Shown here: positions 1 to 64,000 of the stretch, piece after piece
How positions within the stretch are numbered: position 1 is the stretch's first letter
Layout of the letters: every line of letters begins with the position of its first letter
Assembly (NCBI GenBank): GCA_920105625.2
Contig: OV050032.1
Location: 71,157,879-71,221,878, forward strand
DNA length: 64,000 nt
Source of the DNA: Clusia tigrina
Lineage: Eukaryota; Arthropoda; Insecta; Diptera; Clusiidae
Direction: 5' to 3'
The notes under the pieces: model-generated
The model's database searches: none
The model's input: the letters and a program-made list of their open reading frames with translations, nothing else
Told to the model about the DNA's origin: nothing
Made by a program: the position numbers and the translations under genes

Positions 1-2156
1 ATCAGTGTTTGATTTGTGACTCAAGGGTAGCATAGCTTTGAGCGATAGCTTAAATTGACAAGAGGCTCGAGAACTTTATTGTTACAAAATTTCAAGGTTT
101 TATGACGCTCCAGTAAAAAGTTACAAGCATTTGTAAGTTGCAAACTTTGATAGGTGTAGGACGTACCGTATATAAGTTAGGGCCATTTGAAGTTTTATCA
201 GTGTTTGATTTGGGACTCAAGGGTAGCATAGCCTTGAGCGATAGCTTAAATTGACAAGAGGCTCGAATACTTTATTGTTACAATATTTCAAGGTTTAATG
301 ACGCTCCAGTAAAAAGTTACAAGCATTTGAATGTTGCAAACTTTGATAGGTGTAGGACGTACCGTATAGAAGTTAGGGCCATTTGAAGTTTTATCAGTGT
401 TTGATTTGGGACTCAAGGGTAGCATAGCTTTGAGCGATAGCTTAAATTGACAAGAGGCTCGAGTACTTTATTGTTACAAAATTTCAAGGTTTTATGATGC
501 TCAAGTAAAAAGTTTCAAGCATTTGTATGTTGCAAACTTTGATAGGTGGAGGAAGTACCGGATAAAAGTTAGGGCCATTTGAAGTTCTATCAGTGTGTGA
601 TTTGGGACTCAAGGGTAGCATAGCTTTGAGCGATAACTTAAATTGACAAGAGGCTCGAGTTCTTTATTGTTACAAAATTTCAAGGTTTTATGATGCTCCA
701 GTAAAAAGTTACAAGCATTTGTATGTTGCAAACTTTGATAGGTGGAGGAAGTACCGGATAGAAGTTAGGGCCATTTGAAGTTCTATCAGTGTTTGATTTG
801 GGACTCAAGGGTTGCATAGCTTTGAGCGATAGCTTAAATTGACAAGAGGCTCGAGTACTTTATTGTTACAAAATTTCAAGGATTTATGACGCTCCAGTAA
901 AAAGTTACAAGCATTTGTATGTTGCAAACTTTGATAGGTGTAGGACGTACCGTATAGAAGTTAGGGCCATTTGAAGTTTTATCAGTGTTTGATTTGGGAC
1001 TCAAGGGTAGCATAGCTTTAAGCGATAGCTTAAATTGACAAGAGGCTCGAGTACTCTATTGTTACAAAGTTTCAAGGTTTTATGACGCTCCAGTAAAAAG
1101 TTACAAGTATTTGTATGTTGCAAACTCTGATAGGTGTAGGACGTACCGTATAGAAGTTGGGGCCATTTTGAGTTTTATCCGTGTTTGATTTGGGACTCAA
1201 GGGTAGCATAGCTTTGCGCGATAGCTTAAATTGACAAGAGGCTCGAGTACTTGATTGTTAAAAAATTTCAAGGTTTTATGACGCTCCAGTAAAAAGTTAC
1301 AAGCATTTGTATGTTGCAAGCTTTGATAGGTGTAGGACGTACCGTATAGAAGTTAGGGCCATTTGAAGTTTTATCAGTGTTTGATTTGGGACTCAAGGGT
1401 AGCATAACTTTGAGCGATAGCTTAAATTGACAAGAGGCTCGAGAACTTTATTGTTACAAAATTTCAAGGTTTTATGACGCTCCAGTAAAAAGTTACAAGC
1501 ATTTGTATGTTGCAAACTTTGATAGGTGTAGGACGTACCGTATAGAAGTTAGGGCCATTTGAAGTTTTATCAGTGTTTGATTTGGGACTCAAGGGTAGCA
1601 TAGCCTTGAGCGATAGCTTAAATTGACAAGAGGCTCGAATACTTTATTGTTACAATATTTCAAGGTTTAATGACGCTCCAGTAAAAAGTTACAAGCATTT
1701 GAATGTTGCAAACTTTGATAGGTGTAGGACGTACCGTATAGAAGTTAGGGCCATTTGAAGTTTTATCAGTGTTTGATTTGGGACTCAAGGGTAGCATAGC
1801 TTTGAGCGATAGCTTAAATTGACAAGAGGCTCGAGTACTTTATTGTTACAAAATTTCAAGGTTTTATGATGCTCAAGTAAAAAGTTACAAGCATTTGTAT
1901 GTTGCAAACTTTGATTGGTGGAGGAAGTACCGGATAGAAGTTAGGGCCATTTGAAGTTCTATCAGTGTTTGATTTGGGACTCAAGGGTAACATAGCTTTG
2001 AGCGATAGCTTAAATTGACAAGAGGCTCGAGTTCTTTATTGTTACAAAATTTCAAGGTTTTATGATGCTCAAGTAAAAAGTTACAAGCATTTGTATGTTG
2101 CAAACTTTGATAGGTGGAGGAAGTACCGGATAGAAGTTAGGGCCATTTGAAGTTCT
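1..2156. repeat. repeated four-monomer block in the satellite
   Basis: Four successive monomer variants at 1-784 recur in the same order at 1373-2156, an offset of 1372 bp or seven monomers. Markers are the gagaactttattg monomer, then the aatactttattg/acaatattt monomer, then two gatgctcaag/ccggata monomers. The three monomers between the blocks, and those after the second block, do not continue the match, so this is a block duplication rather than a regular seven-unit repeat. Confidence 0.75.
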
Positions 2157-4704
2157 ATCAGTGTTTGATTTGGGACTCAACGGTAGCATAGCTTTGAGCG
2201 ATAGCTTAAATTGACAAGAGGCTCGAGTAGTTTATTGTTACAAAATTCCAAGGTTTTATGACGCTCCAGTAAAAAGTTACAAGCATTTGAATGCTGCAAA
2301 CTTTGATAGGTGTAGGACGTACCGTATAGAAGTTAGGGCCTTTTGAAATTTTATCAGTGTTTGATTTGGGACTCAAGGGTAGCATAGCTTTGAACGATTG
2401 CTTCAATTGACAAGAGGCGCGAGTACTTTATTGTTACAAAATTTCAAGGTTTTATGACGCTCCAGTAAAAAGTTACAAGCATTTGTATGTTGCAAACTTT
2501 GATAGGTGTAGGACGTACCATATAGAAGTTAGGGCCATCTGAAGTTTTATCAGTGTTTGTTTTGGGACTCAAGGGTAGCATAGCTTTGAGTGATAGCTTA
2601 AATTGACAAGAGGCTCGAGTGCGTTATTGTTACAAAATTTCAAGGTTTTATGACGCTCCAGTAAAAAGTTACAAGCATTTGTATGTTGCAAACTTTGATA
2701 GGTGTAGGACGTACCGTATAGAAGTTAGGGACATTTGGAGTTTTATCAGTGTTTGATTTGGGACTCAAGGGTAGCATAGCTTTGAGCGATGGCTTAAATT
2801 GACAAGAGGCTCGATTACTTTATTGTTACACACTTTCAAGGTTTTATGACGCTCCAGTAAAAAGTTACAAGCATTTGTATGTTGTAAACTTTGATAGGTG
2901 TAGGACGTACCGTATAGAAGTTAGGGCCATTTGAAGTTTTATCAGTGTTTGAGTTGGGACTCAAGGGTAGCATAGCTTTGAGCGATAGCTTAAATTGACA
3001 AGAGGCTCGAGTACTTTATTGTGACAAAATTTCAAGGTTTTATGACGCTCCAGTAAAAAGTTACAAGCATTTGTATGTTGCAAACTTTGATAGGTGTAGG
3101 ACGTACCGTATAGAAGTTAGGGCCATTTGAAGTTTTATCAGTGTTTGATTTGGGACTCAAGGGTAGTATAGCTTTGCGCGATAGCTTAAATTGACAAGAG
3201 GCTCGAGTACTTTATTGTTACAAAATTTCAAGGTTTTATGACGCTCCAGTAAAAAGTTACAAGCATTTCTATGTTGCAAACTTTGATAGGAGTAGGACGT
3301 ACCGTATAGAAGTTTGGGCCATTTGAAGTTTTATCAGTGTTTTATTTGGGACTCAAGGGTAGCATAGCTTTGAGCGATAGCTTAAATTGACAAGAGGCTC
3401 GAGTACTCTATTGTTACAAAATTTCAAGGTTTTATGACGCTCCAGTAAAAAGTTACAAGCATTTGTATGTTGCAAACTTTGATAGGTGTAGGACGTACCG
3501 TATAGAAGTTAGGGCCATTTGAAGTTTTATCAGTGTTTGATTTGGGACTCAAGGGTAGCATAGCCTTGAGCGATAGCTTAAATTGACAAGAGGCTCGAAT
3601 ACTTTATTGTTACAATATTTCAAGGTTTAATGACGCTCCAGTAAAAAGTTACAAGCATTTCTATGTTACAAACTTTGATAGGTGTAGGACGTACCGTATA
3701 GAAGTTATTGCCATTTGTAGTTTTATCAGTGTTTGATTTGGGACTCAAGGGTAGCATAGCTTTGAGCGATAGCTTAAATTGACAAGAGGGTCGAGTTCTT
3801 TATTGTTACAAAACTTCAAGGTTTTATGACGCTCCAGTAAAAAGTTATAAGCATTTGTATGTAGCAAACTTTGATAGGTGTAGGACGTACCTTATAGAAG
3901 TTAGGGCCATTTGAAGTTTTATCAGTGTTTGATTTGGGATTCAAGGGTCGCATAGCTTTGAGCGATAGCTTAAATTGCCAAGAGGCTCGAGTAATTTATT
4001 GTTACAAAATTTCAAGGTTTTATGACGCTCCAGTAAAAAGTTACAAGCATTTGTATGTTGGAAACTTTGATAGGTGTAGGACGTACCGTATAGAAGTTAG
4101 GTCCATTTGAAGCTTTATCAGTGTTTGATTTGGAACTCAAGGGTAGCATAGCTTTGAGCGATGGCTTAAATTGACAAGAGGCTCAAGTACTTGATTGTTA
4201 AAAAATTTCAAGGTTTTATGATGCTCAAGTAAAAAGTTACAAGCATTTGTATGTTGCAAGCTTTGATAGGTGTAGGACGCACCGTATAGAAGTTAGGGCC
4301 ATTTGAAGTTTTATCAGTGTTTGATTTGGGCCTCAAGGATAGCATAGCTTTGAGCGATAGCTTAAATTGACAAGAGGCTCGAGTGCTTGATTGTTAAAAA
4401 ATTTCAAGGTTTTATGACGCTCCAGTAAAAAGTTACAAGCATTTGTATGTTGCAAGCTTTGATAGGTGTAGGACGTACCGTATAGAAGTTAGGGCCATTT
4501 GAAGTTTTATCAGTGTTTGATTTGGGACTCAAGGGTAGCATAGCTTTGAGCGATAGCTTAAATTGACAAGAGGCTCGAGTACTTTATTGTTACAAAATTT
4601 CAAGGTTTTATGACGCTCCAGTAAAAAGTTACAAGCATTTGTATGTTGCAAACTTTGATAGGTGTAGGACGTACCGTATAGAAGTTAGGGCCATTTGAAG
4701 TTTT

Positions 4705-7700
4705 ATCAGTGTTTGATTTGGGACTCAAGGGTAGCATAGCCTTGAGCGATAGCTTAAATTGACAAGAGGCTCGAATACTTTATTGTTACAATATTTCAAG
4801 GTTTAATGACGCTCCAGTAAAAAGTTACAAGCATTTCTATGTTACAAACTTTGATAGGTGTAGGACGTACCGTATAGAAGTTATTGCCATTTGTAGTTTT
4901 ATCAGTGTTTGATTTGGGACTCAAGGGTAGCATAGCTTTGAGCGATAGCTTAAATTGACAAGAGGCTCGAGTACTTTATTGTTACAAAATTTCAAGGTTT
5001 TATGACGCTCCAGTAAAAAGTTATAAGCATTTGTATGTCGCAAACTTTGATAGGTATAGGACGTACCTTATAGAAGTTAGGGCCATTTGAAGTTGTATCA
5101 GTGTTTGATTTGGGACTCAAGGGTAGCATAGCTTTGAGCGATAGCTTAAATTGACAAGAGGCTCGAGTACTTTATTGTTACAAAATTTCAAGGTTTTATG
5201 ACGCTCCAGTAAAAAGTTACAAGCATTTGTATGTTGCAAACTTTGATAGGTGTAGGACGTACCGTATAGAAGTTAGGGATATTTGAAGTTTTATCAGTGT
5301 TTGATTTGGGACTCAAGGGTAGCATAGCTTTGAGCGATGGCTTAAATTGACAAGAGGCTCAAGTACTTGATTGTTACACACTTTCAAGGTTTTATGACGC
5401 TCCAGTAAAAAGTTACAAGCATTTGTATGTTGCAAACTTTGATAGGTGTAGGACGTACCGTAAAGAAGTTAGGGCCATTTGAAGTTTTATCAGTGTTTGA
5501 GTTGGGCCTCAAGGATAGCATAGCTTTGAGCGATAGCTTAAATTGACAAGAGGCTCGAGTACTTGATTGTTAAAAAATTTCAAGGTTTTATGACGCTCCA
5601 GTAAAAAGTTACAAGCATTTGTATGTTGCAAGCTTTGATAGGTGTAGGACGTACCGTATAGAAGTTAGGGCCATTTGAAGTTTTATCAGTGTTTGATTTG
5701 GGACTCAAGGGTAGCATAGCTTTGAGCGATAGCTTAAATTGACAAGAGGCTCGAGTACTTTATTGTTACAAAATTTCAAGGATTTATGACGCTCCAGTAA
5801 AAAGTTACAAGCATTTGTATGTTGCAAACTTTGATAGGTGTAAGACGTACCGTATAGAAGTTAGGGCCATTTGAAGTTTTATCAGTGTTTGATTTGGGAC
5901 TCAAGGGTAGCATAGCTTTGAGCTATAGCTTAAATTGACAAGAGTCTCGAGTACTTTATTGTTACAAAATTTCAAGGTTTTATGACGCTCCAGTAAAAAG
6001 TTACAAGCATTTGAATGTTGCAAACTTTGATAGGTGTAGGACGCACCGTATAGAAGTTAGGTCCATTTGAAGTTTTATGAGTGTTTGATTTGGGACTCAA
6101 GGGTAGCATAGCTTTAAGCGATAGTTTAAATTGACAAGAGGCTCGAGTTCTCTATTGTTACAAAATTTCAAGGTTTTATGACGCTCCAGTAAAAAGTTAC
6201 AAGTATTTGTATGTTGCAAACTCTGATAGGTGTAGGACGTACCGTATAGAAGTTAGGACCATTTGAAGTTTTATCAGTGTTTGATTTGGGACTCAAGGGT
6301 AGCATAGCTTTGAGCGATAGCTTAAATTGACAAGAGGCTCGAGTACTTTATTGTTACAAAATTTCAAGGTTTTATGACGCTCCAGTAAAAAGTTACAAGC
6401 ATTTCTATGTTGCAAACTTTGATAGGAGTAGGACGTACCGTATAGAAGTTAGGGCCATTTGAAGTTTTATCAGTGTTTGATTTGGGACTCAAGGGTAGCA
6501 TAGCTTTGAGCGATAGCTTAAATTGCCAAGAGGCTCGAGTAATTTATTGTTACAAAATTTCTAGGTTTTATGACGCTCCAGTAAAAAGTTACAAGCATTT
6601 GTATGTTGGAAACTTTGATAGGTGTAGGACGTACCGTATAGAAGTTAGGGCCATTTTAAATTTTATCAGTGTTTGATTTGGGACTCAAGGGTAGCATAGC
6701 TTTGAGCGGTAGCTTAAATTGACAAGAGGCTCGAGTACTTTATTGTTACAAAATTTCAAGGTTCTATGACGCTCCAGTAAAAAGATACAAGCATTTGTAT
6801 ATTGCAAACTTTGAAAGTTGTAGGACGTACCGTATAGAAGTAAGGGCCATTTGAAGTTTTATCAGTGTTTGATTTGGGACTCAAGGGCAGCATAGCTTTG
6901 AGCGATAGCTTAAATTGACAAGAGGCTCGAGTACTTTATTGTCACAAAATTTCAAGGTTTTATGATGCTCAAGTAAAAAGTTACAAGCATTTGTATGTTG
7001 CAAACTTTGATAGGTGGAGGAAGTACCGGATAGAAGTTAGGGCCATTTGAAGTTCTATCAGTGTTTGATTTGGGACTCAAGGGTAGCATAGCTTTGAGCG
7101 ATAGCTTAAATTGACAAGAGGCTCGAGTATTTTATTGTTACAAAATTTCAAGGTTTTATGACGCTCCAGTAATAAGTTACAAGCATTTGAATGTTGCAAA
7201 CTTTGATAGGTGTAGGACGTACCGTATAGAAGTTAGGGCCATTTGAAGTTTTATGAGTGTTTGATTTGGGACTCAAGGGTAGCATAGCTTTAAGCGATAG
7301 CTTAAATCGACAAGAGGCTCGAGTACTCTATTGTTACAAAATTTCAAGGTTTTATGACGCTCCAGTAAAAAGTTACAAGTATTTGTATGTTGCAAACTCT
7401 TATAGGTGTAGGACGTCCCGTATAGAAGTTAGGACCCTTTTAAGTTTTATCAGTGTTTGATTTGGGACTCAAGGGTAGCATAGCTTTGAGCGATAGCTTA
7501 AATTGACAAGAGGCTCGAGTACTTTATTGTTACAAAATTTCAAGGTTTTATGACGCTCCAGTAAAAAGTTACAAGTATTTGTATGTTGCAAACTCTGATG
7601 GGTGTAGGACGTCCCGTATAGAAGTTAGGACCATTTGAAGTTTTATCAGTGTTTGATTTGGGACTCAAGGGTAGCATAGCTTTGAGCGATAGCTTAAATT

Positions 7701-8036
7701 GACAAGAGGCTCGAGTACTTTATTGTTACAAAATTTCAAGGTTTTATGACGCTCCAGTAAAAAGTTACAAGCATTTCTATGTTGCAAACTTTGATAGGAG
7801 TAGGACGTACCGTATAGAAGTTAGGGCCATTTGAAGTTTTACTAGTGTTTGATTTGGGATTCAAGGGTAGCATAGCTTTGAGCGATAGCTTAAATTGACA
7901 AGAGGCTCGAGTACTTTATTGTTACAACATTTCAAGGTTTAATGACGCTCCAGTAAAAAGTTACAAGCATTTGTATGTTGCAAGCTTTGATAGGTGTAGG
8001 ACGTACCGTATAGAAGTTAGGGCCATTTGAAGTTTT
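4705..8036. repeat. higher-order satellite repeat, unit 1 (17 monomers)
   Basis: A 3332-bp run of 17 monomers matches the next unit nearly base for base over its first 15 monomers (4705-7644 against 8037-10976). I noticed only about half a dozen differences, for example acgcaccg near 6040 against acgtaccg in unit 2. Adjacent monomers within a unit differ from each other far more. This is the signature of a recent duplication of a large multi-monomer block. Confidence 0.85.
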
Positions 8037-11000
8037 ATTAGTGTTTGATTTGGGACTCAAGGGTAGCATAGCCTTGAGCGATAGCTTAAATTGACAAGAG
8101 GCTCGAATACTTTAATGTTACAATATTTCAAGGTTTAATGACGCTCCAGTAAAAAGTTACAAGCATTTCTATGTTACAAACTTTGATAGGTGTAGGACGT
8201 ACCGTATAGAAGTTATTGCCATTTGTAGTTTTATCAGTGTTTGATTTGGGACTCAAGGGTAGCATAGCTTTGAGCGATAGCTTAAATTGACAAGAGGCTC
8301 GAGTACTTTATTGTTACAAAATTTCAAGGTTTTATGACGCTCCAGTAAAAAGTTATAAGCATTTGTATGTCGCAAACTTTGATAGGTATAGGACGTACCT
8401 TATAGAAGTTAGGGCCATTTGAAGTTGTATCAGTGTTTGATTTGGGACTCAAGGGTAGCATAGCTTTGAGCGATAGCTTAAATTGACAAGAGGCTCGAGT
8501 ACTTTATTGTTACAAAATTTCAAGGTTTTATGACGCTCCAGTAAAAAGTTACAAGCATTTGTATGTTGCAAACTTTGATAGGTGTAGGACGTACCGTATA
8601 GAAGTTAGGGATATTTGAAGTTTTATCAGTGTTTGATTTGGGACTCAAGGGTAGCATAGCTTTGAGCGATGGCTTAAATTGACAAGAGGCTCAAGTACTT
8701 GATTGTTACACACTTTCAAGGTTTTATGACGCTCCAGTAAAAAGTTACAAGCATTTGTATGTTGCAAACTTTGATAGGTGTAGGACGTACCGTAAAGAAG
8801 TTAGGGCCATTTGAAGTTTTATCAGTGTTTGAGTTGGGCCTCAAGGATAGCATAGCTTTGAGCGATAGCTTAAATTGACAAGAGGCTCGAGTACTTGATT
8901 GTTAAAAAATTTCAAGGTTTTATGTCGCTCCAGTAAAAAGTTACAAGCATTTGTATGTTGCAAGCTTTGATAGGTGTAGGACGTACCGTATAGAAGTTAG
9001 GGCCATTTGAAGTTTTATCAGTGTTTGATTTGGGACTCAAGGGTAGCATAGCTTTGAGCGATAGCTTAAATTGACAAGAGGCTCGAGTACTTTATTGTTA
9101 CAAAATTTCAAGGATTTATGACGCTCCAGTAAAAAGTTACAAGCATTTGTATGTTGCAAACTTTGATAGGTGTAAGACGTACCGTATAGAAGTTAGGGCC
9201 ATTTGAAGTTTTATCAGTGTTTGATTTGGGACTCAAGGGTAGCATAGCTTTGAGCTATAGCTTAAATTGACAAGAGTCTCGAGTACTTTATTGTTACAAA
9301 ATTTCAAGGTTTTATGACGCTCCAGTAAAAAGTTACAAGCATTTGAATGTTGCAAACTTTGATAGGTGTAGGACGTACCGTATAGAAGTTAGGTCCATTT
9401 GAAGTTTTATGAGTGTTTGATTTGGGACTCAAGGGTAGCATAGCTTTAAGCGATAGCTTAAATTGACAAGAGGCTCGAGTTCTCTATTGTTACAAAATTT
9501 CAAGGTTTTATGACGCTCCAGTAAAAAGTTACAAGTATTTGTATGTTGCAAACTCTGATAGGTGTAGGACGTACCGTATAGAAGTTAGGACCATTTGAAG
9601 TTTTATCAGTGTTTGATTTGGGACTCAAGGGTAGCATAGCTTTGAGCGATAGCTTAAATTGACAAGAGGCTCGAGTACTTTATTGTTACAAAATTTCAAG
9701 GTTTTATGACGGTCCAGTAAAAAGTTACAAGCATTTCTATGTTGCAAACTTTGATAGGAGTAGGACGTACCGTATAGAAGTTAGGGCCATTTGAAGTTTT
9801 ATCAGTGTTTGATTTGGGACTCAAGGGTAGCATAGCTTTGAGCGATAGCTTAAATTGCCAAGAGGCTCGAGTAATTTATTGTTACAAAATTTCTAGGTTT
9901 TATGACGCTCCAGTAAAAAGTTACAAGCATTTGTATGTTGGAAACTTTGATAGGTGTAGGACGTACCGTATAGAAGTTAGGGCCATTTTAAATTTTATCA
10001 GTGTTTGATTTGGGACTCAAGGGTAGCATAGCTTTGAGCGGTAGCTTAAATTGACAAGAGGCTCGAGTACTTTATTGTTACAAAATTTCAAGGTTCTATG
10101 ACGCTCCAGTAAAAAGATACAAGCATTTGTATATTGCAAACTTTGAAAGTTGTAGGACGTACCGTATAGAAGTAAGGGCCATTTGAAGTTTTATCAGTGT
10201 TTGATTTGGGACTCAAGGGCAGCATAGCTTTGAGCGATAGCTTAAATTGACAAGAGGCTCGAGTACTTTATTGTCACAAAATTTCAAGGTTTTATGATGC
10301 TCAAGTAAAAAGTTACAAGCATTTGTATGTTGCAAACTTTGATAGGTGGAGGAAGTACCGGATAGAAGTTAGGGCCATTTGAAGTTCTATCAGTGTTTGA
10401 TTTGGGACTCAAGGGTAGCATAGCTTTGAGCGATAGCTTAAATTGACAAGAGGCTCGAGTATTTTATTGTTACAAAATTTCAAGGTTTTATGACGCTCCA
10501 GTAATAAGTTACAAGCATTTGAATGTTGCAAACTTTGATAGGTGTAGGACGTACCGTATAGAAGTTAGGGCCATTTGAAGTTTTATGAGTGTTTGATTTG
10601 GGACTCAAGGGTAGCATAGCTTTAAGCGATAGCTTAAATCGACAAGAGGCTCGAGTACTCTATTGTTACAAAATTTCAAGGTTTTATGACGCTCCAGTAA
10701 AAAGTTACAAGTATTTGTATGTTGCAAACTCTTATAGGTGTAGGACGTCCCGTATAGAAGTTAGGACCCTTTTAAGTTTTATCAGTGTTTGATTTGGGAC
10801 TCAAGGGTAGCATAGCTTTGAGCGATAGCTTAAATTGACAAGAGGCTCGAGTACTTTATTGTTACAAAATTTCAAGGTTTTATGACGCTCCAGTAAAAAG
10901 TTACAAGTATTTGTATGTTGCAAACTCTGATGGGTGTAGGACGTCCCGTATAGAAGTTAGGACCATTTGAAGTTTTATCAGTGTTTGATTTGGGACTCAA

Positions 11001-11564
11001 GGGTAGCATAGCTTTGAGCGATAGCTTAAATTGACAAGAGGCTCGAGTACTTTATTGTTACAAAATTTCAAGATTTTATGACGCTCCAGTAAAAAGTTAC
11101 AAGTATTTGTATGTTGCAAACTTTGATAGGTGTAGGACGTACCGTATAGAAGTTAGGGCCATTTGAAGTTGTATCAGTGTTTGATTTGGGACTCAAGGGT
11201 AGCATAGCTTTGAGCGATAGCTTAAATTGACAAGGGGCTCGAGTACTTTATTGTTACAAAATTTCAAGGTTTTATGACGCTCCAGTAAAAAGTTACAAGC
11301 ATTTCTATGTTGCAAACTTTGATAGGAGTAGGACGTACCGTATAGAAGTTAGGGCCATTTGAAGTTTTACTAGTGTTTGATTTGGGATTCAAGGGTAGCA
11401 TAGCTTTGAGCGATAGCTTAAATTGACAAGAGGCTCGAGTACTTTATTGTTACAACATTTCAAGGTTTAATGACGCTCCAGTAAAAAGTTACAAGCATTT
11501 CTATGTTACAAACTTTGATAGATGTGGGACGTACCGTATAGAAGCTATTGCCATTTGTAGTTTT
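8037..11564. repeat. higher-order satellite repeat, unit 2 (18 monomers)
   Basis: This second copy of the 17-monomer block carries one extra monomer at 10977-11172. After it the match resumes, with 11173-11564 corresponding to 7645-8036 at an offset of 3528 bp (18 monomers). Unit-specific changes include ttaatg near 8114 and gacggtcc near 9709. Confidence 0.8.
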
Positions 11565-11986
11565 ATCAGTGTTTGATTTGGGACTCAAGTGTAACATAGC
11601 TTTGAGCGATAGCTTAAATTGACAAGAGGCTCGAGTACTTTATTGTTACAAAATTTCAATTTTTTATGTCGCTCCAGTAAAAAGTTATAAGCATTTGTAT
11701 GTAGCAAACTTTGATAGGTGTAGGACGTACCTTATAGAAGTTAGGGCCATTTGAAGTTTTATCAGTGTTTGATTTGGGACTCAAGGGTAGCATAGCTTTG
11801 AGCGATAGCTTAAATTGCCAAGAGGCTCGAGTAATTTATTGTTACAAAATTTCAAGGTTTTATGACGCTCCAGTAAAAAGTTACAAGCATTTGTATGTTG
11901 GAAACTTTGATAGGTTTAGGACGTACCGTATAGAAGTTAGGGCCATTTGAAGCTTTATCAGTGTTTGATTTGGAACTCAAGGGTAG

Positions 11987-11991
11987 CATAG
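11987..11991. other. left target-site duplication of the provirus array
   Basis: The bases catag are positions 31-35 of the satellite monomer that starts at 11957. LTR A follows immediately. The matching copy is aatag at 60825-60829. Target duplications of 4-6 bp, commonly 5, are normal for BEL/Pao elements. Confidence 0.85.
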
Positions 11992-12461
11992 TGTTTCTAT
12001 ACCGATTAGTTGGTTTACTAATCGGTTGCCGATTCCTTGGGTGCAATACCGAATAATCGTGATGATGACTTCAAGTGCAATACTGAAGTCTGATATCTCT
12101 TTGGGTACAGTACCGAAAGAGTTTTGTGGTTAATCAAGTATTAATTTTGAATTAACCTTGTGGTTGAAAGTGGCGACAAAGAAAACACTGTTGAATGGTT
12201 GACTTCAAAAGTATATCTCAATTTTTATTTATAAATTGATTGAATTTATATTATAATTTTGATTATGCTACAGAAATAAATATATTTGTGGTGTCTGCAA
12301 TTATGTGCAAGGCACCAGCGTTTGTGCGTACGTAGGGCAAATTAATACTTTAGCCCGCACGTGTACGGAAATGCTGATGAGGCTTCACATGCTGCGTTCA
12401 CGAGCGGGCATTGGTGATGGGAATTGCTGATTGGAGTTTTGCGTTGGAGCAGGTAAAAACA
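11992..12461 (-). repeat. LTR A, outer 3' LTR of the array (3' LTR of copy 1)
   Basis: On the plus strand the LTR runs from TGTTTCTATACC to GGTAAAAACA; on the coding strand it starts TG and ends CA. It is 470 bp against 503 for the standard LTR because about 33 bp are missing near 12390, between short ctg repeats. It shares cacatgctg and aggtaaaaaca with LTR B; the other LTRs have cacacgctg and aggtacaaaca wherever those positions survive (LTR F has lost them). Confidence 0.95.
12001..12157 (-). other. cluster of four inverted repeats in the LTR 3' half
   Basis: Four potential stem-loops lie in a row: accgattagt/actaatcggt (12001-12026, 10-bp perfect arms, 6-nt loop); gacttca/tgaagtc (12067-12090, perfect arms); ctctttgggtac/gtaccgaaagag (12097-12121, one mismatch); ggttaat/attaacc (12128-12157, perfect arms). 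The other LTRs have the same arrangement with few changes. On the coding strand they lie towards the PBS, in the expected R/U5 part, so they would form in the genomic RNA leader. The R boundaries cannot be placed from sequence alone. Confidence 0.6.
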
Positions 12462-12471
12462 TCCTCCCGCC
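12462..12471 (-). other. polypurine tract of copy 1 (representative of all copies)
   Basis: On the coding strand GGCGGGAGGA lies directly against the 3' LTR start TGTTT, as expected for the plus-strand primer. Equivalent tracts are at 20443-20452, 26572-26581 (one base changed), 34554-34563 (GGCGGGACGA), 43900-43909, 46539-46548 and 52893-52902. Confidence 0.75.
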
Positions 12472-12496
12472 TGTTGAGCATATTCTCAACTTCGAA

Positions 12497-14348
12497 TTAA
12501 ATGCTGTTTGCGCGTACCCGTACTCGAAAATCTGGAGCTCGTCGCCTCTTTTGCTTCGAATATCGCTGGTGAGAGATCCAGATAAGACAGATCAATGTGA
12601 TGAGCAAGCTGATATATCCGATGCTGAACTGATGGACTTCTCGGCTCTTAAGCGGTAAATCCATTTGCTCATTGTTTTGCAATTGTTGCACATGTTCATG
12701 TAGGACTTGAATATCGTCCGTCAGGTTGGACTGGTATTCTAATGAGTGTGATGCAGCCATTATATAATCTGCGATCCACTCAGTTAGATTCACTTTCGAT
12801 ATGATCGTGCTGGTGACCTTTGAATCATATGTCCGATGTGCCATTATGGTTGTATACTCATCTCTTATGGTGCATCCTTGTCTCAAGGTTAAGGTTCCTA
12901 TTCCCTCCAGTAATTCTCTAAGGATGTCTGAACCGCAGATGACGCTGATTGTACAAGCTGGCTGTGCGATGTAGATCCATGAGTTTTCTTTAAGTAATGG
13001 AATCCATTGAGGTGAGTCGTGTGTGCGATGAACCTTGCAGCTTTTTGGGTTTGGAGTTTGACATAATATTTCCATCTCACATAGTCGATTGGTTGATGTA
13101 ATGTGATGTGTTGGATGTAATTGCTTGCATACATGCATATTAGAATTGAATGCAGTGCATGTTGACAATTCTCCTGCTGATAACGAATAATATATGTCTC
13201 GATGTAGATTAGTGACTATATACTCGATTGTCCCTTCCAACATGAAAATTCCAGTGCCTCCCAATATAGGTAGTCGAGTCACATGTACCGATTCGAATGG
13301 TTCTTGATTAGTTAATGGTAACTTAAGACGCACAATCATCTCAGTTGGCGTGATGCGTGCTTCCACAGAGATGAGTTTAAGGATCTCAATGGTATTCTTG
13401 CTGGGAACTTGTAACGTTGGTGGGAGCTGGTCTTTGATTGCTCTCAGTTGTTGTTGCAGCTGAGGCGGATACAGCAGAAGAGGATTGAGCTGTCCATGAT
13501 GTGTGTCCGTCAGTACATCTAAAAAGAGCTCTTGATTTCGTTGGTAGTCCTGCATAGCCATAAGTACTCGACCGGACATCGCATTAAACATTTCGGCTAT
13601 TGCATGGTGGCATTCTGACTTTGTGAAGTTGTCCTGCTGGCTATATAAATATTTTATTTGCTTGTGTAGTTGTTGAATTTGATCGTCAGATTTCTTTCAA
13701 AATATTGCTAGTGGAGTCTATTACCGATGTTTGGTTTCGAATTAGGTGCAGAAGATGTTCTTCGTTGCGGGATATGCCGTTTATCGTTGCAGACATTTCT
13801 TTAGCATAGTTGGAGTCCAAAATTCCAAACAACGCATTAGACAAGCTTCCAACAATTGCTAATGGAGCGTCTCGCCGTTGACGATGGATTTGTTCGTGGT
13901 ATTGTAAGTACTCATCATCTTGTTGGATTAGCTGCCATTTAGTACGGAACTGGTCCACAGTTTTCTCACAATTAATTGTACCGCTTTGGATACGTGAACA
14001 CGCTCGCTGCATTGTAGTTATTCCTTGCATTATGTTGTTGCGCTCAAGCCAGTATTGGGACATATTGTAATACACAACTATATTCCAATCTGTTGTTGTT
14101 AAGTAAGTCACACCCATTTTTTCGAAATAGAGTCCTGTTTGACTTCCGAAAGGTATTTTAGTAATGGAGTCATCACCTGCTACTAGAGCAATTAGAAAGC
14201 ATATGCATAGCAACAATACTGACGAGGGTGACACAGATCGTCTTCGCTTAGCTGGTGTATGACTTATGCCGTCTTTGAGATTTGTGGCTTCTTCTACTGG
14301 AGCTGGATGCTTATCAGGTTGTTCTACTGGATTACTTTCGGTAGACAT
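12497..14348 (-). pseudogene. env: envelope glycoprotein, copy 1 (frameshifted)
   Basis: Env of roo-like BEL/Pao elements is a membrane fusion protein related in layout to baculovirus F proteins. Here the 5' part is an open frame ending at 13686, with the hydrophobic leader (SVLLLCICFLIALVAG) and the furin-type RQRR site followed by a hydrophobic fusion-peptide-like stretch. The 3' part (12497-13591) carries the C-terminal membrane segment (ISLLITLICLIWI) and a short basic tail. One extra C near 13698, relative to copies 3, 4, 6 and 7, breaks the frame. The start at 14348 is the first Met after the integrase tail; upstream the frame is continuous with pol, so the true N terminus is uncertain. 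Confidence 0.8.
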
Positions 14349-15728
14349 GGGTAATGGCGCGAGTAAATGGACGCCTCTTCTGGTGAGGCCTGTTGAAGTT
14401 CGAATTTCCGCTACTCGCACTAGGCCGTCAGCACCAGGAAATGTTTGAGTTACTCGACCAAGCCGCCATTTAATAACTGGCAAGTTATCCTCCTTTATTA
14501 ATACTATTGTACCAGGCTGTAAATTATGACGCATGGTATTCCATTTGTAGCGATGCTGGAGTTGGTTTAGATACTCCTTACTCCACCGACTCTAAAATTC
14601 CTGTTTCAACCTTGTGACTAAGTCCCATTGCTTCAGTAAATTTATGTTCAGATTCTCAGTGGGCTGGTCGACAACACTTGTCAATGGTGCACCTGTTAAG
14701 AAGAGACCTGGAGTTAATGCTGCGTAATCGTGTGGATCATCTGACATAGGAGTCAGCGGCCGCGAGTTAAGAATGGCTTCTATTTCAACCATAACTGTCT
14801 CTAACTCTTCGTATGTTAATCGGGCATTGGACACACTTTTGTAAAATAGATTCTTTGCCGATTTAACCGCTGCTTCCCATAAGCCGCCAAAATGTGGCGA
14901 TCTAGCAGGTGCGAAATGAAACTCGATTCCCTTGTGTGCGCAGAATTTCATCAGCTGTGATTTGGTATCTACGTTGTGGATGATGTCCGCAATCTGTCTC
15001 AATTGATTTCGTGCTCCTACGAAATTAGTCGCGTTGTCACAATGAAGATGCCGACAGTTCCCTCTACGGCTCACAAACCTCTTCAAGGCTCCGATAAAGG
15101 CGTTGGTCGTAAGGTTGCTTACCACTTCAATGTGTACGGCCTTAGTTGCAAAGCAACAAAATATCGCCACATAACACTTTTGTGGCGTCTTTCCCCTTTG
15201 ATTGTAATGAAATTTAAATGGCCCACAAAAATCGACTCCAGCGTGAATGATAGGTTTATTTGGTTGAACCCGCGATGCAGGTAACTGTCCCATGAGTTGC
15301 TGCAATGGCTTCGGCATAGCTTTAGTGCAAGATACACAGTTTTTTACGATTGATCTGGCTATTGTTTTCGCATTAACCGGCCAATAAGCTTCCCGTGTCG
15401 CTGCTACTAGACCTGCTGGGCCAACATGCTTGTTATCAATGTGGATGTGTGTCATCAATATTTTAGTGATATCACTCTGATATGGCAATAGGGCTTGATA
15501 TTTTGCTTCATGTGGTAGGGCTGAATTTGCTAATCGTCCTCCTACCCGCATAATGTCGTCTTTATCCAGAAATAGTGTAAGATCACCCATCCCTCTTCCA
15601 ACTGGTTTGTTGTGCTTGAGAAGTTTATATTCAGGATTGAATGCTTGTCTCTGCAGGTCCTTGATTATAGTCTGAGTAGCACCTTTAATTTCTTCTGCGT
15701 CGAGGTCGATGGATGTTTGAACTGGCAC
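14349..15728 (-). pseudogene. pol: integrase, copy 1 (two nonsense codons)
   Basis: The integrase inserts the cDNA into chromosomes. Visible in order are an N-terminal HHCC zinc finger (HIDNKH, then NCVSC), a DDE core with Asp in GVDFCGPF, Asp in HCDNATNF and Glu in GGLWEAA, and a DUF5641-like tail ending LLAPLP. A Trp codon became TAG at 14592-14594, after KQEF, cutting off the tail. A TGA at 15789 separates integrase from RNase H. The frame is otherwise intact, including the PNKPF stretch that is frameshifted in copies 3, 4 and 6. Confidence 0.85.
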
Positions 15729-15788
15729 ATTACGACAATTTTTAATGAATCGAAGTGCATATGCGGTGACTCTTTGAAGATGTGTCCA

Positions 15789-17383
15789 TCAATTTCGATG
15801 GTCAATCATTGAAGTAAACGACGGAATCTGTGACGTAGTAAGACATACCTGTCTCTTCTCTAATTCTGTGGTTGCATTGGCTGATGCCGCTGGCCACGAT
15901 GACGGTGGTCCGTATAGAAACAGTGGTATATAAAACCACATGCCTTGTGGTTTGAATTGACCCGGGTTGATGCCTCGTGAGATCATGTCTGCCGGGTTTT
16001 TGTCTGTAGGTACGTGACGCCATTGTTGCTTCACCGTTACTTCTTGTATAGCTGCCACTCGATTTGCCACAAAGGTGTGATAGGAAGACGAACTGGCAGA
16101 GATCCAGGCTAGCGTCACTTCATAGTCAGACCACAGAAAGCATTCGCCTGTCCATTGTAAAATATGTTTTACCCTGTCCAATAACTGGGCTGCTAACCGT
16201 GCAGCACAGAGCTCCAGCCGAGGGAGCGTTTGTTGTTTTGGTGGTGTAGTCTTTGATCTAGAACACAACAGCTGAACGCTCACAGATCCATCTGTTTTTA
16301 TCGACCTTGCATAAATAACAGCGCCATAGGCCTGCTCGGATGCATCGGCAAAAGCGTGTAATTCTCTCTGATGCACATTGTCCTTTGTGGTTGGAAATAC
16401 GTAGCGTGAAATTTGCAAGTTCTCAAGTTCCTGGATGTTTTCTCTAAACTGGCTCCAGAAGGTATGCAAGTCCATAGGGAGTGCTTCGTCCCAGCTTAAT
16501 TTTAGACGCCACAGCGATTTCATGAATATTTTTGCACATGAAACAACTGGTGACAAAAAACCTATTGGGTCGAAAATATGCGCGATGTCCGACAGTACTT
16601 TGCGTTTCATTATTTTGGCTGTTGTGCTCCATTTGGTCCTTATTAGGAAGTAATCAGTCCCAGGTTGCCACGTTAAACCAAGCGTTGTGATGATAAAACT
16701 ATCGTTGTCAAAATTCAATTGGATTGCTCGATCCTCTGCGTTGATGTTCGTTAACAGTGTTTTATTACTCGCAAACCATTTCCTCAACTTAAAACCTGCT
16801 GACTTGGTGAGGGAGTTCAATTCCTCCTGCACGTGCAAGGCCTCTGCTAATGTGTCGGCTCCACTCATAACATCGTCCACATAAAAATCTCGTTGTAAGC
16901 ATCTGGAGCCGTGCGTATATTGTGTGCTATGTTCCTTGGCTAATATGCCTAGACATTTTATCGCCAAATATGGTGCCGATGTGACTCCATAAGTCACTGT
17001 GTTTAATTGGTAACTTTTCAGAGGTTCGCTTGGCGTGTTCCTCCACAAGATTAGTTGATGCTTGCGGTCAGCTTCGTTCACGATAATTTGTCTGTACATT
17101 TTCTCGATATCTGCTGTAAAAACATATCTGCGTACTCGAAATCTCAAAGAACCGCAAATAAGTCTTCTTGAAGTTTTGGACCTGGTAGTAGCACATTGTT
17201 CAATGATACATTTGTTGACGTCTTCATTGATGCGTCGAACACGACACGCAACTTTGTGGTGGTTCTGTCTGGCTTCAGAATGCAGTGGTGAGGTAAGAAG
17301 TAGTGGGGTTGGTTTATGATTCCGCTAACTTCTTCCATGTGACCTAGCCGCAGGTATTCCTCCATGAAGGCCGTATACTGCAT
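15789..17383 (-). pseudogene. pol: reverse transcriptase and RNase H, copy 1 (frameshifted)
   Basis: The RT fingers (17144-17383, LRVVFDAS) are followed by the palm (15789-17147) with FTADIEKMY, the catalytic YVDD, then RNase H with FADAS, LPRLELCAARL and LWSDYEV. The first two segments are split because one A is missing from an A run near 17148 (caaagaacc here, caaaagaacc in copies 4, 5 and 7). The reading frame ends at a TGA (15789-15791) that replaces a Ser codon present in copies 2 and 3. Catalytic residues are preserved, so decay is by frame damage. Confidence 0.85.
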
Positions 17384-18909
17384 TTTGATGGAGGGTTTCT
17401 TTGCAATTTACGTTCGATGGCGTAAAAGCGTTGTAATGCGATAGCTTTCGAGTCTCCAAGAGGGCTTGCGTTATCAACGAAAGGCAAGCGCACAACGAAC
17501 TGTCCGTTCGCTGCTCGACACACCGTTTGGTTGAAAAATGCTTCGCAAGTTCTTTCTATCGCTGTCAGCGGCGGGCTGTTGGTGTCAAATTCTTCTAGCT
17601 GCCAGAAACGCTCGAGCTGTTGGGTTAATGATTCATCTTCATTCGTAACTCCAATGCCGCAGAACGTAGTCTCAGCTGTTGATGGAACTGTGATGTGTCC
17701 ACCAAGCACCCATCCGAACACGGTGTTTTGCAATATGGGGAGTCCGGTTCCCAATTTGATTTGGCCGCCTACTAGCAATTCCAGATAACATTCGTTGCCT
17801 ATAAGAATGTCAATTGGACCTGATTGATTAAACTCCGGATCAGCCAATTGAATATTTTTAGGAATAGGCCAGGCTGTCACGTCGAAACTCTGTGTTGGCA
17901 GTGGATGTGTAATTTTTGGCAGTATGACAACTTCAATTCGAGCTGAGTAACTAGTCAATCGTGACTCAAGTTTAATGTTGGCTCGGTGAGTAGCGCGTTG
18001 TTGAATTTCCCCAATTCCATCAAAGTACTGTGGATTGTATTGTGTTGGTAATCCGAGCTTCTTTGCCAACCTGTCCGTAATGTAGTTTGTCTGCGAACCG
18101 CCGTCCAAAATTGCACGGCATTGAAATTCATTGCCACGGAAGTCATTGACTTTTAAGACGACAGTGCTCAACAGCACATGTTTCACGCCCGCACGATTGA
18201 CCGGGGACACTAATGAAGTGGTGAGTGGTTTTTCTATGGCACTGGTATAGCTATGTAACTCCACGGTAGGCTCACTTACGAATGTTGTGAGTGTCTGAGA
18301 TGACCCTTGACTGGACTGACCCGAGTTATTGGATGGGCCCTTAGCTAGCTGTTGATCAAAATGCACTAATGAGTTGTGCTTCTTGTTGCATTTGGTGCAT
18401 CCTCTCATTGAACAAGTTTTCGATGTATGGCCATTTTTCATACAATTCGCACATAACTTGTGTTGTTTAATTATATCAAAACGCTGATGCGGCGTTTTCG
18501 CCAAGAATTGTGCGCATGCCAAAAGTTGGTGATTGCCTTTGCATACGAGGCAGCCCGTTGCGGCCTTGGTTGCTAAGAATAGCGTTGAATGATACTTCGC
18601 GTTTGTCGATTTATTGTTGATAATTTTGTGTTGTGGTTCTCGGTCTTCACATGATTGAAAACGTTTTTCTAAGAATTTCAATAGGCGGTCAATGGGTTGG
18701 AACTCCTGCGGCTGATCTAGCGTCAGTTCATACTCGGATCTTGACGTTTTATCTAACTTCTGCAATAAAAGATACTCCAAAATTGTGTGGAAGCTATCTA
18801 CGGGAACTCCTTGGCTTTTTAACGCGTAACTGCATTCCTTGGCTGCATCGTGTACAGTTTTAAGCGTTGAGCCCATTTCACTGCTAGCATTCTTTATATT
18901 AAACAGCAC
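17344..18909 (-). pseudogene. gag-pol: Gag C terminus and aspartic protease, copy 1
   Basis: Three zinc knuckles (CLVCKGNHQLLAC, CANCMKNGHTSKTC, CTKCNKKHNSLVH) mark the nucleocapsid part. They are followed by a retropepsin-type domain with ILDGGSQTNYIT (a D-G-G variant of the usual D-S/T-G) and the long DUF1758-like region. The frame ends out of phase at 17344 because of the gatggagggt indel, whereas copies 5 and 7 read through into RT. Upstream it is out of phase with the Gag core; the two frames overlap by only 16 nt. Confidence 0.85.
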
Positions 18910-19873
18910 AAGATTTGCCAGGCTGCGTCATAGTTTTTCTCGCATGCTGGCAAGTGACCGATGAGTGCTTTAGCTTCTCCGGTTACGTTGGCAGCCAAGT
19001 AAAACATTTTTTGTGTGTTGCTTATTGGCTGAGCATGTATCATCTTAACATACAAATCGCAAAATGGTATCCACGTTGAATAGCTACCGTCAAAAACTGG
19101 CAAGGTAACTTTAGGCAAAAGCACATTTAATGCCTGTGGTATGGTGTGGATTGGCGTGGAGTTGCTCGGTGTACTGACTGGAATATGTTGTCGTAACTTA
19201 ATGAGTACGTTTTGAAACGCATCTTCGATCTCGTAGAATTTGTCCGCATCATAACCATCAATTTCCGCCAGGTTTGTTCGTTGCCATATCCATTGGTTAT
19301 TTTGCACCAGATTATCGTTGTAACGTATCAATAGTTTTGTTTTGATATCATAGTACACTGGTGGATGTGACTGATCAGTTTCCGAGTGCACATCCCCAAT
19401 GACTCGAGAAATTGCACGCACCAACGCCTTTTGCAGCCGTACTAGGGCTAAGAGTCCATCGCCTTCCTGATGGCTGGTTCGCGGTGTGCTGTCCTTGCGG
19501 TTAGAGCCTCCTTGATGGACGTGGAAGGGACCTTCAAGTTGCAAGGCGTTTTACGCTTTTCTCCTTCCTCATTGATGATGTGCTGGAATTTGGTGAACAG
19601 CCAGTCGTAGAGGTTTGCTACGTTGCCTCTATAATCCTGTTTGAAGTACTCATGATTAACTTCGGCTAGCTCGAGTACGAGATGATGTTGATGTTCGAAT
19701 GTAGACCATGCCTCCTTCAGAGTCTTCATGCGTTTACTGGCATATTCGATGGTTTTACGGTCTTGTGTGTCCTTTTTAAAGTTGCTCACCAGTTGCTCTA
19801 TTGCCGAGCCCACTTCATACTGTGCCCTGGTCAACTTGTCCAACTGCTCAATTGTTTCTTGGTGATGCGCCAT
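18894..19873 (-). pseudogene. gag: Gag N terminus and core, copy 1 (frameshifted)
   Basis: Gag forms the particle that packages the element RNA. An N-terminal segment rich in charged helices (19448-19873, starting MAHHQETIEQLDKL) is followed in another frame by the DUF1759-like core (18894-19544, LPVFDGSYSTWIPF and LAANVTGEAKALIGHLPAC). The break is a 1-nt loss near 19545 (ttgcaaggcg), shared by copies 1-6 but absent from copy 7. The core then ends at DAAWQILCCLI, apparently because of a deletion present in every copy that keeps this region. The ATG is about 45 nt downstream of the PBS. Confidence 0.82.
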
Positions 19874-19918
19874 CCTTCAGAATCTCGCCTTGTGGTAAAC
19901 AGGAGATAGTGAGTTCTT

Positions 19919-19936
19919 ATCTCGCCGGGGCCTCCA
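19919..19936 (-). other. primer-binding site of copy 1 (representative of all copies)
   Basis: On the coding strand TGGAGGCCCCGGCGAGAT begins 3 nt after the 5' LTR end. The leading TGG fits pairing with a tRNA 3' CCA. The tRNA was not identified. The same site occurs at 26056-26073, 34030-34047, 43376-43393, 46221-46238, 52369-52386 and 60302-60319. Confidence 0.7.
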
Positions 19937-19939
19937 AAA

Positions 19940-20442
19940 TGTTTCTATACCGATTAGTTGGTTTACTAATCGGTTGAAGATTCCTTGGGTGCAATAACGA
20001 AGGATCGTGATGATGACTTCAAGTGCAATACTGAAGTCTGATATCTCTTTGGGTACAGTACCGAAAGAGTGTTGTGGTTAATCAAGTATTAATTTTGAAT
20101 TAACCTTGTGGTTGAAAGTGGCGACAAAGAAAACACTGTTGAATGGTTGACTTCAAAAGTATATCTCAATTTTTATTTATAAATTGATTGAATTTATATT
20201 ATAATTTTGATTATGCTAAAGAAATAAATATATTTGTGGTGTCTGCAATTATGTGCAAGGCACCAGCGTTTGTGCGTACGTAGGGCAAATTAATACTTTA
20301 GCCTGCACGTGTACGGAAATGCTGATGAGGCTTCACATGCTGTATATCCGTTCATCGGGTGTGCTGCTTATTCTGCGTTCACGAGCGGGCATTGGTGATG
20401 GGAATTGCTGATTGGAGTTTAGCGTTGGAGCAGGTAAAAACA
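19940..20442 (-). repeat. LTR B, shared between copies 1 and 2
   Basis: This 503-bp LTR serves as 5' LTR of copy 1 and 3' LTR of copy 2. It has gttgaaga where the others have gttgccga, and shares cacatgctg and the aggtaaaaaca end with LTR A, suggesting recent exchange between A and B. Confidence 0.95.
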
Positions 20443-20477
20443 TCCTCCCGCCTGTTGAGCATATTCTCAACTTCGAA

Positions 20478-20722
20478 TTAAATGCTGTTTGCGCGTACCC
20501 GTACTCGAAAATCTGGAGCTCGTCGCCTCTTTTGCTTCGAATATCGCTGGTGAGAGATCCAGATAAGACAGATCAATGTGATGAGCAAACTGATATATCC
20601 GATGCTGAACTGATGGACTTCTCGGCTCTTAAGCGGTAAATCCATTTGCTCATTGTTTTGCAATTGTTGCACATGTTCATGTAGGACTTGAATATCGTCC
20701 GTCAGGTTGGACTGGTATTCTA
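20478..20722 (-). pseudogene. env: env C-terminal remnant, copy 2
   Basis: Only the last part of env survives: a short helical stretch (QQLQNNEQMDLPL), the membrane anchor (ISLLITLICLIWI) and the basic tail. The signal sequence, cleavage site, fusion peptide and ectodomain are deleted, so this copy cannot encode an envelope protein. Confidence 0.85.
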
Positions 20723-23383
20723 GTTATCCTCCTTCATTAATACTATTGTACCAGGCTGTAAATTATGACGCATGGTCTTCCATTTGTAGCGATGCTGGAG
20801 TTGGTTTAGATACTCCTTACTCCACCGACTCCAAAATTCCTGTTTAAACCTTGTGACTAAGTCCCATTGCTTCAGTAAATTTATGTTCAGATTCTCAGTG
20901 GGCTGGTCGACAACACTTGTCAATGGTGCACCTGTTAAGAAGAGACCTGGAGTTAATGCTGCGTAATCGTGTGGATCATCTGACATAGGAGTCAGCGGCC
21001 GCGAGTTAAGAATAGCTTCTATTTCAACCATAACTGTCTCTAACTCTTCGTATGTTAATCGGGCATTGGACACACGTTTGTAAAATAGATTCTTTGCCGA
21101 TTTAACCGCTGCTTCCCATAAGCCGCCAAAATGTGGCGATCTAGCAGGTGCGAAATGAAACTCGATTCCCTTGTGTGCGCAGAATTTCATCAGCTGTGAT
21201 TTGGTATCTACGTTGTGGATGATGTCCGCAATCTGTCTCAATTGATTTCGTGCTCCTACGAAATTAGTCGCGTTGTCACAATGAAGATGCCGACAGTTCC
21301 CTCTTCGGCTCACAAACCTCTTCAAGGCTCCGATAAAGGCGTTGGTCGTAAGGTTGCTTACCACTTCAATGTGTACGGCCTTAGTTGCAAAGCAACAAAA
21401 TATCGCCACATAACACTTTTGTGGCGTCTTTCCCCTTTGATTGTAATGAAATTTAAATGGCCCACAAAAATCGACTCCAGCGTGAGTGAAAGGTTTATTT
21501 GGTTGAACCCGCGATGCAGGTAACTGTCCCATGAGTTGCTGCAATGGCTTCGGCATAGCTTTAGTGCAAGATACACAGTTTTTCACGATTGATCTGGCTA
21601 TTGTTTTCGTAACCGGCCAATAAGCTTCCCGTGTCGCTGCTACTAGACCTGCTGGGCCAACATGCTTGTTATCAATGTGGATGTGTGTCATCAATATTTT
21701 AGTGATATCACTCCGATATGGCAATAGGGCTTGATATTTTGCTTCATGTGGTAGGGCTGAATTTGCTAATCGTCCTCCTACCCGCATAATGTCGTCTTTA
21801 TCCAGAAATAGTGTAAGATCACCCATCCCTCTTCCAACTGGTTTGTTGTGCTTGAGAAGTTTATATTCAGGATTGAATGCTTGTCTCTGCAGGTGTTTGA
21901 TTATAGTCTGAGTAGCACCTTTAATTTCTTCTGCGTCGAGGTCGATGGATGTTTGAACTGGCACATTACGACAATTTTTAATGAATCGAAGTGCATATGC
22001 GGTGACTCTTTGAAGATGTGTCCATGAATTTCGATGCTCAATCATTGAAGTAAACGACGGAATCTGTGACGTAGTAAGACATACCTGTCTCTTCTCTAAT
22101 TCTGTGGTTGCATTGGCTGATGCCGCCGGCCACGATGACGGTGGTCCGTATAGAAACAGTGGTATATAAAACCACATGCCTTGTTGTTTGAATTGACCCG
22201 GGTTGATGCCTCGTGAGATCATGTCTGCCGGGTTTTTGTCTGTAGGTACGTGACGCCATTGTTGCTTCACCGTTACTTCTTGTATAGCTGCCACTCGATT
22301 TGCCACAAAGGTGTGATAGGAAGACGAACTGGCAGAGATCCAGGCTAGCGTCACTTCATAGTCAGACCACAGAAAGCATTCGCCTGTCCATTGTAAAATA
22401 TGTTTTACCCTGTCCAATAACTGGGCTGCTAACCGTGCAGCACAGAGCTTCAGCCGAGGGAGCGTTTGTTGTTTTGGTGGTGTAGTCTTTGATCTAGAAC
22501 ACAACAGCTGAACGCTCACAGATCCATCTGTTTTTATCGACCTTGCATAAATAACAGCGCCATAGGCCTGCTCGGATGCATCGGCAAAAGCGTGTAATTC
22601 TCTCTGATGCACATTGTCCTTTGTGGTTGGAAATACGTAGCGTGAAATTTGCAAGTTCTCAAGTTCCTGGATGTTTTCTCTAAACTGGCTCCAGAAGGTA
22701 TGCAAGTCCATAGGGAGTGCTTCGTCCCAGCTTAATTTTAGACGCCACAGCGATTTCATGAATATTTTTGCACATGAAACAACTGGTGACAAAAAACCTA
22801 TTGGGTCGAAAATATGCGCGATGTCCGACAGTACTTGGCGTTTCGTTATTTTGGCTTTTGTGCTACATTTGGTCCTTATTAGGAAGTAATCAGTCCCAGG
22901 TTGCCACGTTAAACCAAGCGTTGTGATGATAAAACTATCGTTGTCAAAATTCAATTGGATTGCTCGATCCTCTGCGTTGATGTTCGTTAACAGTGTTTTA
23001 TTACTCGCAAACCATTTCCTCAACTTGAAACCTGCTGACTTGGTGAGGGAGTTCAATTCCTCCTGCACGTGCAAGGCTTCTGCTAATGTGTCGGCTCCAC
23101 TCATAACATCGTCCACATAAAAATCTCGTTGTAAGCATCTGGAGCCGTGCGGATATTGTGTGCTATGTGCCTTGGCTAATATGCGTAGACATTTTATCGC
23201 CAAATATGGTGCCGATGTGACTCCATAAGTCACTGTGTTTAATTGGTAACTTTTCAGAGGTTCGCTTGGCGTGTTCCTCCACAAGATTAGTTGATGCTTG
23301 CGGTCAGCTTCGTTCACGATAATTTGTCTGTACATTTTCTCGATATCTGCTGTAAAAACATATCTGCGTACTCGAAATCTCAA
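20720..23383 (-). CDS. pol: RT palm, RNase H and integrase open frame, copy 2 (887 codons)
   Basis: This is the longest uninterrupted pol frame. RT palm: FTADIEKMY near residues 10-18, YVDD 89-92. RNase H: Asp268 in FADAS and Asp341 in LWSDYEV, but the catalytic Glu is Lys in LPRLKLCAARL near residue 312 (Glu in copies 1, 3, 4 and 7, the others that keep this region), so RNase H is probably inactive. Integrase: HHCC finger about residues 565-603, DDE residues near 635, 700 and 753; the tail is cut at the env deletion (stop after KEDN). One residue is lost in the zinc finger (WPVTKT for WPVNAKT). It lacks its own fingers and start, so it is a fragment of a polyprotein, not an independent gene. 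Confidence 0.75.
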   Translation of the reverse strand: MRFRVRRYVFTADIEKMYRQIIVNEADRKHQLILWRNTPSEPLKSYQLNTVTYGVTSAPYLAIKCLRILAKAHSTQYPHGSRCLQRDFYVDDVMSGADTLAEALHVQEELNSLTKSAGFKLRKWFASNKTLLTNINAEDRAIQLNFDNDSFIITTLGLTWQPGTDYFLIRTKCSTKAKITKRQVLSDIAHIFDPIGFLSPVVSCAKIFMKSLWRLKLSWDEALPMDLHTFWSQFRENIQELENLQISRYVFPTTKDNVHQRELHAFADASEQAYGAVIYARSIKTDGSVSVQLLCSRSKTTPPKQQTLPRLKLCAARLAAQLLDRVKHILQWTGECFLWSDYEVTLAWISASSSSYHTFVANRVAAIQEVTVKQQWRHVPTDKNPADMISRGINPGQFKQQGMWFYIPLFLYGPPSSWPAASANATTELEKRQVCLTTSQIPSFTSMIEHRNSWTHLQRVTAYALRFIKNCRNVPVQTSIDLDAEEIKGATQTIIKHLQRQAFNPEYKLLKHNKPVGRGMGDLTLFLDKDDIMRVGGRLANSALPHEAKYQALLPYRSDITKILMTHIHIDNKHVGPAGLVAATREAYWPVTKTIARSIVKNCVSCTKAMPKPLQQLMGQLPASRVQPNKPFTHAGVDFCGPFKFHYNQRGKTPQKCYVAIFCCFATKAVHIEVVSNLTTNAFIGALKRFVSRRGNCRHLHCDNATNFVGARNQLRQIADIIHNVDTKSQLMKFCAHKGIEFHFAPARSPHFGGLWEAAVKSAKNLFYKRVSNARLTYEELETVMVEIEAILNSRPLTPMSDDPHDYAALTPGLFLTGAPLTSVVDQPTENLNINLLKQWDLVTRFKQEFWSRWSKEYLNQLQHRYKWKTMRHNLQPGTIVLMKEDN

Positions 23384-23619
23384 AGAACCGCAAATAAGTC
23401 TTCTTGAAGTTTTGGACCTGGTAGTAGCACATTGTTCAATGATACATTTGTTGACGTCTTCATTGATGTGTCGAACACGACACGCAACTTTGTGGTGGTT
23501 CTGTCTGGCTTCAGAATGCAGTGGTGAGGTAAGAAGTAGTGGGGTTGGTTTATGCTTCCGCTAACTTCTTCCATGTGACCTAGCCGCAGGTATTCCTCCA
23601 TGAAGGCCGTATACTGCAT
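23380..23619 (-). pseudogene. pol: RT fingers fragment, copy 2
   Basis: These 79 codons hold the N-terminal RT motif, here LRVVFDTS with Ala changed to Thr relative to the other copies. The frame is closed on both sides by the two indels shared with copies 1 and 3: the protease-RT junction (gatggagggt) and the shortened A run near 23384. Confidence 0.75.
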
Positions 23620-25145
23620 TTTGATGGAGGGTTTCTTTGCAATTTACGTTCGATGGCGTAAAAGCGTTGTAATGCGATAGCTTTCGAGTCTCCAAGAGGG
23701 CTTGCGTTATCAACGAAAGGCAAGCGCACAAAGAACTGTCCGTTCGCTGCTCGACACACCGTTTGGTTGAAAAATGCTTCGCAAGTTCTTTCTATCGCTG
23801 TTAGCGGCGGGCTGTTGGTGTCAAATTCTTCTAGCTGCCAGAAACGCTCGAGCTGTTGGGTTAATGATTCATCTTCATTCGTAACTCCAATACCGCAGAA
23901 CGTAGTCTCAGCTGTTGATGGAACTGTGATGTGTCCACCAAGCACCCATCCGAACACGGTGTTTTGCAATATGGGGAGTCCGGTTCCCAATTTGATTTGG
24001 CCGCCTACTAGCAATTCCAGATAACATTCGTTGCCTATAAGAATGTCAATTGGACCTGATTGATTAAACTCCGGATCAGCCAATTGAATATTTTTAGGAA
24101 TAGGCCAGGCTGTCACGTCGAAACTCTGTGTTGGCAGTGGATGTGTAATTTTTGGCAGTATGACAACTTCAATTCGGGCTGAGTAACTAGTCAATCGTGA
24201 CTCAAGTTTAATGTTGGCTCGGTGAGTAGCGCGTTGTTGAATTTCCCCAATTCCATCAAAGTACTGTGGATTGTATTGTGTTGGTAATCCGAGCTTCTTT
24301 GCCAACCTGTCCGTAATGTAGTTTGTCTGCGAACCGCCGTCCAAAATTGCACGGCATTGAAATTCATTGCCACGGAAGTCATTGACTTTTAAGACGACAG
24401 TGCTCAACAGCACATGTTTCACGCCCGCACGATTGACCGGGGACACTAATGAAGTGGTGAGTGGTTTTTCTATGGCACTGGTATAGCTATGTAACTCCAC
24501 GGTAGGCTCACTTACGAATGTTGTGAGTGTCTGAGATGACCCTTGACTGGACTGACCCGAGTTATTGGATGGGCCCTTAGCTAGCTGTTGATCAAAATGC
24601 ACTAATGAGTTGTGCTTCTTGTTGCATTTGGTGCATCCTCTCATTGAACAAGTTTTCGATGTATGGCCATTTTTCATACAATTCGCACATAACTTGTGTT
24701 GTTTAATTATATCAAAACGCTGATGCGGCGTTTTCGCCAAGAATTGTGCGCATGCAAAAAGTTGCTGATTGCCTTTGCATATGAGGCAGCCCGTTGCGGC
24801 CTTGGTTGCTGAGAATAGCGTTGAATGATACTTCGCGTTTGTCGATTTATTGTTGATAATTTTGTGTTGTGGTTCTCGGTCTTCACATGATTGAAAACGT
24901 TTTTCTAAGAATTTCAAAAGGCGGTCAATGGGTTGGAACTCCTGAGGCTGATCTAGCGTCAGTTCATACTCGGTTCTTGACGTTATATCTAACTTCTGCA
25001 ATAAAAGATACTCCAAAATTGTGTGGAAGCTATCTACGGGAACTCCTTGGCTTTTTAACGCGTAAATGCATTCCTTGGCTGCTTCGTGTACAGTTTTCAG
25101 CGTTGAGCCCATTTCACTGCTAGCATTCTTTATATTAAACAGCAC
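23580..25145 (-). pseudogene. gag-pol: Gag C terminus and aspartic protease, copy 2
   Basis: Same layout as copy 1: three zinc knuckles, protease motif ILDGGSQTNYIT, and a frame that runs into the shared protease-RT frameshift. The first knuckle reads CLICKGNQQLFAC, so its metal-binding His is replaced by Gln, a change specific to this copy. Confidence 0.82.
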
Positions 25146-26010
25146 AAGATTTGCCAGGCTGCGTCATAGTTTTCCTCGCATGCTGGCAAGTGACCGATGA
25201 GTGCTTTAGCTTCTCCGGTTACGTTGGCAGCCAAGTAAAACATTTTTTGTGTGTTGCTTATTGGCTGAGTATGTATCATCTTAACATACAAATCGCGAAA
25301 TGGTATCCACGTTGAATAGCTACCGTCAAAAACTGGCAAGGTAACTTTAGGCAAATGCACATTTAATGCCTGTGGTATGGTGTGGATTGGCGTGGAGTTG
25401 CTCGGTGTACTGACTGGAATATGTTGTCGTAACTTAATGAGTACGTTTTGAAGCGCATCTTCGATCTCGTAGAATTTGTCCGCATCATAACCATCAATTT
25501 CCGCCAGGTTTGTTCGTTGCCATATCCATTGGTTATTTTGCACCAGATTATCGTTGTAACGTATCAATAGTTTTGTTTTGATATCATAGTACACTGGTGG
25601 ATGTGACTGATCAGTTTCCGAGTGCACATCCCCAATGACTCGAGAAATTGCACGCACCAACGTCTTTTGCTGCCGTACTAGGGCTAAGAGTCCATCGCCT
25701 TCCTGATCGCTGGTTCGCGGTGTGCTGTCCTTGCGGTTAGAGCCTCCTTGATGGACGTGGAAGGGAACTTCAAGTTGCAAGGCGTTTTACGCTTTTCTCC
25801 TTCCTCATTGATGATGTGCTGGAATTTGGTGAACAGCCAGTCGTAGAGGTTTGCTACGTTGCCTCTATAATCCTGTTTGAAGTACTCATGATTACGGTCT
25901 TGTGTGTCCTTTTTAAAGTTGCTCACCAGTTGCTCTATTGCCGAGCCCACTTCATACTGTGCCCTGGTCAACTTGTCCAACTGCTCAATTGTTTCTTGGT
26001 GATGCGCCAT
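25130..26010 (-). pseudogene. gag: Gag N terminus and core, copy 2 (deleted and frameshifted)
   Basis: The N-terminal segment (25684-26010) is 108 codons instead of 141 because of a 99-nt in-frame deletion (DTQDRNHEYF) near 25894. The core (25130-25780) is in a different frame through the indel common to copies 1-6 and ends at the common ILCCLI stop. Confidence 0.8.
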
Positions 26011-26076
26011 CCTTCAGAATCTCGCCTTGTGGTCAACAGGAGATCGTGAGTTCTTATCTCGCCGGGGCCTCCAAAA

Positions 26077-26571
26077 TGTTTCTATACCGATTAGTTGTTT
26101 TACTAATCGGTTGCCGATTCCTTGGGTGCAATACCGAAGGATCGTGATGATGACTTCAAGTGCAATACTGAAGTCTGATATCTCTTTGGGTACAGTACCG
26201 AAAGAGTGTTGTGGTTAATCAAGTATTAATTTTGAATTAACCTTGTGGTTGAAAGTGGCGACAAAGAAAACACTGTTGAATGGTTGACTTCAAAAGTATA
26301 TCTCAATTTTTATTTATAAATTGATTGAATTTATATTATAATTTTGATTATGCTACAGAAATAAATATATTTGTGGTGTCTGCAAGTATGTGCAAGGCAC
26401 GTGCGTACGTAGGGCAAATTAATACTTTAGCCCGCACGTGTACGGAAATGCTGATGAGGCTTCACACGCTGTATATACGTTCATCGGGTGTACTGCTTAT
26501 TCTGCGCTCACGAGCGGGCATTGGTGATGGGAATTGCTGATTGGAGTTTTGCGTTGGAGCAGGTACAAACA
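26077..26571 (-). repeat. LTR C, shared between copies 2 and 3
   Basis: The LTR is 495 bp; 8 bp are missing at gcaaggcacgtgcg, where the others read gcaaggcaccagcgtttgtg. It carries gcaagtatg like LTRs E and H, against gcaattatg in A, B, D and G. The adjacent purine tract has one base changed. Confidence 0.95.
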
Positions 26572-26606
26572 TCCTCTCGCCTGTTGAGCATATTCTCAAC
26601 TTCGAA

Positions 26607-28458
26607 TTAAATGCTGTTTGCGCGTACCCGTACTCGAAAATCTGGAGCTCGTCGCCTCTTTTGCTTCGAATATCGCTGGTAAGAGATCCAGATTAGACAG
26701 ATCAATGTGATGAGCAAAGTGATATATCCGATGCTGAACTGATGGACTTCTCGGCTCTTAAGCGGTAGATCCATTTGCTCATTGTTTTGCAATTGTTGCA
26801 CATGTTCATGTAGGACTTGAACATCGTCCGTCAGGTTGGACAGGTTTTCTAATGAGTGTGTTGCAGCCATTATATAATCTGCGATCAACTCAGTTAGATT
26901 CACTTTCGATATGATCGTGCTGGTGACCTTTGAAACATATGTCCGATGTGCCATTATGGATGTATACTCATCTCTTATGGTGCATCCTTGTCTCAAGGTT
27001 AAGGTTCCTATTCCCTCCAGTAATTCTGTAAGGATGTCTGAACCGCAGATGACGCTGATTGTACGAGCTGGCTGTGCGATGTAGATCCATGAGTTTTCTT
27101 TAAGTAATGGAATCCATTGAGGTGAGTCGTGTGTGCGATGAACCTTGCAGCTTTTTGGGTTTGGAGTTTGACATAATATTTCCATCTCACATAGTCGATT
27201 GGTTGATGTAATGCGATGTGTTGGATGTAATTGCTTGCATACATGCAAATTAGAATTGAATGCAGTGCATGTTGACAATTCTCCTGCTGATAACGAATAA
27301 TATTTGTCTCGATGTAGATTAGTGACTATATACTCGATTGTCCCTTCCAACATGAAAATTCCAGTGCCTCCCAATATATGTAGTCGAGTCACATGTACCA
27401 ATTCGAATGGTTCTTGATTAGTTAATGGTAACTTAAGACGCACAATCATCTCAGTTGGCGTGATGCGTGCTTCCACAGAGATGAGTTTAAGGGTCTCAAT
27501 GGTATTCTTGCTGGGAACTTGTAACGTTGGTGGGAGATGGTCTTTGATTGCTCTCAGTTGTTGTTGCAGCTGAGACGGATACAGCAAAAGAGGATTGAGC
27601 TGTCCATGATGTGTGTCCGTCAGTACATCTAAAAAGAGCTCTTGATTTGGTTGGTAGTCCTGCATAGCCATAAGTACTCGACCGGACATCGCATTAAACA
27701 TTTCGGCTATTACATGGTGGGATTCTGACTTTGTGAAGTTGTCCTGCTGGCTATATAAATATTTTATTTGCTTGTGTAGTTGTTGAATTTGATCGTCAGA
27801 TTTCTTTAAAATATTGCTAGTGGAGTCAATTACCGATGTTTGGTTTCGAATTAGGTGCAGAAGATGTTCTTCGTTGCGGGATATGCCGTTCATCGTTGCA
27901 GACATTTCTTTAGCATAGTTGGAGTCCAAAATTCCAAACAACGCATTAGACAAGCTTCCAACAATTGCTAATGGAGCGTCTCGCCGTTGACGATGGATTT
28001 GTTCGTCGTATTGTAAGTACTCATCATCTTGTTGGATTAGCTGCCATTTAGTACGGAACTGGTCCACAGTTTTCTCACAATTAATTGTACCGCTTTGGAT
28101 ACGTGAACACGCTCGCTGCATTGCAGTTATTCCTTGCATTATGTTGTTGCGCTCAAGCCAGTATTGGGACATATTGTAATACACAACTATATTCCAATCT
28201 GTTGTTGTTAAGTAAGTCAGACCCAATTTTTTCGAAATAGAGTCCTGTTTGACTTCCGAAAGGTACCTTAGTAATGGAGTCATCACCTGCTACTAGAGCA
28301 ATTAGAAAGCATATGCATAGCAACAATACTGACGAGGGTGACACAGATCGTCTTCGCTTAGCTGGTGTATGACTTATGCCGTCTTTGAGATTTGTGGCTT
28401 CTTCTACTGGAGCTGGATGCTTATCAGGTTGTTCTACTGGATTACTTTCGGTAGACAT
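26607..28458 (-). pseudogene. env: envelope glycoprotein, copy 3 (one frameshift)
   Basis: A 559-codon frame (26607-28286) covers nearly the whole ectodomain, the RQRR cleavage site with its hydrophobic follow-on, and the membrane anchor. The leader region lies in a second frame that is continuous with integrase (28153-29448). One extra base near 28230 (cccaattttttcg against cccattttttcg) separates them. Apart from this single indel, env is open from leader to stop. Confidence 0.85.
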
Positions 28459-29448
28459 GGGTAATGGCGCGAGTAAATGGACGCCTCTTCTGGTGAGGCC
28501 TGTTGAAGTTCGAATTTCCGCTACTCGCACTAGGCCGTCAGCACCAGGAAATGTTTGAGTTACTCGACCAAGCCGCCATTTAATAACTGGCAAGTTATCC
28601 TCCTTCATTAATACCATTGTACCAGGCTGTAAATTATGACGCATGGTCTTCCATTTGTAGCAATGCTGGAGTTGGTTTAGATACTCCTTACTCCACCGAC
28701 TCCAAAATTCCTGTTTCAACCTTGTGACTAAGTCCCATTGCTTCAGTAAATATATGTTCAGATTCTCAGTGGGCTGGTCGACAACACTTGTCAATGGTGC
28801 ACCTGTTAAGAAGAGACCTGGAGCTAATGCTGCGTAATCGTGTGGATCATCTGACATAGGAGTCAGCGGCCGCGAGTTAAGAATGGCTTCTATTTCAACC
28901 AGAACTGTCTCTAACTCTTCGTATTTTAATCGGGCATTGGACAAACTTTTGTAAAATAGATTCTTTGCCGATTTAACCGCTGCTTCCCATAAGCCGCCAA
29001 AATGTGGCGATCTAGCAGGTGCGAAATGAAACTCGATTCCCTTGTGTGCGCAGAATTTCATCAGCTGTGATTTGGTATCTACGTTGTGGATGATGTCCGC
29101 AATCTGTCTCAATTGATTTCGTGCTCCTACGAAATTAGTCGCGTTGTCACAATGAAGATGCCGACAGTTCCCTCTTCGGCTCACAAATCTCTTCAAGGCT
29201 CCGATAAAGGCGTTGGCTGTAAGGTTGCTTACCACTTCAATGTGTACGGCCTTAGTTGCAAAGCAACAAAATATCGCCACATAACACTTTTGTGGCGTCT
29301 TTCCCCTTTGATTGTAATGAAAATTAAATGGCCCACAAAAATCGACTCCAGCGTGAATGAAAGGTTTATTTTGGTTGAACCCGCGATGCAGGTAACTGTC
29401 CCATGAGTTGCTGCAATGACTTCGGCATAGCTTTAGTGCAAGATACAC
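28459..29448 (-). pseudogene. pol: integrase core and tail, copy 3
   Basis: The DDE core (GVDFCGPF, HCDNATNF, GGLWEAA) and DUF5641-like tail are intact and read straight on into the env leader. The first 26 or so codons of this frame (MYLALKLC...) are an out-of-phase reading of the zinc finger-core linker, caused by an extra T at ttattttggttg (29368-29379), shared with copies 4 and 6. Confidence 0.82.
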
Positions 29449-31494
29449 AGTTTTTCATGATTGATCTGGCTATTGTTTTCGCATTAACCGGCCAATAAGC
29501 TTCCCGTGTCGCTGCTACTAGACCTGCTGGGCCAACATTCTTGTTATCAATGTGGATGTGTGTCATCAATATTTTAGTGATATCACTCCGATATGGCAAT
29601 AGGGCTTGATATTTTGCTTCATGTGGTAGGGCTGAATTTGCTAATCGTCCTCCTACCCGCATAATGTCGTCTTTATCCAGAAATAGTGTAAGATCACCCA
29701 TCCCTCTTCCAACTGGTTTGTTGTGCTTGAGAAGTTTATATTCAGGATTGAATGCTTGTCTCTGCAGGTCCTTGATTATAGTCTGAGTAGCACCTTTAAT
29801 TTCTTCTGCGTCGAGGTCGATGGATGTTTGAACTGGCACATTACGACAATTTTTAATGAATCGAAGTGCATATGCGGTGACTCTTTGAAGATGTGTCCAT
29901 GAATTTCGATAGTCAATCATTGAAGTAAACGACGGAATCTGTGACGTAGTAAGACATCCCTGTCTCTTTTCTAATTCTGTGGTTGCATTGGCTGATGCCG
30001 CTGGCCACGATGACGGTGGTCCGTATAGAAACAGTGGTCCATAAAACCACATGCCTTGTTGTTTGAATTGACCCGGGTTGATGCCTCGTGTGATCATGTC
30101 TGCCGGGTTTTTGTCTGTAGGTACGTGACGCCATTGTTGCTTCACCGTTACTTCTTGTATAGCTGCCACTCGATTTGCCACAAAGGTGTGATAGGAAGAC
30201 GAACTGGCAGAGATCCAGGCTAGCGTCACTTCAGAGTCTGACCACAGAAAGCATTCGCCTGTCCATTGTAAAATATGTTTTACCCTGTCCAATAACTGGG
30301 CTGCTAACCGTGCAGCACAGAGCTCCAGCCGAGGGAGCGTTTGTTGTTTTGGTGGTGTAGTCTTTGATCTAGAACACAACAGCTGAACACTCACAGATCC
30401 ATCTGTTTTTATCGACCTTGCATAAATAACAGCGCCATAGGCCTGCTCGGATGCATCGGCAAAAGCGTGTAATTCTCTCTGATGCACATTGTCCTTTGTG
30501 GTTGGAAATACGTAGCGTGAAATTTGCAAGTTCTCAAGTTCCTGGATGTTTTCTCTAAACTGGCTCCAGAAGGTATGCAAGTCCATAGGGAGCGCTTCGT
30601 CCCAGCTTAATTTTAGACGCCACAGCGATTTCATGAATATTTTTGCACATGAAACAACTGGTGACAAAAAACCTATTGGGTCGAAAATATGCGCGATGTC
30701 CGACAGTACTTGGCGTTTCGTTATTTTGGCTGTTGTGCTCCATTTGGTCCTTATTAGGAAGTAATCAGTCCCAGGTTGCCACGTTAAACCAAGCGTTGTG
30801 ATGATAAAACTATCGTTGTCAAAATTCAATTGGATTGCTCGATCCTCTGCGTTGATGTTCGTTAACAGTGTTTTATTACTCGCACACCATTTCCTCAACT
30901 TAAAACCTGCTGACTTGGTGAGGGAGTTCAATTCCTCCTGCACGTGCAAGGCTTCTGCTAATGTGTCGGCTCCACTCATAACATCGTCCACATAAAAATC
31001 TCGTTGTAAGCATCTGGAGCTGTGCGAATATTGTGTGCTATGTTCCTTGGCTAATATGCGTAGACATTTTATCGCCAAATATGGTGCCGATGTGACTCCA
31101 TAAGTCACTGTGTTTAATTGGTAACTTTTCAGAGGTTCGCTTGGCGTGTTCCTCCACAAGATTAGTTGATGCTTGCGGTCAGCTTCGTTCACGATAATTT
31201 GTCTGTACATTTTCTCGATATCTGCTGTAAAAACATATCTGCGTACTCGAAATCTCAAAGAACCGCAAATAAGTCTTCTTGAAGTTTTGGACCTGGTAGT
31301 AGCACATTGTTCAATGATACATTTGTTGACGTCTTCATTGATGCGTCGAACACGACACGCAACTTTGTGGTGGTGCTGTCTGGCTTCAGAATGCAGTGGT
31401 GAGGTAAGAAGTAGTGGGGTTGGTTTATGCTTCCGCTAACTTCTTCCATGTGACCTAGCCGCAGGTATTCCTCCATGAAGGCCGTATACTGCAT
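29366..31494 (-). pseudogene. pol: reverse transcriptase, RNase H and integrase zinc finger, copy 3
   Basis: A 630-codon frame (29366-31258) covers the RT palm (YVDD), RNase H (Asp, Glu and Asp all present) and the integrase HHCC finger without a break, because the Ser codon at the RNase H-integrase boundary is not mutated. It ends at the extra T of the integrase linker. The RT fingers (31255-31494) are in another frame owing to the shortened A run also seen in copies 1 and 2. Confidence 0.83.
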
Positions 31495-33032
31495 TTTGAT
31501 GGAGGGTTTCTTTGCAATTTACGTTCGATGGCGTAAAAGCGTTGTAATGCAATAGCTTTCGAGTCTCCAAGAGGGCTTGCGTTATCAACGAAAGGCAAAC
31601 GCACAACGAACTGTCCGTTCGCTGCTCGACACACCGTTTGGTTGAAAAATGCTTCGCAATTTCTTTCTATCGCTGTTAGCGGCGGGCTGTTGGTGTCAAA
31701 TTCTTCTAGCTGCCAGAAACGATCGAGCTGTTGGGTTAATGATTCATCTTCATTCGTAACTCCAATACCGCAGAACGTAGTCTCAGCTGTTGATGGAACT
31801 GTGATGTGTCCACCAAGCACCCATCCGAACACGGTGTTTTGCAATATGGGGAGTCCGGTTCCCAATTTGATTTGGCCGACTACTAGCAATTCCAGATAAC
31901 ATTCGTTGCCTATAAGAATGTCAATTGGACCTGATTGATTAAACTCCGGATCAGCCAATTGAATATTTTTAGGAATAGGCCAGGCTGTCACGTCGAAACT
32001 CTGAGTTGGCAGTGGATGTGTAATTTTTGGCAGTATGACAACTTCAATTCGGGCTGAGTAACTAGTCAATCGTGACTCAAGTTTAATGTTGGCTCGGTGA
32101 GTAGCGCGTTGTTGAATTTCCCCAATTCCATCAAAGTACTGTGGATTGTATTGTGTTGGTAATCCGAGCTTCTTTGCCAACCTGTCCGTAATGTAGTTTG
32201 TCTGCGAACCGCCGTCCAAAATTGCACGGCATTGAAATTCATTGCCACGGAAGTCATTGACTTTTAAGACGACAGTGCTCAACAGCACATGTTTCACGCC
32301 CGCACGATTGACCGGGGACACTAATGAAGTGGTGAGTGGTTTTTCTATGGCACTGGTATAGCTATGTAACTCCACGGTAGGCTCACTTACGAATGTTGTG
32401 AGTGTCTGAGATGACTCTTGACTGGACTGACCCGAGTTATTGGATGGGCCCTTAGCTAGCTGTTGATCAAAATGCACTAATGAGTTGTGCTTTTTGTTGC
32501 ATTTGGTGCATCCTCTCATTGAACAAGTTTTCGATATATGGCCATTTTTCATACAATTCGCACATAACTTGTGTTGTTTAATTATATCAAAACGCTGATG
32601 CGGCGTTTTCGCCAAGAATTGTGCGCATGCAAAAAGTTGGTGATTGCCTTTGCATATGAGGCAGCCCGTTGCGGCCTTGGTTGCTGAGAATAGCGTTGAA
32701 TGATACTTCGCGTTTGTCGATTTATTGTTGATAATTTTGTGTTGTGGTTCTCGGTCTTCACATGATTGAAAACGTTTTTCTAAGAATTTCAATAGGCGGT
32801 CAATGGGTTGGAACTCCTGAGGCTGATCTAGCGTCAGTTCATACTCGGATCTTGACGTTTTATCTAACTTCTGCAATAAAAGATACTCCAAAATTGTGTG
32901 GAAGCTATCTACGGGAACTCCTTGGCTTTTTAACGCGTAAATGCATTCGTTGGCTGCTTCGTGTACAGTTTTAAGCGTTGAGCCCATTTCACTGCTAGCA
33001 TTCTTTATATTAAACAGCACAAGATTTGCCAA
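31455..33032 (-). pseudogene. gag-pol: Gag C terminus and aspartic protease, copy 3
   Basis: All three zinc knuckles keep their metal ligands (CLICKGNHQLFAC, CANCMKNGHISKTC, CTKCNKKHNSLVH). The protease has ILDGGSQTNYIT. The frame reaches the shared protease-RT frameshift at 31455. It could be extended upstream through MANLVLFN only by a non-ATG codon, so its start is the result of the gag-core break rather than a real initiation site. Confidence 0.82.
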
Positions 33033-33984
33033 GCTGCGTCATAGTTTTCCTCGCATGCTGGCAAGTGACCGATGAGTGCTTTAGCTTCTCCGGTTACGTT
33101 GGCAGCCAAGTAAAACATTTTTTGTGTGTTGCTTATTGGCTGAGTATGTATCATCTTAACATACAAATCGCGAAATGGTATCCACGTTGAATAGCTACCG
33201 TCAAAAACTGGCAAGGTAACTTTAGGCAAATGCACATTTAATGCCTGTGGTATGGTGTGGATTGGCGTGGAGATGCTCGGTGTACTGGCTGGAATATGTT
33301 GTCGTAACTTAATGAGTACGTTTTGAAACGCATCTTCGATCTCGTAGAATTTGTCCGCATCATAAGCATCAATTTCCGCCAGGTTTGTTCGTTGCCATAT
33401 CCATTGGTTATTTTGCACCAGATTATCGTTGTAACGTATCAATAGTTTTGTTTTGATATCATAGTACACTGGTGGATGTGACTGATCAGTTTCCGAGTGC
33501 ACATCCCCAATGACTCGAGAAATTGCACGCACCAACGCCTTTTGCAGCCGTACTAGGGCTAAGAGTCCATCGCCTTCCTGATGGCTGGTTCGCGGTGTGC
33601 TGTCCTTGCGGTTAGAGCCTCCTTGATGGACGTGGAAGAGAACTTCAAGTTGCAAGGCGTTTTACGCTTTTCTCCTTACTCATTGATGATGTGCTGTAAT
33701 TTGGTGAACAGCCAGTCGTAGAGGTTTGCTACGTTGCCTCTATAATCCTGTTTGAAGTACTCATGATTAACTTCGTCTAGCTCGAGTACGAGATGATGTT
33801 GATGTTCGAATGTAGACCATGCCTCCTTCAGAGTCTTCATGCGTTTACTGGCATATTCGATGGTTTTACGGTCTTGTGTGTCCTTTTTAAAGTTGCTCAC
33901 CAGTTGCTCTATTGCCGAGCCCACTTCATACTGTGCCCTGGTCAACTTGTCCAACTGCTCAATTGTTTCTTGGTGATGCGCCAT
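33005..33984 (-). pseudogene. gag: Gag N terminus and core, copy 3 (nonsense and frameshift)
   Basis: The N-terminal frame stops after QHIINE at a TAA (33676-33678) where the other copies have GAG or GAA for Glu. The DUF1759-like core (33005-33655) is complete to the common ILCCLI end. The nonsense codon is private to this copy and therefore later than the duplications. Confidence 0.82.
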
Positions 33985-34050
33985 CCTTCAGAATCTCGCC
34001 TTGTGGTAAACAGACGATCGTGAGTTCTTATCTCGCCGGGGCCTCCAAAA

Positions 34051-34553
34051 TGTTTCTATACCGATTAGTTGGTTTACTAATCGGTTGCCGATTCCTTGGA
34101 TGCAATACCGAAGGATCGTGATGATGACTTCAAGTGCAATACTGAAGTCTGATATCTCTTTGGGTACAGTACCGAAAGAGTGTTGTGGTTAATCAAGTAT
34201 TAATTTTGAATTAACCTTGTGGTTGAAAGTGGCGACAAAGAAAACACTGTTGAATGGTTGACTTCAAAAGTATATCTCAATTTTTATTTATAAATTGATT
34301 GAATTTATATTATAATTTTGATTATGCTACAGAAATAAATATATTTGTGGTGTCTGCAATTATGTGCAAGGCACCAGCGTTTGTGCGTACGTAGGGTAAA
34401 TTAATACTTTAGCCCGCATGTGTACGGAAATGCTGATGAGGCTTCACACGCTGTATATCCGTTCATCGGGTGTACTGCTTATTCTGCGTTCACGAGCGGG
34501 CATTGGTGATGGGAATTGCTGATTGGAGTTTTGCGTTGGAGCAGGTACAAACA
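34051..34553 (-). repeat. LTR D, shared between copies 3 and 4
   Basis: A standard 503-bp LTR. Private changes include ccttggatgc near 34097 and cccgcatgtg near 34414. The purine tract beside it reads GGCGGGACGA. Confidence 0.95.
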
Positions 34554-34588
34554 TCGTCCCGCCTGTTGAGCATATTCTCAACTTCGAA

Positions 34589-35203
34589 TTAAATGCTGTT
34601 TGCGCGTACCCGTACTCGAAAATCTGGAGCTCGTCGCCTCTTTTGCTTCCAATATCGCTGGTGAGAGATCCAGATAAGACAGATCAATGTGATGAGCAAA
34701 CTGATATATCCGATGCTGAACTGATGGACTTCTCGGCTCTTAAGCGGTAGATCCATTTGCTCATTGTTTTGCAATTGTTGCACATGTTCATGTAGGTCTT
34801 GAATATCGTCCGTCAGGTTGGACTGGCATTCTAATGAGTGTGTTGCAGCCATTATATAATCTGCGATCAACTCAGTTAGATACACTGGTGACCTTTGAAA
34901 CATATGTCCGATGTGCCATTATGGATGTATACTCATCTCTTATGGTGCATCCTTGTCTCAAGGTTAAGGTTCCTATTCCCTCCAGTAATTCTGTAAGGAT
35001 GTCTGAACCGCAGATGACGCTGATTGTACGAGCTGGCTGTGCGATGTAGATCCATGAGTTTTCTTTAAGTAATAGAATCCATTGAGGTGAGTCTTGTGTG
35101 CGATGAACCTTGCAGCTTTTTGGGTTTGGAGTTTGACATAATATTTCCATGTCACATAGTCGATTGGTTGATGTAATGCGATGTGTTGGATGTAATTGCT
35201 TGC
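34589..35203 (-). pseudogene. env: env 3' segment, copy 4
   Basis: The C-terminal ectodomain (34872-35150) and the membrane anchor part (34589-34903) are in different frames because of a 17-bp or so deletion (ttagatacactggtg). The segment ends at the solo LTR; the 5' part of env resumes at 36686 beyond it. Confidence 0.8.
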
Positions 35204-35207
35204 ATAC
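35204..35207. other. target-site duplication of the solo LTR, left
   Basis: The bases atac precede TGTAACG at 35208 and are repeated at 36682-36685 after TTCTTACA. The uninterrupted copies read gcttgcatacatgc here with a single atac, proving a 4-bp duplication, the usual length for Gypsy-type elements. Confidence 0.9.
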
Positions 35208-35450
35208 TGTAACGACTCTTTTTTATAGCTGGGGTAAAACTCAGCGGTTCCAGGGGTCGTATACAGAAAAATATAAAAATCCTGTGAGTTAAATTAATTT
35301 CAACGTATTTTTTTAGTGTATTGATTATGGACTCTTGTTAGTCCTTGCTCAAAACAATTCTACTTCCTTAACTCTATGTTTGTATAAATAACTTATTCAA
35401 TGTGTACTTGTTTTCATGTATCTACGTCCCGGTAAGTGTGTGTCTCTGTG

Positions 35451-35704
35451 ACTCAGTGGGAGAACGATTAAAAACCAGAAGCTCTCACTGAGTTCTTATG
35501 GTCTCTGTACGGCGTATGACTTAGCGGGAAAACGATTAAAAACCAGAGGTTCCCTCTAAGTCGCTAAGTCTCGGTGGTGTATGTGTCTCAGTGATTCAGT
35601 GGGAGAACGATTAAAAACCAGAGGCTCTCACTGAATCCCTATAGCCTCTGTCTGTGTATGGCTTAGCAAGAAAACGATTAAAAAACCAGATGTTCTCGCT
35701 AAGC
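35451..35704. repeat. four tandem stem-loops in the solo LTR
   Basis: Four units spaced about 67-75 bp form imperfect hairpins around a conserved loop aacgattaaaaaccag. Arms: actcagtgggag/ctctcactgagt (35451-35493); gacttagcggga/tccctctaagtc (35518-35562); gattcagtgggag/ctctcactgaatc (35593-35637); gcttagcaagaa/ttctcgctaagc (35661-35704). Left and right arms change together between units (cag with ctg, ttag with ctaa), and the units alternate between two stem types. The role is unknown. Confidence 0.8.
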
Positions 35705-36053
35705 TTTCTGTGTTCGTATTGTACTTTGTAGAGCTGTTGCTAGTCAGGATGCTGGTGATCGACGAAGAGCCCTACTGCCTGGGCTACGTGGCTTATATAG
35801 TCCCAGGTCGCAGCGGCTGACACATGTTGTTGTTCGCAGGCCACCGTTATGTGATTTTACTTCCGTTGGCCAGTAGTCGATTGTTGTTGTTGTGGCCGGC
35901 TTGTTGTTGTTGCAGTCAGGCTTGTTGGTGTTGCCGTCTTTTGCCCTTGGGCCACCTTTAACTTCTGACGGTCAGCCACCTCACTCCAACGGTCCCTGGT
36001 TAGCCTGCAGTATTGTTGCCTGCCAGCAGCGCTGTCCGGAATCCTGTAGTGTT

Positions 36054-36258
36054 GTTGTTGTTAAATATTTAATTTAACTGACAATCAGCATTTCCCTCTT
36101 GTGCTTCGCTCTCGTTTCTTCGTGTTGTTGTTAAATATTTAATTTAACTGACAACCAGCATTTCGTTTGTATTTCTCCTTCTGCTTGCTGGTCGTTGGCG
36201 TGGTGGTTGTTCTGTCGTTGTCCCTCTTGTGCTTCGCTCTCGTTTCTTCGTGTTGTTG
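36054..36258. repeat. direct repeats in the solo LTR
   Basis: A 41-bp sequence beginning gttgttgttaaatattt occurs at 36054-36094 and 36124-36164 with one difference (t/c). A 37-bp sequence beginning ccctcttgtgcttcgc occurs at 36094-36130 and 36222-36258. They suggest local duplication within the LTR. Confidence 0.75.
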
Positions 36259-36676
36259 GTGTAAGATTTCCGAGCGAGCGCACTCGGCAAATTCCACCGC
36301 TGAGTTCGTGCACTCACCTTCTCTTGTCCTGCATGTATTTGTTGCATTCCTCGTCGCTGTGTTTTTCCTCGCTCTTCGTAAGCACAGCGCTGATTGGCAA
36401 GATCGTTGGCTGTGGTGGTCGGGTTTTTTGTTGTAATTGCTATTATTCCAACTGGTCTAATATGCTGCTGCTGATCTGCGCTCCTACCACGGCCGCGCTA
36501 ATTGGTTACAATGCTTGTAGTTCTTTTCGTTAGGTTCTCACTGCAGTTGTTTCGGTTGGCATTGTGGGCGTTTCCAAGGTGCAATTATTCGGTCTGCTAT
36601 TCATGGTGTTTGTGTGTATATAGCGACTCTGTCACCTGTGGTGTGGACCAAAATTTCCCACAGAAGATTTTGGTTC

Positions 36677-38818
36677 TTACAATACATGCATATTAGAATT
36701 GAATGCAGTGCATGTTGACAATTCTCCTGCTGATAACGAATAATATTTGTCTCGATGTAGATTAGTGACTATATACTCGATTGTCCTTTCCAACATGAAA
36801 ATTCCAGTGCCTCCCATCATCTCAGTTGGCGTGATGCGTGCTTCCACAGAGATGAGTTTAAGGATCTCAATGGTATTCTTGCTGGGAACTTGTAACGTTG
36901 GTGGGAGATGGTCTTTGATTGCTCTCAGTTGTTGTTGCAGCTGAGACGGATACAGCAGAAGAGGATTGAGCTGTCCATGATGTGTGTCCGTCAGTACATC
37001 TAAAAAGAGCTCTTGATTTCGTTGGTAGTCCTGCATAGCCATAAGTACTCGACCGGAAATCGCATTAAACATTTCGGCTATTGCATGGTGGGATTTTGAC
37101 TTTGTGAAGTTGTCCTGCTGGCTATATAAATATTTTATTTGCTTGTGTAGTTGTTGAATTTGATCGTCAGATTTCTTTAAAATATTGCTAGTGGAGTCAA
37201 TTACCGATGTTTGGTTTCGAATTAGGTGCAGAAGATGTTCTTCGTTGCGGGATATGCCGTTTATCGTTGCAGACATTTCTTTAGCATAGTTGGAGCCAAA
37301 AATTCCAAACAACGCATTAGACAAGCTTCCAACAATTGCTAATGGAGCGTCTCGCCGTTGACGATGGATTTGTTCGTCGTATTGTAAGTACTCATCATCT
37401 TGTTGGATTAGCTGCCATTTAGTACGGAACTGGTCCACAGTTTTCTCACAATTAATTGTACCGCTTTGGATACGTGAACACGCTCGCTGCATTGCAGTTA
37501 TTCCTTGCATTATGTTGTTGCGCTCAAGCCAGTATTGGGGCATATTGTAATACACAACTATATTCCAATCTGTTGTTGTTAAGTAAGTCAGACCCATTTG
37601 TTCGAAATAGAGTCCTGTTTGACTTCCGAAAGCTACCTTAGTAATGGGGTCATCACCTGCTACTAGAGCAATTAGAAAGCATATGCATAGCAACAATACT
37701 GACGAGGGTGACACAGATCGTCTTCGCTTAGCTGGTGTATGACTTATGCCGTCTTTGAGATTTGTGGCTTCTTCTACTGGAGCTGGATGCTTATCAGGTT
37801 GTTCTACTGGATTACTTTCGGTAGACATGGGTAATGGCGCGAGTAAATGGACGCCTCTTCTGGTGAGGCCTGTTGAAGTTCGAATTTCCGCTACTCGCAC
37901 TAGGCCGTCAGCACCAGGAAATGTTTGAGTTACTCGACCAAGCCGCCATTTAATAACTGGCAAGTTATCCTCCTTTATTAATACCATTGTACCAGGCTGT
38001 AAATTATGACGCATGGTCTTCCATTTGTAGCGATGCTGGAGTTGGTTTAGATACTCCTTACTCCACCGACTCCAAAATTCCTGTTTCAACCTTGTGACTA
38101 AGTCCCATTGCTTCAGTAAATTTATGTTCAGATTCTCAGTGGGCTGGTCGACAAGACTTGTCAATGGTGCACCTGTTAAGAAGTGACCTGGAGTTAATGC
38201 TGCGTAATCGTGTTTATCATCTGACATAGGAGTCAGCGGCCGCGAGTTAAGAATGGCTTCTATTTCAACCATAACTGTCTCTAACTCTTCGTATGTTAAT
38301 CGGGCATTGGACAAACTTTTGTAAAATAGATGCTTTGCCGATTTAACCGCTGCTGCCCATAAGCCGCCAAAATGTGGCGATCTAGCAGGTGCGAAATGAA
38401 ACTCGATTCCCTTGTGTGCGCAGAATTTCATCAGCTGTGATTTGGTATCTACGTTGCGGATGATGTCCGCAATCTGTCTCAATTGATTTCGTGCTCCTAC
38501 GAAATTAGTCGCGTTGTCACAATGAAGATGCCGACAGTTCCCTCTTCGGCTCACAAACCTCTTCAAGGCTCCGATAAAGGCGTTGGTCGTAAGGTTGCTT
38601 ACCACTTCAATGTGTACGGCCTTAGTTTCAAAGCAACAAAATATCGCCACATAACACTTTTGTGGCGTCTTTCCCCTTTGATTGTAATGAAATTTAAATG
38701 GCCCACAAAAATCGACTCCAACGTGAATGAAAGGTTTATTTTGGTTGAACCCGCGATGCAGGTAACTGTCCCATGAGTTGCTGCAATGGCTTCGGCATAG
38801 CTTTAGTGCAAGATACAC
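36677..38818 (-). pseudogene. pol-env: integrase core, tail and env 5' part in one frame, copy 4
   Basis: A single 713-codon frame runs from the integrase core (DDE residues in GVDFCGPF, HCDNATNF and GGLWAAA; Glu of the catalytic triad is replaced by Ala in this copy) through the DUF5641-like tail into env (first Met at 37828), with the leader, RQRR cleavage site and fusion-peptide-like stretch. It stops where the solo LTR interrupts env. A 72-bp deletion near 36816 is in frame. The first 26 or so codons are out of phase because of the shared T insertion in the integrase linker. Confidence 0.83.
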
Positions 38819-39071
38819 AGTTTTTTACGATTGATCTGGCTATTGTTTTCGCATTAACCGGCCAATTAGCTTCCCGTGTCGCCGCTACTAGACCTGCTGG
38901 GCCAACATGCTTGTTATCAATGTGGATGTGTGTCATCAATATTTTAGTGATATCACTCCGATATGGCAATAGGGCTTGATATTTTGCTTCATGTGGTAGG
39001 GCTGAATTTGCTAATCGTCCTCCTACCCGCATAATGTCGTCTTTATCCAGAAATAGTGTAAGATCACCCAT
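38736..39071 (-). pseudogene. pol: integrase zinc-finger segment, copy 4
   Basis: The HHCC finger (HIHIDNKH and NCVSC) and linker are in a frame that ends at the T insertion near 38742. YWPV is changed to NWPV. On the RNase H side a replacement of two bases by nine near 39144 (cctttatatattatta) shifts the frame. Confidence 0.75.
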
Positions 39072-39276
39072 CCCTCTTCCAACTGGTTTGTTGTGCTTGA
39101 GAAGTTTATATTCAGGATTGAATGCTTGTCTCTGCAGGTCCTTTATATATTATTATAGTCTGAGTAGCACCTTTAATTTCTTCTGCGTCGAGGTCGATGG
39201 ATGTTTGAACTGGCACATTACGACAATTTTTAATGAATCGAAGTGCATATGCGGTGACTCTTTGAAGATGTGTCCA

Positions 39277-40867
39277 TCAATTTCGATGGTCAATCATTGA
39301 AGTAAACGACGGAATCTGTGACGTAGTAAGACATACCTGTCTCTTCTCTAATGCTGTGGTTGCATTGGCTGATGCTGCTGGCCACGATGACGGTGGTCCG
39401 TATAGAAACAGTGGTATATAAAACCACATGCCTTGTTGTTTGAATTGACCCGGGTTGATGCCTCGTGAGATCATGTCTGCCGGGTTTTTGTCTGTAGGTA
39501 CGTGACGCCATTGTTGCTTCACCGTTACTTCTTGTATAGCTGCCACTCGATTTGCCACAAAGGTGTGATAGGAAGACGAACTGGCAGAGATCCAGGCTAG
39601 CGTCACTTCAGAGTCAGACCACAGAAAGCATTCGCCTGTCCATTGTAAAATATGTTTTACCCTGTCCAATAACTGGGCTGCTAACCGTGCAGCACAGAGC
39701 TCCAGCCGAGGGAGCGTTTGTTGTTTTGGTGGTGTAGTCTTTGATCTAGAACACAACAGCTTAACGCTCACAGATCTATCTGTTTTTATCGACCTTGCAT
39801 AAATAACAGCGCCATAGGCCTGCTCGGATGCATCGGCAAAAGCGTGTAATTCTCTCTGATGCACATTGTCCTTTGTGGTTGGAAATACGTAGCGTGAAAT
39901 TTGCAAGTTCTCAAGTTCCTGGATGTTTTCTCTAAACTGGCTCCAGAAGGTATGCAAGTCCATAGGGAGTGCTTCGTCCCAGCTTAATTTTAGACGCCAC
40001 AGCGATTTCATGAATATTTTTGCACATGAAACAACTGGTGACAAAAAACCTATTGGGTCGAAAATATGCGCGATGTCCGACAGTACTTGGAGATCCGTTA
40101 CTTTGGCTGCTGTGCTCCATTTGGTCCTTATTAGGAAGTAATCAGTCCCAGGTTGCCACGTTAAACCAAGCGTTGTGATGATAAAACTATCGTTGTCAAA
40201 ATTCAATTGGATTGCTCGATCCTCTGCGTTGATGTTCGTTAACAGTGTTTTATTACTCGCACACCATTTCCTCAACTTAAAACCTGCTGACTTGGTGAGG
40301 GAGTTCAATTCCTCCTGCACGCGCAAGGCTTCTGCTAATGTGTCGGCTCCACTCATAACATCGTCCACATAAAAATCTCGTTGTAAGCATCTGGAGCCGT
40401 GCGGATATTGTGTGCCATGTTCCTTGGCTAATATGCGTAGACATTTTATCGCCAAATATGGTGCCGATGTGACTCCATAAGTCACTGTGTTTAATTGGTA
40501 ACTTTTCATAGGTTCGCTTGGCGTGTTCCTCCACAAGTTGATGCTTGCGGTCAGCTTCGTTCACGATAATTTGTCTGTACATTTTCTCGATATCTGCTGT
40601 AAAAACATATCTGCGTACTCGAAATCTCAAAAGAACCGCAAATAAGTCTTCTTGAAGTTTTGGACCTGGTAGTAGCACATTGTTCAATGATACATTTGTT
40701 GACGTCTTCATTGATGCGTCGAACACGACACGCAACTTTGTGGTGGTGCTGTCTGGCTTCAGAATGCAGTGGTGAGGTAAGAAGTAGTGGGGTTGGTTTA
40801 TGCTTCCGCTAACTTCTTCCATGTGACCTAGCCGCAGGTATTCCTCCATGAAGGCCGTATACTGCAT
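39277..40867 (-). pseudogene. pol: reverse transcriptase and RNase H, copy 4 (5-bp deletion)
   Basis: RT fingers and the first palm motif are joined here (40277-40867) because the A run is full length, unlike copies 1-3. A 5-bp deletion near 40537, in the QLILWRN codons, then shifts the frame; copy 7 has the same deletion. The remaining palm (YVDD) and RNase H (all three acidic residues) are open at 39277-40536 and end at the TGA shared with copies 1, 6 and 7. Confidence 0.83.
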
Positions 40868-41109
40868 TTTGATGGAGGGTTTCTTTGCAATTTACGTTCG
40901 ATGGCGTAAAAGCGTTGTAATGCAATAGCTTTCGAGTCTCCAAGAGGGCTTGCGTTATCAACGAAAGGCAAACGCACAACGAACTGTCCGTTCGCTGCTC
41001 GACACACCGTTTGGTTGAAAAATGCTTCGCAATTTCTTTCTATCGCTGTTAGCGGCGGGCTGTTGGTGTCAAATTCTTCTAGCTGCCAGAAACGATCGAG
41101 CTGTTGGGT

Positions 41110-42405
41110 TTATGATTCATCTTCATTCGTAACTCCAATACCGCAGAACGTAGTCTCAGCTGTTGATGGAACTGTGATGTGTCCACCAAGCACCCATCCG
41201 AACACGGTGTTTTGCAATATGGGGAGTCCGGTTCCCAATTTGATTTGGCCGACTACTAGCAATTCCAGATAACATTCGTTGCCTATAAGAATGTCAATTA
41301 GACCTGATTGATTAAACTCCGGATCAGCCAATTGAATATTTTTAGGAATAGGCCATGCTGTCACGTCGAAACTCTGTGTTGGCAGTGGATGTGTAATTTT
41401 TGGCAGTATGACAACTTCAATTCGGGCTGAGTAACTAGTCAATCGTGACTCAAGTTTAATGTTGGCTCGGTGAGTAGCGCGTTGTTGAATTTCCCCAATT
41501 CCATCAAAGTACTGCGGATTGTATTGTGTTGGTAATCCGAGCTTCTTTGCCAACCTGTCCGTAATGTGGTTTGTCTGCGAACCGCCGTCCAAAATTGCAC
41601 GGCATTGAAATTCATTGCCACGGAAGTCATTGACTTTTAAGACGACAGTGCTCAACAGCACATGTTTCACGACCGCACGATTGACCGGGGACACTAATGA
41701 AGTGGTGAGTTGTTTTTATATGGCACTGGTATAGCTATGTAAATCCACGGTAGGCTCACTTACGAATGTTGTGAGTGTCTGAGATGACCCTTGACTGGAC
41801 TGACCCGAGTTATTGGATGGGCCCTTAGCTAGCTGTTGATCAAAATGCACTAATGAGTTGTGCTTCTTGTTGCATTTGGTGCATCCTCTCATTGAACAAG
41901 TTTTCGATGTATGGCCATTTTTCATACAATTCGCATATAACTTGTGTTGTTTAATTATATCAAAACGCTGATGCGGCGTTTTCGCCAAGAATTGTGCGCA
42001 TGCAAAAAGTTGGTGATTGCCTTTGCATATGAGGCAGCCCGTTGCGGCCTTGGTTGCTGAGAATAGCGTTGAATGATACTTCGCGTTTGTCGATTTATTG
42101 TTGATAATTTTGTGTTGTGGTTCTCGGTCTTCACATGATTGAAAACGTTTTTCTAAGAATTTCAATAGGCGGTCAATGGGTTGGAACTCCTGAGGCTGAT
42201 CTAGCGTCAGTTCATACTCGGATCTTGACGTTTTATCTAACTTCTGCAATAAAAGATACTCCAAAATTGTGTGGAAGCTATCTACGGGAACTCCTTGGCT
42301 TTTTAACGCGTAAATGCATTCCTTGGCTGCATCGTGTACAGTTTTAAGCGTTGAGCCCATTTCACTGCTAGCATTCTTTATATTAAACAGCACAAGATTT
42401 GCCAA
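41110..42405 (-). pseudogene. gag-pol: Gag C terminus and aspartic protease, copy 4 (two nonsense codons)
   Basis: The knuckle-bearing segment (41716-42405) stops at TSAI, where a Lys-rich run has gained TAA. The protease segment (41110-41694, ILDGGSQTNHIT) stops early at TAA for Asn near 41110. Both stops are private to this copy. The second knuckle reads YANC, losing its first Cys. The remaining DUF1758-like end (40880-41109) is still recognisable. Confidence 0.82.
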
Positions 42406-43330
42406 GCTGCGTCATAGTTTTCCTCGCATGCTGGCAAGTGACCGATGAGTGCTTTAGCTTCTCCGGTTACGTTGGCAGCCAAGTAAAACATTTTTTGTGT
42501 GTTGCTTATTGGCTGAGTATGTATCATCTTAACATACAAATCGCGAAATGGTATCCACGTTGAATAGCTACCGTCAAAAACTGGCAAGGTAACTTTAGGC
42601 AAATGCACATTTAATGCCTGTGGTATGGTGTGGATTGGCGTGGAGTTGCTCGGTGTACTGACTGGAATATGTTGTCGTAACTTAATCTCGTAGAATTTGT
42701 CCGCATCATAACCATCAATTTCCGCCAGGTTTGTTCGTTGCCATATCCATTGGTTATTTTGCACCAGATTATCGTTGTAACGTATCAATAGTTTTGTTTT
42801 GATATCATAGTACACTGGTGGATGTGACTGATCAGTTTCCGAGTGCACATCCCCAATGACTCGAGAAATTGCACGCACCAACGCCTTTTGCAGCCGTACT
42901 AGGGCTAACAGTCCATCGCCTTCCTGATGGCTGGTTCGCGGTGTGCTGTCCTTGCGGTTAGAGCCTCCTTGATGGACGTAGAAGGGAACTTCAAGTTGCA
43001 AGGCGTTTTACGCTTTTCTCCTTCCTCATTGATGATGTGCTGTAATTTGGTGAACAGCCAGTCGTAGAGGTTTGCTACGTTGCCTCTATAATCCTGTTTG
43101 AAGTACTCATGATTAACTTCGTCTAGCTCGAGTACGAGATGATGTTGATGTTCGAATGTAGACCATGCCTCCTTCAGAGTCTTCATGCGTTTACTGTCAT
43201 ATTCGATGGTTTTACGGTCTTGTGTGTCCTTTTTAAAGTTGCTCACCAGTTGCTCTATTGCCGAGCCCACTTCATACTGTGCCCTGGTCAACTTGTCCAA
43301 CTGCTCAATTGTTTCTTGGTGATGCGCCAT
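42378..43330 (-). pseudogene. gag: Gag N terminus and core, copy 4
   Basis: The N-terminal segment (42905-43330, 141 codons) is full length. The core (42378-43001) has a 27-nt in-frame deletion (FYEIKLRQH) removing the EDAFQNVLI stretch near 42687. The frame break between the two and the ILCCLI end are the shared ones. Confidence 0.82.
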
Positions 43331-43396
43331 CCTTCAGAATCTCGCCTTGTGGTAAACAGGCGATCGTGAGTTCTTATCTCGCCGGGGCCTCCAAAA

Positions 43397-43899
43397 TGTT
43401 TCTATACCGATTAGTTGGTTTACTAATCGGTTGCCGATTCCTTGGGTGCAATACCGAAGGATCGTGATGATGACTTCAAGTGCAATACTGAAGTCTGATA
43501 TCTCTTTGGGTACAGTACCGAAAGAGTGTTGTGGTTAATCAAGTATTAATTTTGAATTAACCTTGTGGTTGACAGTGGCGACAAAGAAAACACTGTTGAA
43601 TGGTTGACTTCAAAAGTATATCTCAATTTTTATTTATAAATTGATTGAATTTATATTATAATTTTGATTATGCTACAGAAATAAATATATTTGTGGTGTC
43701 TGCAAGTATGTGCAAGGCACCAGCGTTTGTGCGTACGTAGGGCAAATTAATACTTTAGCTCGCACGTGTATGGAAATGCTGATGAGGCTTCACACGCTGT
43801 ATATCCGTTCATCGGGTGTACTGCTTATTCTGCGTTCACGAGCGGGCATTGGTGATGGGAATTGCTGATTGGAGTTTTGCGTTGGAGCAGGTACAAACA
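43397..43899 (-). repeat. LTR E, shared between copies 4 and 5
   Basis: A 503-bp LTR. It shares gcaagtatg with C and H, and tagctcgcacgtgtatgg with H only, linking the right ends of copies 4 and 7. Confidence 0.95.
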
Positions 43900-43934
43900 T
43901 CCTCCCGCCTGTTGAGCATATTCTCAACTTCGAA

Positions 43935-44180
43935 TTAAATGCTGTTTGCGCGTACCCGTACTCGAAAATCTGGAGCTCGTCGCCTCTTTTGCTTCGAATA
44001 TCGCTGGTAGGAGATCCAGATAAGACAGATCAATGTGATGAGCAAACCGATATATCCGATGCTGAACTGATGGACTTCTCGGCTCTTAAGCGGTAGATCC
44101 ATTTGCTCATTGTTTTGCAATTGTTGCACATGTTCATGTAGGACTTGAATATCGTCCGTCAGGTTGGACTGGTATTCTAG
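43935..44180 (-). pseudogene. env: env C-terminal remnant, copy 5
   Basis: The membrane anchor and tail only, ending at the same deletion junction as copy 2 (attctagttatcc). A Ser to Gly change lies beside the anchor (YIGLLITLICL). Confidence 0.83.
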
Positions 44181-44273
44181 TTATCCTCCTTCATTAATAC
44201 TATTGTACCAGGCTGGAAAATCTGACGCATGGTCTTCCATTTGTAGCGATGCTGGAGTTGGCTTAGATACTCC

Positions 44274-44815
44274 TTACTCCTGGTCGACAACACTTGTCAA
44301 TGGTGCACCTGTTAAGAAGTGACCTGGAGTTAATTCTGCGTAATCGTGTGGATCATCTGACATAGGAGTCAGCGGCCGCGAGTTAAGAATGGCTTCTATT
44401 TCAACCATAAATGTCTCTAACTCTTCGTATTTTAATCGGGCATTGGACAAACTTTTGTAAAATAGATTCTTTGCCGATTTAACCGCTGCTTCCCATAAGC
44501 CGCCAAAATGTGGCGATCTAGCAGGTGCGAAATGAAACTCGATTCCCTTGTGTGCGCAGAATTTCATCAGCTGTGATTTGGTATCTACGTTGTGGATTAT
44601 GTCCGCAATCTGTCTCAATTGATTTCGTGCTCCTACGAAATTAGTCGCGTTGTCACAATGAAGATGCCGACAGTTCCCTCTTCGGCTCACAAACCTCTTC
44701 AAGGCTCCGATAAAGGCGTTGGTCGTAAGGTTGCTTACCACTTCAATGTGTACGGCCTTAGTTGCAAAGCAACAAAATATCGCCACATAACACTTTTGTG
44801 GCGTCTTTCACCTTT
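44274..44815 (-). pseudogene. pol: integrase core fragment, copy 5
   Basis: A 170-codon frame keeps the second Asp (HCDNATNF) and the Glu (GGLWEAA) of the DDE triad, but the first Asp and the zinc finger are removed by the fusion to RT. The C-terminal side is cut by the 80-bp deletion. It shares LKYEELET with copies 3 and 7, and YAELTPGHFL with 6 and 7. Confidence 0.8.
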
Positions 44816-45610
44816 GATTGTAATGAAATTCCTCCTGCACGTGCAAGGCTTCTGCTAATGTGTCGGCTCCACTCATAACATCGTCCACATAAAAATCTCG
44901 TTGTAAGCATCTGGAGCCGTGCGGATATTGTGTGCTATGTTCCTTGGCTAATATGCGTAGACATTTTATCGCCAAATATGGTGCCGATGTGACTCCATAA
45001 GTCACTGTGTTTAATTGGTAACTTTTCAGAGGTTCGCTTGGCGTGTTCCTCCACAAGATTAGTTGATGCTTGCGGTCAGCTTCGTTCACGATAATTTGTC
45101 TGTACATTTTCTCGATTCTGCTGTAAAAACATATCTGCTTACTCGAAATCTCAAAAGAACCGCAAATAAGTCTTCTTGAAATTTTGGACCTGGTAGTAGC
45201 ACATTGTTCAATGATACATTTGTTGACGTCTTCATTGATGCGTCGAACACGACACGCAACTTTGTGGTGGTGCTGTCTGGCTTCAGAATGCAGTGGTGAG
45301 GTAAGAAGTAGTGGGGTTGGTTTATGCTTCCGCTAACTTCTTCCATGTGACCTAGCCGCAGGTATTCCTCCATGAAGGCCGTATACTGCATTTTGATGAC
45401 GGGGTTTCTTTGCAATTTACGTTCGATGGCGTAAAATTGGCGTGGCGTGTGGATTGGCGTGGAGTTGCTCGGTGTACTGACTGGAATATGTTGTCGTAAC
45501 TTAATGAGTACGTTTTGAAACGCATCTTCGATCTCGTAGAATTTGTCCGCATCATAACCATCAATTTCCGCCAGGTTTGTTCGTTGCCATATCCATTGGT
45601 TATTTTGCAC
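44808..45610 (-). pseudogene. gag-RT chimera produced by deletion, copy 5
   Basis: A 174-codon frame (45086-45610) begins in the Gag core (NNQWIWQRTNLAEIDG) and passes through a deletion junction near 45436 into the end of the protease region and RT fingers and palm. The protease-RT junction (NPVIKMQYTAF) is unshifted. One missing base near 45115 (ctcgattctg for ctcgatatctg) breaks the palm, which continues with YVDD at 44808-45107 until it fuses to integrase sequence. It is a deletion product, not a new functional gene. Confidence 0.8.
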
Positions 45611-45645
45611 CAGATTATCGTTCTAACGTATCAATAGTTTTGTTT

Positions 45646-46145
45646 TCATACATAGTACACTGGTGGATGTGACTGATCAGTTTCCGAGTGCACATCCCCA
45701 ATGACTCGAGAAATTGCACGCACCAACGCCTTTTGCAGCCGTACTAGGGCTAACAGTCCATCGCCTTCCTGATGGCTGGTTCGCGGTGTGCTGTCCTTGT
45801 GGTTAGAGCCTCCTTGATGGACGTGGAAGGGAACTTCAAGTTGCAAGGCGTTTTACGCTTTTCTCCTTCCTCATTGATGATGTGCTGTAATTTGGTGAAC
45901 AGCCAGTCGTAGAGGTTTGCTACGTTGCCTCTATAATCCTGTTTGAAGTACTCATGATTAACTTCGTCTAGCTCGAGTACGAGATGATGTTGATGTTCGA
46001 ATGTAGACCATGCCTCCTTCAGAGTCTTCATGCATTTACTGGCATATTCGATGGTTTTACGGTCTTTTGTGTCCTTTATAAAGTTGCTCACCAGTTGCTC
46101 TATTGCCGAGCCCACTTCATACTGTGCCCTGGTCAACTTGTCCAA
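45646..46145 (-). pseudogene. gag: Gag N-terminal segment, copy 5
   Basis: The 5' part of gag (45750-46145) starts downstream of the usual ATG because MAHHQ has lost its Met (gcgccttcc for gcgccatcc). The following core segment (45646-45846) is in the shifted frame and is broken again near 45655 by a small rearrangement (gttttcatacatag). Confidence 0.8.
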
Positions 46146-46241
46146 CTGCTCAATTGTTTCTTGGTGATGCGCCTTCCTTCAGAATCTCGCCTTGTGGTAA
46201 ACAGGCGATCGTGAGTTCTTATCTCGCCGGGGCCTCCAAAA

Positions 46242-46538
46242 TGTTTCTATACCGATTAGTTGGTTTACTAATCGGTTGCCGAATCCTTGGGTGCAATACC
46301 GAAGGATCGTGATGATGACTTCAAGTGCAATACTGAAGTCTGATATCTCTTTGGGTACAGTACCGAAAGAGTGTTGTGGTTAATCAAGTATTAATTTTGA
46401 ATTAACCTTGTGGTTGAAAGTGGCGACAAAGAAAACACTGTTGAATGGTTGACTTCAAAAGTATATCTCAATTTTTATTTATAAATTGATTGAATTTATA
46501 TTATAATTTTGATTATGCTACAGAAATAAATATATTTG
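46242..46538 (-). repeat. LTR F, truncated, shared between copies 5 and 6
   Basis: Only the first 297 bp (plus-strand orientation) remain; about 205 bp are missing, with a junction atatttgtcctccc straight to the purine tract of copy 6. In coding orientation the lost part is the LTR 5' portion, where U3 and its promoter elements would lie, so copy 5 and copy 6 are joined by a promoter-less LTR. Confidence 0.93.
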
Positions 46539-46573
46539 TCCTCCCGCCTGTTGAGCATATTCTCAACTTCGAA

Positions 46574-49414
46574 TTAAATGCTGTTTGCGCGTACCCGTAC
46601 TCGAAAATCTGGAGCTCGTCGCCTCTTTTGCTTCCAATATCGCTGGTGAGAGATCCAGATAAGACAGATCAATGTGATGAGCAAACTGATATATCCGATG
46701 CTGAACTGATGGACTTCTCGGCTCTTAAGCGGTAGATCCATTTGCTCATTGTTTTGCAATTGTTGCACATGTTCATGTAGGACTTGAATATCGTCCATCA
46801 GGTTGGACTGGTATTCTAATGAGTGTGTTGCAGCCATTATATAATCTGCGATCAACTCAGTTAGATTCACTTTCGATATGATCGTGCTGGTGACCTTTGA
46901 AACATATGTCCGATGTGCCATTATGGATGTATACTCATCTCTTATGGTGCATCCTTGTCTCAAGGTTAAGGTTCCTATTCCCTCCAGTAATTCTGTAAGG
47001 ATGTCTGAACCGCAGATGACGCTGATTGTACGAGCTGGCTGTGCGATGTAGATCCATGAGTTTTCTTTAAGTAATGGAATCCATTGAGGTGAGTCGTGTG
47101 TGCGATGAACCTTGCAGCTTTTTGGGTTTGGAGTTCGACATAATATTTCCATCTCACATAGTCGATTGGTTGATGTAATGCGATGTGTTGGATGTAATTG
47201 CTTGCATACATGCATATTAGAATTGAATGCAGTGCATGTTGACAATTCTCCTGCTGATAACGAATAATATTTGTCTCGATGTAGATTAGTGACTATATAC
47301 TCGATTGTCCTTTCCAACATGAAAATTCCAGTGCCTCCCATTATAGGTAGTCGAGTCACATGTACCAATTCGAATGGTTCTTGATTAGTTAATGGTAACT
47401 TAAGACGCACAATCATCTCAGTTGGCGTGATGCGTGCTTCCACAGAGATGAGTTTAAGGATCTCAATGGTATTCTTGCTGGGAACTTGTAACGGTGGTGG
47501 GAGATGGTCTTTGATTGCTCTCAGTTGTTGTTGCAGCTGAGACGGATACAGCAGAAGAGGATTGAGCTGTCCATGATGTGTGTCCGTCAGTACATCTAAA
47601 AAGAGCTCTTGATTTCGTTGGTAGTCCTGCATAGCCATAAGTACTCGACCGGAAATCGCATTAAACATTTCGGCTATTGCATGGTGGGATTGTGACTTTG
47701 TGAAGTTGTCCTGCTGGCTATATAAATATTTTATTTGCTTGTGTAGTTGTTGAATTTGATCGTCAGATTTCTTTAAAATATTGCTAGTGGAGTCAATTAC
47801 CGATGTTTGGTTTCGAATTAGGTGCAGAAGATGTTCTTCGTTGCGGGATATGCCGTTTATCGTTGCAGACATTTCTTTAGCATAGTTGGAGTCAAAAATT
47901 CCAAACAACGCATTAGAAAAGCTTCCAACAATTGCTAATGGAGCGTCTCGCCGTTGACGATGGATTTGTTCGTCGTATTGTAAGTACTCATCATCTTGTT
48001 GGATTAGCTGCCATTTAGTACGGAACTGGTCCACAGTTTTCTCACAATTAATTGTACCGCTTTGGATACGTGAACACGCTCGCTGCATTGCAGTTATTCC
48101 TTGCATTATGTTGTTGCGCTCAAGCCAGTATTGGGACATATTGTAATACACAACTATATTATAATCTGTTGTTGTTAAGTAAGTCAGACCCATTTTTTCG
48201 AAATAGAGTCCTGTTTGACTTCCGAAAGGTACCTTAGTAATGGGGTCATCACCTGCTACTAGAGCAATTAGAAAGCATATGCATAGCAACAATACTGACG
48301 AGGGTGACACAGATCGTCTTCGCTTAGCTGGTGTATGACTTAAGCCGTCTTTGAGATTTGTGGCTTCTTCTACTGGAGCTGGATGCTTATCAGGTTGTTC
48401 TACTGGATTACTTTCGGTAGACATGGGTAATGGCGCGAGTAAATGGACGCCTCTTCTGGTGAGGCCTGTTGAAGTTCGAATTTCCGCTACTCGCACTAGG
48501 CCGTCAGCACCAGGAAATGTTTGAGTTACTCGACCAAGCCGCCATTTAATAACTGGCAAGTTATCCTCCTTCATTAATACCATTGTACCAGGCTGTAAAT
48601 TATGACGCATGGTCTTCCATTTGTAGCAATGCTGGGGTTGGTTTAGATACTCCTTACTCCACCGACTCCAAAATTCCTGTTTCAACCTTGTGACTAAGTC
48701 CCATTGCTTCAGTAAATATATGTTCAGATTCTCAGTGGGCTGGTCGACAACACTTGTCAATGGTGCACCTGTTAAGAAGTGACCTGGAGTTAATTCTGCG
48801 TAATCGTGTGGATCATCTGACATAGGAGTCAGCGGCCGCGAGTTAAGAATGGCTTCTATTTCAACCATAACTGTCTCTAACTCTTCGTATGTTAATCGGG
48901 CATTGGACAAACTTTTGTAAAATAGATTCTTTGCCGATTTAACCGCTGCTTCCCATAAGCCGCCAAAATGTGGCGATCTAGCAGGTGCGAAATGAAACTC
49001 GATTCCCTTGTGTGCGCAGAATTTCATCAGCTGTGATTTGGTATCTACGTTGCGGATGATGTCCGCAAGCTGTCTCAATTGATTTCGTGCTCCTACGAAA
49101 TTAGTCGCGTTGTCACAATGAAGATGCCGACAGTTCCCTCTTCGGCTCACAAACCTCTTCAAGGCTCCGATAAAGGCGTTGGTCGTAAGGTTGCTTACCA
49201 CTTCAATGTGTACGGCCTTAGTTTCAAAGCAACAAAATATCGCCACATAACACTTTTGTGGCGTCTTTCCCCTTTGATTGTAATGAAATTTAAATGGCCC
49301 ACAAAAATCGACTCCAACGTGAATGAAAGGTTTATTTTGGTTGAACCCGCGATGCAGGTAACTGTCCCATGAGTTGCTGCAATGGCTTCGGCATAGCTTT
49401 AGTGCAAGATACAC
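46574..49414 (-). CDS. pol-env: integrase core, tail and complete env in one 946-codon frame, copy 6
   Basis: The longest open frame of the window. Residues about 27-330 are the integrase core (Asp36, Asp101, Glu155) and the DUF5641-like tail ending LLAPLP. The first 26 or so codons are out of phase. Counted from the Met at 48424, env is 616 residues: hydrophobic leader about 43-57, RQRR cleavage site 156-159 followed by a hydrophobic stretch, helical QQLHKQIKYLYSQQ region, several Cys, membrane anchor near 575-596 and basic tail. No stop separates integrase from env, so env would need processing from a polyprotein or a spliced or internal start. RT is absent in this copy. Confidence 0.82.
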   Translation of the reverse strand: MYLALKLCRSHCSNSWDSYLHRGFNQNKPFIHVGVDFCGPFKFHYNQRGKTPQKCYVAIFCCFETKAVHIEVVSNLTTNAFIGALKRFVSRRGNCRHLHCDNATNFVGARNQLRQLADIIRNVDTKSQLMKFCAHKGIEFHFAPARSPHFGGLWEAAVKSAKNLFYKSLSNARLTYEELETVMVEIEAILNSRPLTPMSDDPHDYAELTPGHFLTGAPLTSVVDQPTENLNIYLLKQWDLVTRLKQEFWSRWSKEYLNQPQHCYKWKTMRHNLQPGTMVLMKEDNLPVIKWRLGRVTQTFPGADGLVRVAEIRTSTGLTRRGVHLLAPLPMSTESNPVEQPDKHPAPVEEATNLKDGLSHTPAKRRRSVSPSSVLLLCICFLIALVAGDDPITKVPFGSQTGLYFEKMGLTYLTTTDYNIVVYYNMSQYWLERNNIMQGITAMQRACSRIQSGTINCEKTVDQFRTKWQLIQQDDEYLQYDEQIHRQRRDAPLAIVGSFSNALFGIFDSNYAKEMSATINGISRNEEHLLHLIRNQTSVIDSTSNILKKSDDQIQQLHKQIKYLYSQQDNFTKSQSHHAIAEMFNAISGRVLMAMQDYQRNQELFLDVLTDTHHGQLNPLLLYPSQLQQQLRAIKDHLPPPLQVPSKNTIEILKLISVEARITPTEMIVRLKLPLTNQEPFELVHVTRLPIMGGTGIFMLERTIEYIVTNLHRDKYYSLSAGELSTCTAFNSNMHVCKQLHPTHRITSTNRLCEMEILCRTPNPKSCKVHRTHDSPQWIPLLKENSWIYIAQPARTISVICGSDILTELLEGIGTLTLRQGCTIRDEYTSIMAHRTYVSKVTSTIISKVNLTELIADYIMAATHSLEYQSNLMDDIQVLHEHVQQLQNNEQMDLPLKSREVHQFSIGYISLLITLICLIWISHQRYWKQKRRRAPDFRVRVRANSI

Positions 49415-49838
49415 AGTTTTTCACGATTGATCTGGCTATTGTTTTCGCATTAACCGGCCAATAAGCTTCCCGTGTCGCTGCTACTAGACCTGCTGGGCCA
49501 ACATGCTTGTTATCAGTGTGGATGTGTGTCATCAATATTTTAGTGATATCACTCCGATATGGCAATAGGGCTTGATATTTTGCTTCATGTGGTAGGGCTG
49601 AATTTGCTAATCGTCCTCCTACCCGCATAATGTCGTCTTTATCCAGAAATAGTGTAAGATCACCCATCCCTCTTCCAACTGGTTTGTTGTGCTTGAGAAG
49701 TTTATATTCTGAGTAGCACCTTTAATTTCTTCTGCGTCGAGGTCGATGGATGTTTGAACTGGCACATTACGACAATTTTTAATGAGTCGAAGTGCATATG
49801 CGGTGACTCTTTGAAGATGTGTCCATCAATTTCGATGG
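49332..49838 (-). pseudogene. pol: integrase zinc-finger segment, copy 6
   Basis: The HHCC finger frame (49332-49667) ends at the linker T insertion shared with copies 3 and 4. Upstream, a 40-bp deletion (tatattctgagtagc) removes part of the linker between RNase H and integrase and shifts the frame; the same deletion is found in copy 7. Confidence 0.78.
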
Positions 49839-51359
49839 TCAATCATTGAAGTAAACGACGGAATCTGTGACGTAGTCAGACATACCTGTCTCTTCTTTCG
49901 AGTCTCCAAGAGGGCTTGCGTTATCAACGAAAGGCAAGCGCACAACGAACTGTCCGTTCGCTGCTCGACACACCGTTTGGTTGAAAAATGCTTCGCAATT
50001 TCTTTCTATCGCTGTTAGCGGCGGGCTGTTGGTGTCAAATTCTTCTAGCTGCCAGAAACGCTCGAGCTGTTGGGTTAATGATTCATGTTCATTCGTAACT
50101 CCAATACCGCAGAACGTAGTCTCAGCTGTTGATGGATCTGTGATGTGTCCACCAAGCACCCATCCGAACACGGTGTTTTGCAATATGGTGAGTCCGGTTC
50201 CCAATTTGATTTGGCCGAGTACTAGCAATTCCAGATAACATTCGTTGCCTATAAGAATGTCAATTGGGCCTGATTGATTAAACTGCGGATCAGCCAATTG
50301 AATATTTTTAGGAATAGGCCAGGCTGTTACGTCGAAACTCTGTGTTGGCAGTGGATGTGTAATTTTTGGCAGTATGACAACTTCAATTCGGGCTGAGTAA
50401 CTAGTCAATCGTGACTCAAGTTTAATGTTGGCTCGGTGAGTAGCGCGTTGTTGAATTTCCCCAATTCCATCAAAGTATTGCGGATTGTATTGTGTTGGTA
50501 ATCCGAGCTTCTTTGCCAACCTGTCCGTAATGTAGTTTGTCTGCGAATCGCCGTCCAAAATTGCACGGCATTGAAATTCATTGCCACGGAAGTCATTGAC
50601 TTTTAAGACGACAGTGCTCAACAGCACATGTTTCACGCCCGCACGATTGACCGGGGACACTAATGAAGTGGTGAGTTGTTTTTCTATGGCACTGGTATAG
50701 CTATGTAACTCCACGGTAGGCTCACTTACGAATGTTGTGAGTGTCTGAGATGACCCTTGACTGGACTGACCCGAGTTATTGGATGGGCCCTTAGCTAGCT
50801 GTTGATCAAAATGCACTAATGAGTTGTGCTTCTTGTTGCATTTGGTGCATCCTCTCATTGAACAAGTTTTCGATGTATGGCCATTTTTCATACAATTCGC
50901 ACATAACTTGTGTTGTTTAATTATATCAAAACGCTGATGCGGCGTTTTCGCCAAGAATTGTGCGCATGCAAAAAGTTGGTGATTGCCTTTGCATACGAGG
51001 CAGCCCGTTGCGGCCTTGGTTGCTGAGAATAGCGTTGAATGATACTTCGCGTTTGTCGATTTATTGTTGATAATTTTGTGTTGTGGTTCTCGGTCTTCAC
51101 ATGATTGAAAACGTTTTTCTAAGAATTTCAATAGGCGGTCAATGGGTTGGAACTCCTGAGGCTGATCTAGCGTCAGTTCATACTCGGATCTTGACGTTTT
51201 ATCTAACTTCTGCGATAAAAGATACTCCAAAATTGTGTGGAAGCTATCTACGGGAACTCCTTGGCTTTTTAACGCGTAAATGCATTCCTTGGCTGCATCG
51301 TGTACAGTTCTAAGCGTTGAGCCCATTTCACTGCTAGCATTCTTTATATTAAACAGCAC
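49839..51359 (-). pseudogene. gag-pol: Gag C terminus and aspartic protease, copy 6, fused past an RT deletion
   Basis: Knuckles and protease are open for 506 codons. The protease motif is ILDGDSQTNYI, with the second Gly changed to Asp, a private change that probably disables the active-site loop. The last 18 or so codons (EETGMSDYV...) are RNase H-end DNA read out of phase, brought in by the 1.6-kb deletion of RT and RNase H. Confidence 0.82.
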
Positions 51360-52323
51360 AAGATTTGCCAGGCTGCGTCATAGTTTTCCTCGCATGCTGG
51401 CAAGTGACCGATGAGTGCTTTAGCTTCTCCGGTTACGTTGGCAGCCAAGTAAAACATTTTTTGTGTGTTGCTTATTGGCTGAGTATGTATCATCTTAACA
51501 TACAAATCTCGAAATGGTATCCACGTTGAATAGCTACCGTTAAAAACTGGCAAGGTAACTTTAGGCAAATGCACATTTAATGCCTGTGGTATGGTGTGGA
51601 TTGGCGTGGAGTTGCTCGGTGTACTGACTGGAATATGTTGTCGTAACTTAATGAGTACGTTTTGAAACGCATCTTCGATCTCGTAGAATTTTTCCGCATC
51701 ATAACCATCAATTTCCGCCAGGTTTGTTCGTTGCCATATCCATTGGTTATTTTGCACCAGATTATCGTTGTAACGTATCAATAGTTTTGTTTTGATATCA
51801 TAGTACACTGGTGGATGTGACTGATCAGTTTCCGAGTGCACATCCCCAATGACTCGAGAAATTGCACGCGCCAACGCCTTTTGCAGCCGTACTAGGGCTA
51901 AGAGTCCATCGCCTTCCTGATGGCTGGTTCGCGGTGTGCTGTCCTTGCGGTTAGAGCCTCCTTGATGGACGTGGAAGGGAACTTCAAGTTGCAAGGCGTT
52001 TTACGCTTTTCTCCTTCCTCATTGATGATGTGCTGTAATTTGGTGAACAGCCAGTCGTAGAGGTTTGCTACGTTGCCTATATAATCCTGTTTGAAGTACT
52101 CATGATTAACTTCGTCTAGCTCGAGTACGAGATGATGTTGATGTTCGAATGTAGACCATGCCTCCTTCAGAGTCTTCATGCGTTTACTGGCATATTCGAT
52201 GGTTTTACGGTCTTGTGTGTCCTTTTTAAAGTTGCTCACCAGTTGCTCTATTGCCGAGCCCACTTCATACTGTGCCCTGGTCAACTTGTAAAACTGCTCA
52301 ATTGTTTCTTGGTGATGCGCCAT
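51344..52323 (-). pseudogene. gag: Gag N terminus and core, copy 6
   Basis: Full-length N-terminal segment (51898-52323, MAHHQETIEQFYKL, with LDKL changed) and core (51344-51994, LPVFNGSYSTW with Asp to Asn). The internal frame break and the ILCCLI end are the shared ones. Confidence 0.82.
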
Positions 52324-52389
52324 CCTTCAGAATCTCGCCTTGTGGTAAACAGGCGATCGTGAGTTCTTATCTCGCCGGGGCCTCCAAAA

Positions 52390-52892
52390 TGTTTCTATAC
52401 CGATTAGTTGGTTTACTAATCGGTTGCCGATTCCTTGGGTGCAATACCGAAGGATCGTGATGATGACTTCAAGTGCAATACTGAAGTCTGATATCTCTTT
52501 GGGTACAGTACCGAAAGAGTGTTGTGGTTAATCAAGTATTAATTTTTAATTAACCTTGTGGTTGAAAGTGGCGACAAAGAAAACACTGTTGAATGGTTGA
52601 CTTCAAAAGTATATCTCAATTTTTATTTATAAATTGATAGAATTTATATTATAATTTTGATTATGCTACAGAAATAAATATATTTGTGGTATCTGCAATT
52701 ATGTGCAAGGCACCAGCGTTTGTGCGTACGTAGGGCAAATTAATACTTTAGCCCGCACGTGTACGGAAATGCTGATGAGGCTTCACACGCTGTATATCCG
52801 TTCATCGGGTGTACTGCTTATTCTGCGTTCATGAGCAGGCATTGGTGATGGGAATTGCTGATTGGAGTTTTGCGTTGGAGCAGGTACAAACA
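52390..52892 (-). repeat. LTR G, shared between copies 6 and 7
   Basis: A 503-bp LTR. Private changes: aatttttaattaacc near 52545, aaattgatag near 52630, ggtatctgc near 52688 and catgagcagg near 52830. Confidence 0.95.
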
Positions 52893-52927
52893 TCCTCCCG
52901 CCTGTTGAGCATATTCTCAACTTCGAA

Positions 52928-54778
52928 TTAAATGCTGTTTGCGCGTACCCGTACTCGAAAATCTGGAGCTCGTCGCCTCTTTTGCTTCGAATATCGCTGG
53001 TAAGAGATCCAGATAAGACAGATCAATGTGATGAGCAAACTGATATATGCGATGCTGAACTGATGGACTTCTCGGCTCTTAAGCGTTAGATCCATTTGCT
53101 CATTGTTTTGCAATTGTTGCACATGTTCATGTAGGACTTGAATATCGTCCGTCAGGTTGGATTGGTATTCTAATGAGTGTGTTGCAGCCATTATATAATC
53201 TGCGATCAACTCAGTTAGATTCACTTTCGATATGATCGTGCTGGTGACCTTTGAAACATATGTCCGATGTGCCATTGTGGTTGTATACTCATCTCTTATG
53301 GTGCATCCTTGTCTCAAGGTTAAGGTTCCTATTCCCTCCAGTAATTCTGTAAGGATGTCTGAACCGCAGATGACGCTGATTGTACGAGCTGGCTGTGCGA
53401 TTTAGATCCATGAGTTTTCTTTAAGTAATGGAATCCATTGAGGTGAGTCGTTTGTGCGATGAACCTTGCAGCTTTTTGGGTTTGGAGTTTGACATAATAT
53501 TTCCATCTCACATAGTCGATTGGTTGATGTAATGCGATGTGTTGGATGTAATTGCTTGCATACATGCAAATTAGAATTGAATGCAGTGCATGTTGACAAT
53601 TCTCCTGCTGATAACGAATAATATTTGTCTCGATGTAGATTAGTGACTATATACTCGATTGTCCCTTCCAACATGAAAATTCCAGTGCCTCCCAATATAG
53701 GTAGTCGAGTCACATGTACCAATTCGAATGGTTCTTGATTACTTAATGGTAACTTAAGACGCACAATCATCTCAGTTGGCGTGATGCGTGCTTCCACAGA
53801 GATGAGTTTAAGGATCTCAATGGTATTCTTGCTGGGAACTTGTAACGTTGGTGGGAGATGGTATTTGATTGCTCTCAGTTGTTGTTGCAGCTGAGACGGA
53901 TACAGCAAAAGAGGATTGAGCTGTCCATGATGTGTGTCCGTCAGTACATCTAAAAAGAGCTCTTGATTTGGTTGGTAGTCCTGCATAGCCATAAGTACTC
54001 GACCGGACATCGCATTAAACATTTCGGCTATTGCATGGTGGGATTCTGACTTTGTGAAGTTGTCCTGCTGGCTATATAAATATTTTATTTGCTTGTGTAG
54101 TTGTTGAATTTGATCGTCAGATTTCTTTAAAATATTGCTAGTGGAGTCAATTACCGATATTTGGTTTCGAATTAGGTGCAGAAGATGTTCTTCGTTGCGG
54201 GATATGCCGTTTATCGTTGCAGACATTTCTTTAGCATAGTTGGAGTCCAAAATTCCAAACAACGCATTAGACAAGCTTCCAACAATTGCTAATGGAGCGT
54301 CTCGCCGTTGACGATGGATTTGTTCGTCGTATTGTAAGCACTCATCATCTTGTTGGATTAGCTGCCATTTAGTACGGAACTGGTCCACTGTTTTCTCACA
54401 ATTAATTGTACCGCTTTGGATACGTGAACACGCTCGCTGCATTGCAGTTATTCCTTGCATTATGTTGTTGCGCTCAAGCCAGTATTGGGACATATTGTAA
54501 TACACAACTATATTCCAATCTGTTCTTGTTAAGTAAGTCAGACCCATTTTTTCGAAATAGAGTCCTGTTTGACTTCCGAAAGGTACCTTAGTAATGGGGT
54601 CATCACCTGCTACTAGAGCAATTAGAAAGCATATGCATAGCAACAATACTGACGAGGGTGACACAGATCGTCTTCGCTTAGCTGGTGTATGACTTATGCC
54701 GTCTTTGAGATTTGTGGATTCTTCTACTGGAGCTGGATGCTTATCAGGTTGTTCCACTGGATTACTTTCGGTAGACAT
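52928..54778 (-). pseudogene. env: envelope glycoprotein, copy 7 (single nonsense codon)
   Basis: Leader, RQRR site, fusion-peptide-like stretch, ectodomain and membrane anchor are all in one frame. A TAA at 53402-53404, replacing the Tyr codon of SWIYIAQP, cuts off the last part (52928-53401) with the anchor. Sequence variants (YQPNQELF, NLHVC) match copy 3 rather than the neighbour copy 6. Confidence 0.85.
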
Positions 54779-55516
54779 GGGTAATGGCGCGAGTAAATGG
54801 ACGCCTCTTCTGGTGAGGCCTGTTGAAGTTCGAATTTCCGCTACTCGCACTAGGCCGTCAGCACCAGGGAATGTTTGAGTTACTCGACCAAGCCGCCATT
54901 TAATAACTGGCAAGTTATCCTCCTTCATTAATACCATTGTACCAGGCTGTAAATTACGACGCATGGTCTTCCATTTGTAGCGATGCTGGAGTTGGTTTAG
55001 ATACTCCTTACTCCACCGACTCCAAAATTCCTGTTTCAACCTTGTGACTAAGTCCCATTGCTTCAGTAAATTTATGTTCAGATTCTCAGTGGGCTGGTCG
55101 ACAACACTTGTCAATGGTGCACCTGTTAAGAAGTGACCTGGAGTTAATTCTGCGTAATCGTGTGGATCATCTGACATAGGAGTCAGCGGCCGCGAGTTAA
55201 GAATGGCTTCTATTTCAACCATAACTGTCTCTAACTCTTCGTATTTTAATCGGGCATTGGACAAACTTTTGTAAAATAGATTCTTTGCCGATTTAACCGC
55301 TGCTTCCCATAAGCCGCCAAAATGTGGCGATCTAGCAGGTGCGAAATGAAACTCGATTCCCTTGTGTGCGCAGAATTTCATCAGTTGTGATTTGGTATCT
55401 ACGTTGTGGATGATGTCCGCAATCTGTCTCAATTGATTTCGTGCTCCTACGAAATTAGTCGCGTTGTCACAATGAAGATGCCGACAGTTCCCTCTTCGGC
55501 TCACAAACCTCTTCAA
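54779..55516 (-). pseudogene. pol: integrase core and tail, copy 7
   Basis: The second Asp and Glu of the DDE triad and the DUF5641-like tail are open and continue into env. The frame begins at KRFVSRRGN because about 8 bp are missing near 55535 (gataaaggcgtaaggttg for gataaaggcgttggtcgtaaggttg), separating it from the part with the first Asp. Confidence 0.82.
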
Positions 55517-56013
55517 GCCTCCGATAAAGGCGTAAGGTTGCTTACCACTTCAATGTGTACGGCCTTAGTTGCAAAGCAACAAAATATCGCCACATAACAC
55601 TTTTGTGGCGTCTTTCCCCTTTGATTGTAATGAAATTTAAATGGCCCACAAAAATCGACTCCAGCGTGAATGAAAGGTTTATTTGGTTGAACCCGCGATG
55701 CAGGTAACTGTCCCATGAGTTGCTGCAATAACTTCGGCATAGCTTTAGTGCAAGATACACAGTTTTTCACGATTGATCTGGCTATTGTTTTCGCATTAAC
55801 CGGCCAATAAGCTTCCCGTGTCGCTGCTACTAGACCTGCTGGGCCAACATGCTTGTTATCAATGTGGATGTGTGTAATCAATATTTTAGTGATATCACTC
55901 CGATATGGCAATAGGGCTTGATATTTTGCTTCATGTGGTAGGGCTGAATTTGCTAATCGTCCTCCTACCCGCATAATGTCGTCTTTATCCAGAAATAGTG
56001 TAAGATCACCCAT
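55513..56013 (-). pseudogene. pol: integrase zinc finger and first core motif, copy 7
   Basis: HHCC finger (HIHIDNKH, NCVSC), an unshifted linker (VQPNKPF) and the first catalytic Asp (GVDFCGPF) in one frame, ending at the small deletion near 55535. The upstream link to RNase H is destroyed by the 40-bp deletion near 56055. Confidence 0.8.
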
Positions 56014-56171
56014 CCCTCTTCCAACTGGTTTGTTGTGCTTGAGAAGTTTATATTCTGAGTAGCACCTTTAATTTCTTCTGCGTCGAGGTCGATGGATGTT
56101 TGAACTGGCACATTACGACAATTTTTAATGAATCGAAGTGCATATGCGGTGACTCTTTGAAGATGTGTCCA

Positions 56172-57433
56172 TCAATTTCGATAGTCAATCATTGAAGTAA
56201 ACGACGGAATCTGTGACGTAGTAAGACATACCTGTCTCTTCTCTAATTCTGTGGTTGCATTGGCTGATGCCGCTGGCCACGATGACGGTGGTCCGTATAG
56301 AAACAGTGGTATATAAAACCACATGCCTTGTTGTTGGAATTGACCCGGGTTGATGCCTCGTGAGATCATGTCTGCCGGGGTTTTGTCTGTAGGTACGTGA
56401 CGCCATTGTTGCTTCACCGTTACTTCTTGTATAGCTGCCACTAAATTTGCCACAAAGGTGTGATAGTAAGACGAACTGGCAGAGATCCAGGCTAGCGTCA
56501 CTTCAGAGTCAGACCACAGAAAGCATTCGCCTGTCCATTGTAAAATATGTTTTACCCTGTCCAATAACTGGGCTGCTAACCGTGCAGCACAGAGCTCCAG
56601 CCGAGGGAGCGTTTGTTGTTTTGGTGGTGTAGTCTTTGATCTAGAACACAACAGCTGAACGCTCACAGATCCATCTGTTTTTATCGACCTTGCATAAATA
56701 ACAGCGCCATAGGCCTGCTCGGATGCATCGGCAAAAGCGTGTAATTCTCTCTGATGCACATTGTCCTTTGTGGTTGGAAATACGTAGCGTGAAATTTGCA
56801 AGTTCTCAAGTTCCTGGATGTTTTCTCTAAACTGGCTCCAGAAGGTATGCAAGTCCATAGGGAGTGCTTCGTCCCAGCTTAATTTTAGACGCCACAGCGA
56901 TTTCATGAATATACAGCGATACATGAAACAACTGGTGACAAAAAACCTATTGCGTCGAAAATATGCGCGATGTCCGACAGTACTTGGCGTTTCGTTATTT
57001 TGGCTGTTGTGCTCCATTTGGTCCTTATTAGGAAGTAATCAGTCCCAGGTTGCCACGTTAAACCAAGCTTTGTGATGATAAATTTATCGTTGTCAAAATT
57101 CAATTGGATTGCTCGATCCTCTGTGTTGATGTTCGTTAACAGTGTTTTATTACTCGCACACCATTTCCTCAACTTAAAACCTGCTGACTTGGTGAGGGAG
57201 TTCAATTCCTCCTGCACGCGCAAGGCTTCTGCTAATGTGTCGGCTCCACTCATAACATCGTCCACATAAAAATCTCGTTGTAAGCATCTGGAGCCGTGTG
57301 GATATTGTGTGCCATGTTCCTTGGCTAATATGCGTAGACATTTTATCGCCAAATATGGTGCCGATGTGACTCCATAAGTCACTGTGTTTAATTGGTAACT
57401 TTTCAGAGGTTCGCTTGGCGTGTTCCTCCACAA
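56172..57433 (-). pseudogene. pol: RT palm and RNase H, copy 7
   Basis: The palm with YVDD (56903-57433) and RNase H (56172-57017; FADAS, LPRLELCAARL and LWSDSEV all present) are separated by a small rearrangement near 56912 (gaatatacagcgatacatg for gaatatttttgcacatg). The C-terminal end is the TGA shared with copies 1, 4 and 6. Confidence 0.82.
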
Positions 57434-58340
57434 GTTGATGCTTGCGGTCAGCTTCGTTCACGATAATTTGTCTGTACATTTTCTCGATATCTGCTGTAAA
57501 AACATATCTGCGTACTCGAAATCTCAAAAGAACCGCAAATAAGTCTTCTTGAAGTTTTGGACCTGGTAGTAGCACATTGTTCAATGATACATTTGTTGAC
57601 GTCTTCATTGATGCGTCGAACACGACACGCAACTTTGTGGTGGTGCTGTCTGGCTTCAGAACGTAGTGGTGAAGTAAGAAGTAGTGTGGTTGGTTTATGC
57701 TTCCGCTAACTTCTTCCATGTGACCTAGCCGCAGGTATTCCTCTATGAAGGCCGTATACTGCATTTTGATGACGGGGTTTCTTTGTAATTTACGTTCGAT
57801 GGCGTAAAAGCGTTGTAATGCGATAGCTTTCGAGTCTCCAAGAGGGCTTGCGTTATCAACGAAAGGCAAGCGCACAACGAACTGTCCGTTCGCTGCTCGA
57901 CAAACCGTTTGGTTGAAAAATGCTTCGCAAGTTCTTTCTATCGCTGTTAGCGGCGGGCTGTTGGTGTCAAATTCTTCTAGCTGCCAGAAACGCTCGAGCT
58001 GTTGGGTTAATGATTCATCTTCATTCGTAACTCCAATACTGCAGAACGTAGTCTCAGCTGTTGATGGAACTGTGATGTGTCCACCAAGCACCCATCCGAA
58101 CACGGTGTTTTGCAATATGGGGAGTCCGGTTCCCAATTTGATTTGGCCGCCTACTAGCAATTCCAGATAACATTCGTTGCCTATAAGAATGTCAATTGGA
58201 CCTGATTGATTAAACTCCGGATCAGCCAATTGAATATTTTTAGGAATAGGCCAGGCTGTCACGTCGAAACTCTGTGTTGGCAGTGGATGTGTAATTTTTG
58301 GCAGTATGACAACTTCAATTCGGGCTGAGTAACTAGTCAA
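57174..58340 (-). pseudogene. pol: protease C-terminal region joined to RT fingers, copy 7
   Basis: A 388-codon frame passes from the DUF1758-like region through NPVIKMQYTAF into the RT fingers (LRVVFDAS) and FTADIEKMY. This is the only copy in which this junction is open together with a complete upstream protease region. The 5-bp deletion at QLILWRN, shared with copy 4, then shifts the frame, so the last 60 or so codons are out-of-phase reading. Confidence 0.83.
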
Positions 58341-58382
58341 TCGTGACTCAAGTTTAATGTTGGCTCGGTGAGTAGCGCGTTG

Positions 58383-59291
58383 TTATATTTCCCCAATTCC
58401 ATCAAAGTACTGCGGATTGTATTGTGTTGGTAATCCGAGCTTCTTTGCCAACCTGTCCGTAATGTAGTTTGTCTGCGAACCGCCGTCCAAAATTGCACGG
58501 CATTGAAATTCATTGCCACGGAAGTGATTTACTTTTAAGACGACAGTGCTCAACAGCACATGTTTCACGCCCGCACGATTGACCGGGGACACTAATGAAG
58601 TGGTGAGTGGTTTTTCTATGGCACTGGTATAGCTATGTAACTCCACGGTAGGCTCACTTACGAATGTTGTGAGTGTCTGAGATGACCCTTGACTGGACTG
58701 ACCCGAGTTATTGGATGGGCCCTTAGCTAGCTGTTGATCAAAATGCACTAATGAGTTGTGCTTCTTGTTGCATTTGGTGCATCCTCTCATTGAACAAGTT
58801 TTCGATGTATGGCCATTTTTCATACAATTCGCACATAACTTGTGTTGTTTAATTATATCAAAACGCTGATGCGGCGTTTTCGCCCAGAACTGTGCGCATG
58901 CAAAAAGTTGGTGATTGCCTTTGCTTACGAGGCAGCCCGTTGCGGCCTTGGTTGCTGAGAATAACGTTGAATGATACTTCGCGTTTGTCGATTTATTGTT
59001 GATAATTTTGTGTTGTGGTTCTCGGTCTTCACATGATTGAAAACGTTTTTCTAAGAATTTCAATAGGCGGTCAATGGGTTGGAACTCCTGAGGCTGATCT
59101 AGCGTCAGTTCATACTCGGATCTTGACGTTTTATCTAACTTCTGCAATAAAAGATACTCCAAAATTGTGTGGAAGCTATCTACGGGAACTCCTTGGCTTT
59201 TTAACGCGTAAATGCATTCCTTGGCTGCATCGTGTACAGTTTTAAGCGTTGAGCCTATTTCACTGCTAGCATTCTTTATATTAAACAGCAC
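58383..59291 (-). pseudogene. gag-pol: Gag zinc knuckles and protease motif, copy 7
   Basis: The frame covers the knuckles and ILDGGSQTNYIT and ends at a private TAA (58383-58385, gttatattt for gttgaattt) in the same frame as the following protease-RT segment. The first knuckle reads CLVSKGNH, losing its second Cys. Confidence 0.82.
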
Positions 59292-60256
59292 AAGATTTGC
59301 CAGGCTGCGTCATAGTTTTCCTCGCATGGTGGCAAGTGATCGATGAGTGCTTTAGCTTCTCCGGTTACGTTGGCAGCCAAGTAAAACATTTTTTGTGTGT
59401 TGCTTATTGGCTGAGTATGTATCATCTTAACATACAAATCGCGAAATGGTATCCACGTTGAATAGCTACCGTCAAAAACTGGCAAGGTAACTTTAGGCAA
59501 ATGCACTTTTAATGCCTGTGGTATGGTGTGGATTGGCGTGGAGTTGCTCGGTGTACTGACTGGAATATGTTATCGTAACTTAATGAGTACGTTTTGAAGC
59601 GCATCTTCGATCTCGTAGAATTTGTCCGCATCATAACCATCAATTTCCGCCAGGTTTGTTCGTTGCCATATCCATTGGTTATTTTGCACCAGATTATCGT
59701 TGTAACGTATCAGTAGTTTTGTTTTGATATCATAGTACACTGGTGGATGTGACTGATCAGTTTCCGAGTGCACATCCCCAATGACTCGAGAAATTGCACG
59801 CACAAACGCCTTTTGCAGCCGTACTAGGGCTAAGAGTCCATCGCCTTCCTGATGGCTGGTTCGCGGTGTGCTGTCCTTGCGGTTAAAGCTTCCTTGATGG
59901 ACGTGGAAGGGAACTTCAAGTTGCACTGGCGTTTTACGCTTTTCTCTTTCCTCATTAATGATGTGCTGTAATTTGGTGAACAGCCAGTCGTAGAGGTTTG
60001 CTACGTTGCCTCTATAGTCCTGTTTGAAGTACTCATGATTAACTTCGTCTAGCTCGAGTACGAGATGATGTTGATGTTCGAATGTAGACCATGCCTCCTT
60101 CAGAGTCTTCATGCGTTTACTGGCATATTCGATGGTTTTACGGTCTTGTGTGTCCTTTTTAAAGTTGCTCACCAGTTGCTCTATTGCCGAGCCCACGTCA
60201 TACTGTGCCCTGGTCAACTTGTCCAACTGCTCAATTGTTTCTTGGTGATGCGCCAT
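59276..60256 (-). pseudogene. gag: Gag N terminus and core, copy 7 (unshifted, one nonsense codon)
   Basis: A 228-codon frame (59570-60256) runs from MAHHQETIEQLDKL straight into the core, the junction reading KTPVQLEVPF. Copies 1-6 are frameshifted here. A CAA became TAA at 59570-59572 (after LIKLR); the rest of the core (59276-59506) continues in the same frame to the common ILCCLI end. This copy defines the original reading frame of Gag in the array. Confidence 0.85.
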
Positions 60257-60322
60257 CCTTCAGAATCTCGCCTTGTGGTAAACAAAAGATCGTGAGTTCT
60301 TATCTCGCCGGGGCCTCCAAAA

Positions 60323-60824
60323 TGTTTCTATACCGATTAGTTGGTTTACTAATCGGTTGCCGATTCCTTGGGTGCAATACTGAAGGATCGTGATGATGAC
60401 TTCAAGTGCAATACTGAAGTCTGATATCTCTTTGGGTACAGTACCGAAAGAGTGTGTGGTTAATCAAGTATTAATTTTGAAGTAACCTTGTGGTTGAAAG
60501 TGGCGACAAAGAAAACACTGTTGAATGGTTGACTTCAAAAGTATATCTCAATTTTTATTTATAAATTGATTGAATTTATATTATAATTTTGATTACGCTA
60601 CAGAAATAAATATATTTGTGGTGTCTGCAAGTATGTGCAAGGCACCAGCGTTTGTGCGTACGTAGGGCAAATTAATACTTTAGCTCGCACGTGTATGGAA
60701 ATGCTGATGAGGCTTCACACGCTGTATATCCGTTCATCGGGTGTACTGCTTATTCTGCGTTCACGAGCGGGCATTGGTGATGGGAATTGCTGATTGGAGT
60801 TTTGCGTTGGAGCAGGTACAAACA
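60323..60824 (-). repeat. LTR H, outer 5' LTR of the array (5' LTR of copy 7)
   Basis: A 502-bp LTR, lacking one base at gagtgtgtgg. It ends GGTACAAACA at the satellite. It shares tagctcgcacgtgtatgg with LTR E. As the outermost 5' LTR it would be the only promoter able to drive a transcript starting at the array edge. Confidence 0.95.
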
Positions 60825-60829
60825 AATAG
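60825..60829. other. right target-site duplication of the provirus array
   Basis: The bases aatag stand where the satellite monomer has catag (positions 31-35). The satellite continues with ctttgatcgatagc at monomer position 36, exactly in the register set by the left arm. One mismatch with the left copy is probably a later mutation. Confidence 0.85.
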
Positions 60830-63800
60830 CTTTGATCGATAGCTTAAATTGACAAGAGGCTCGAGTACTTTATTGTTACAAAATTTCAAGGTTTTATGAC
60901 GCTCCAGTAAAAAGTTACAAGCATTTGTATGTTGCAAACTTTGATTGGTGTAGGACGTACTGTATATAAGTTAGGGCCATTTGAAGTTTTATCAGTGTAT
61001 GATTTGGGACTCAAGGGTACCATAGCTTTGAGCGATAGCTTAAATTGACAAGAGGCTCGAGTACTTTATTGTTACAAAATCTCAAGGTTTTATGACGCTC
61101 CAGTAAAAAGTTACAAGCAGTTTTATGTTGCAAACTTTGATAGGTGTACGACGTAGCGTATAGAAGTTAGGGCCATTTTAAGTTTTATCAGTGTTTGATT
61201 TGGGACTCAAGGGTAGCATCGCTTTGAGCGGTAGCTTAAATTGACAAGAGGCTCGAGTACTTTATTGTTACAAAATTTCAAGGTTCTATGACGCTCCAGT
61301 AAAAAGTTACAAGCATTTGTATATTGCAAACTTTGTAAGTTGTAGGACGTACCGTATAGAAGTTAGGGCCATTTGAAGTTTTATCAGTGTTTGATTTGGG
61401 ACTCAAGGGTAGCATAGCTTTGAGCGATAACTTAAATTGACAAGAAGCTCGAGTACTTTATTGTTAAAAAATTTCAAGGTTTTATGACGCTCCAGTAAAA
61501 AGTTACAAACATTTCTATGTTGCAAACTTTGATAGGTGTAGGACGTACCGGATAGAAGTTAGGGCCATTTGATGTTCTATCAGTGTTTGATTTGGGACTC
61601 ATGGGTAGCATAGCTTTGAGCGATAACTTAAATTGACAAGAGGCTCGAGTACTTTATTGTTACAAAATTTCAAGGTCTTATGACGCTCCAGTAAAAAGTT
61701 ACAAGCATTTGTATGTTGCAAACTTTGATAGGTGTAGGACGTACCGTATAGAAGTTAGGGCCATTTGAAGTTTTATCAGTGTTTGATTTGGGACTCAAGG
61801 GTAGCATAATTTTGAGCGATAGCTTAAATTGACAAGAGGCTCGAGTACTTTATTGTTACAACATTTCAAGGTTTAATGACGCTCCAGTAAAAAGTTACAA
61901 GCATTTCTATATTACAAACTTTGATAGGTGTAGGACGTACCGTATAGAAGTTATTGCCATTTGTAGTTTTATCAGTGTTTGATTTGGGACTCAAGGGTAG
62001 CATAGCTTTGAGCGATAGCTTAAATTGACAAGAGGCTCGAGTAATTTATTGTTACAAAATTTCAAGGTTTTATGACGCTCCAGTAAAAAGTTATAAGCAT
62101 TTGTATGTAGCAAACTTTGATAGGTGTAGGACGTACCGTATAGAAGTTAGGGCCATTTGAAGTTTTATCAGTGTTTGATTTGGGACTCAAGGGTAGCATA
62201 GCTTTGAGCGATAGCTTAAGTTGCCAAGAGGCTCTAGTAATTTATTGTTACAAAATTTCAAGGTTTTATGACGCTCCAGTAAAAAGTTACAAGCATTTGT
62301 ATGCTGGAAACTTTGATTGGTGTAAGACGTACCGTATAGAAATTAGGGCCATTTGAAGCTTTATCAGTGTTTGATTTGGAACTCAAGGGTAGCATAGCTT
62401 TGAGCGATAGCTTAAATTGACAAGAGGCTCCAGTACTTTATTGTTACAAAATCTCAATGTTTTATGACGCTCCAGTAAAAAGTTACAAGCATTTGTATGT
62501 TGCAAACTTTGATAGGTGTAGGACGTACTGTATAGAATTTAGGGCCATTTGAATTTTTATCAGTGTATGATTTGGGACTCAAGGGTAGCATAGCTTTGAG
62601 CGATACCTTAAATTGACAAGAGGCTCGAGTACTTTATTGTTACAAAATCTCAAGGTTTTATGACGCTCCAGTAAAAAGTTACAAGCAGTTGTATGTTGCA
62701 AACTTTGATAGGTGTAGGACGTACCGTATAGAAGGTAGAGCCATTTGAAGTTTTATCAGTGTTTGATTTGGGACTCAAGAGTAGCATAGCTTTAAGCGAT
62801 TGCTTAAATTGACAAGAGGCTCGAGTACTTTATTGTTACAAAATTTCAAGGTTCTATGACGCTCCAGTAAAAAGTTACAAGCATTTGTATATTGCAAACT
62901 TTGAAAGTTGTAGGACGTACCGTATAGAAGTTAGAGCCATTTGAAGTTTTATCAGTGTTTGATTTGGGACTCAAGAGTGGCATAGCTTTGAGCGATAGCT
63001 TAAATTGACAAGAGGCTCGAGTACTTTATTGTTACAAAATTTCAAGGTTTTATGATGCTCAAGTAAAAAGTTGCAAGCATTTGTATGTTGCAAACTTTGA
63101 TAGGTGGAGGAAGTACCGGATAGAAGTTAGGGCCATTTGAAGTTCTATCAGTGTTTGATTTGGGACTCAAGGGTAGCATAGCTTTGAGCGATAACTTAAA
63201 TTGACAAGAGGCTCGAGTTCTTTATTGTTACAAAATTTCAAGGTTTTATGATGCTCAAGTAAAAAGTTACAAGCATTTGTATGTTGCAAACTTTGATAAG
63301 TGTAGGACGTACCGTATAGAAGTTAGGGCCATTTGAAGTTTTATCAGTGTTTGATTTGGGACTCAAGGGTAGCATAGCTTTGAGCGATAACTTAAATTGA
63401 CAAGAGGCTCGAGTTCTTTATTGTTACAAAATTTCAAGGTTTTATGATGCTCAAGTAAAAAGTTACAAGCATTTGTATGTTGCAAACTTTGATAGGTGGA
63501 GGAAGTACCGGATAGAAGTTAGGACCATTTGAAGTTCTATCAGTGTTTGATTTGGGACTCAAGGGTAGCATAGCTTTGAGCGATAACTTAAATTGACAAG
63601 AGGCTCGAGTTCTTTATTGTTACAAAATTTCAAGGTTTTATGATGCTCAAGTAAAAAGTTACAAGCATTTCTATGTTACAAACTTTGATAGGTGTAGGAC
63701 GTACCGTATAGAATTTATTGCCATTTGTAGTTTTATCAGTGTTTGATTTGGGACTCAAGGGTAGCATAGCTTTGAGCGATAGCTTAAATTGACAAGAGGC

Positions 63801-64000
63801 TCGAGTACTTTATTGTTACAAAATTTCAAGGTTTTATGACGCTCCAATAAAAAGTTATAAGCATTTGTATGTAGCAAACTTTGATAGGTGTAGGACATAC
63901 CGTATAGAAGTTAGGGCCATTTGAAGTTTTTTCAGGGTTTGATTTGGGACTCAAGGGTAGCATAGCTTTGAGCGATAGCTTAAATTGACAAGAGGCTCGA
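60825..64000. repeat. 196-bp tandem satellite, right arm
   Basis: The same satellite as on the left. After the partial monomer, start motifs lie at 60991, 61187 and on to 63931, every 196 bp without slip. It includes the ttgccaagagg/gctggaaac variant followed by tttggaactcaag at 62163-62400, the variant pair also seen at 3925-4140 and immediately left of the provirus array. It continues beyond the window. No gene is visible. Confidence 0.96.

Follow-up and report, generated by a model that had tools for sequence, protein, structure and literature searches.

How can a single site in satellite DNA come to hold seven copies of one LTR retroelement? The window (the whole stretch of 64,000 nt that was analysed) has a 196-bp satellite at both ends, and between these flanks, at 11992-60824, eight LTRs are interleaved with seven internal regions, every one of them on the minus strand (Table 1).

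Table 1. Features of the array and its flanks, in window positions; U1 to U7 are the internal regions
Feature	Position	Strand	Remarks
Left flank, 196-bp satellite	1-11991		61.2 monomers; TRF period 196, 94% matches
Target duplication, left copy	11987-11991		CATAG
LTR 1 (outer)	11992-12461	-	470 nt; private 33-nt deletion
U1	12462-19939	-	near full length; in-frame stops in pol; private one-base insertion shifts the frame in the env part
LTR 2	19940-20442	-	503 nt
U2	20443-26076	-	1741-nt deletion at 20722 (common to U5); private 96-nt deletion; open frame of 946 aa, RT to DUF5641
LTR 3	26077-26571	-	495 nt; private 8-nt deletion
U3	26572-34050	-	near full length
LTR 4	34051-34553	-	503 nt
U4	34554-43396	-	1474-nt insertion; smaller deletions
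Later insertion within U4	35208-36681		1474 nt; TG...CA ends; 4-nt duplication ATAC at 35204-35207 and 36682-36685
LTR 5	43397-43899	-	503 nt
U5	43900-46241	-	four deletions, three > 1.5 kb: the 1741-nt deletion at 44179 has a junction identical to that in U2; one deletion carries about 10 nt of filler
LTR 6	46242-46539	-	truncated to 298 nt (of about 503)
U6	46540-52389	-	private deletion (about 1.6 kb) covering RT and Peptidase_A17; open frame of 948 aa, integrase to Baculo_F
LTR 7	52390-52892	-	503 nt
U7	52893-60322	-	near full length
LTR 8 (outer)	60323-60824	-	502 nt; ends ...ACAAACA against satellite
Target duplication, right copy	60825-60829		AATAG; one mismatch
Right flank, 196-bp satellite	60826-64000		16.2 monomers; TRF

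One insertion site

The array begins and ends with an LTR, as do tandem LTR-retrotransposons in the sense of PMC11899658, and its units measure 7948, 6137, 7974, 9346, 2845, 6148 and 7933 nt from one LTR start to the next. BLAST pieces compared unit against unit are 93.6-98.9% identical, so that a chance origin of the likeness is impossible. These positions bear out a sequence-only reading of the same DNA, which had described seven tandem copies in one orientation with LTRs in common. The same reading called the array clean, which overstates the case: three units (1, 3 and 7) alone approach full length, large deletions are found in units 2, 5 and 6 and a 1.47-kb insertion in unit 4 (large indels in four of the seven), and LTR 1 and LTR 6 are shortened.

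A single 5-nt target duplication, with four of its five bases equal, encloses the entire array; it had been proposed as the only one, and this stands, with the duplication imperfect by one base. Since CATAG occupies the corresponding place in 59 of the 61 satellite monomers on the left and in 14 of the 16 on the right, the right copy (AATAG) is most likely the one that mutated after insertion. Inside the array there are no target duplications, and the inner LTRs are flanked by element sequence: the primer-binding side shows an identical 24 nt of the element in 7/7 cases, and the opposite side carries the element's own sequence in 6/7, the exception being the truncated LTR 6. When the last two left-flank monomers were searched against the array, no match with E < 2.3 was found, in agreement with the claim that no satellite lies between the copies. 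The insertion site falls after position 35 of the TRF satellite unit. When all monomers are cut in a single phase that runs through the site, those on the left (n=61) depart from the majority monomer of the left flank at 0-12 of 196 bases and those on the right (n=16) at 3-11, which confirms that the satellite register runs unbroken across the array.

Seven separate insertions are thus ruled out by the one target duplication, the lack of any satellite found between units and the frame changes that the units share (see below). Nesting of LTR elements into LTRs is ruled out as well, the inner LTR flanks being element-derived on both sides where these survive. Together with the neutral divergence described below, these results support the earlier proposal of one insertion, not seven.

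An interrupted BEL/Pao element

The element is, by its domains and ends, a BEL/Pao LTR retrotransposon with an env-like (Baculo_F) domain, which describes it better than the earlier term provirus. The open frame of U2 yielded RVT_1 (64-181), Peptidase_A17 (239-400, E 3e-48), Integrase_H2C2 (621-668), rve (688-809) and DUF5641 (897-946), where the matches to RVT_1, Integrase_H2C2 and rve fall below the Pfam cut-offs. U2 thus has a Pao-type peptidase A17 together with RT and integrase in the BEL/Pao order, and the strongest pol match is a profile match to the Pao peptidase. The LTRs end in TG...CA, and a 5-nt target duplication (here with one mismatch) is typical for BEL/Pao. Downstream of the integrase lies the env-like gene, seen in U6 as a Baculo_F match (E 2e-32, profile positions 7-548 of 609) that shares its reading frame with DUF5641. 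Rfam at gathering scores gave nothing, no tRNA genes were found, and the RT piece used as query had no match among solved structures or in IMG/VR.

Two frame changes recur along the array. The first, in gag, is present in all six units that retain the place (U1-4, 6 and 7), whose alignment is free of indels over 151 columns, and spreads the DUF1759 domain over two frames in U1 and U2. The second, between protease and RT, is present in 6/6 units (U1-5 and 7), and the sole indel in the 111 columns around it is one extra base in U5, at their far edge. That both are common to the informative units points to one founder that was already interrupted, although they could instead be traits of the entire family and not damage to the founder.

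Divergence and exchange among the units

The internal regions differ pairwise by 1.0-2.2%, and this divergence looks neutral, as decay without visible selection. Private coding changes (n=238) comprise 176 replacement, 49 silent and 13 stop changes, with 168.5, 56.0 and 13.5 expected (S p=0.32), while the shared ones comprise 37, 9 and 1 (33.3, 11.1 and 2.7 expected; p=0.61). Mean divergence is 1.94% for the LTRs (95% range 1.23-2.71) and 1.52% for the internal regions (1.34-1.69), and the overlap of these ranges means that amplification may date back to the time of insertion.

With U5 left out, the closest pair is U1-U2, at 1.0% vs 1.19-1.83% in the other 14 pairs. This closeness is uniform along the internal region (0.96 and 1.01 in its halves) and the pair came out closest in 4042 of 5000 block bootstraps. 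The LTRs to the left of this pair show no particular likeness, with 9 differences in 470, where other LTR pairs (without LTR 6) range from 4 in 502, the value for LTR 5 vs LTR 8, to 15 in 502; two sites are shared by the LTRs left of U1 and U2 alone. Distance along the array showed no correspondence with relatedness (r=0.23, exact Mantel p=0.17).

Beyond U1 and U2, the variants and deletions that units have in common fall into conflicting patterns. Two-state sites shared between units number 50, and 46 of these lie in internal regions; a star phylogeny with recurrent mutation gave 1.3 on average and at most 7 in 300 simulations. Conflict was seen in 440 of the 1225 pairs of shared sites, which suggests that short stretches were exchanged between units. 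Besides the deletion common to U2 and U5, identical junctions were found for a 40-nt deletion in U6 and U7 and for a 5-nt deletion in U4 and U7. The spacing of conflicting sites did not significantly exceed that of compatible ones (2736 vs 2663 nt, p=0.32), and a runs test for mosaic blocks is suggestive of a block mosaic in U4 only (p=0.016, uncorrected, six units tested; U1 0.68, U2 0.83, U3 0.07, U6 0.22, U7 0.29). A two-unit higher-order pattern (U4 with U6; U3 with U5 and U7), considered on the basis of shared sites, was discarded, as it fails in the right part of the unit, where U3 goes with U4.

Origin of the array

We consider it probable that the array goes back to one insertion followed by DNA-level amplification through unequal exchange, and then by neutral decay with exchange between units. 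Integrase would have placed one BEL/Pao element with its env-like gene into the 196-bp satellite, leaving the one 5-nt target duplication seen at the ends. Misaligned exchange between LTRs, on sister chromatids or homologues, could then have made a dimer, and exchange between misaligned units would have lengthened it. The closeness of U1 and U2 lends moderate support to their descent from one unit-length duplication. The units afterwards decayed without visible selection, gaining private deletions and one foreign insertion, and may have swapped short stretches, including the 1741-nt deletion in U2 and U5. The sequence-only reading had offered unequal exchange or multimeric circles: the closeness of U1 and U2 and the shared deletions favour exchange after insertion, although they are no proof for the origin of every unit.

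Insertion of a ready-made multimer in one step, from read-through tandem cDNA or a one-LTR circle, with later divergence and exchange of the units, seems to us unlikely. This route has been proposed in print (PMC11899658), and it would fit the single target duplication and the overlap of LTR and internal divergence. Moreover, of the 163 sites that vary in a set of six units, just 30 are shared, as if most divergence were younger than the units' separation. However, simulated gradual trees had a shared-site fraction as low in 19-21% of cases, so this low fraction is ordinary for gradual growth too and gives a multimer no support; nor does it require a strict one-time star. U1 and U2, whose divergence is below that of the other 14 pairs throughout the internal region, suggest a later unit-length duplication instead, and a seven-unit cDNA would be nearly 50 kb long, beyond known particle packaging.

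Serial capture, in which cDNAs or circles from different genomic copies recombined homologously into a resident LTR (the integrase-independent route of yeast Ty), is very improbable. Each such event would add an LTR and an internal region without a new target duplication, and recombination during reverse transcription could yield conflicting shared variants. Against it, the shared variants have no silent or third-position excess, and the same two frame changes in six informative units would make all donors one non-autonomous line. That the array is an artefact of assembly, the true locus having fewer or more units, is hardly credible: 8-kb tandem repeats are a known hazard and the array is known here from assembly alone, but every unit is marked by substitutions of its own (18-65, counted from unit position 500 onwards) and most by indels confined to one unit or one pair, which an assembler simply repeating one unit would not explain.

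Comparison with known tandem elements

LTR-sharing tandem arrays are already published for plants and mammals, and the present one is a long addition. Tandem LTR-retrotransposons of rice, Arabidopsis, almond and cotton (Morales-Diaz et al. 2025, PMC11899658) have the same alternation of LTRs and internal regions, shared inner LTRs and one 5-nt target duplication, likewise read as one insertion. They are gypsy and copia elements with two units at both loci detailed, whereas here seven units of a BEL/Pao element lie in satellite; that study leaves it unsettled whether exchange or multimer insertion is their source. Kangaroo centromeric tandems (as cited in PMC11899658) are likewise LTR-sharing retroelements, in animal centromeric DNA. 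Human HERV-K108 at 7p22.1 (PMC4149278) consists of two proviruses with one LTR in common, at a site that also occurs as a single provirus, a solo LTR or empty; unlike our array, it has two units of HERV-K, and the part of the report used mentions no satellite setting. The HERV-K proviruses K111/K222 of human pericentromeres (PMC4425911) are similar in having multiplied and recombined as DNA within centromeric repeats, with gene conversion, but their copies are scattered across many loci and chromosomes, in contrast to the one LTR-sharing chain here. Maize CRM1TR/CRM4TR (PMC3648361) also grew from an LTR element into tandem repeats, by a proposed non-allelic repair between sister-chromatid LTRs; their monomers are pieces of LTR and UTR, whereas whole elements are repeated here. 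Among the literature matches listed, mostly titles and the starts of abstracts, we recognised no seven-unit BEL/Pao array, which is no proof of absence.

Two-unit tandems hold little history, while seven units with private and shared variants hold more: the array keeps a readable record of its own copying. Together with the deletions that units have in common and the satellite as a ruler on either side, these variants make the question of exchange versus multimer testable at one locus, where the evidence speaks for multiplication as DNA from a single founder that was already interrupted.

The array and its satellite

The array also ties a transposon insertion to the satellite exchange process. 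The flanks are not equivalent: the left one alone carries a recent duplication in a 3332-nt (17-monomer) step, spanning 15 monomers with 5 differences in 2940 nt, which indicates that the neighbourhood of the array does undergo such exchange. This step is not continued across the array (lag-17 mean 11.8 across vs 6.8 inside the left flank) and therefore offers no finer scale for measuring the empty site. The later insertion in U4 has no relative elsewhere in the window and, from its ends and flanking duplication, looks like a solo LTR of a different element.

A tentative and rather doubtful extension is that we see a dead retroelement en route to becoming a satellite, the exchange regime of the 196-bp repeat having taken over the BEL/Pao element as an 8-kb unit that would still expand, contract and convert, and whose copy number would differ from one individual to another. 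Long-monomer satellites have many homogenised units of one length, whereas the present array has seven, of 2845-9346 nt, with internal regions 1.0-2.2% apart.

Insertion site and layout of the array

The 196-bp satellite, with 61.2 monomers to the left of the array and 16.2 to its right, is broken only once in the window, by the retroelement array, in which LTRs 1–8 alternate with seven internal regions (units U1–U7, left to right). The LTRs are about 503 nt long with plus-strand ends TGTTT ... AAACA; LTR 1 lacks 33 nt and LTR 6 is reduced to 298 nt.

Positions of the array, its LTRs and associated features in the window
Feature	Positions	Remarks
Array	11992-60824	minus strand carries all genes named for the element
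Left target duplication	11987-11991	
Right target duplication	60825-60829	
LTR 1	start 11992	
LTR 2	start 19940	
LTR 3	start 26077	
LTR 4	start 34051	
LTR 5	43397-43899	
LTR 6	start 46242	
LTR 7	start 52390	
LTR 8	60323-60824	outer LTR
Foreign insertion in U4	35208-36681	1474 nt; TG...CA ends; 4-nt duplication ATAC
Open frame in U6	46574-49420 (-)	948 aa; joins integrase part, DUF5641 and Baculo_F
Left satellite, 15 monomers	4740-7679	
Left satellite, near-copy	8072-11011	15 monomers

The outer ends of the array are LTR ends, flanked by CATAG on the left and AATAG on the right. CATAG stands at the insertion place in 73 of the 77 monomers (59/61 left, 14/16 right), so the mismatch is most likely a post-insertion change in the right copy, and single-phase monomers pass through the insertion site with no base gained or lost. 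Searching the satellite dimer against the array gave no match with E below 2.3. On the primer-binding side, 24 nt are identical at 7/7 LTRs (LTR 2–8), and on the opposite side the element's own sequence adjoins 6/7, the truncated LTR 6 being the exception; since these flanks are the element's own, a second target duplication has no room at those junctions. The array thus lies at a single insertion site, as the sequence-only reading had proposed. A candidate primer-binding site lies left of each of LTRs 2–8, with TGG three to four bases past the LTR.

Element class and state of the units

Judged by its Pfam domains, the array element belongs to the BEL/Pao class: DUF1759 (gag), aspartyl protease, RT, Peptidase_A17, integrase, DUF5641 and then the envelope-like Baculo_F were matched, with the Peptidase_A17 (Pao) match in U2 at E 3e-48 and the aspartyl protease, RT and integrase matches all under their Pfam cut-offs. 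Such a combination of domains may indicate an arthropod host. The env gene appears to be fused in frame to pol. None of the seven units has gag, pol and env simultaneously open.

With U7 as the reference, U1 (97.0%) and U3 (97.5%) align over their full length, U2, U5 and U6 have large deletions, one of those in U5 holding a filler of about 10 nt of the kind that end joining leaves, and U4 carries an insertion. Within this insertion a 143-nt repeat occurs about twice, the copies being 85% alike. Given its ends, its ATAC duplication and the absence of any relative within the window, the insertion has the appearance of a solo LTR from a different, unrelated element that arrived later.

The units share a founder state. 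A frame change within gag is present in all six units that retain the place (U5 does not), with no indel among them over the surrounding 151 columns; its boundaries are identical in U1–U4 and U6, and U7, with an extra break upstream, matches on the downstream side only. Likewise, protease and RT are separated identically in the six units retaining that place (U6 does not), and the sole indel in 111 columns is a single base at their far edge, in U5; here the boundaries are identical in U1–U3, and in U5 on the RT side, with U4 and U7 further broken nearby. Alternatively, both frame changes may be a programmed or family-wide trait.

Neutral decay

Internal regions differ pairwise by 1.0–2.2% (U5 included), with a mean of 1.52% (1.34–1.69) when U5 is left out; the mean for LTRs, leaving out LTR 6, is 1.94% (1.23–2.71). 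Though distant within the array, LTR 5 and LTR 8, an outer LTR, stand out for their similarity, with 4 differences in 502 and two sites exclusive to them.

Counting each position of four coding stretches once, private changes comprised 176 replacement, 49 silent and 13 stop (expected 168.5, 56.0 and 13.5), and shared changes 37, 9 and 1 (expected 33.3, 11.1 and 2.7). By codon position 1, 2 and 3, there were 93, 89 and 88 private and 23, 21 and 16 shared changes, some sites being entered twice as two of the four stretches overlap. These coding changes look neutral, and the decay of the units is shown to be so. An origin of the units from different active elements predicts that shared changes lean to silent sites, which they do not, arguing against that origin.

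Proposed growth of the array

The most likely reading, which we consider probable as a whole, is that one integrase-made insertion would have become a dimer by LTR–LTR misalignment, that further unequal exchange would have lengthened the array, and that the units would then have decayed with conversion among them. We infer that all seven units arose by exchange and none through multimeric cDNA. Insertion of the element as a ready-made multimer is the main rival, and we regard it as rather unlikely. The closest pair, U1–U2, differs by 1.0%, at an even level along the unit (0.96 in one half, 1.01 in the other), and was closest in 4042 of 5000 block bootstraps, followed by U4–U6 in 911 (U5 left out throughout); the seven sites exclusive to U1 and U2 span unit positions 465–7595, fitting the prediction of a unit-length duplication. 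However, the two LTRs that precede U1 and U2 on the left differ at 9/470 sites, with many other pairs no worse, and this lack of the closeness seen internally slightly weakens the exchange reading and slightly strengthens multimer insertion.

That the units exchanged sequence after insertion is well supported. Fifty two-state sites (46 internal) are shared among units, where recurrent mutation on a star, simulated 300 times under uniform rates, predicts 1.3 and never gave more than 7. Of 1225 pairs of shared sites, 440 conflict. A 1741-nt deletion has one and the same junction, with about 1 nt of microhomology, in U2 and U5. The two units are nonetheless 1.7% apart over common internal sites, suggesting that a short stretch containing the deletion was transferred. 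U6 and U7 have a 40-nt deletion in common, and U4 and U7 a 5-nt one, near two substitutions also shared. U3 differs from U7 by 1.29% on the unit's left part and 1.93% on the right, and from U4 by 1.71% and 1.17%, respectively. Against our reading count three tests: conflicting sites were not significantly farther apart (p=0.32), a runs test for mosaic structure was weak, and relatedness did not correspond to array distance (p=0.17).

Relation to known tandems

Tandems with common LTRs and a single bracketing target duplication are already described; the present array differs in its seven units, BEL/Pao class and satellite location. McGurk and Barbash reportedly described double insertions of elements in 2018. 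Published accounts present HERV-K108 as a tandem of two proviruses with one common LTR, and propose growth of maize CRM tandem repeats via repair between sister-chromatid LTRs. PMC11899658 gives 28 clear LTR-sharing tandems with one bracketing duplication in one rice genome, the 5-nt duplication being perfect in 10 of them. It also gives 266 candidates in the rice pangenome, further such structures from Arabidopsis, almond and cotton, and, as cited there, LTR-sharing tandems in kangaroo centromeres and tandem insertions in Drosophila. Excerpts of PMC7004042, PMC9659126 and PMC5857280 left the reading of the array unaltered.

Satellite neighbourhood

The near-copied monomers of the left satellite show 5 differences in 2940 nt at a spacing of 3332 nt (17 monomers), and the duplication stops about 1 kb short of the array. 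At 0.2% against 1.5%, it looks younger than the array, so unequal exchange is probably ongoing beside it. No 17-monomer step was seen in the 16 right monomers, and monomers differ by 13.0 per pair in the right flank versus 10.6 in the left.
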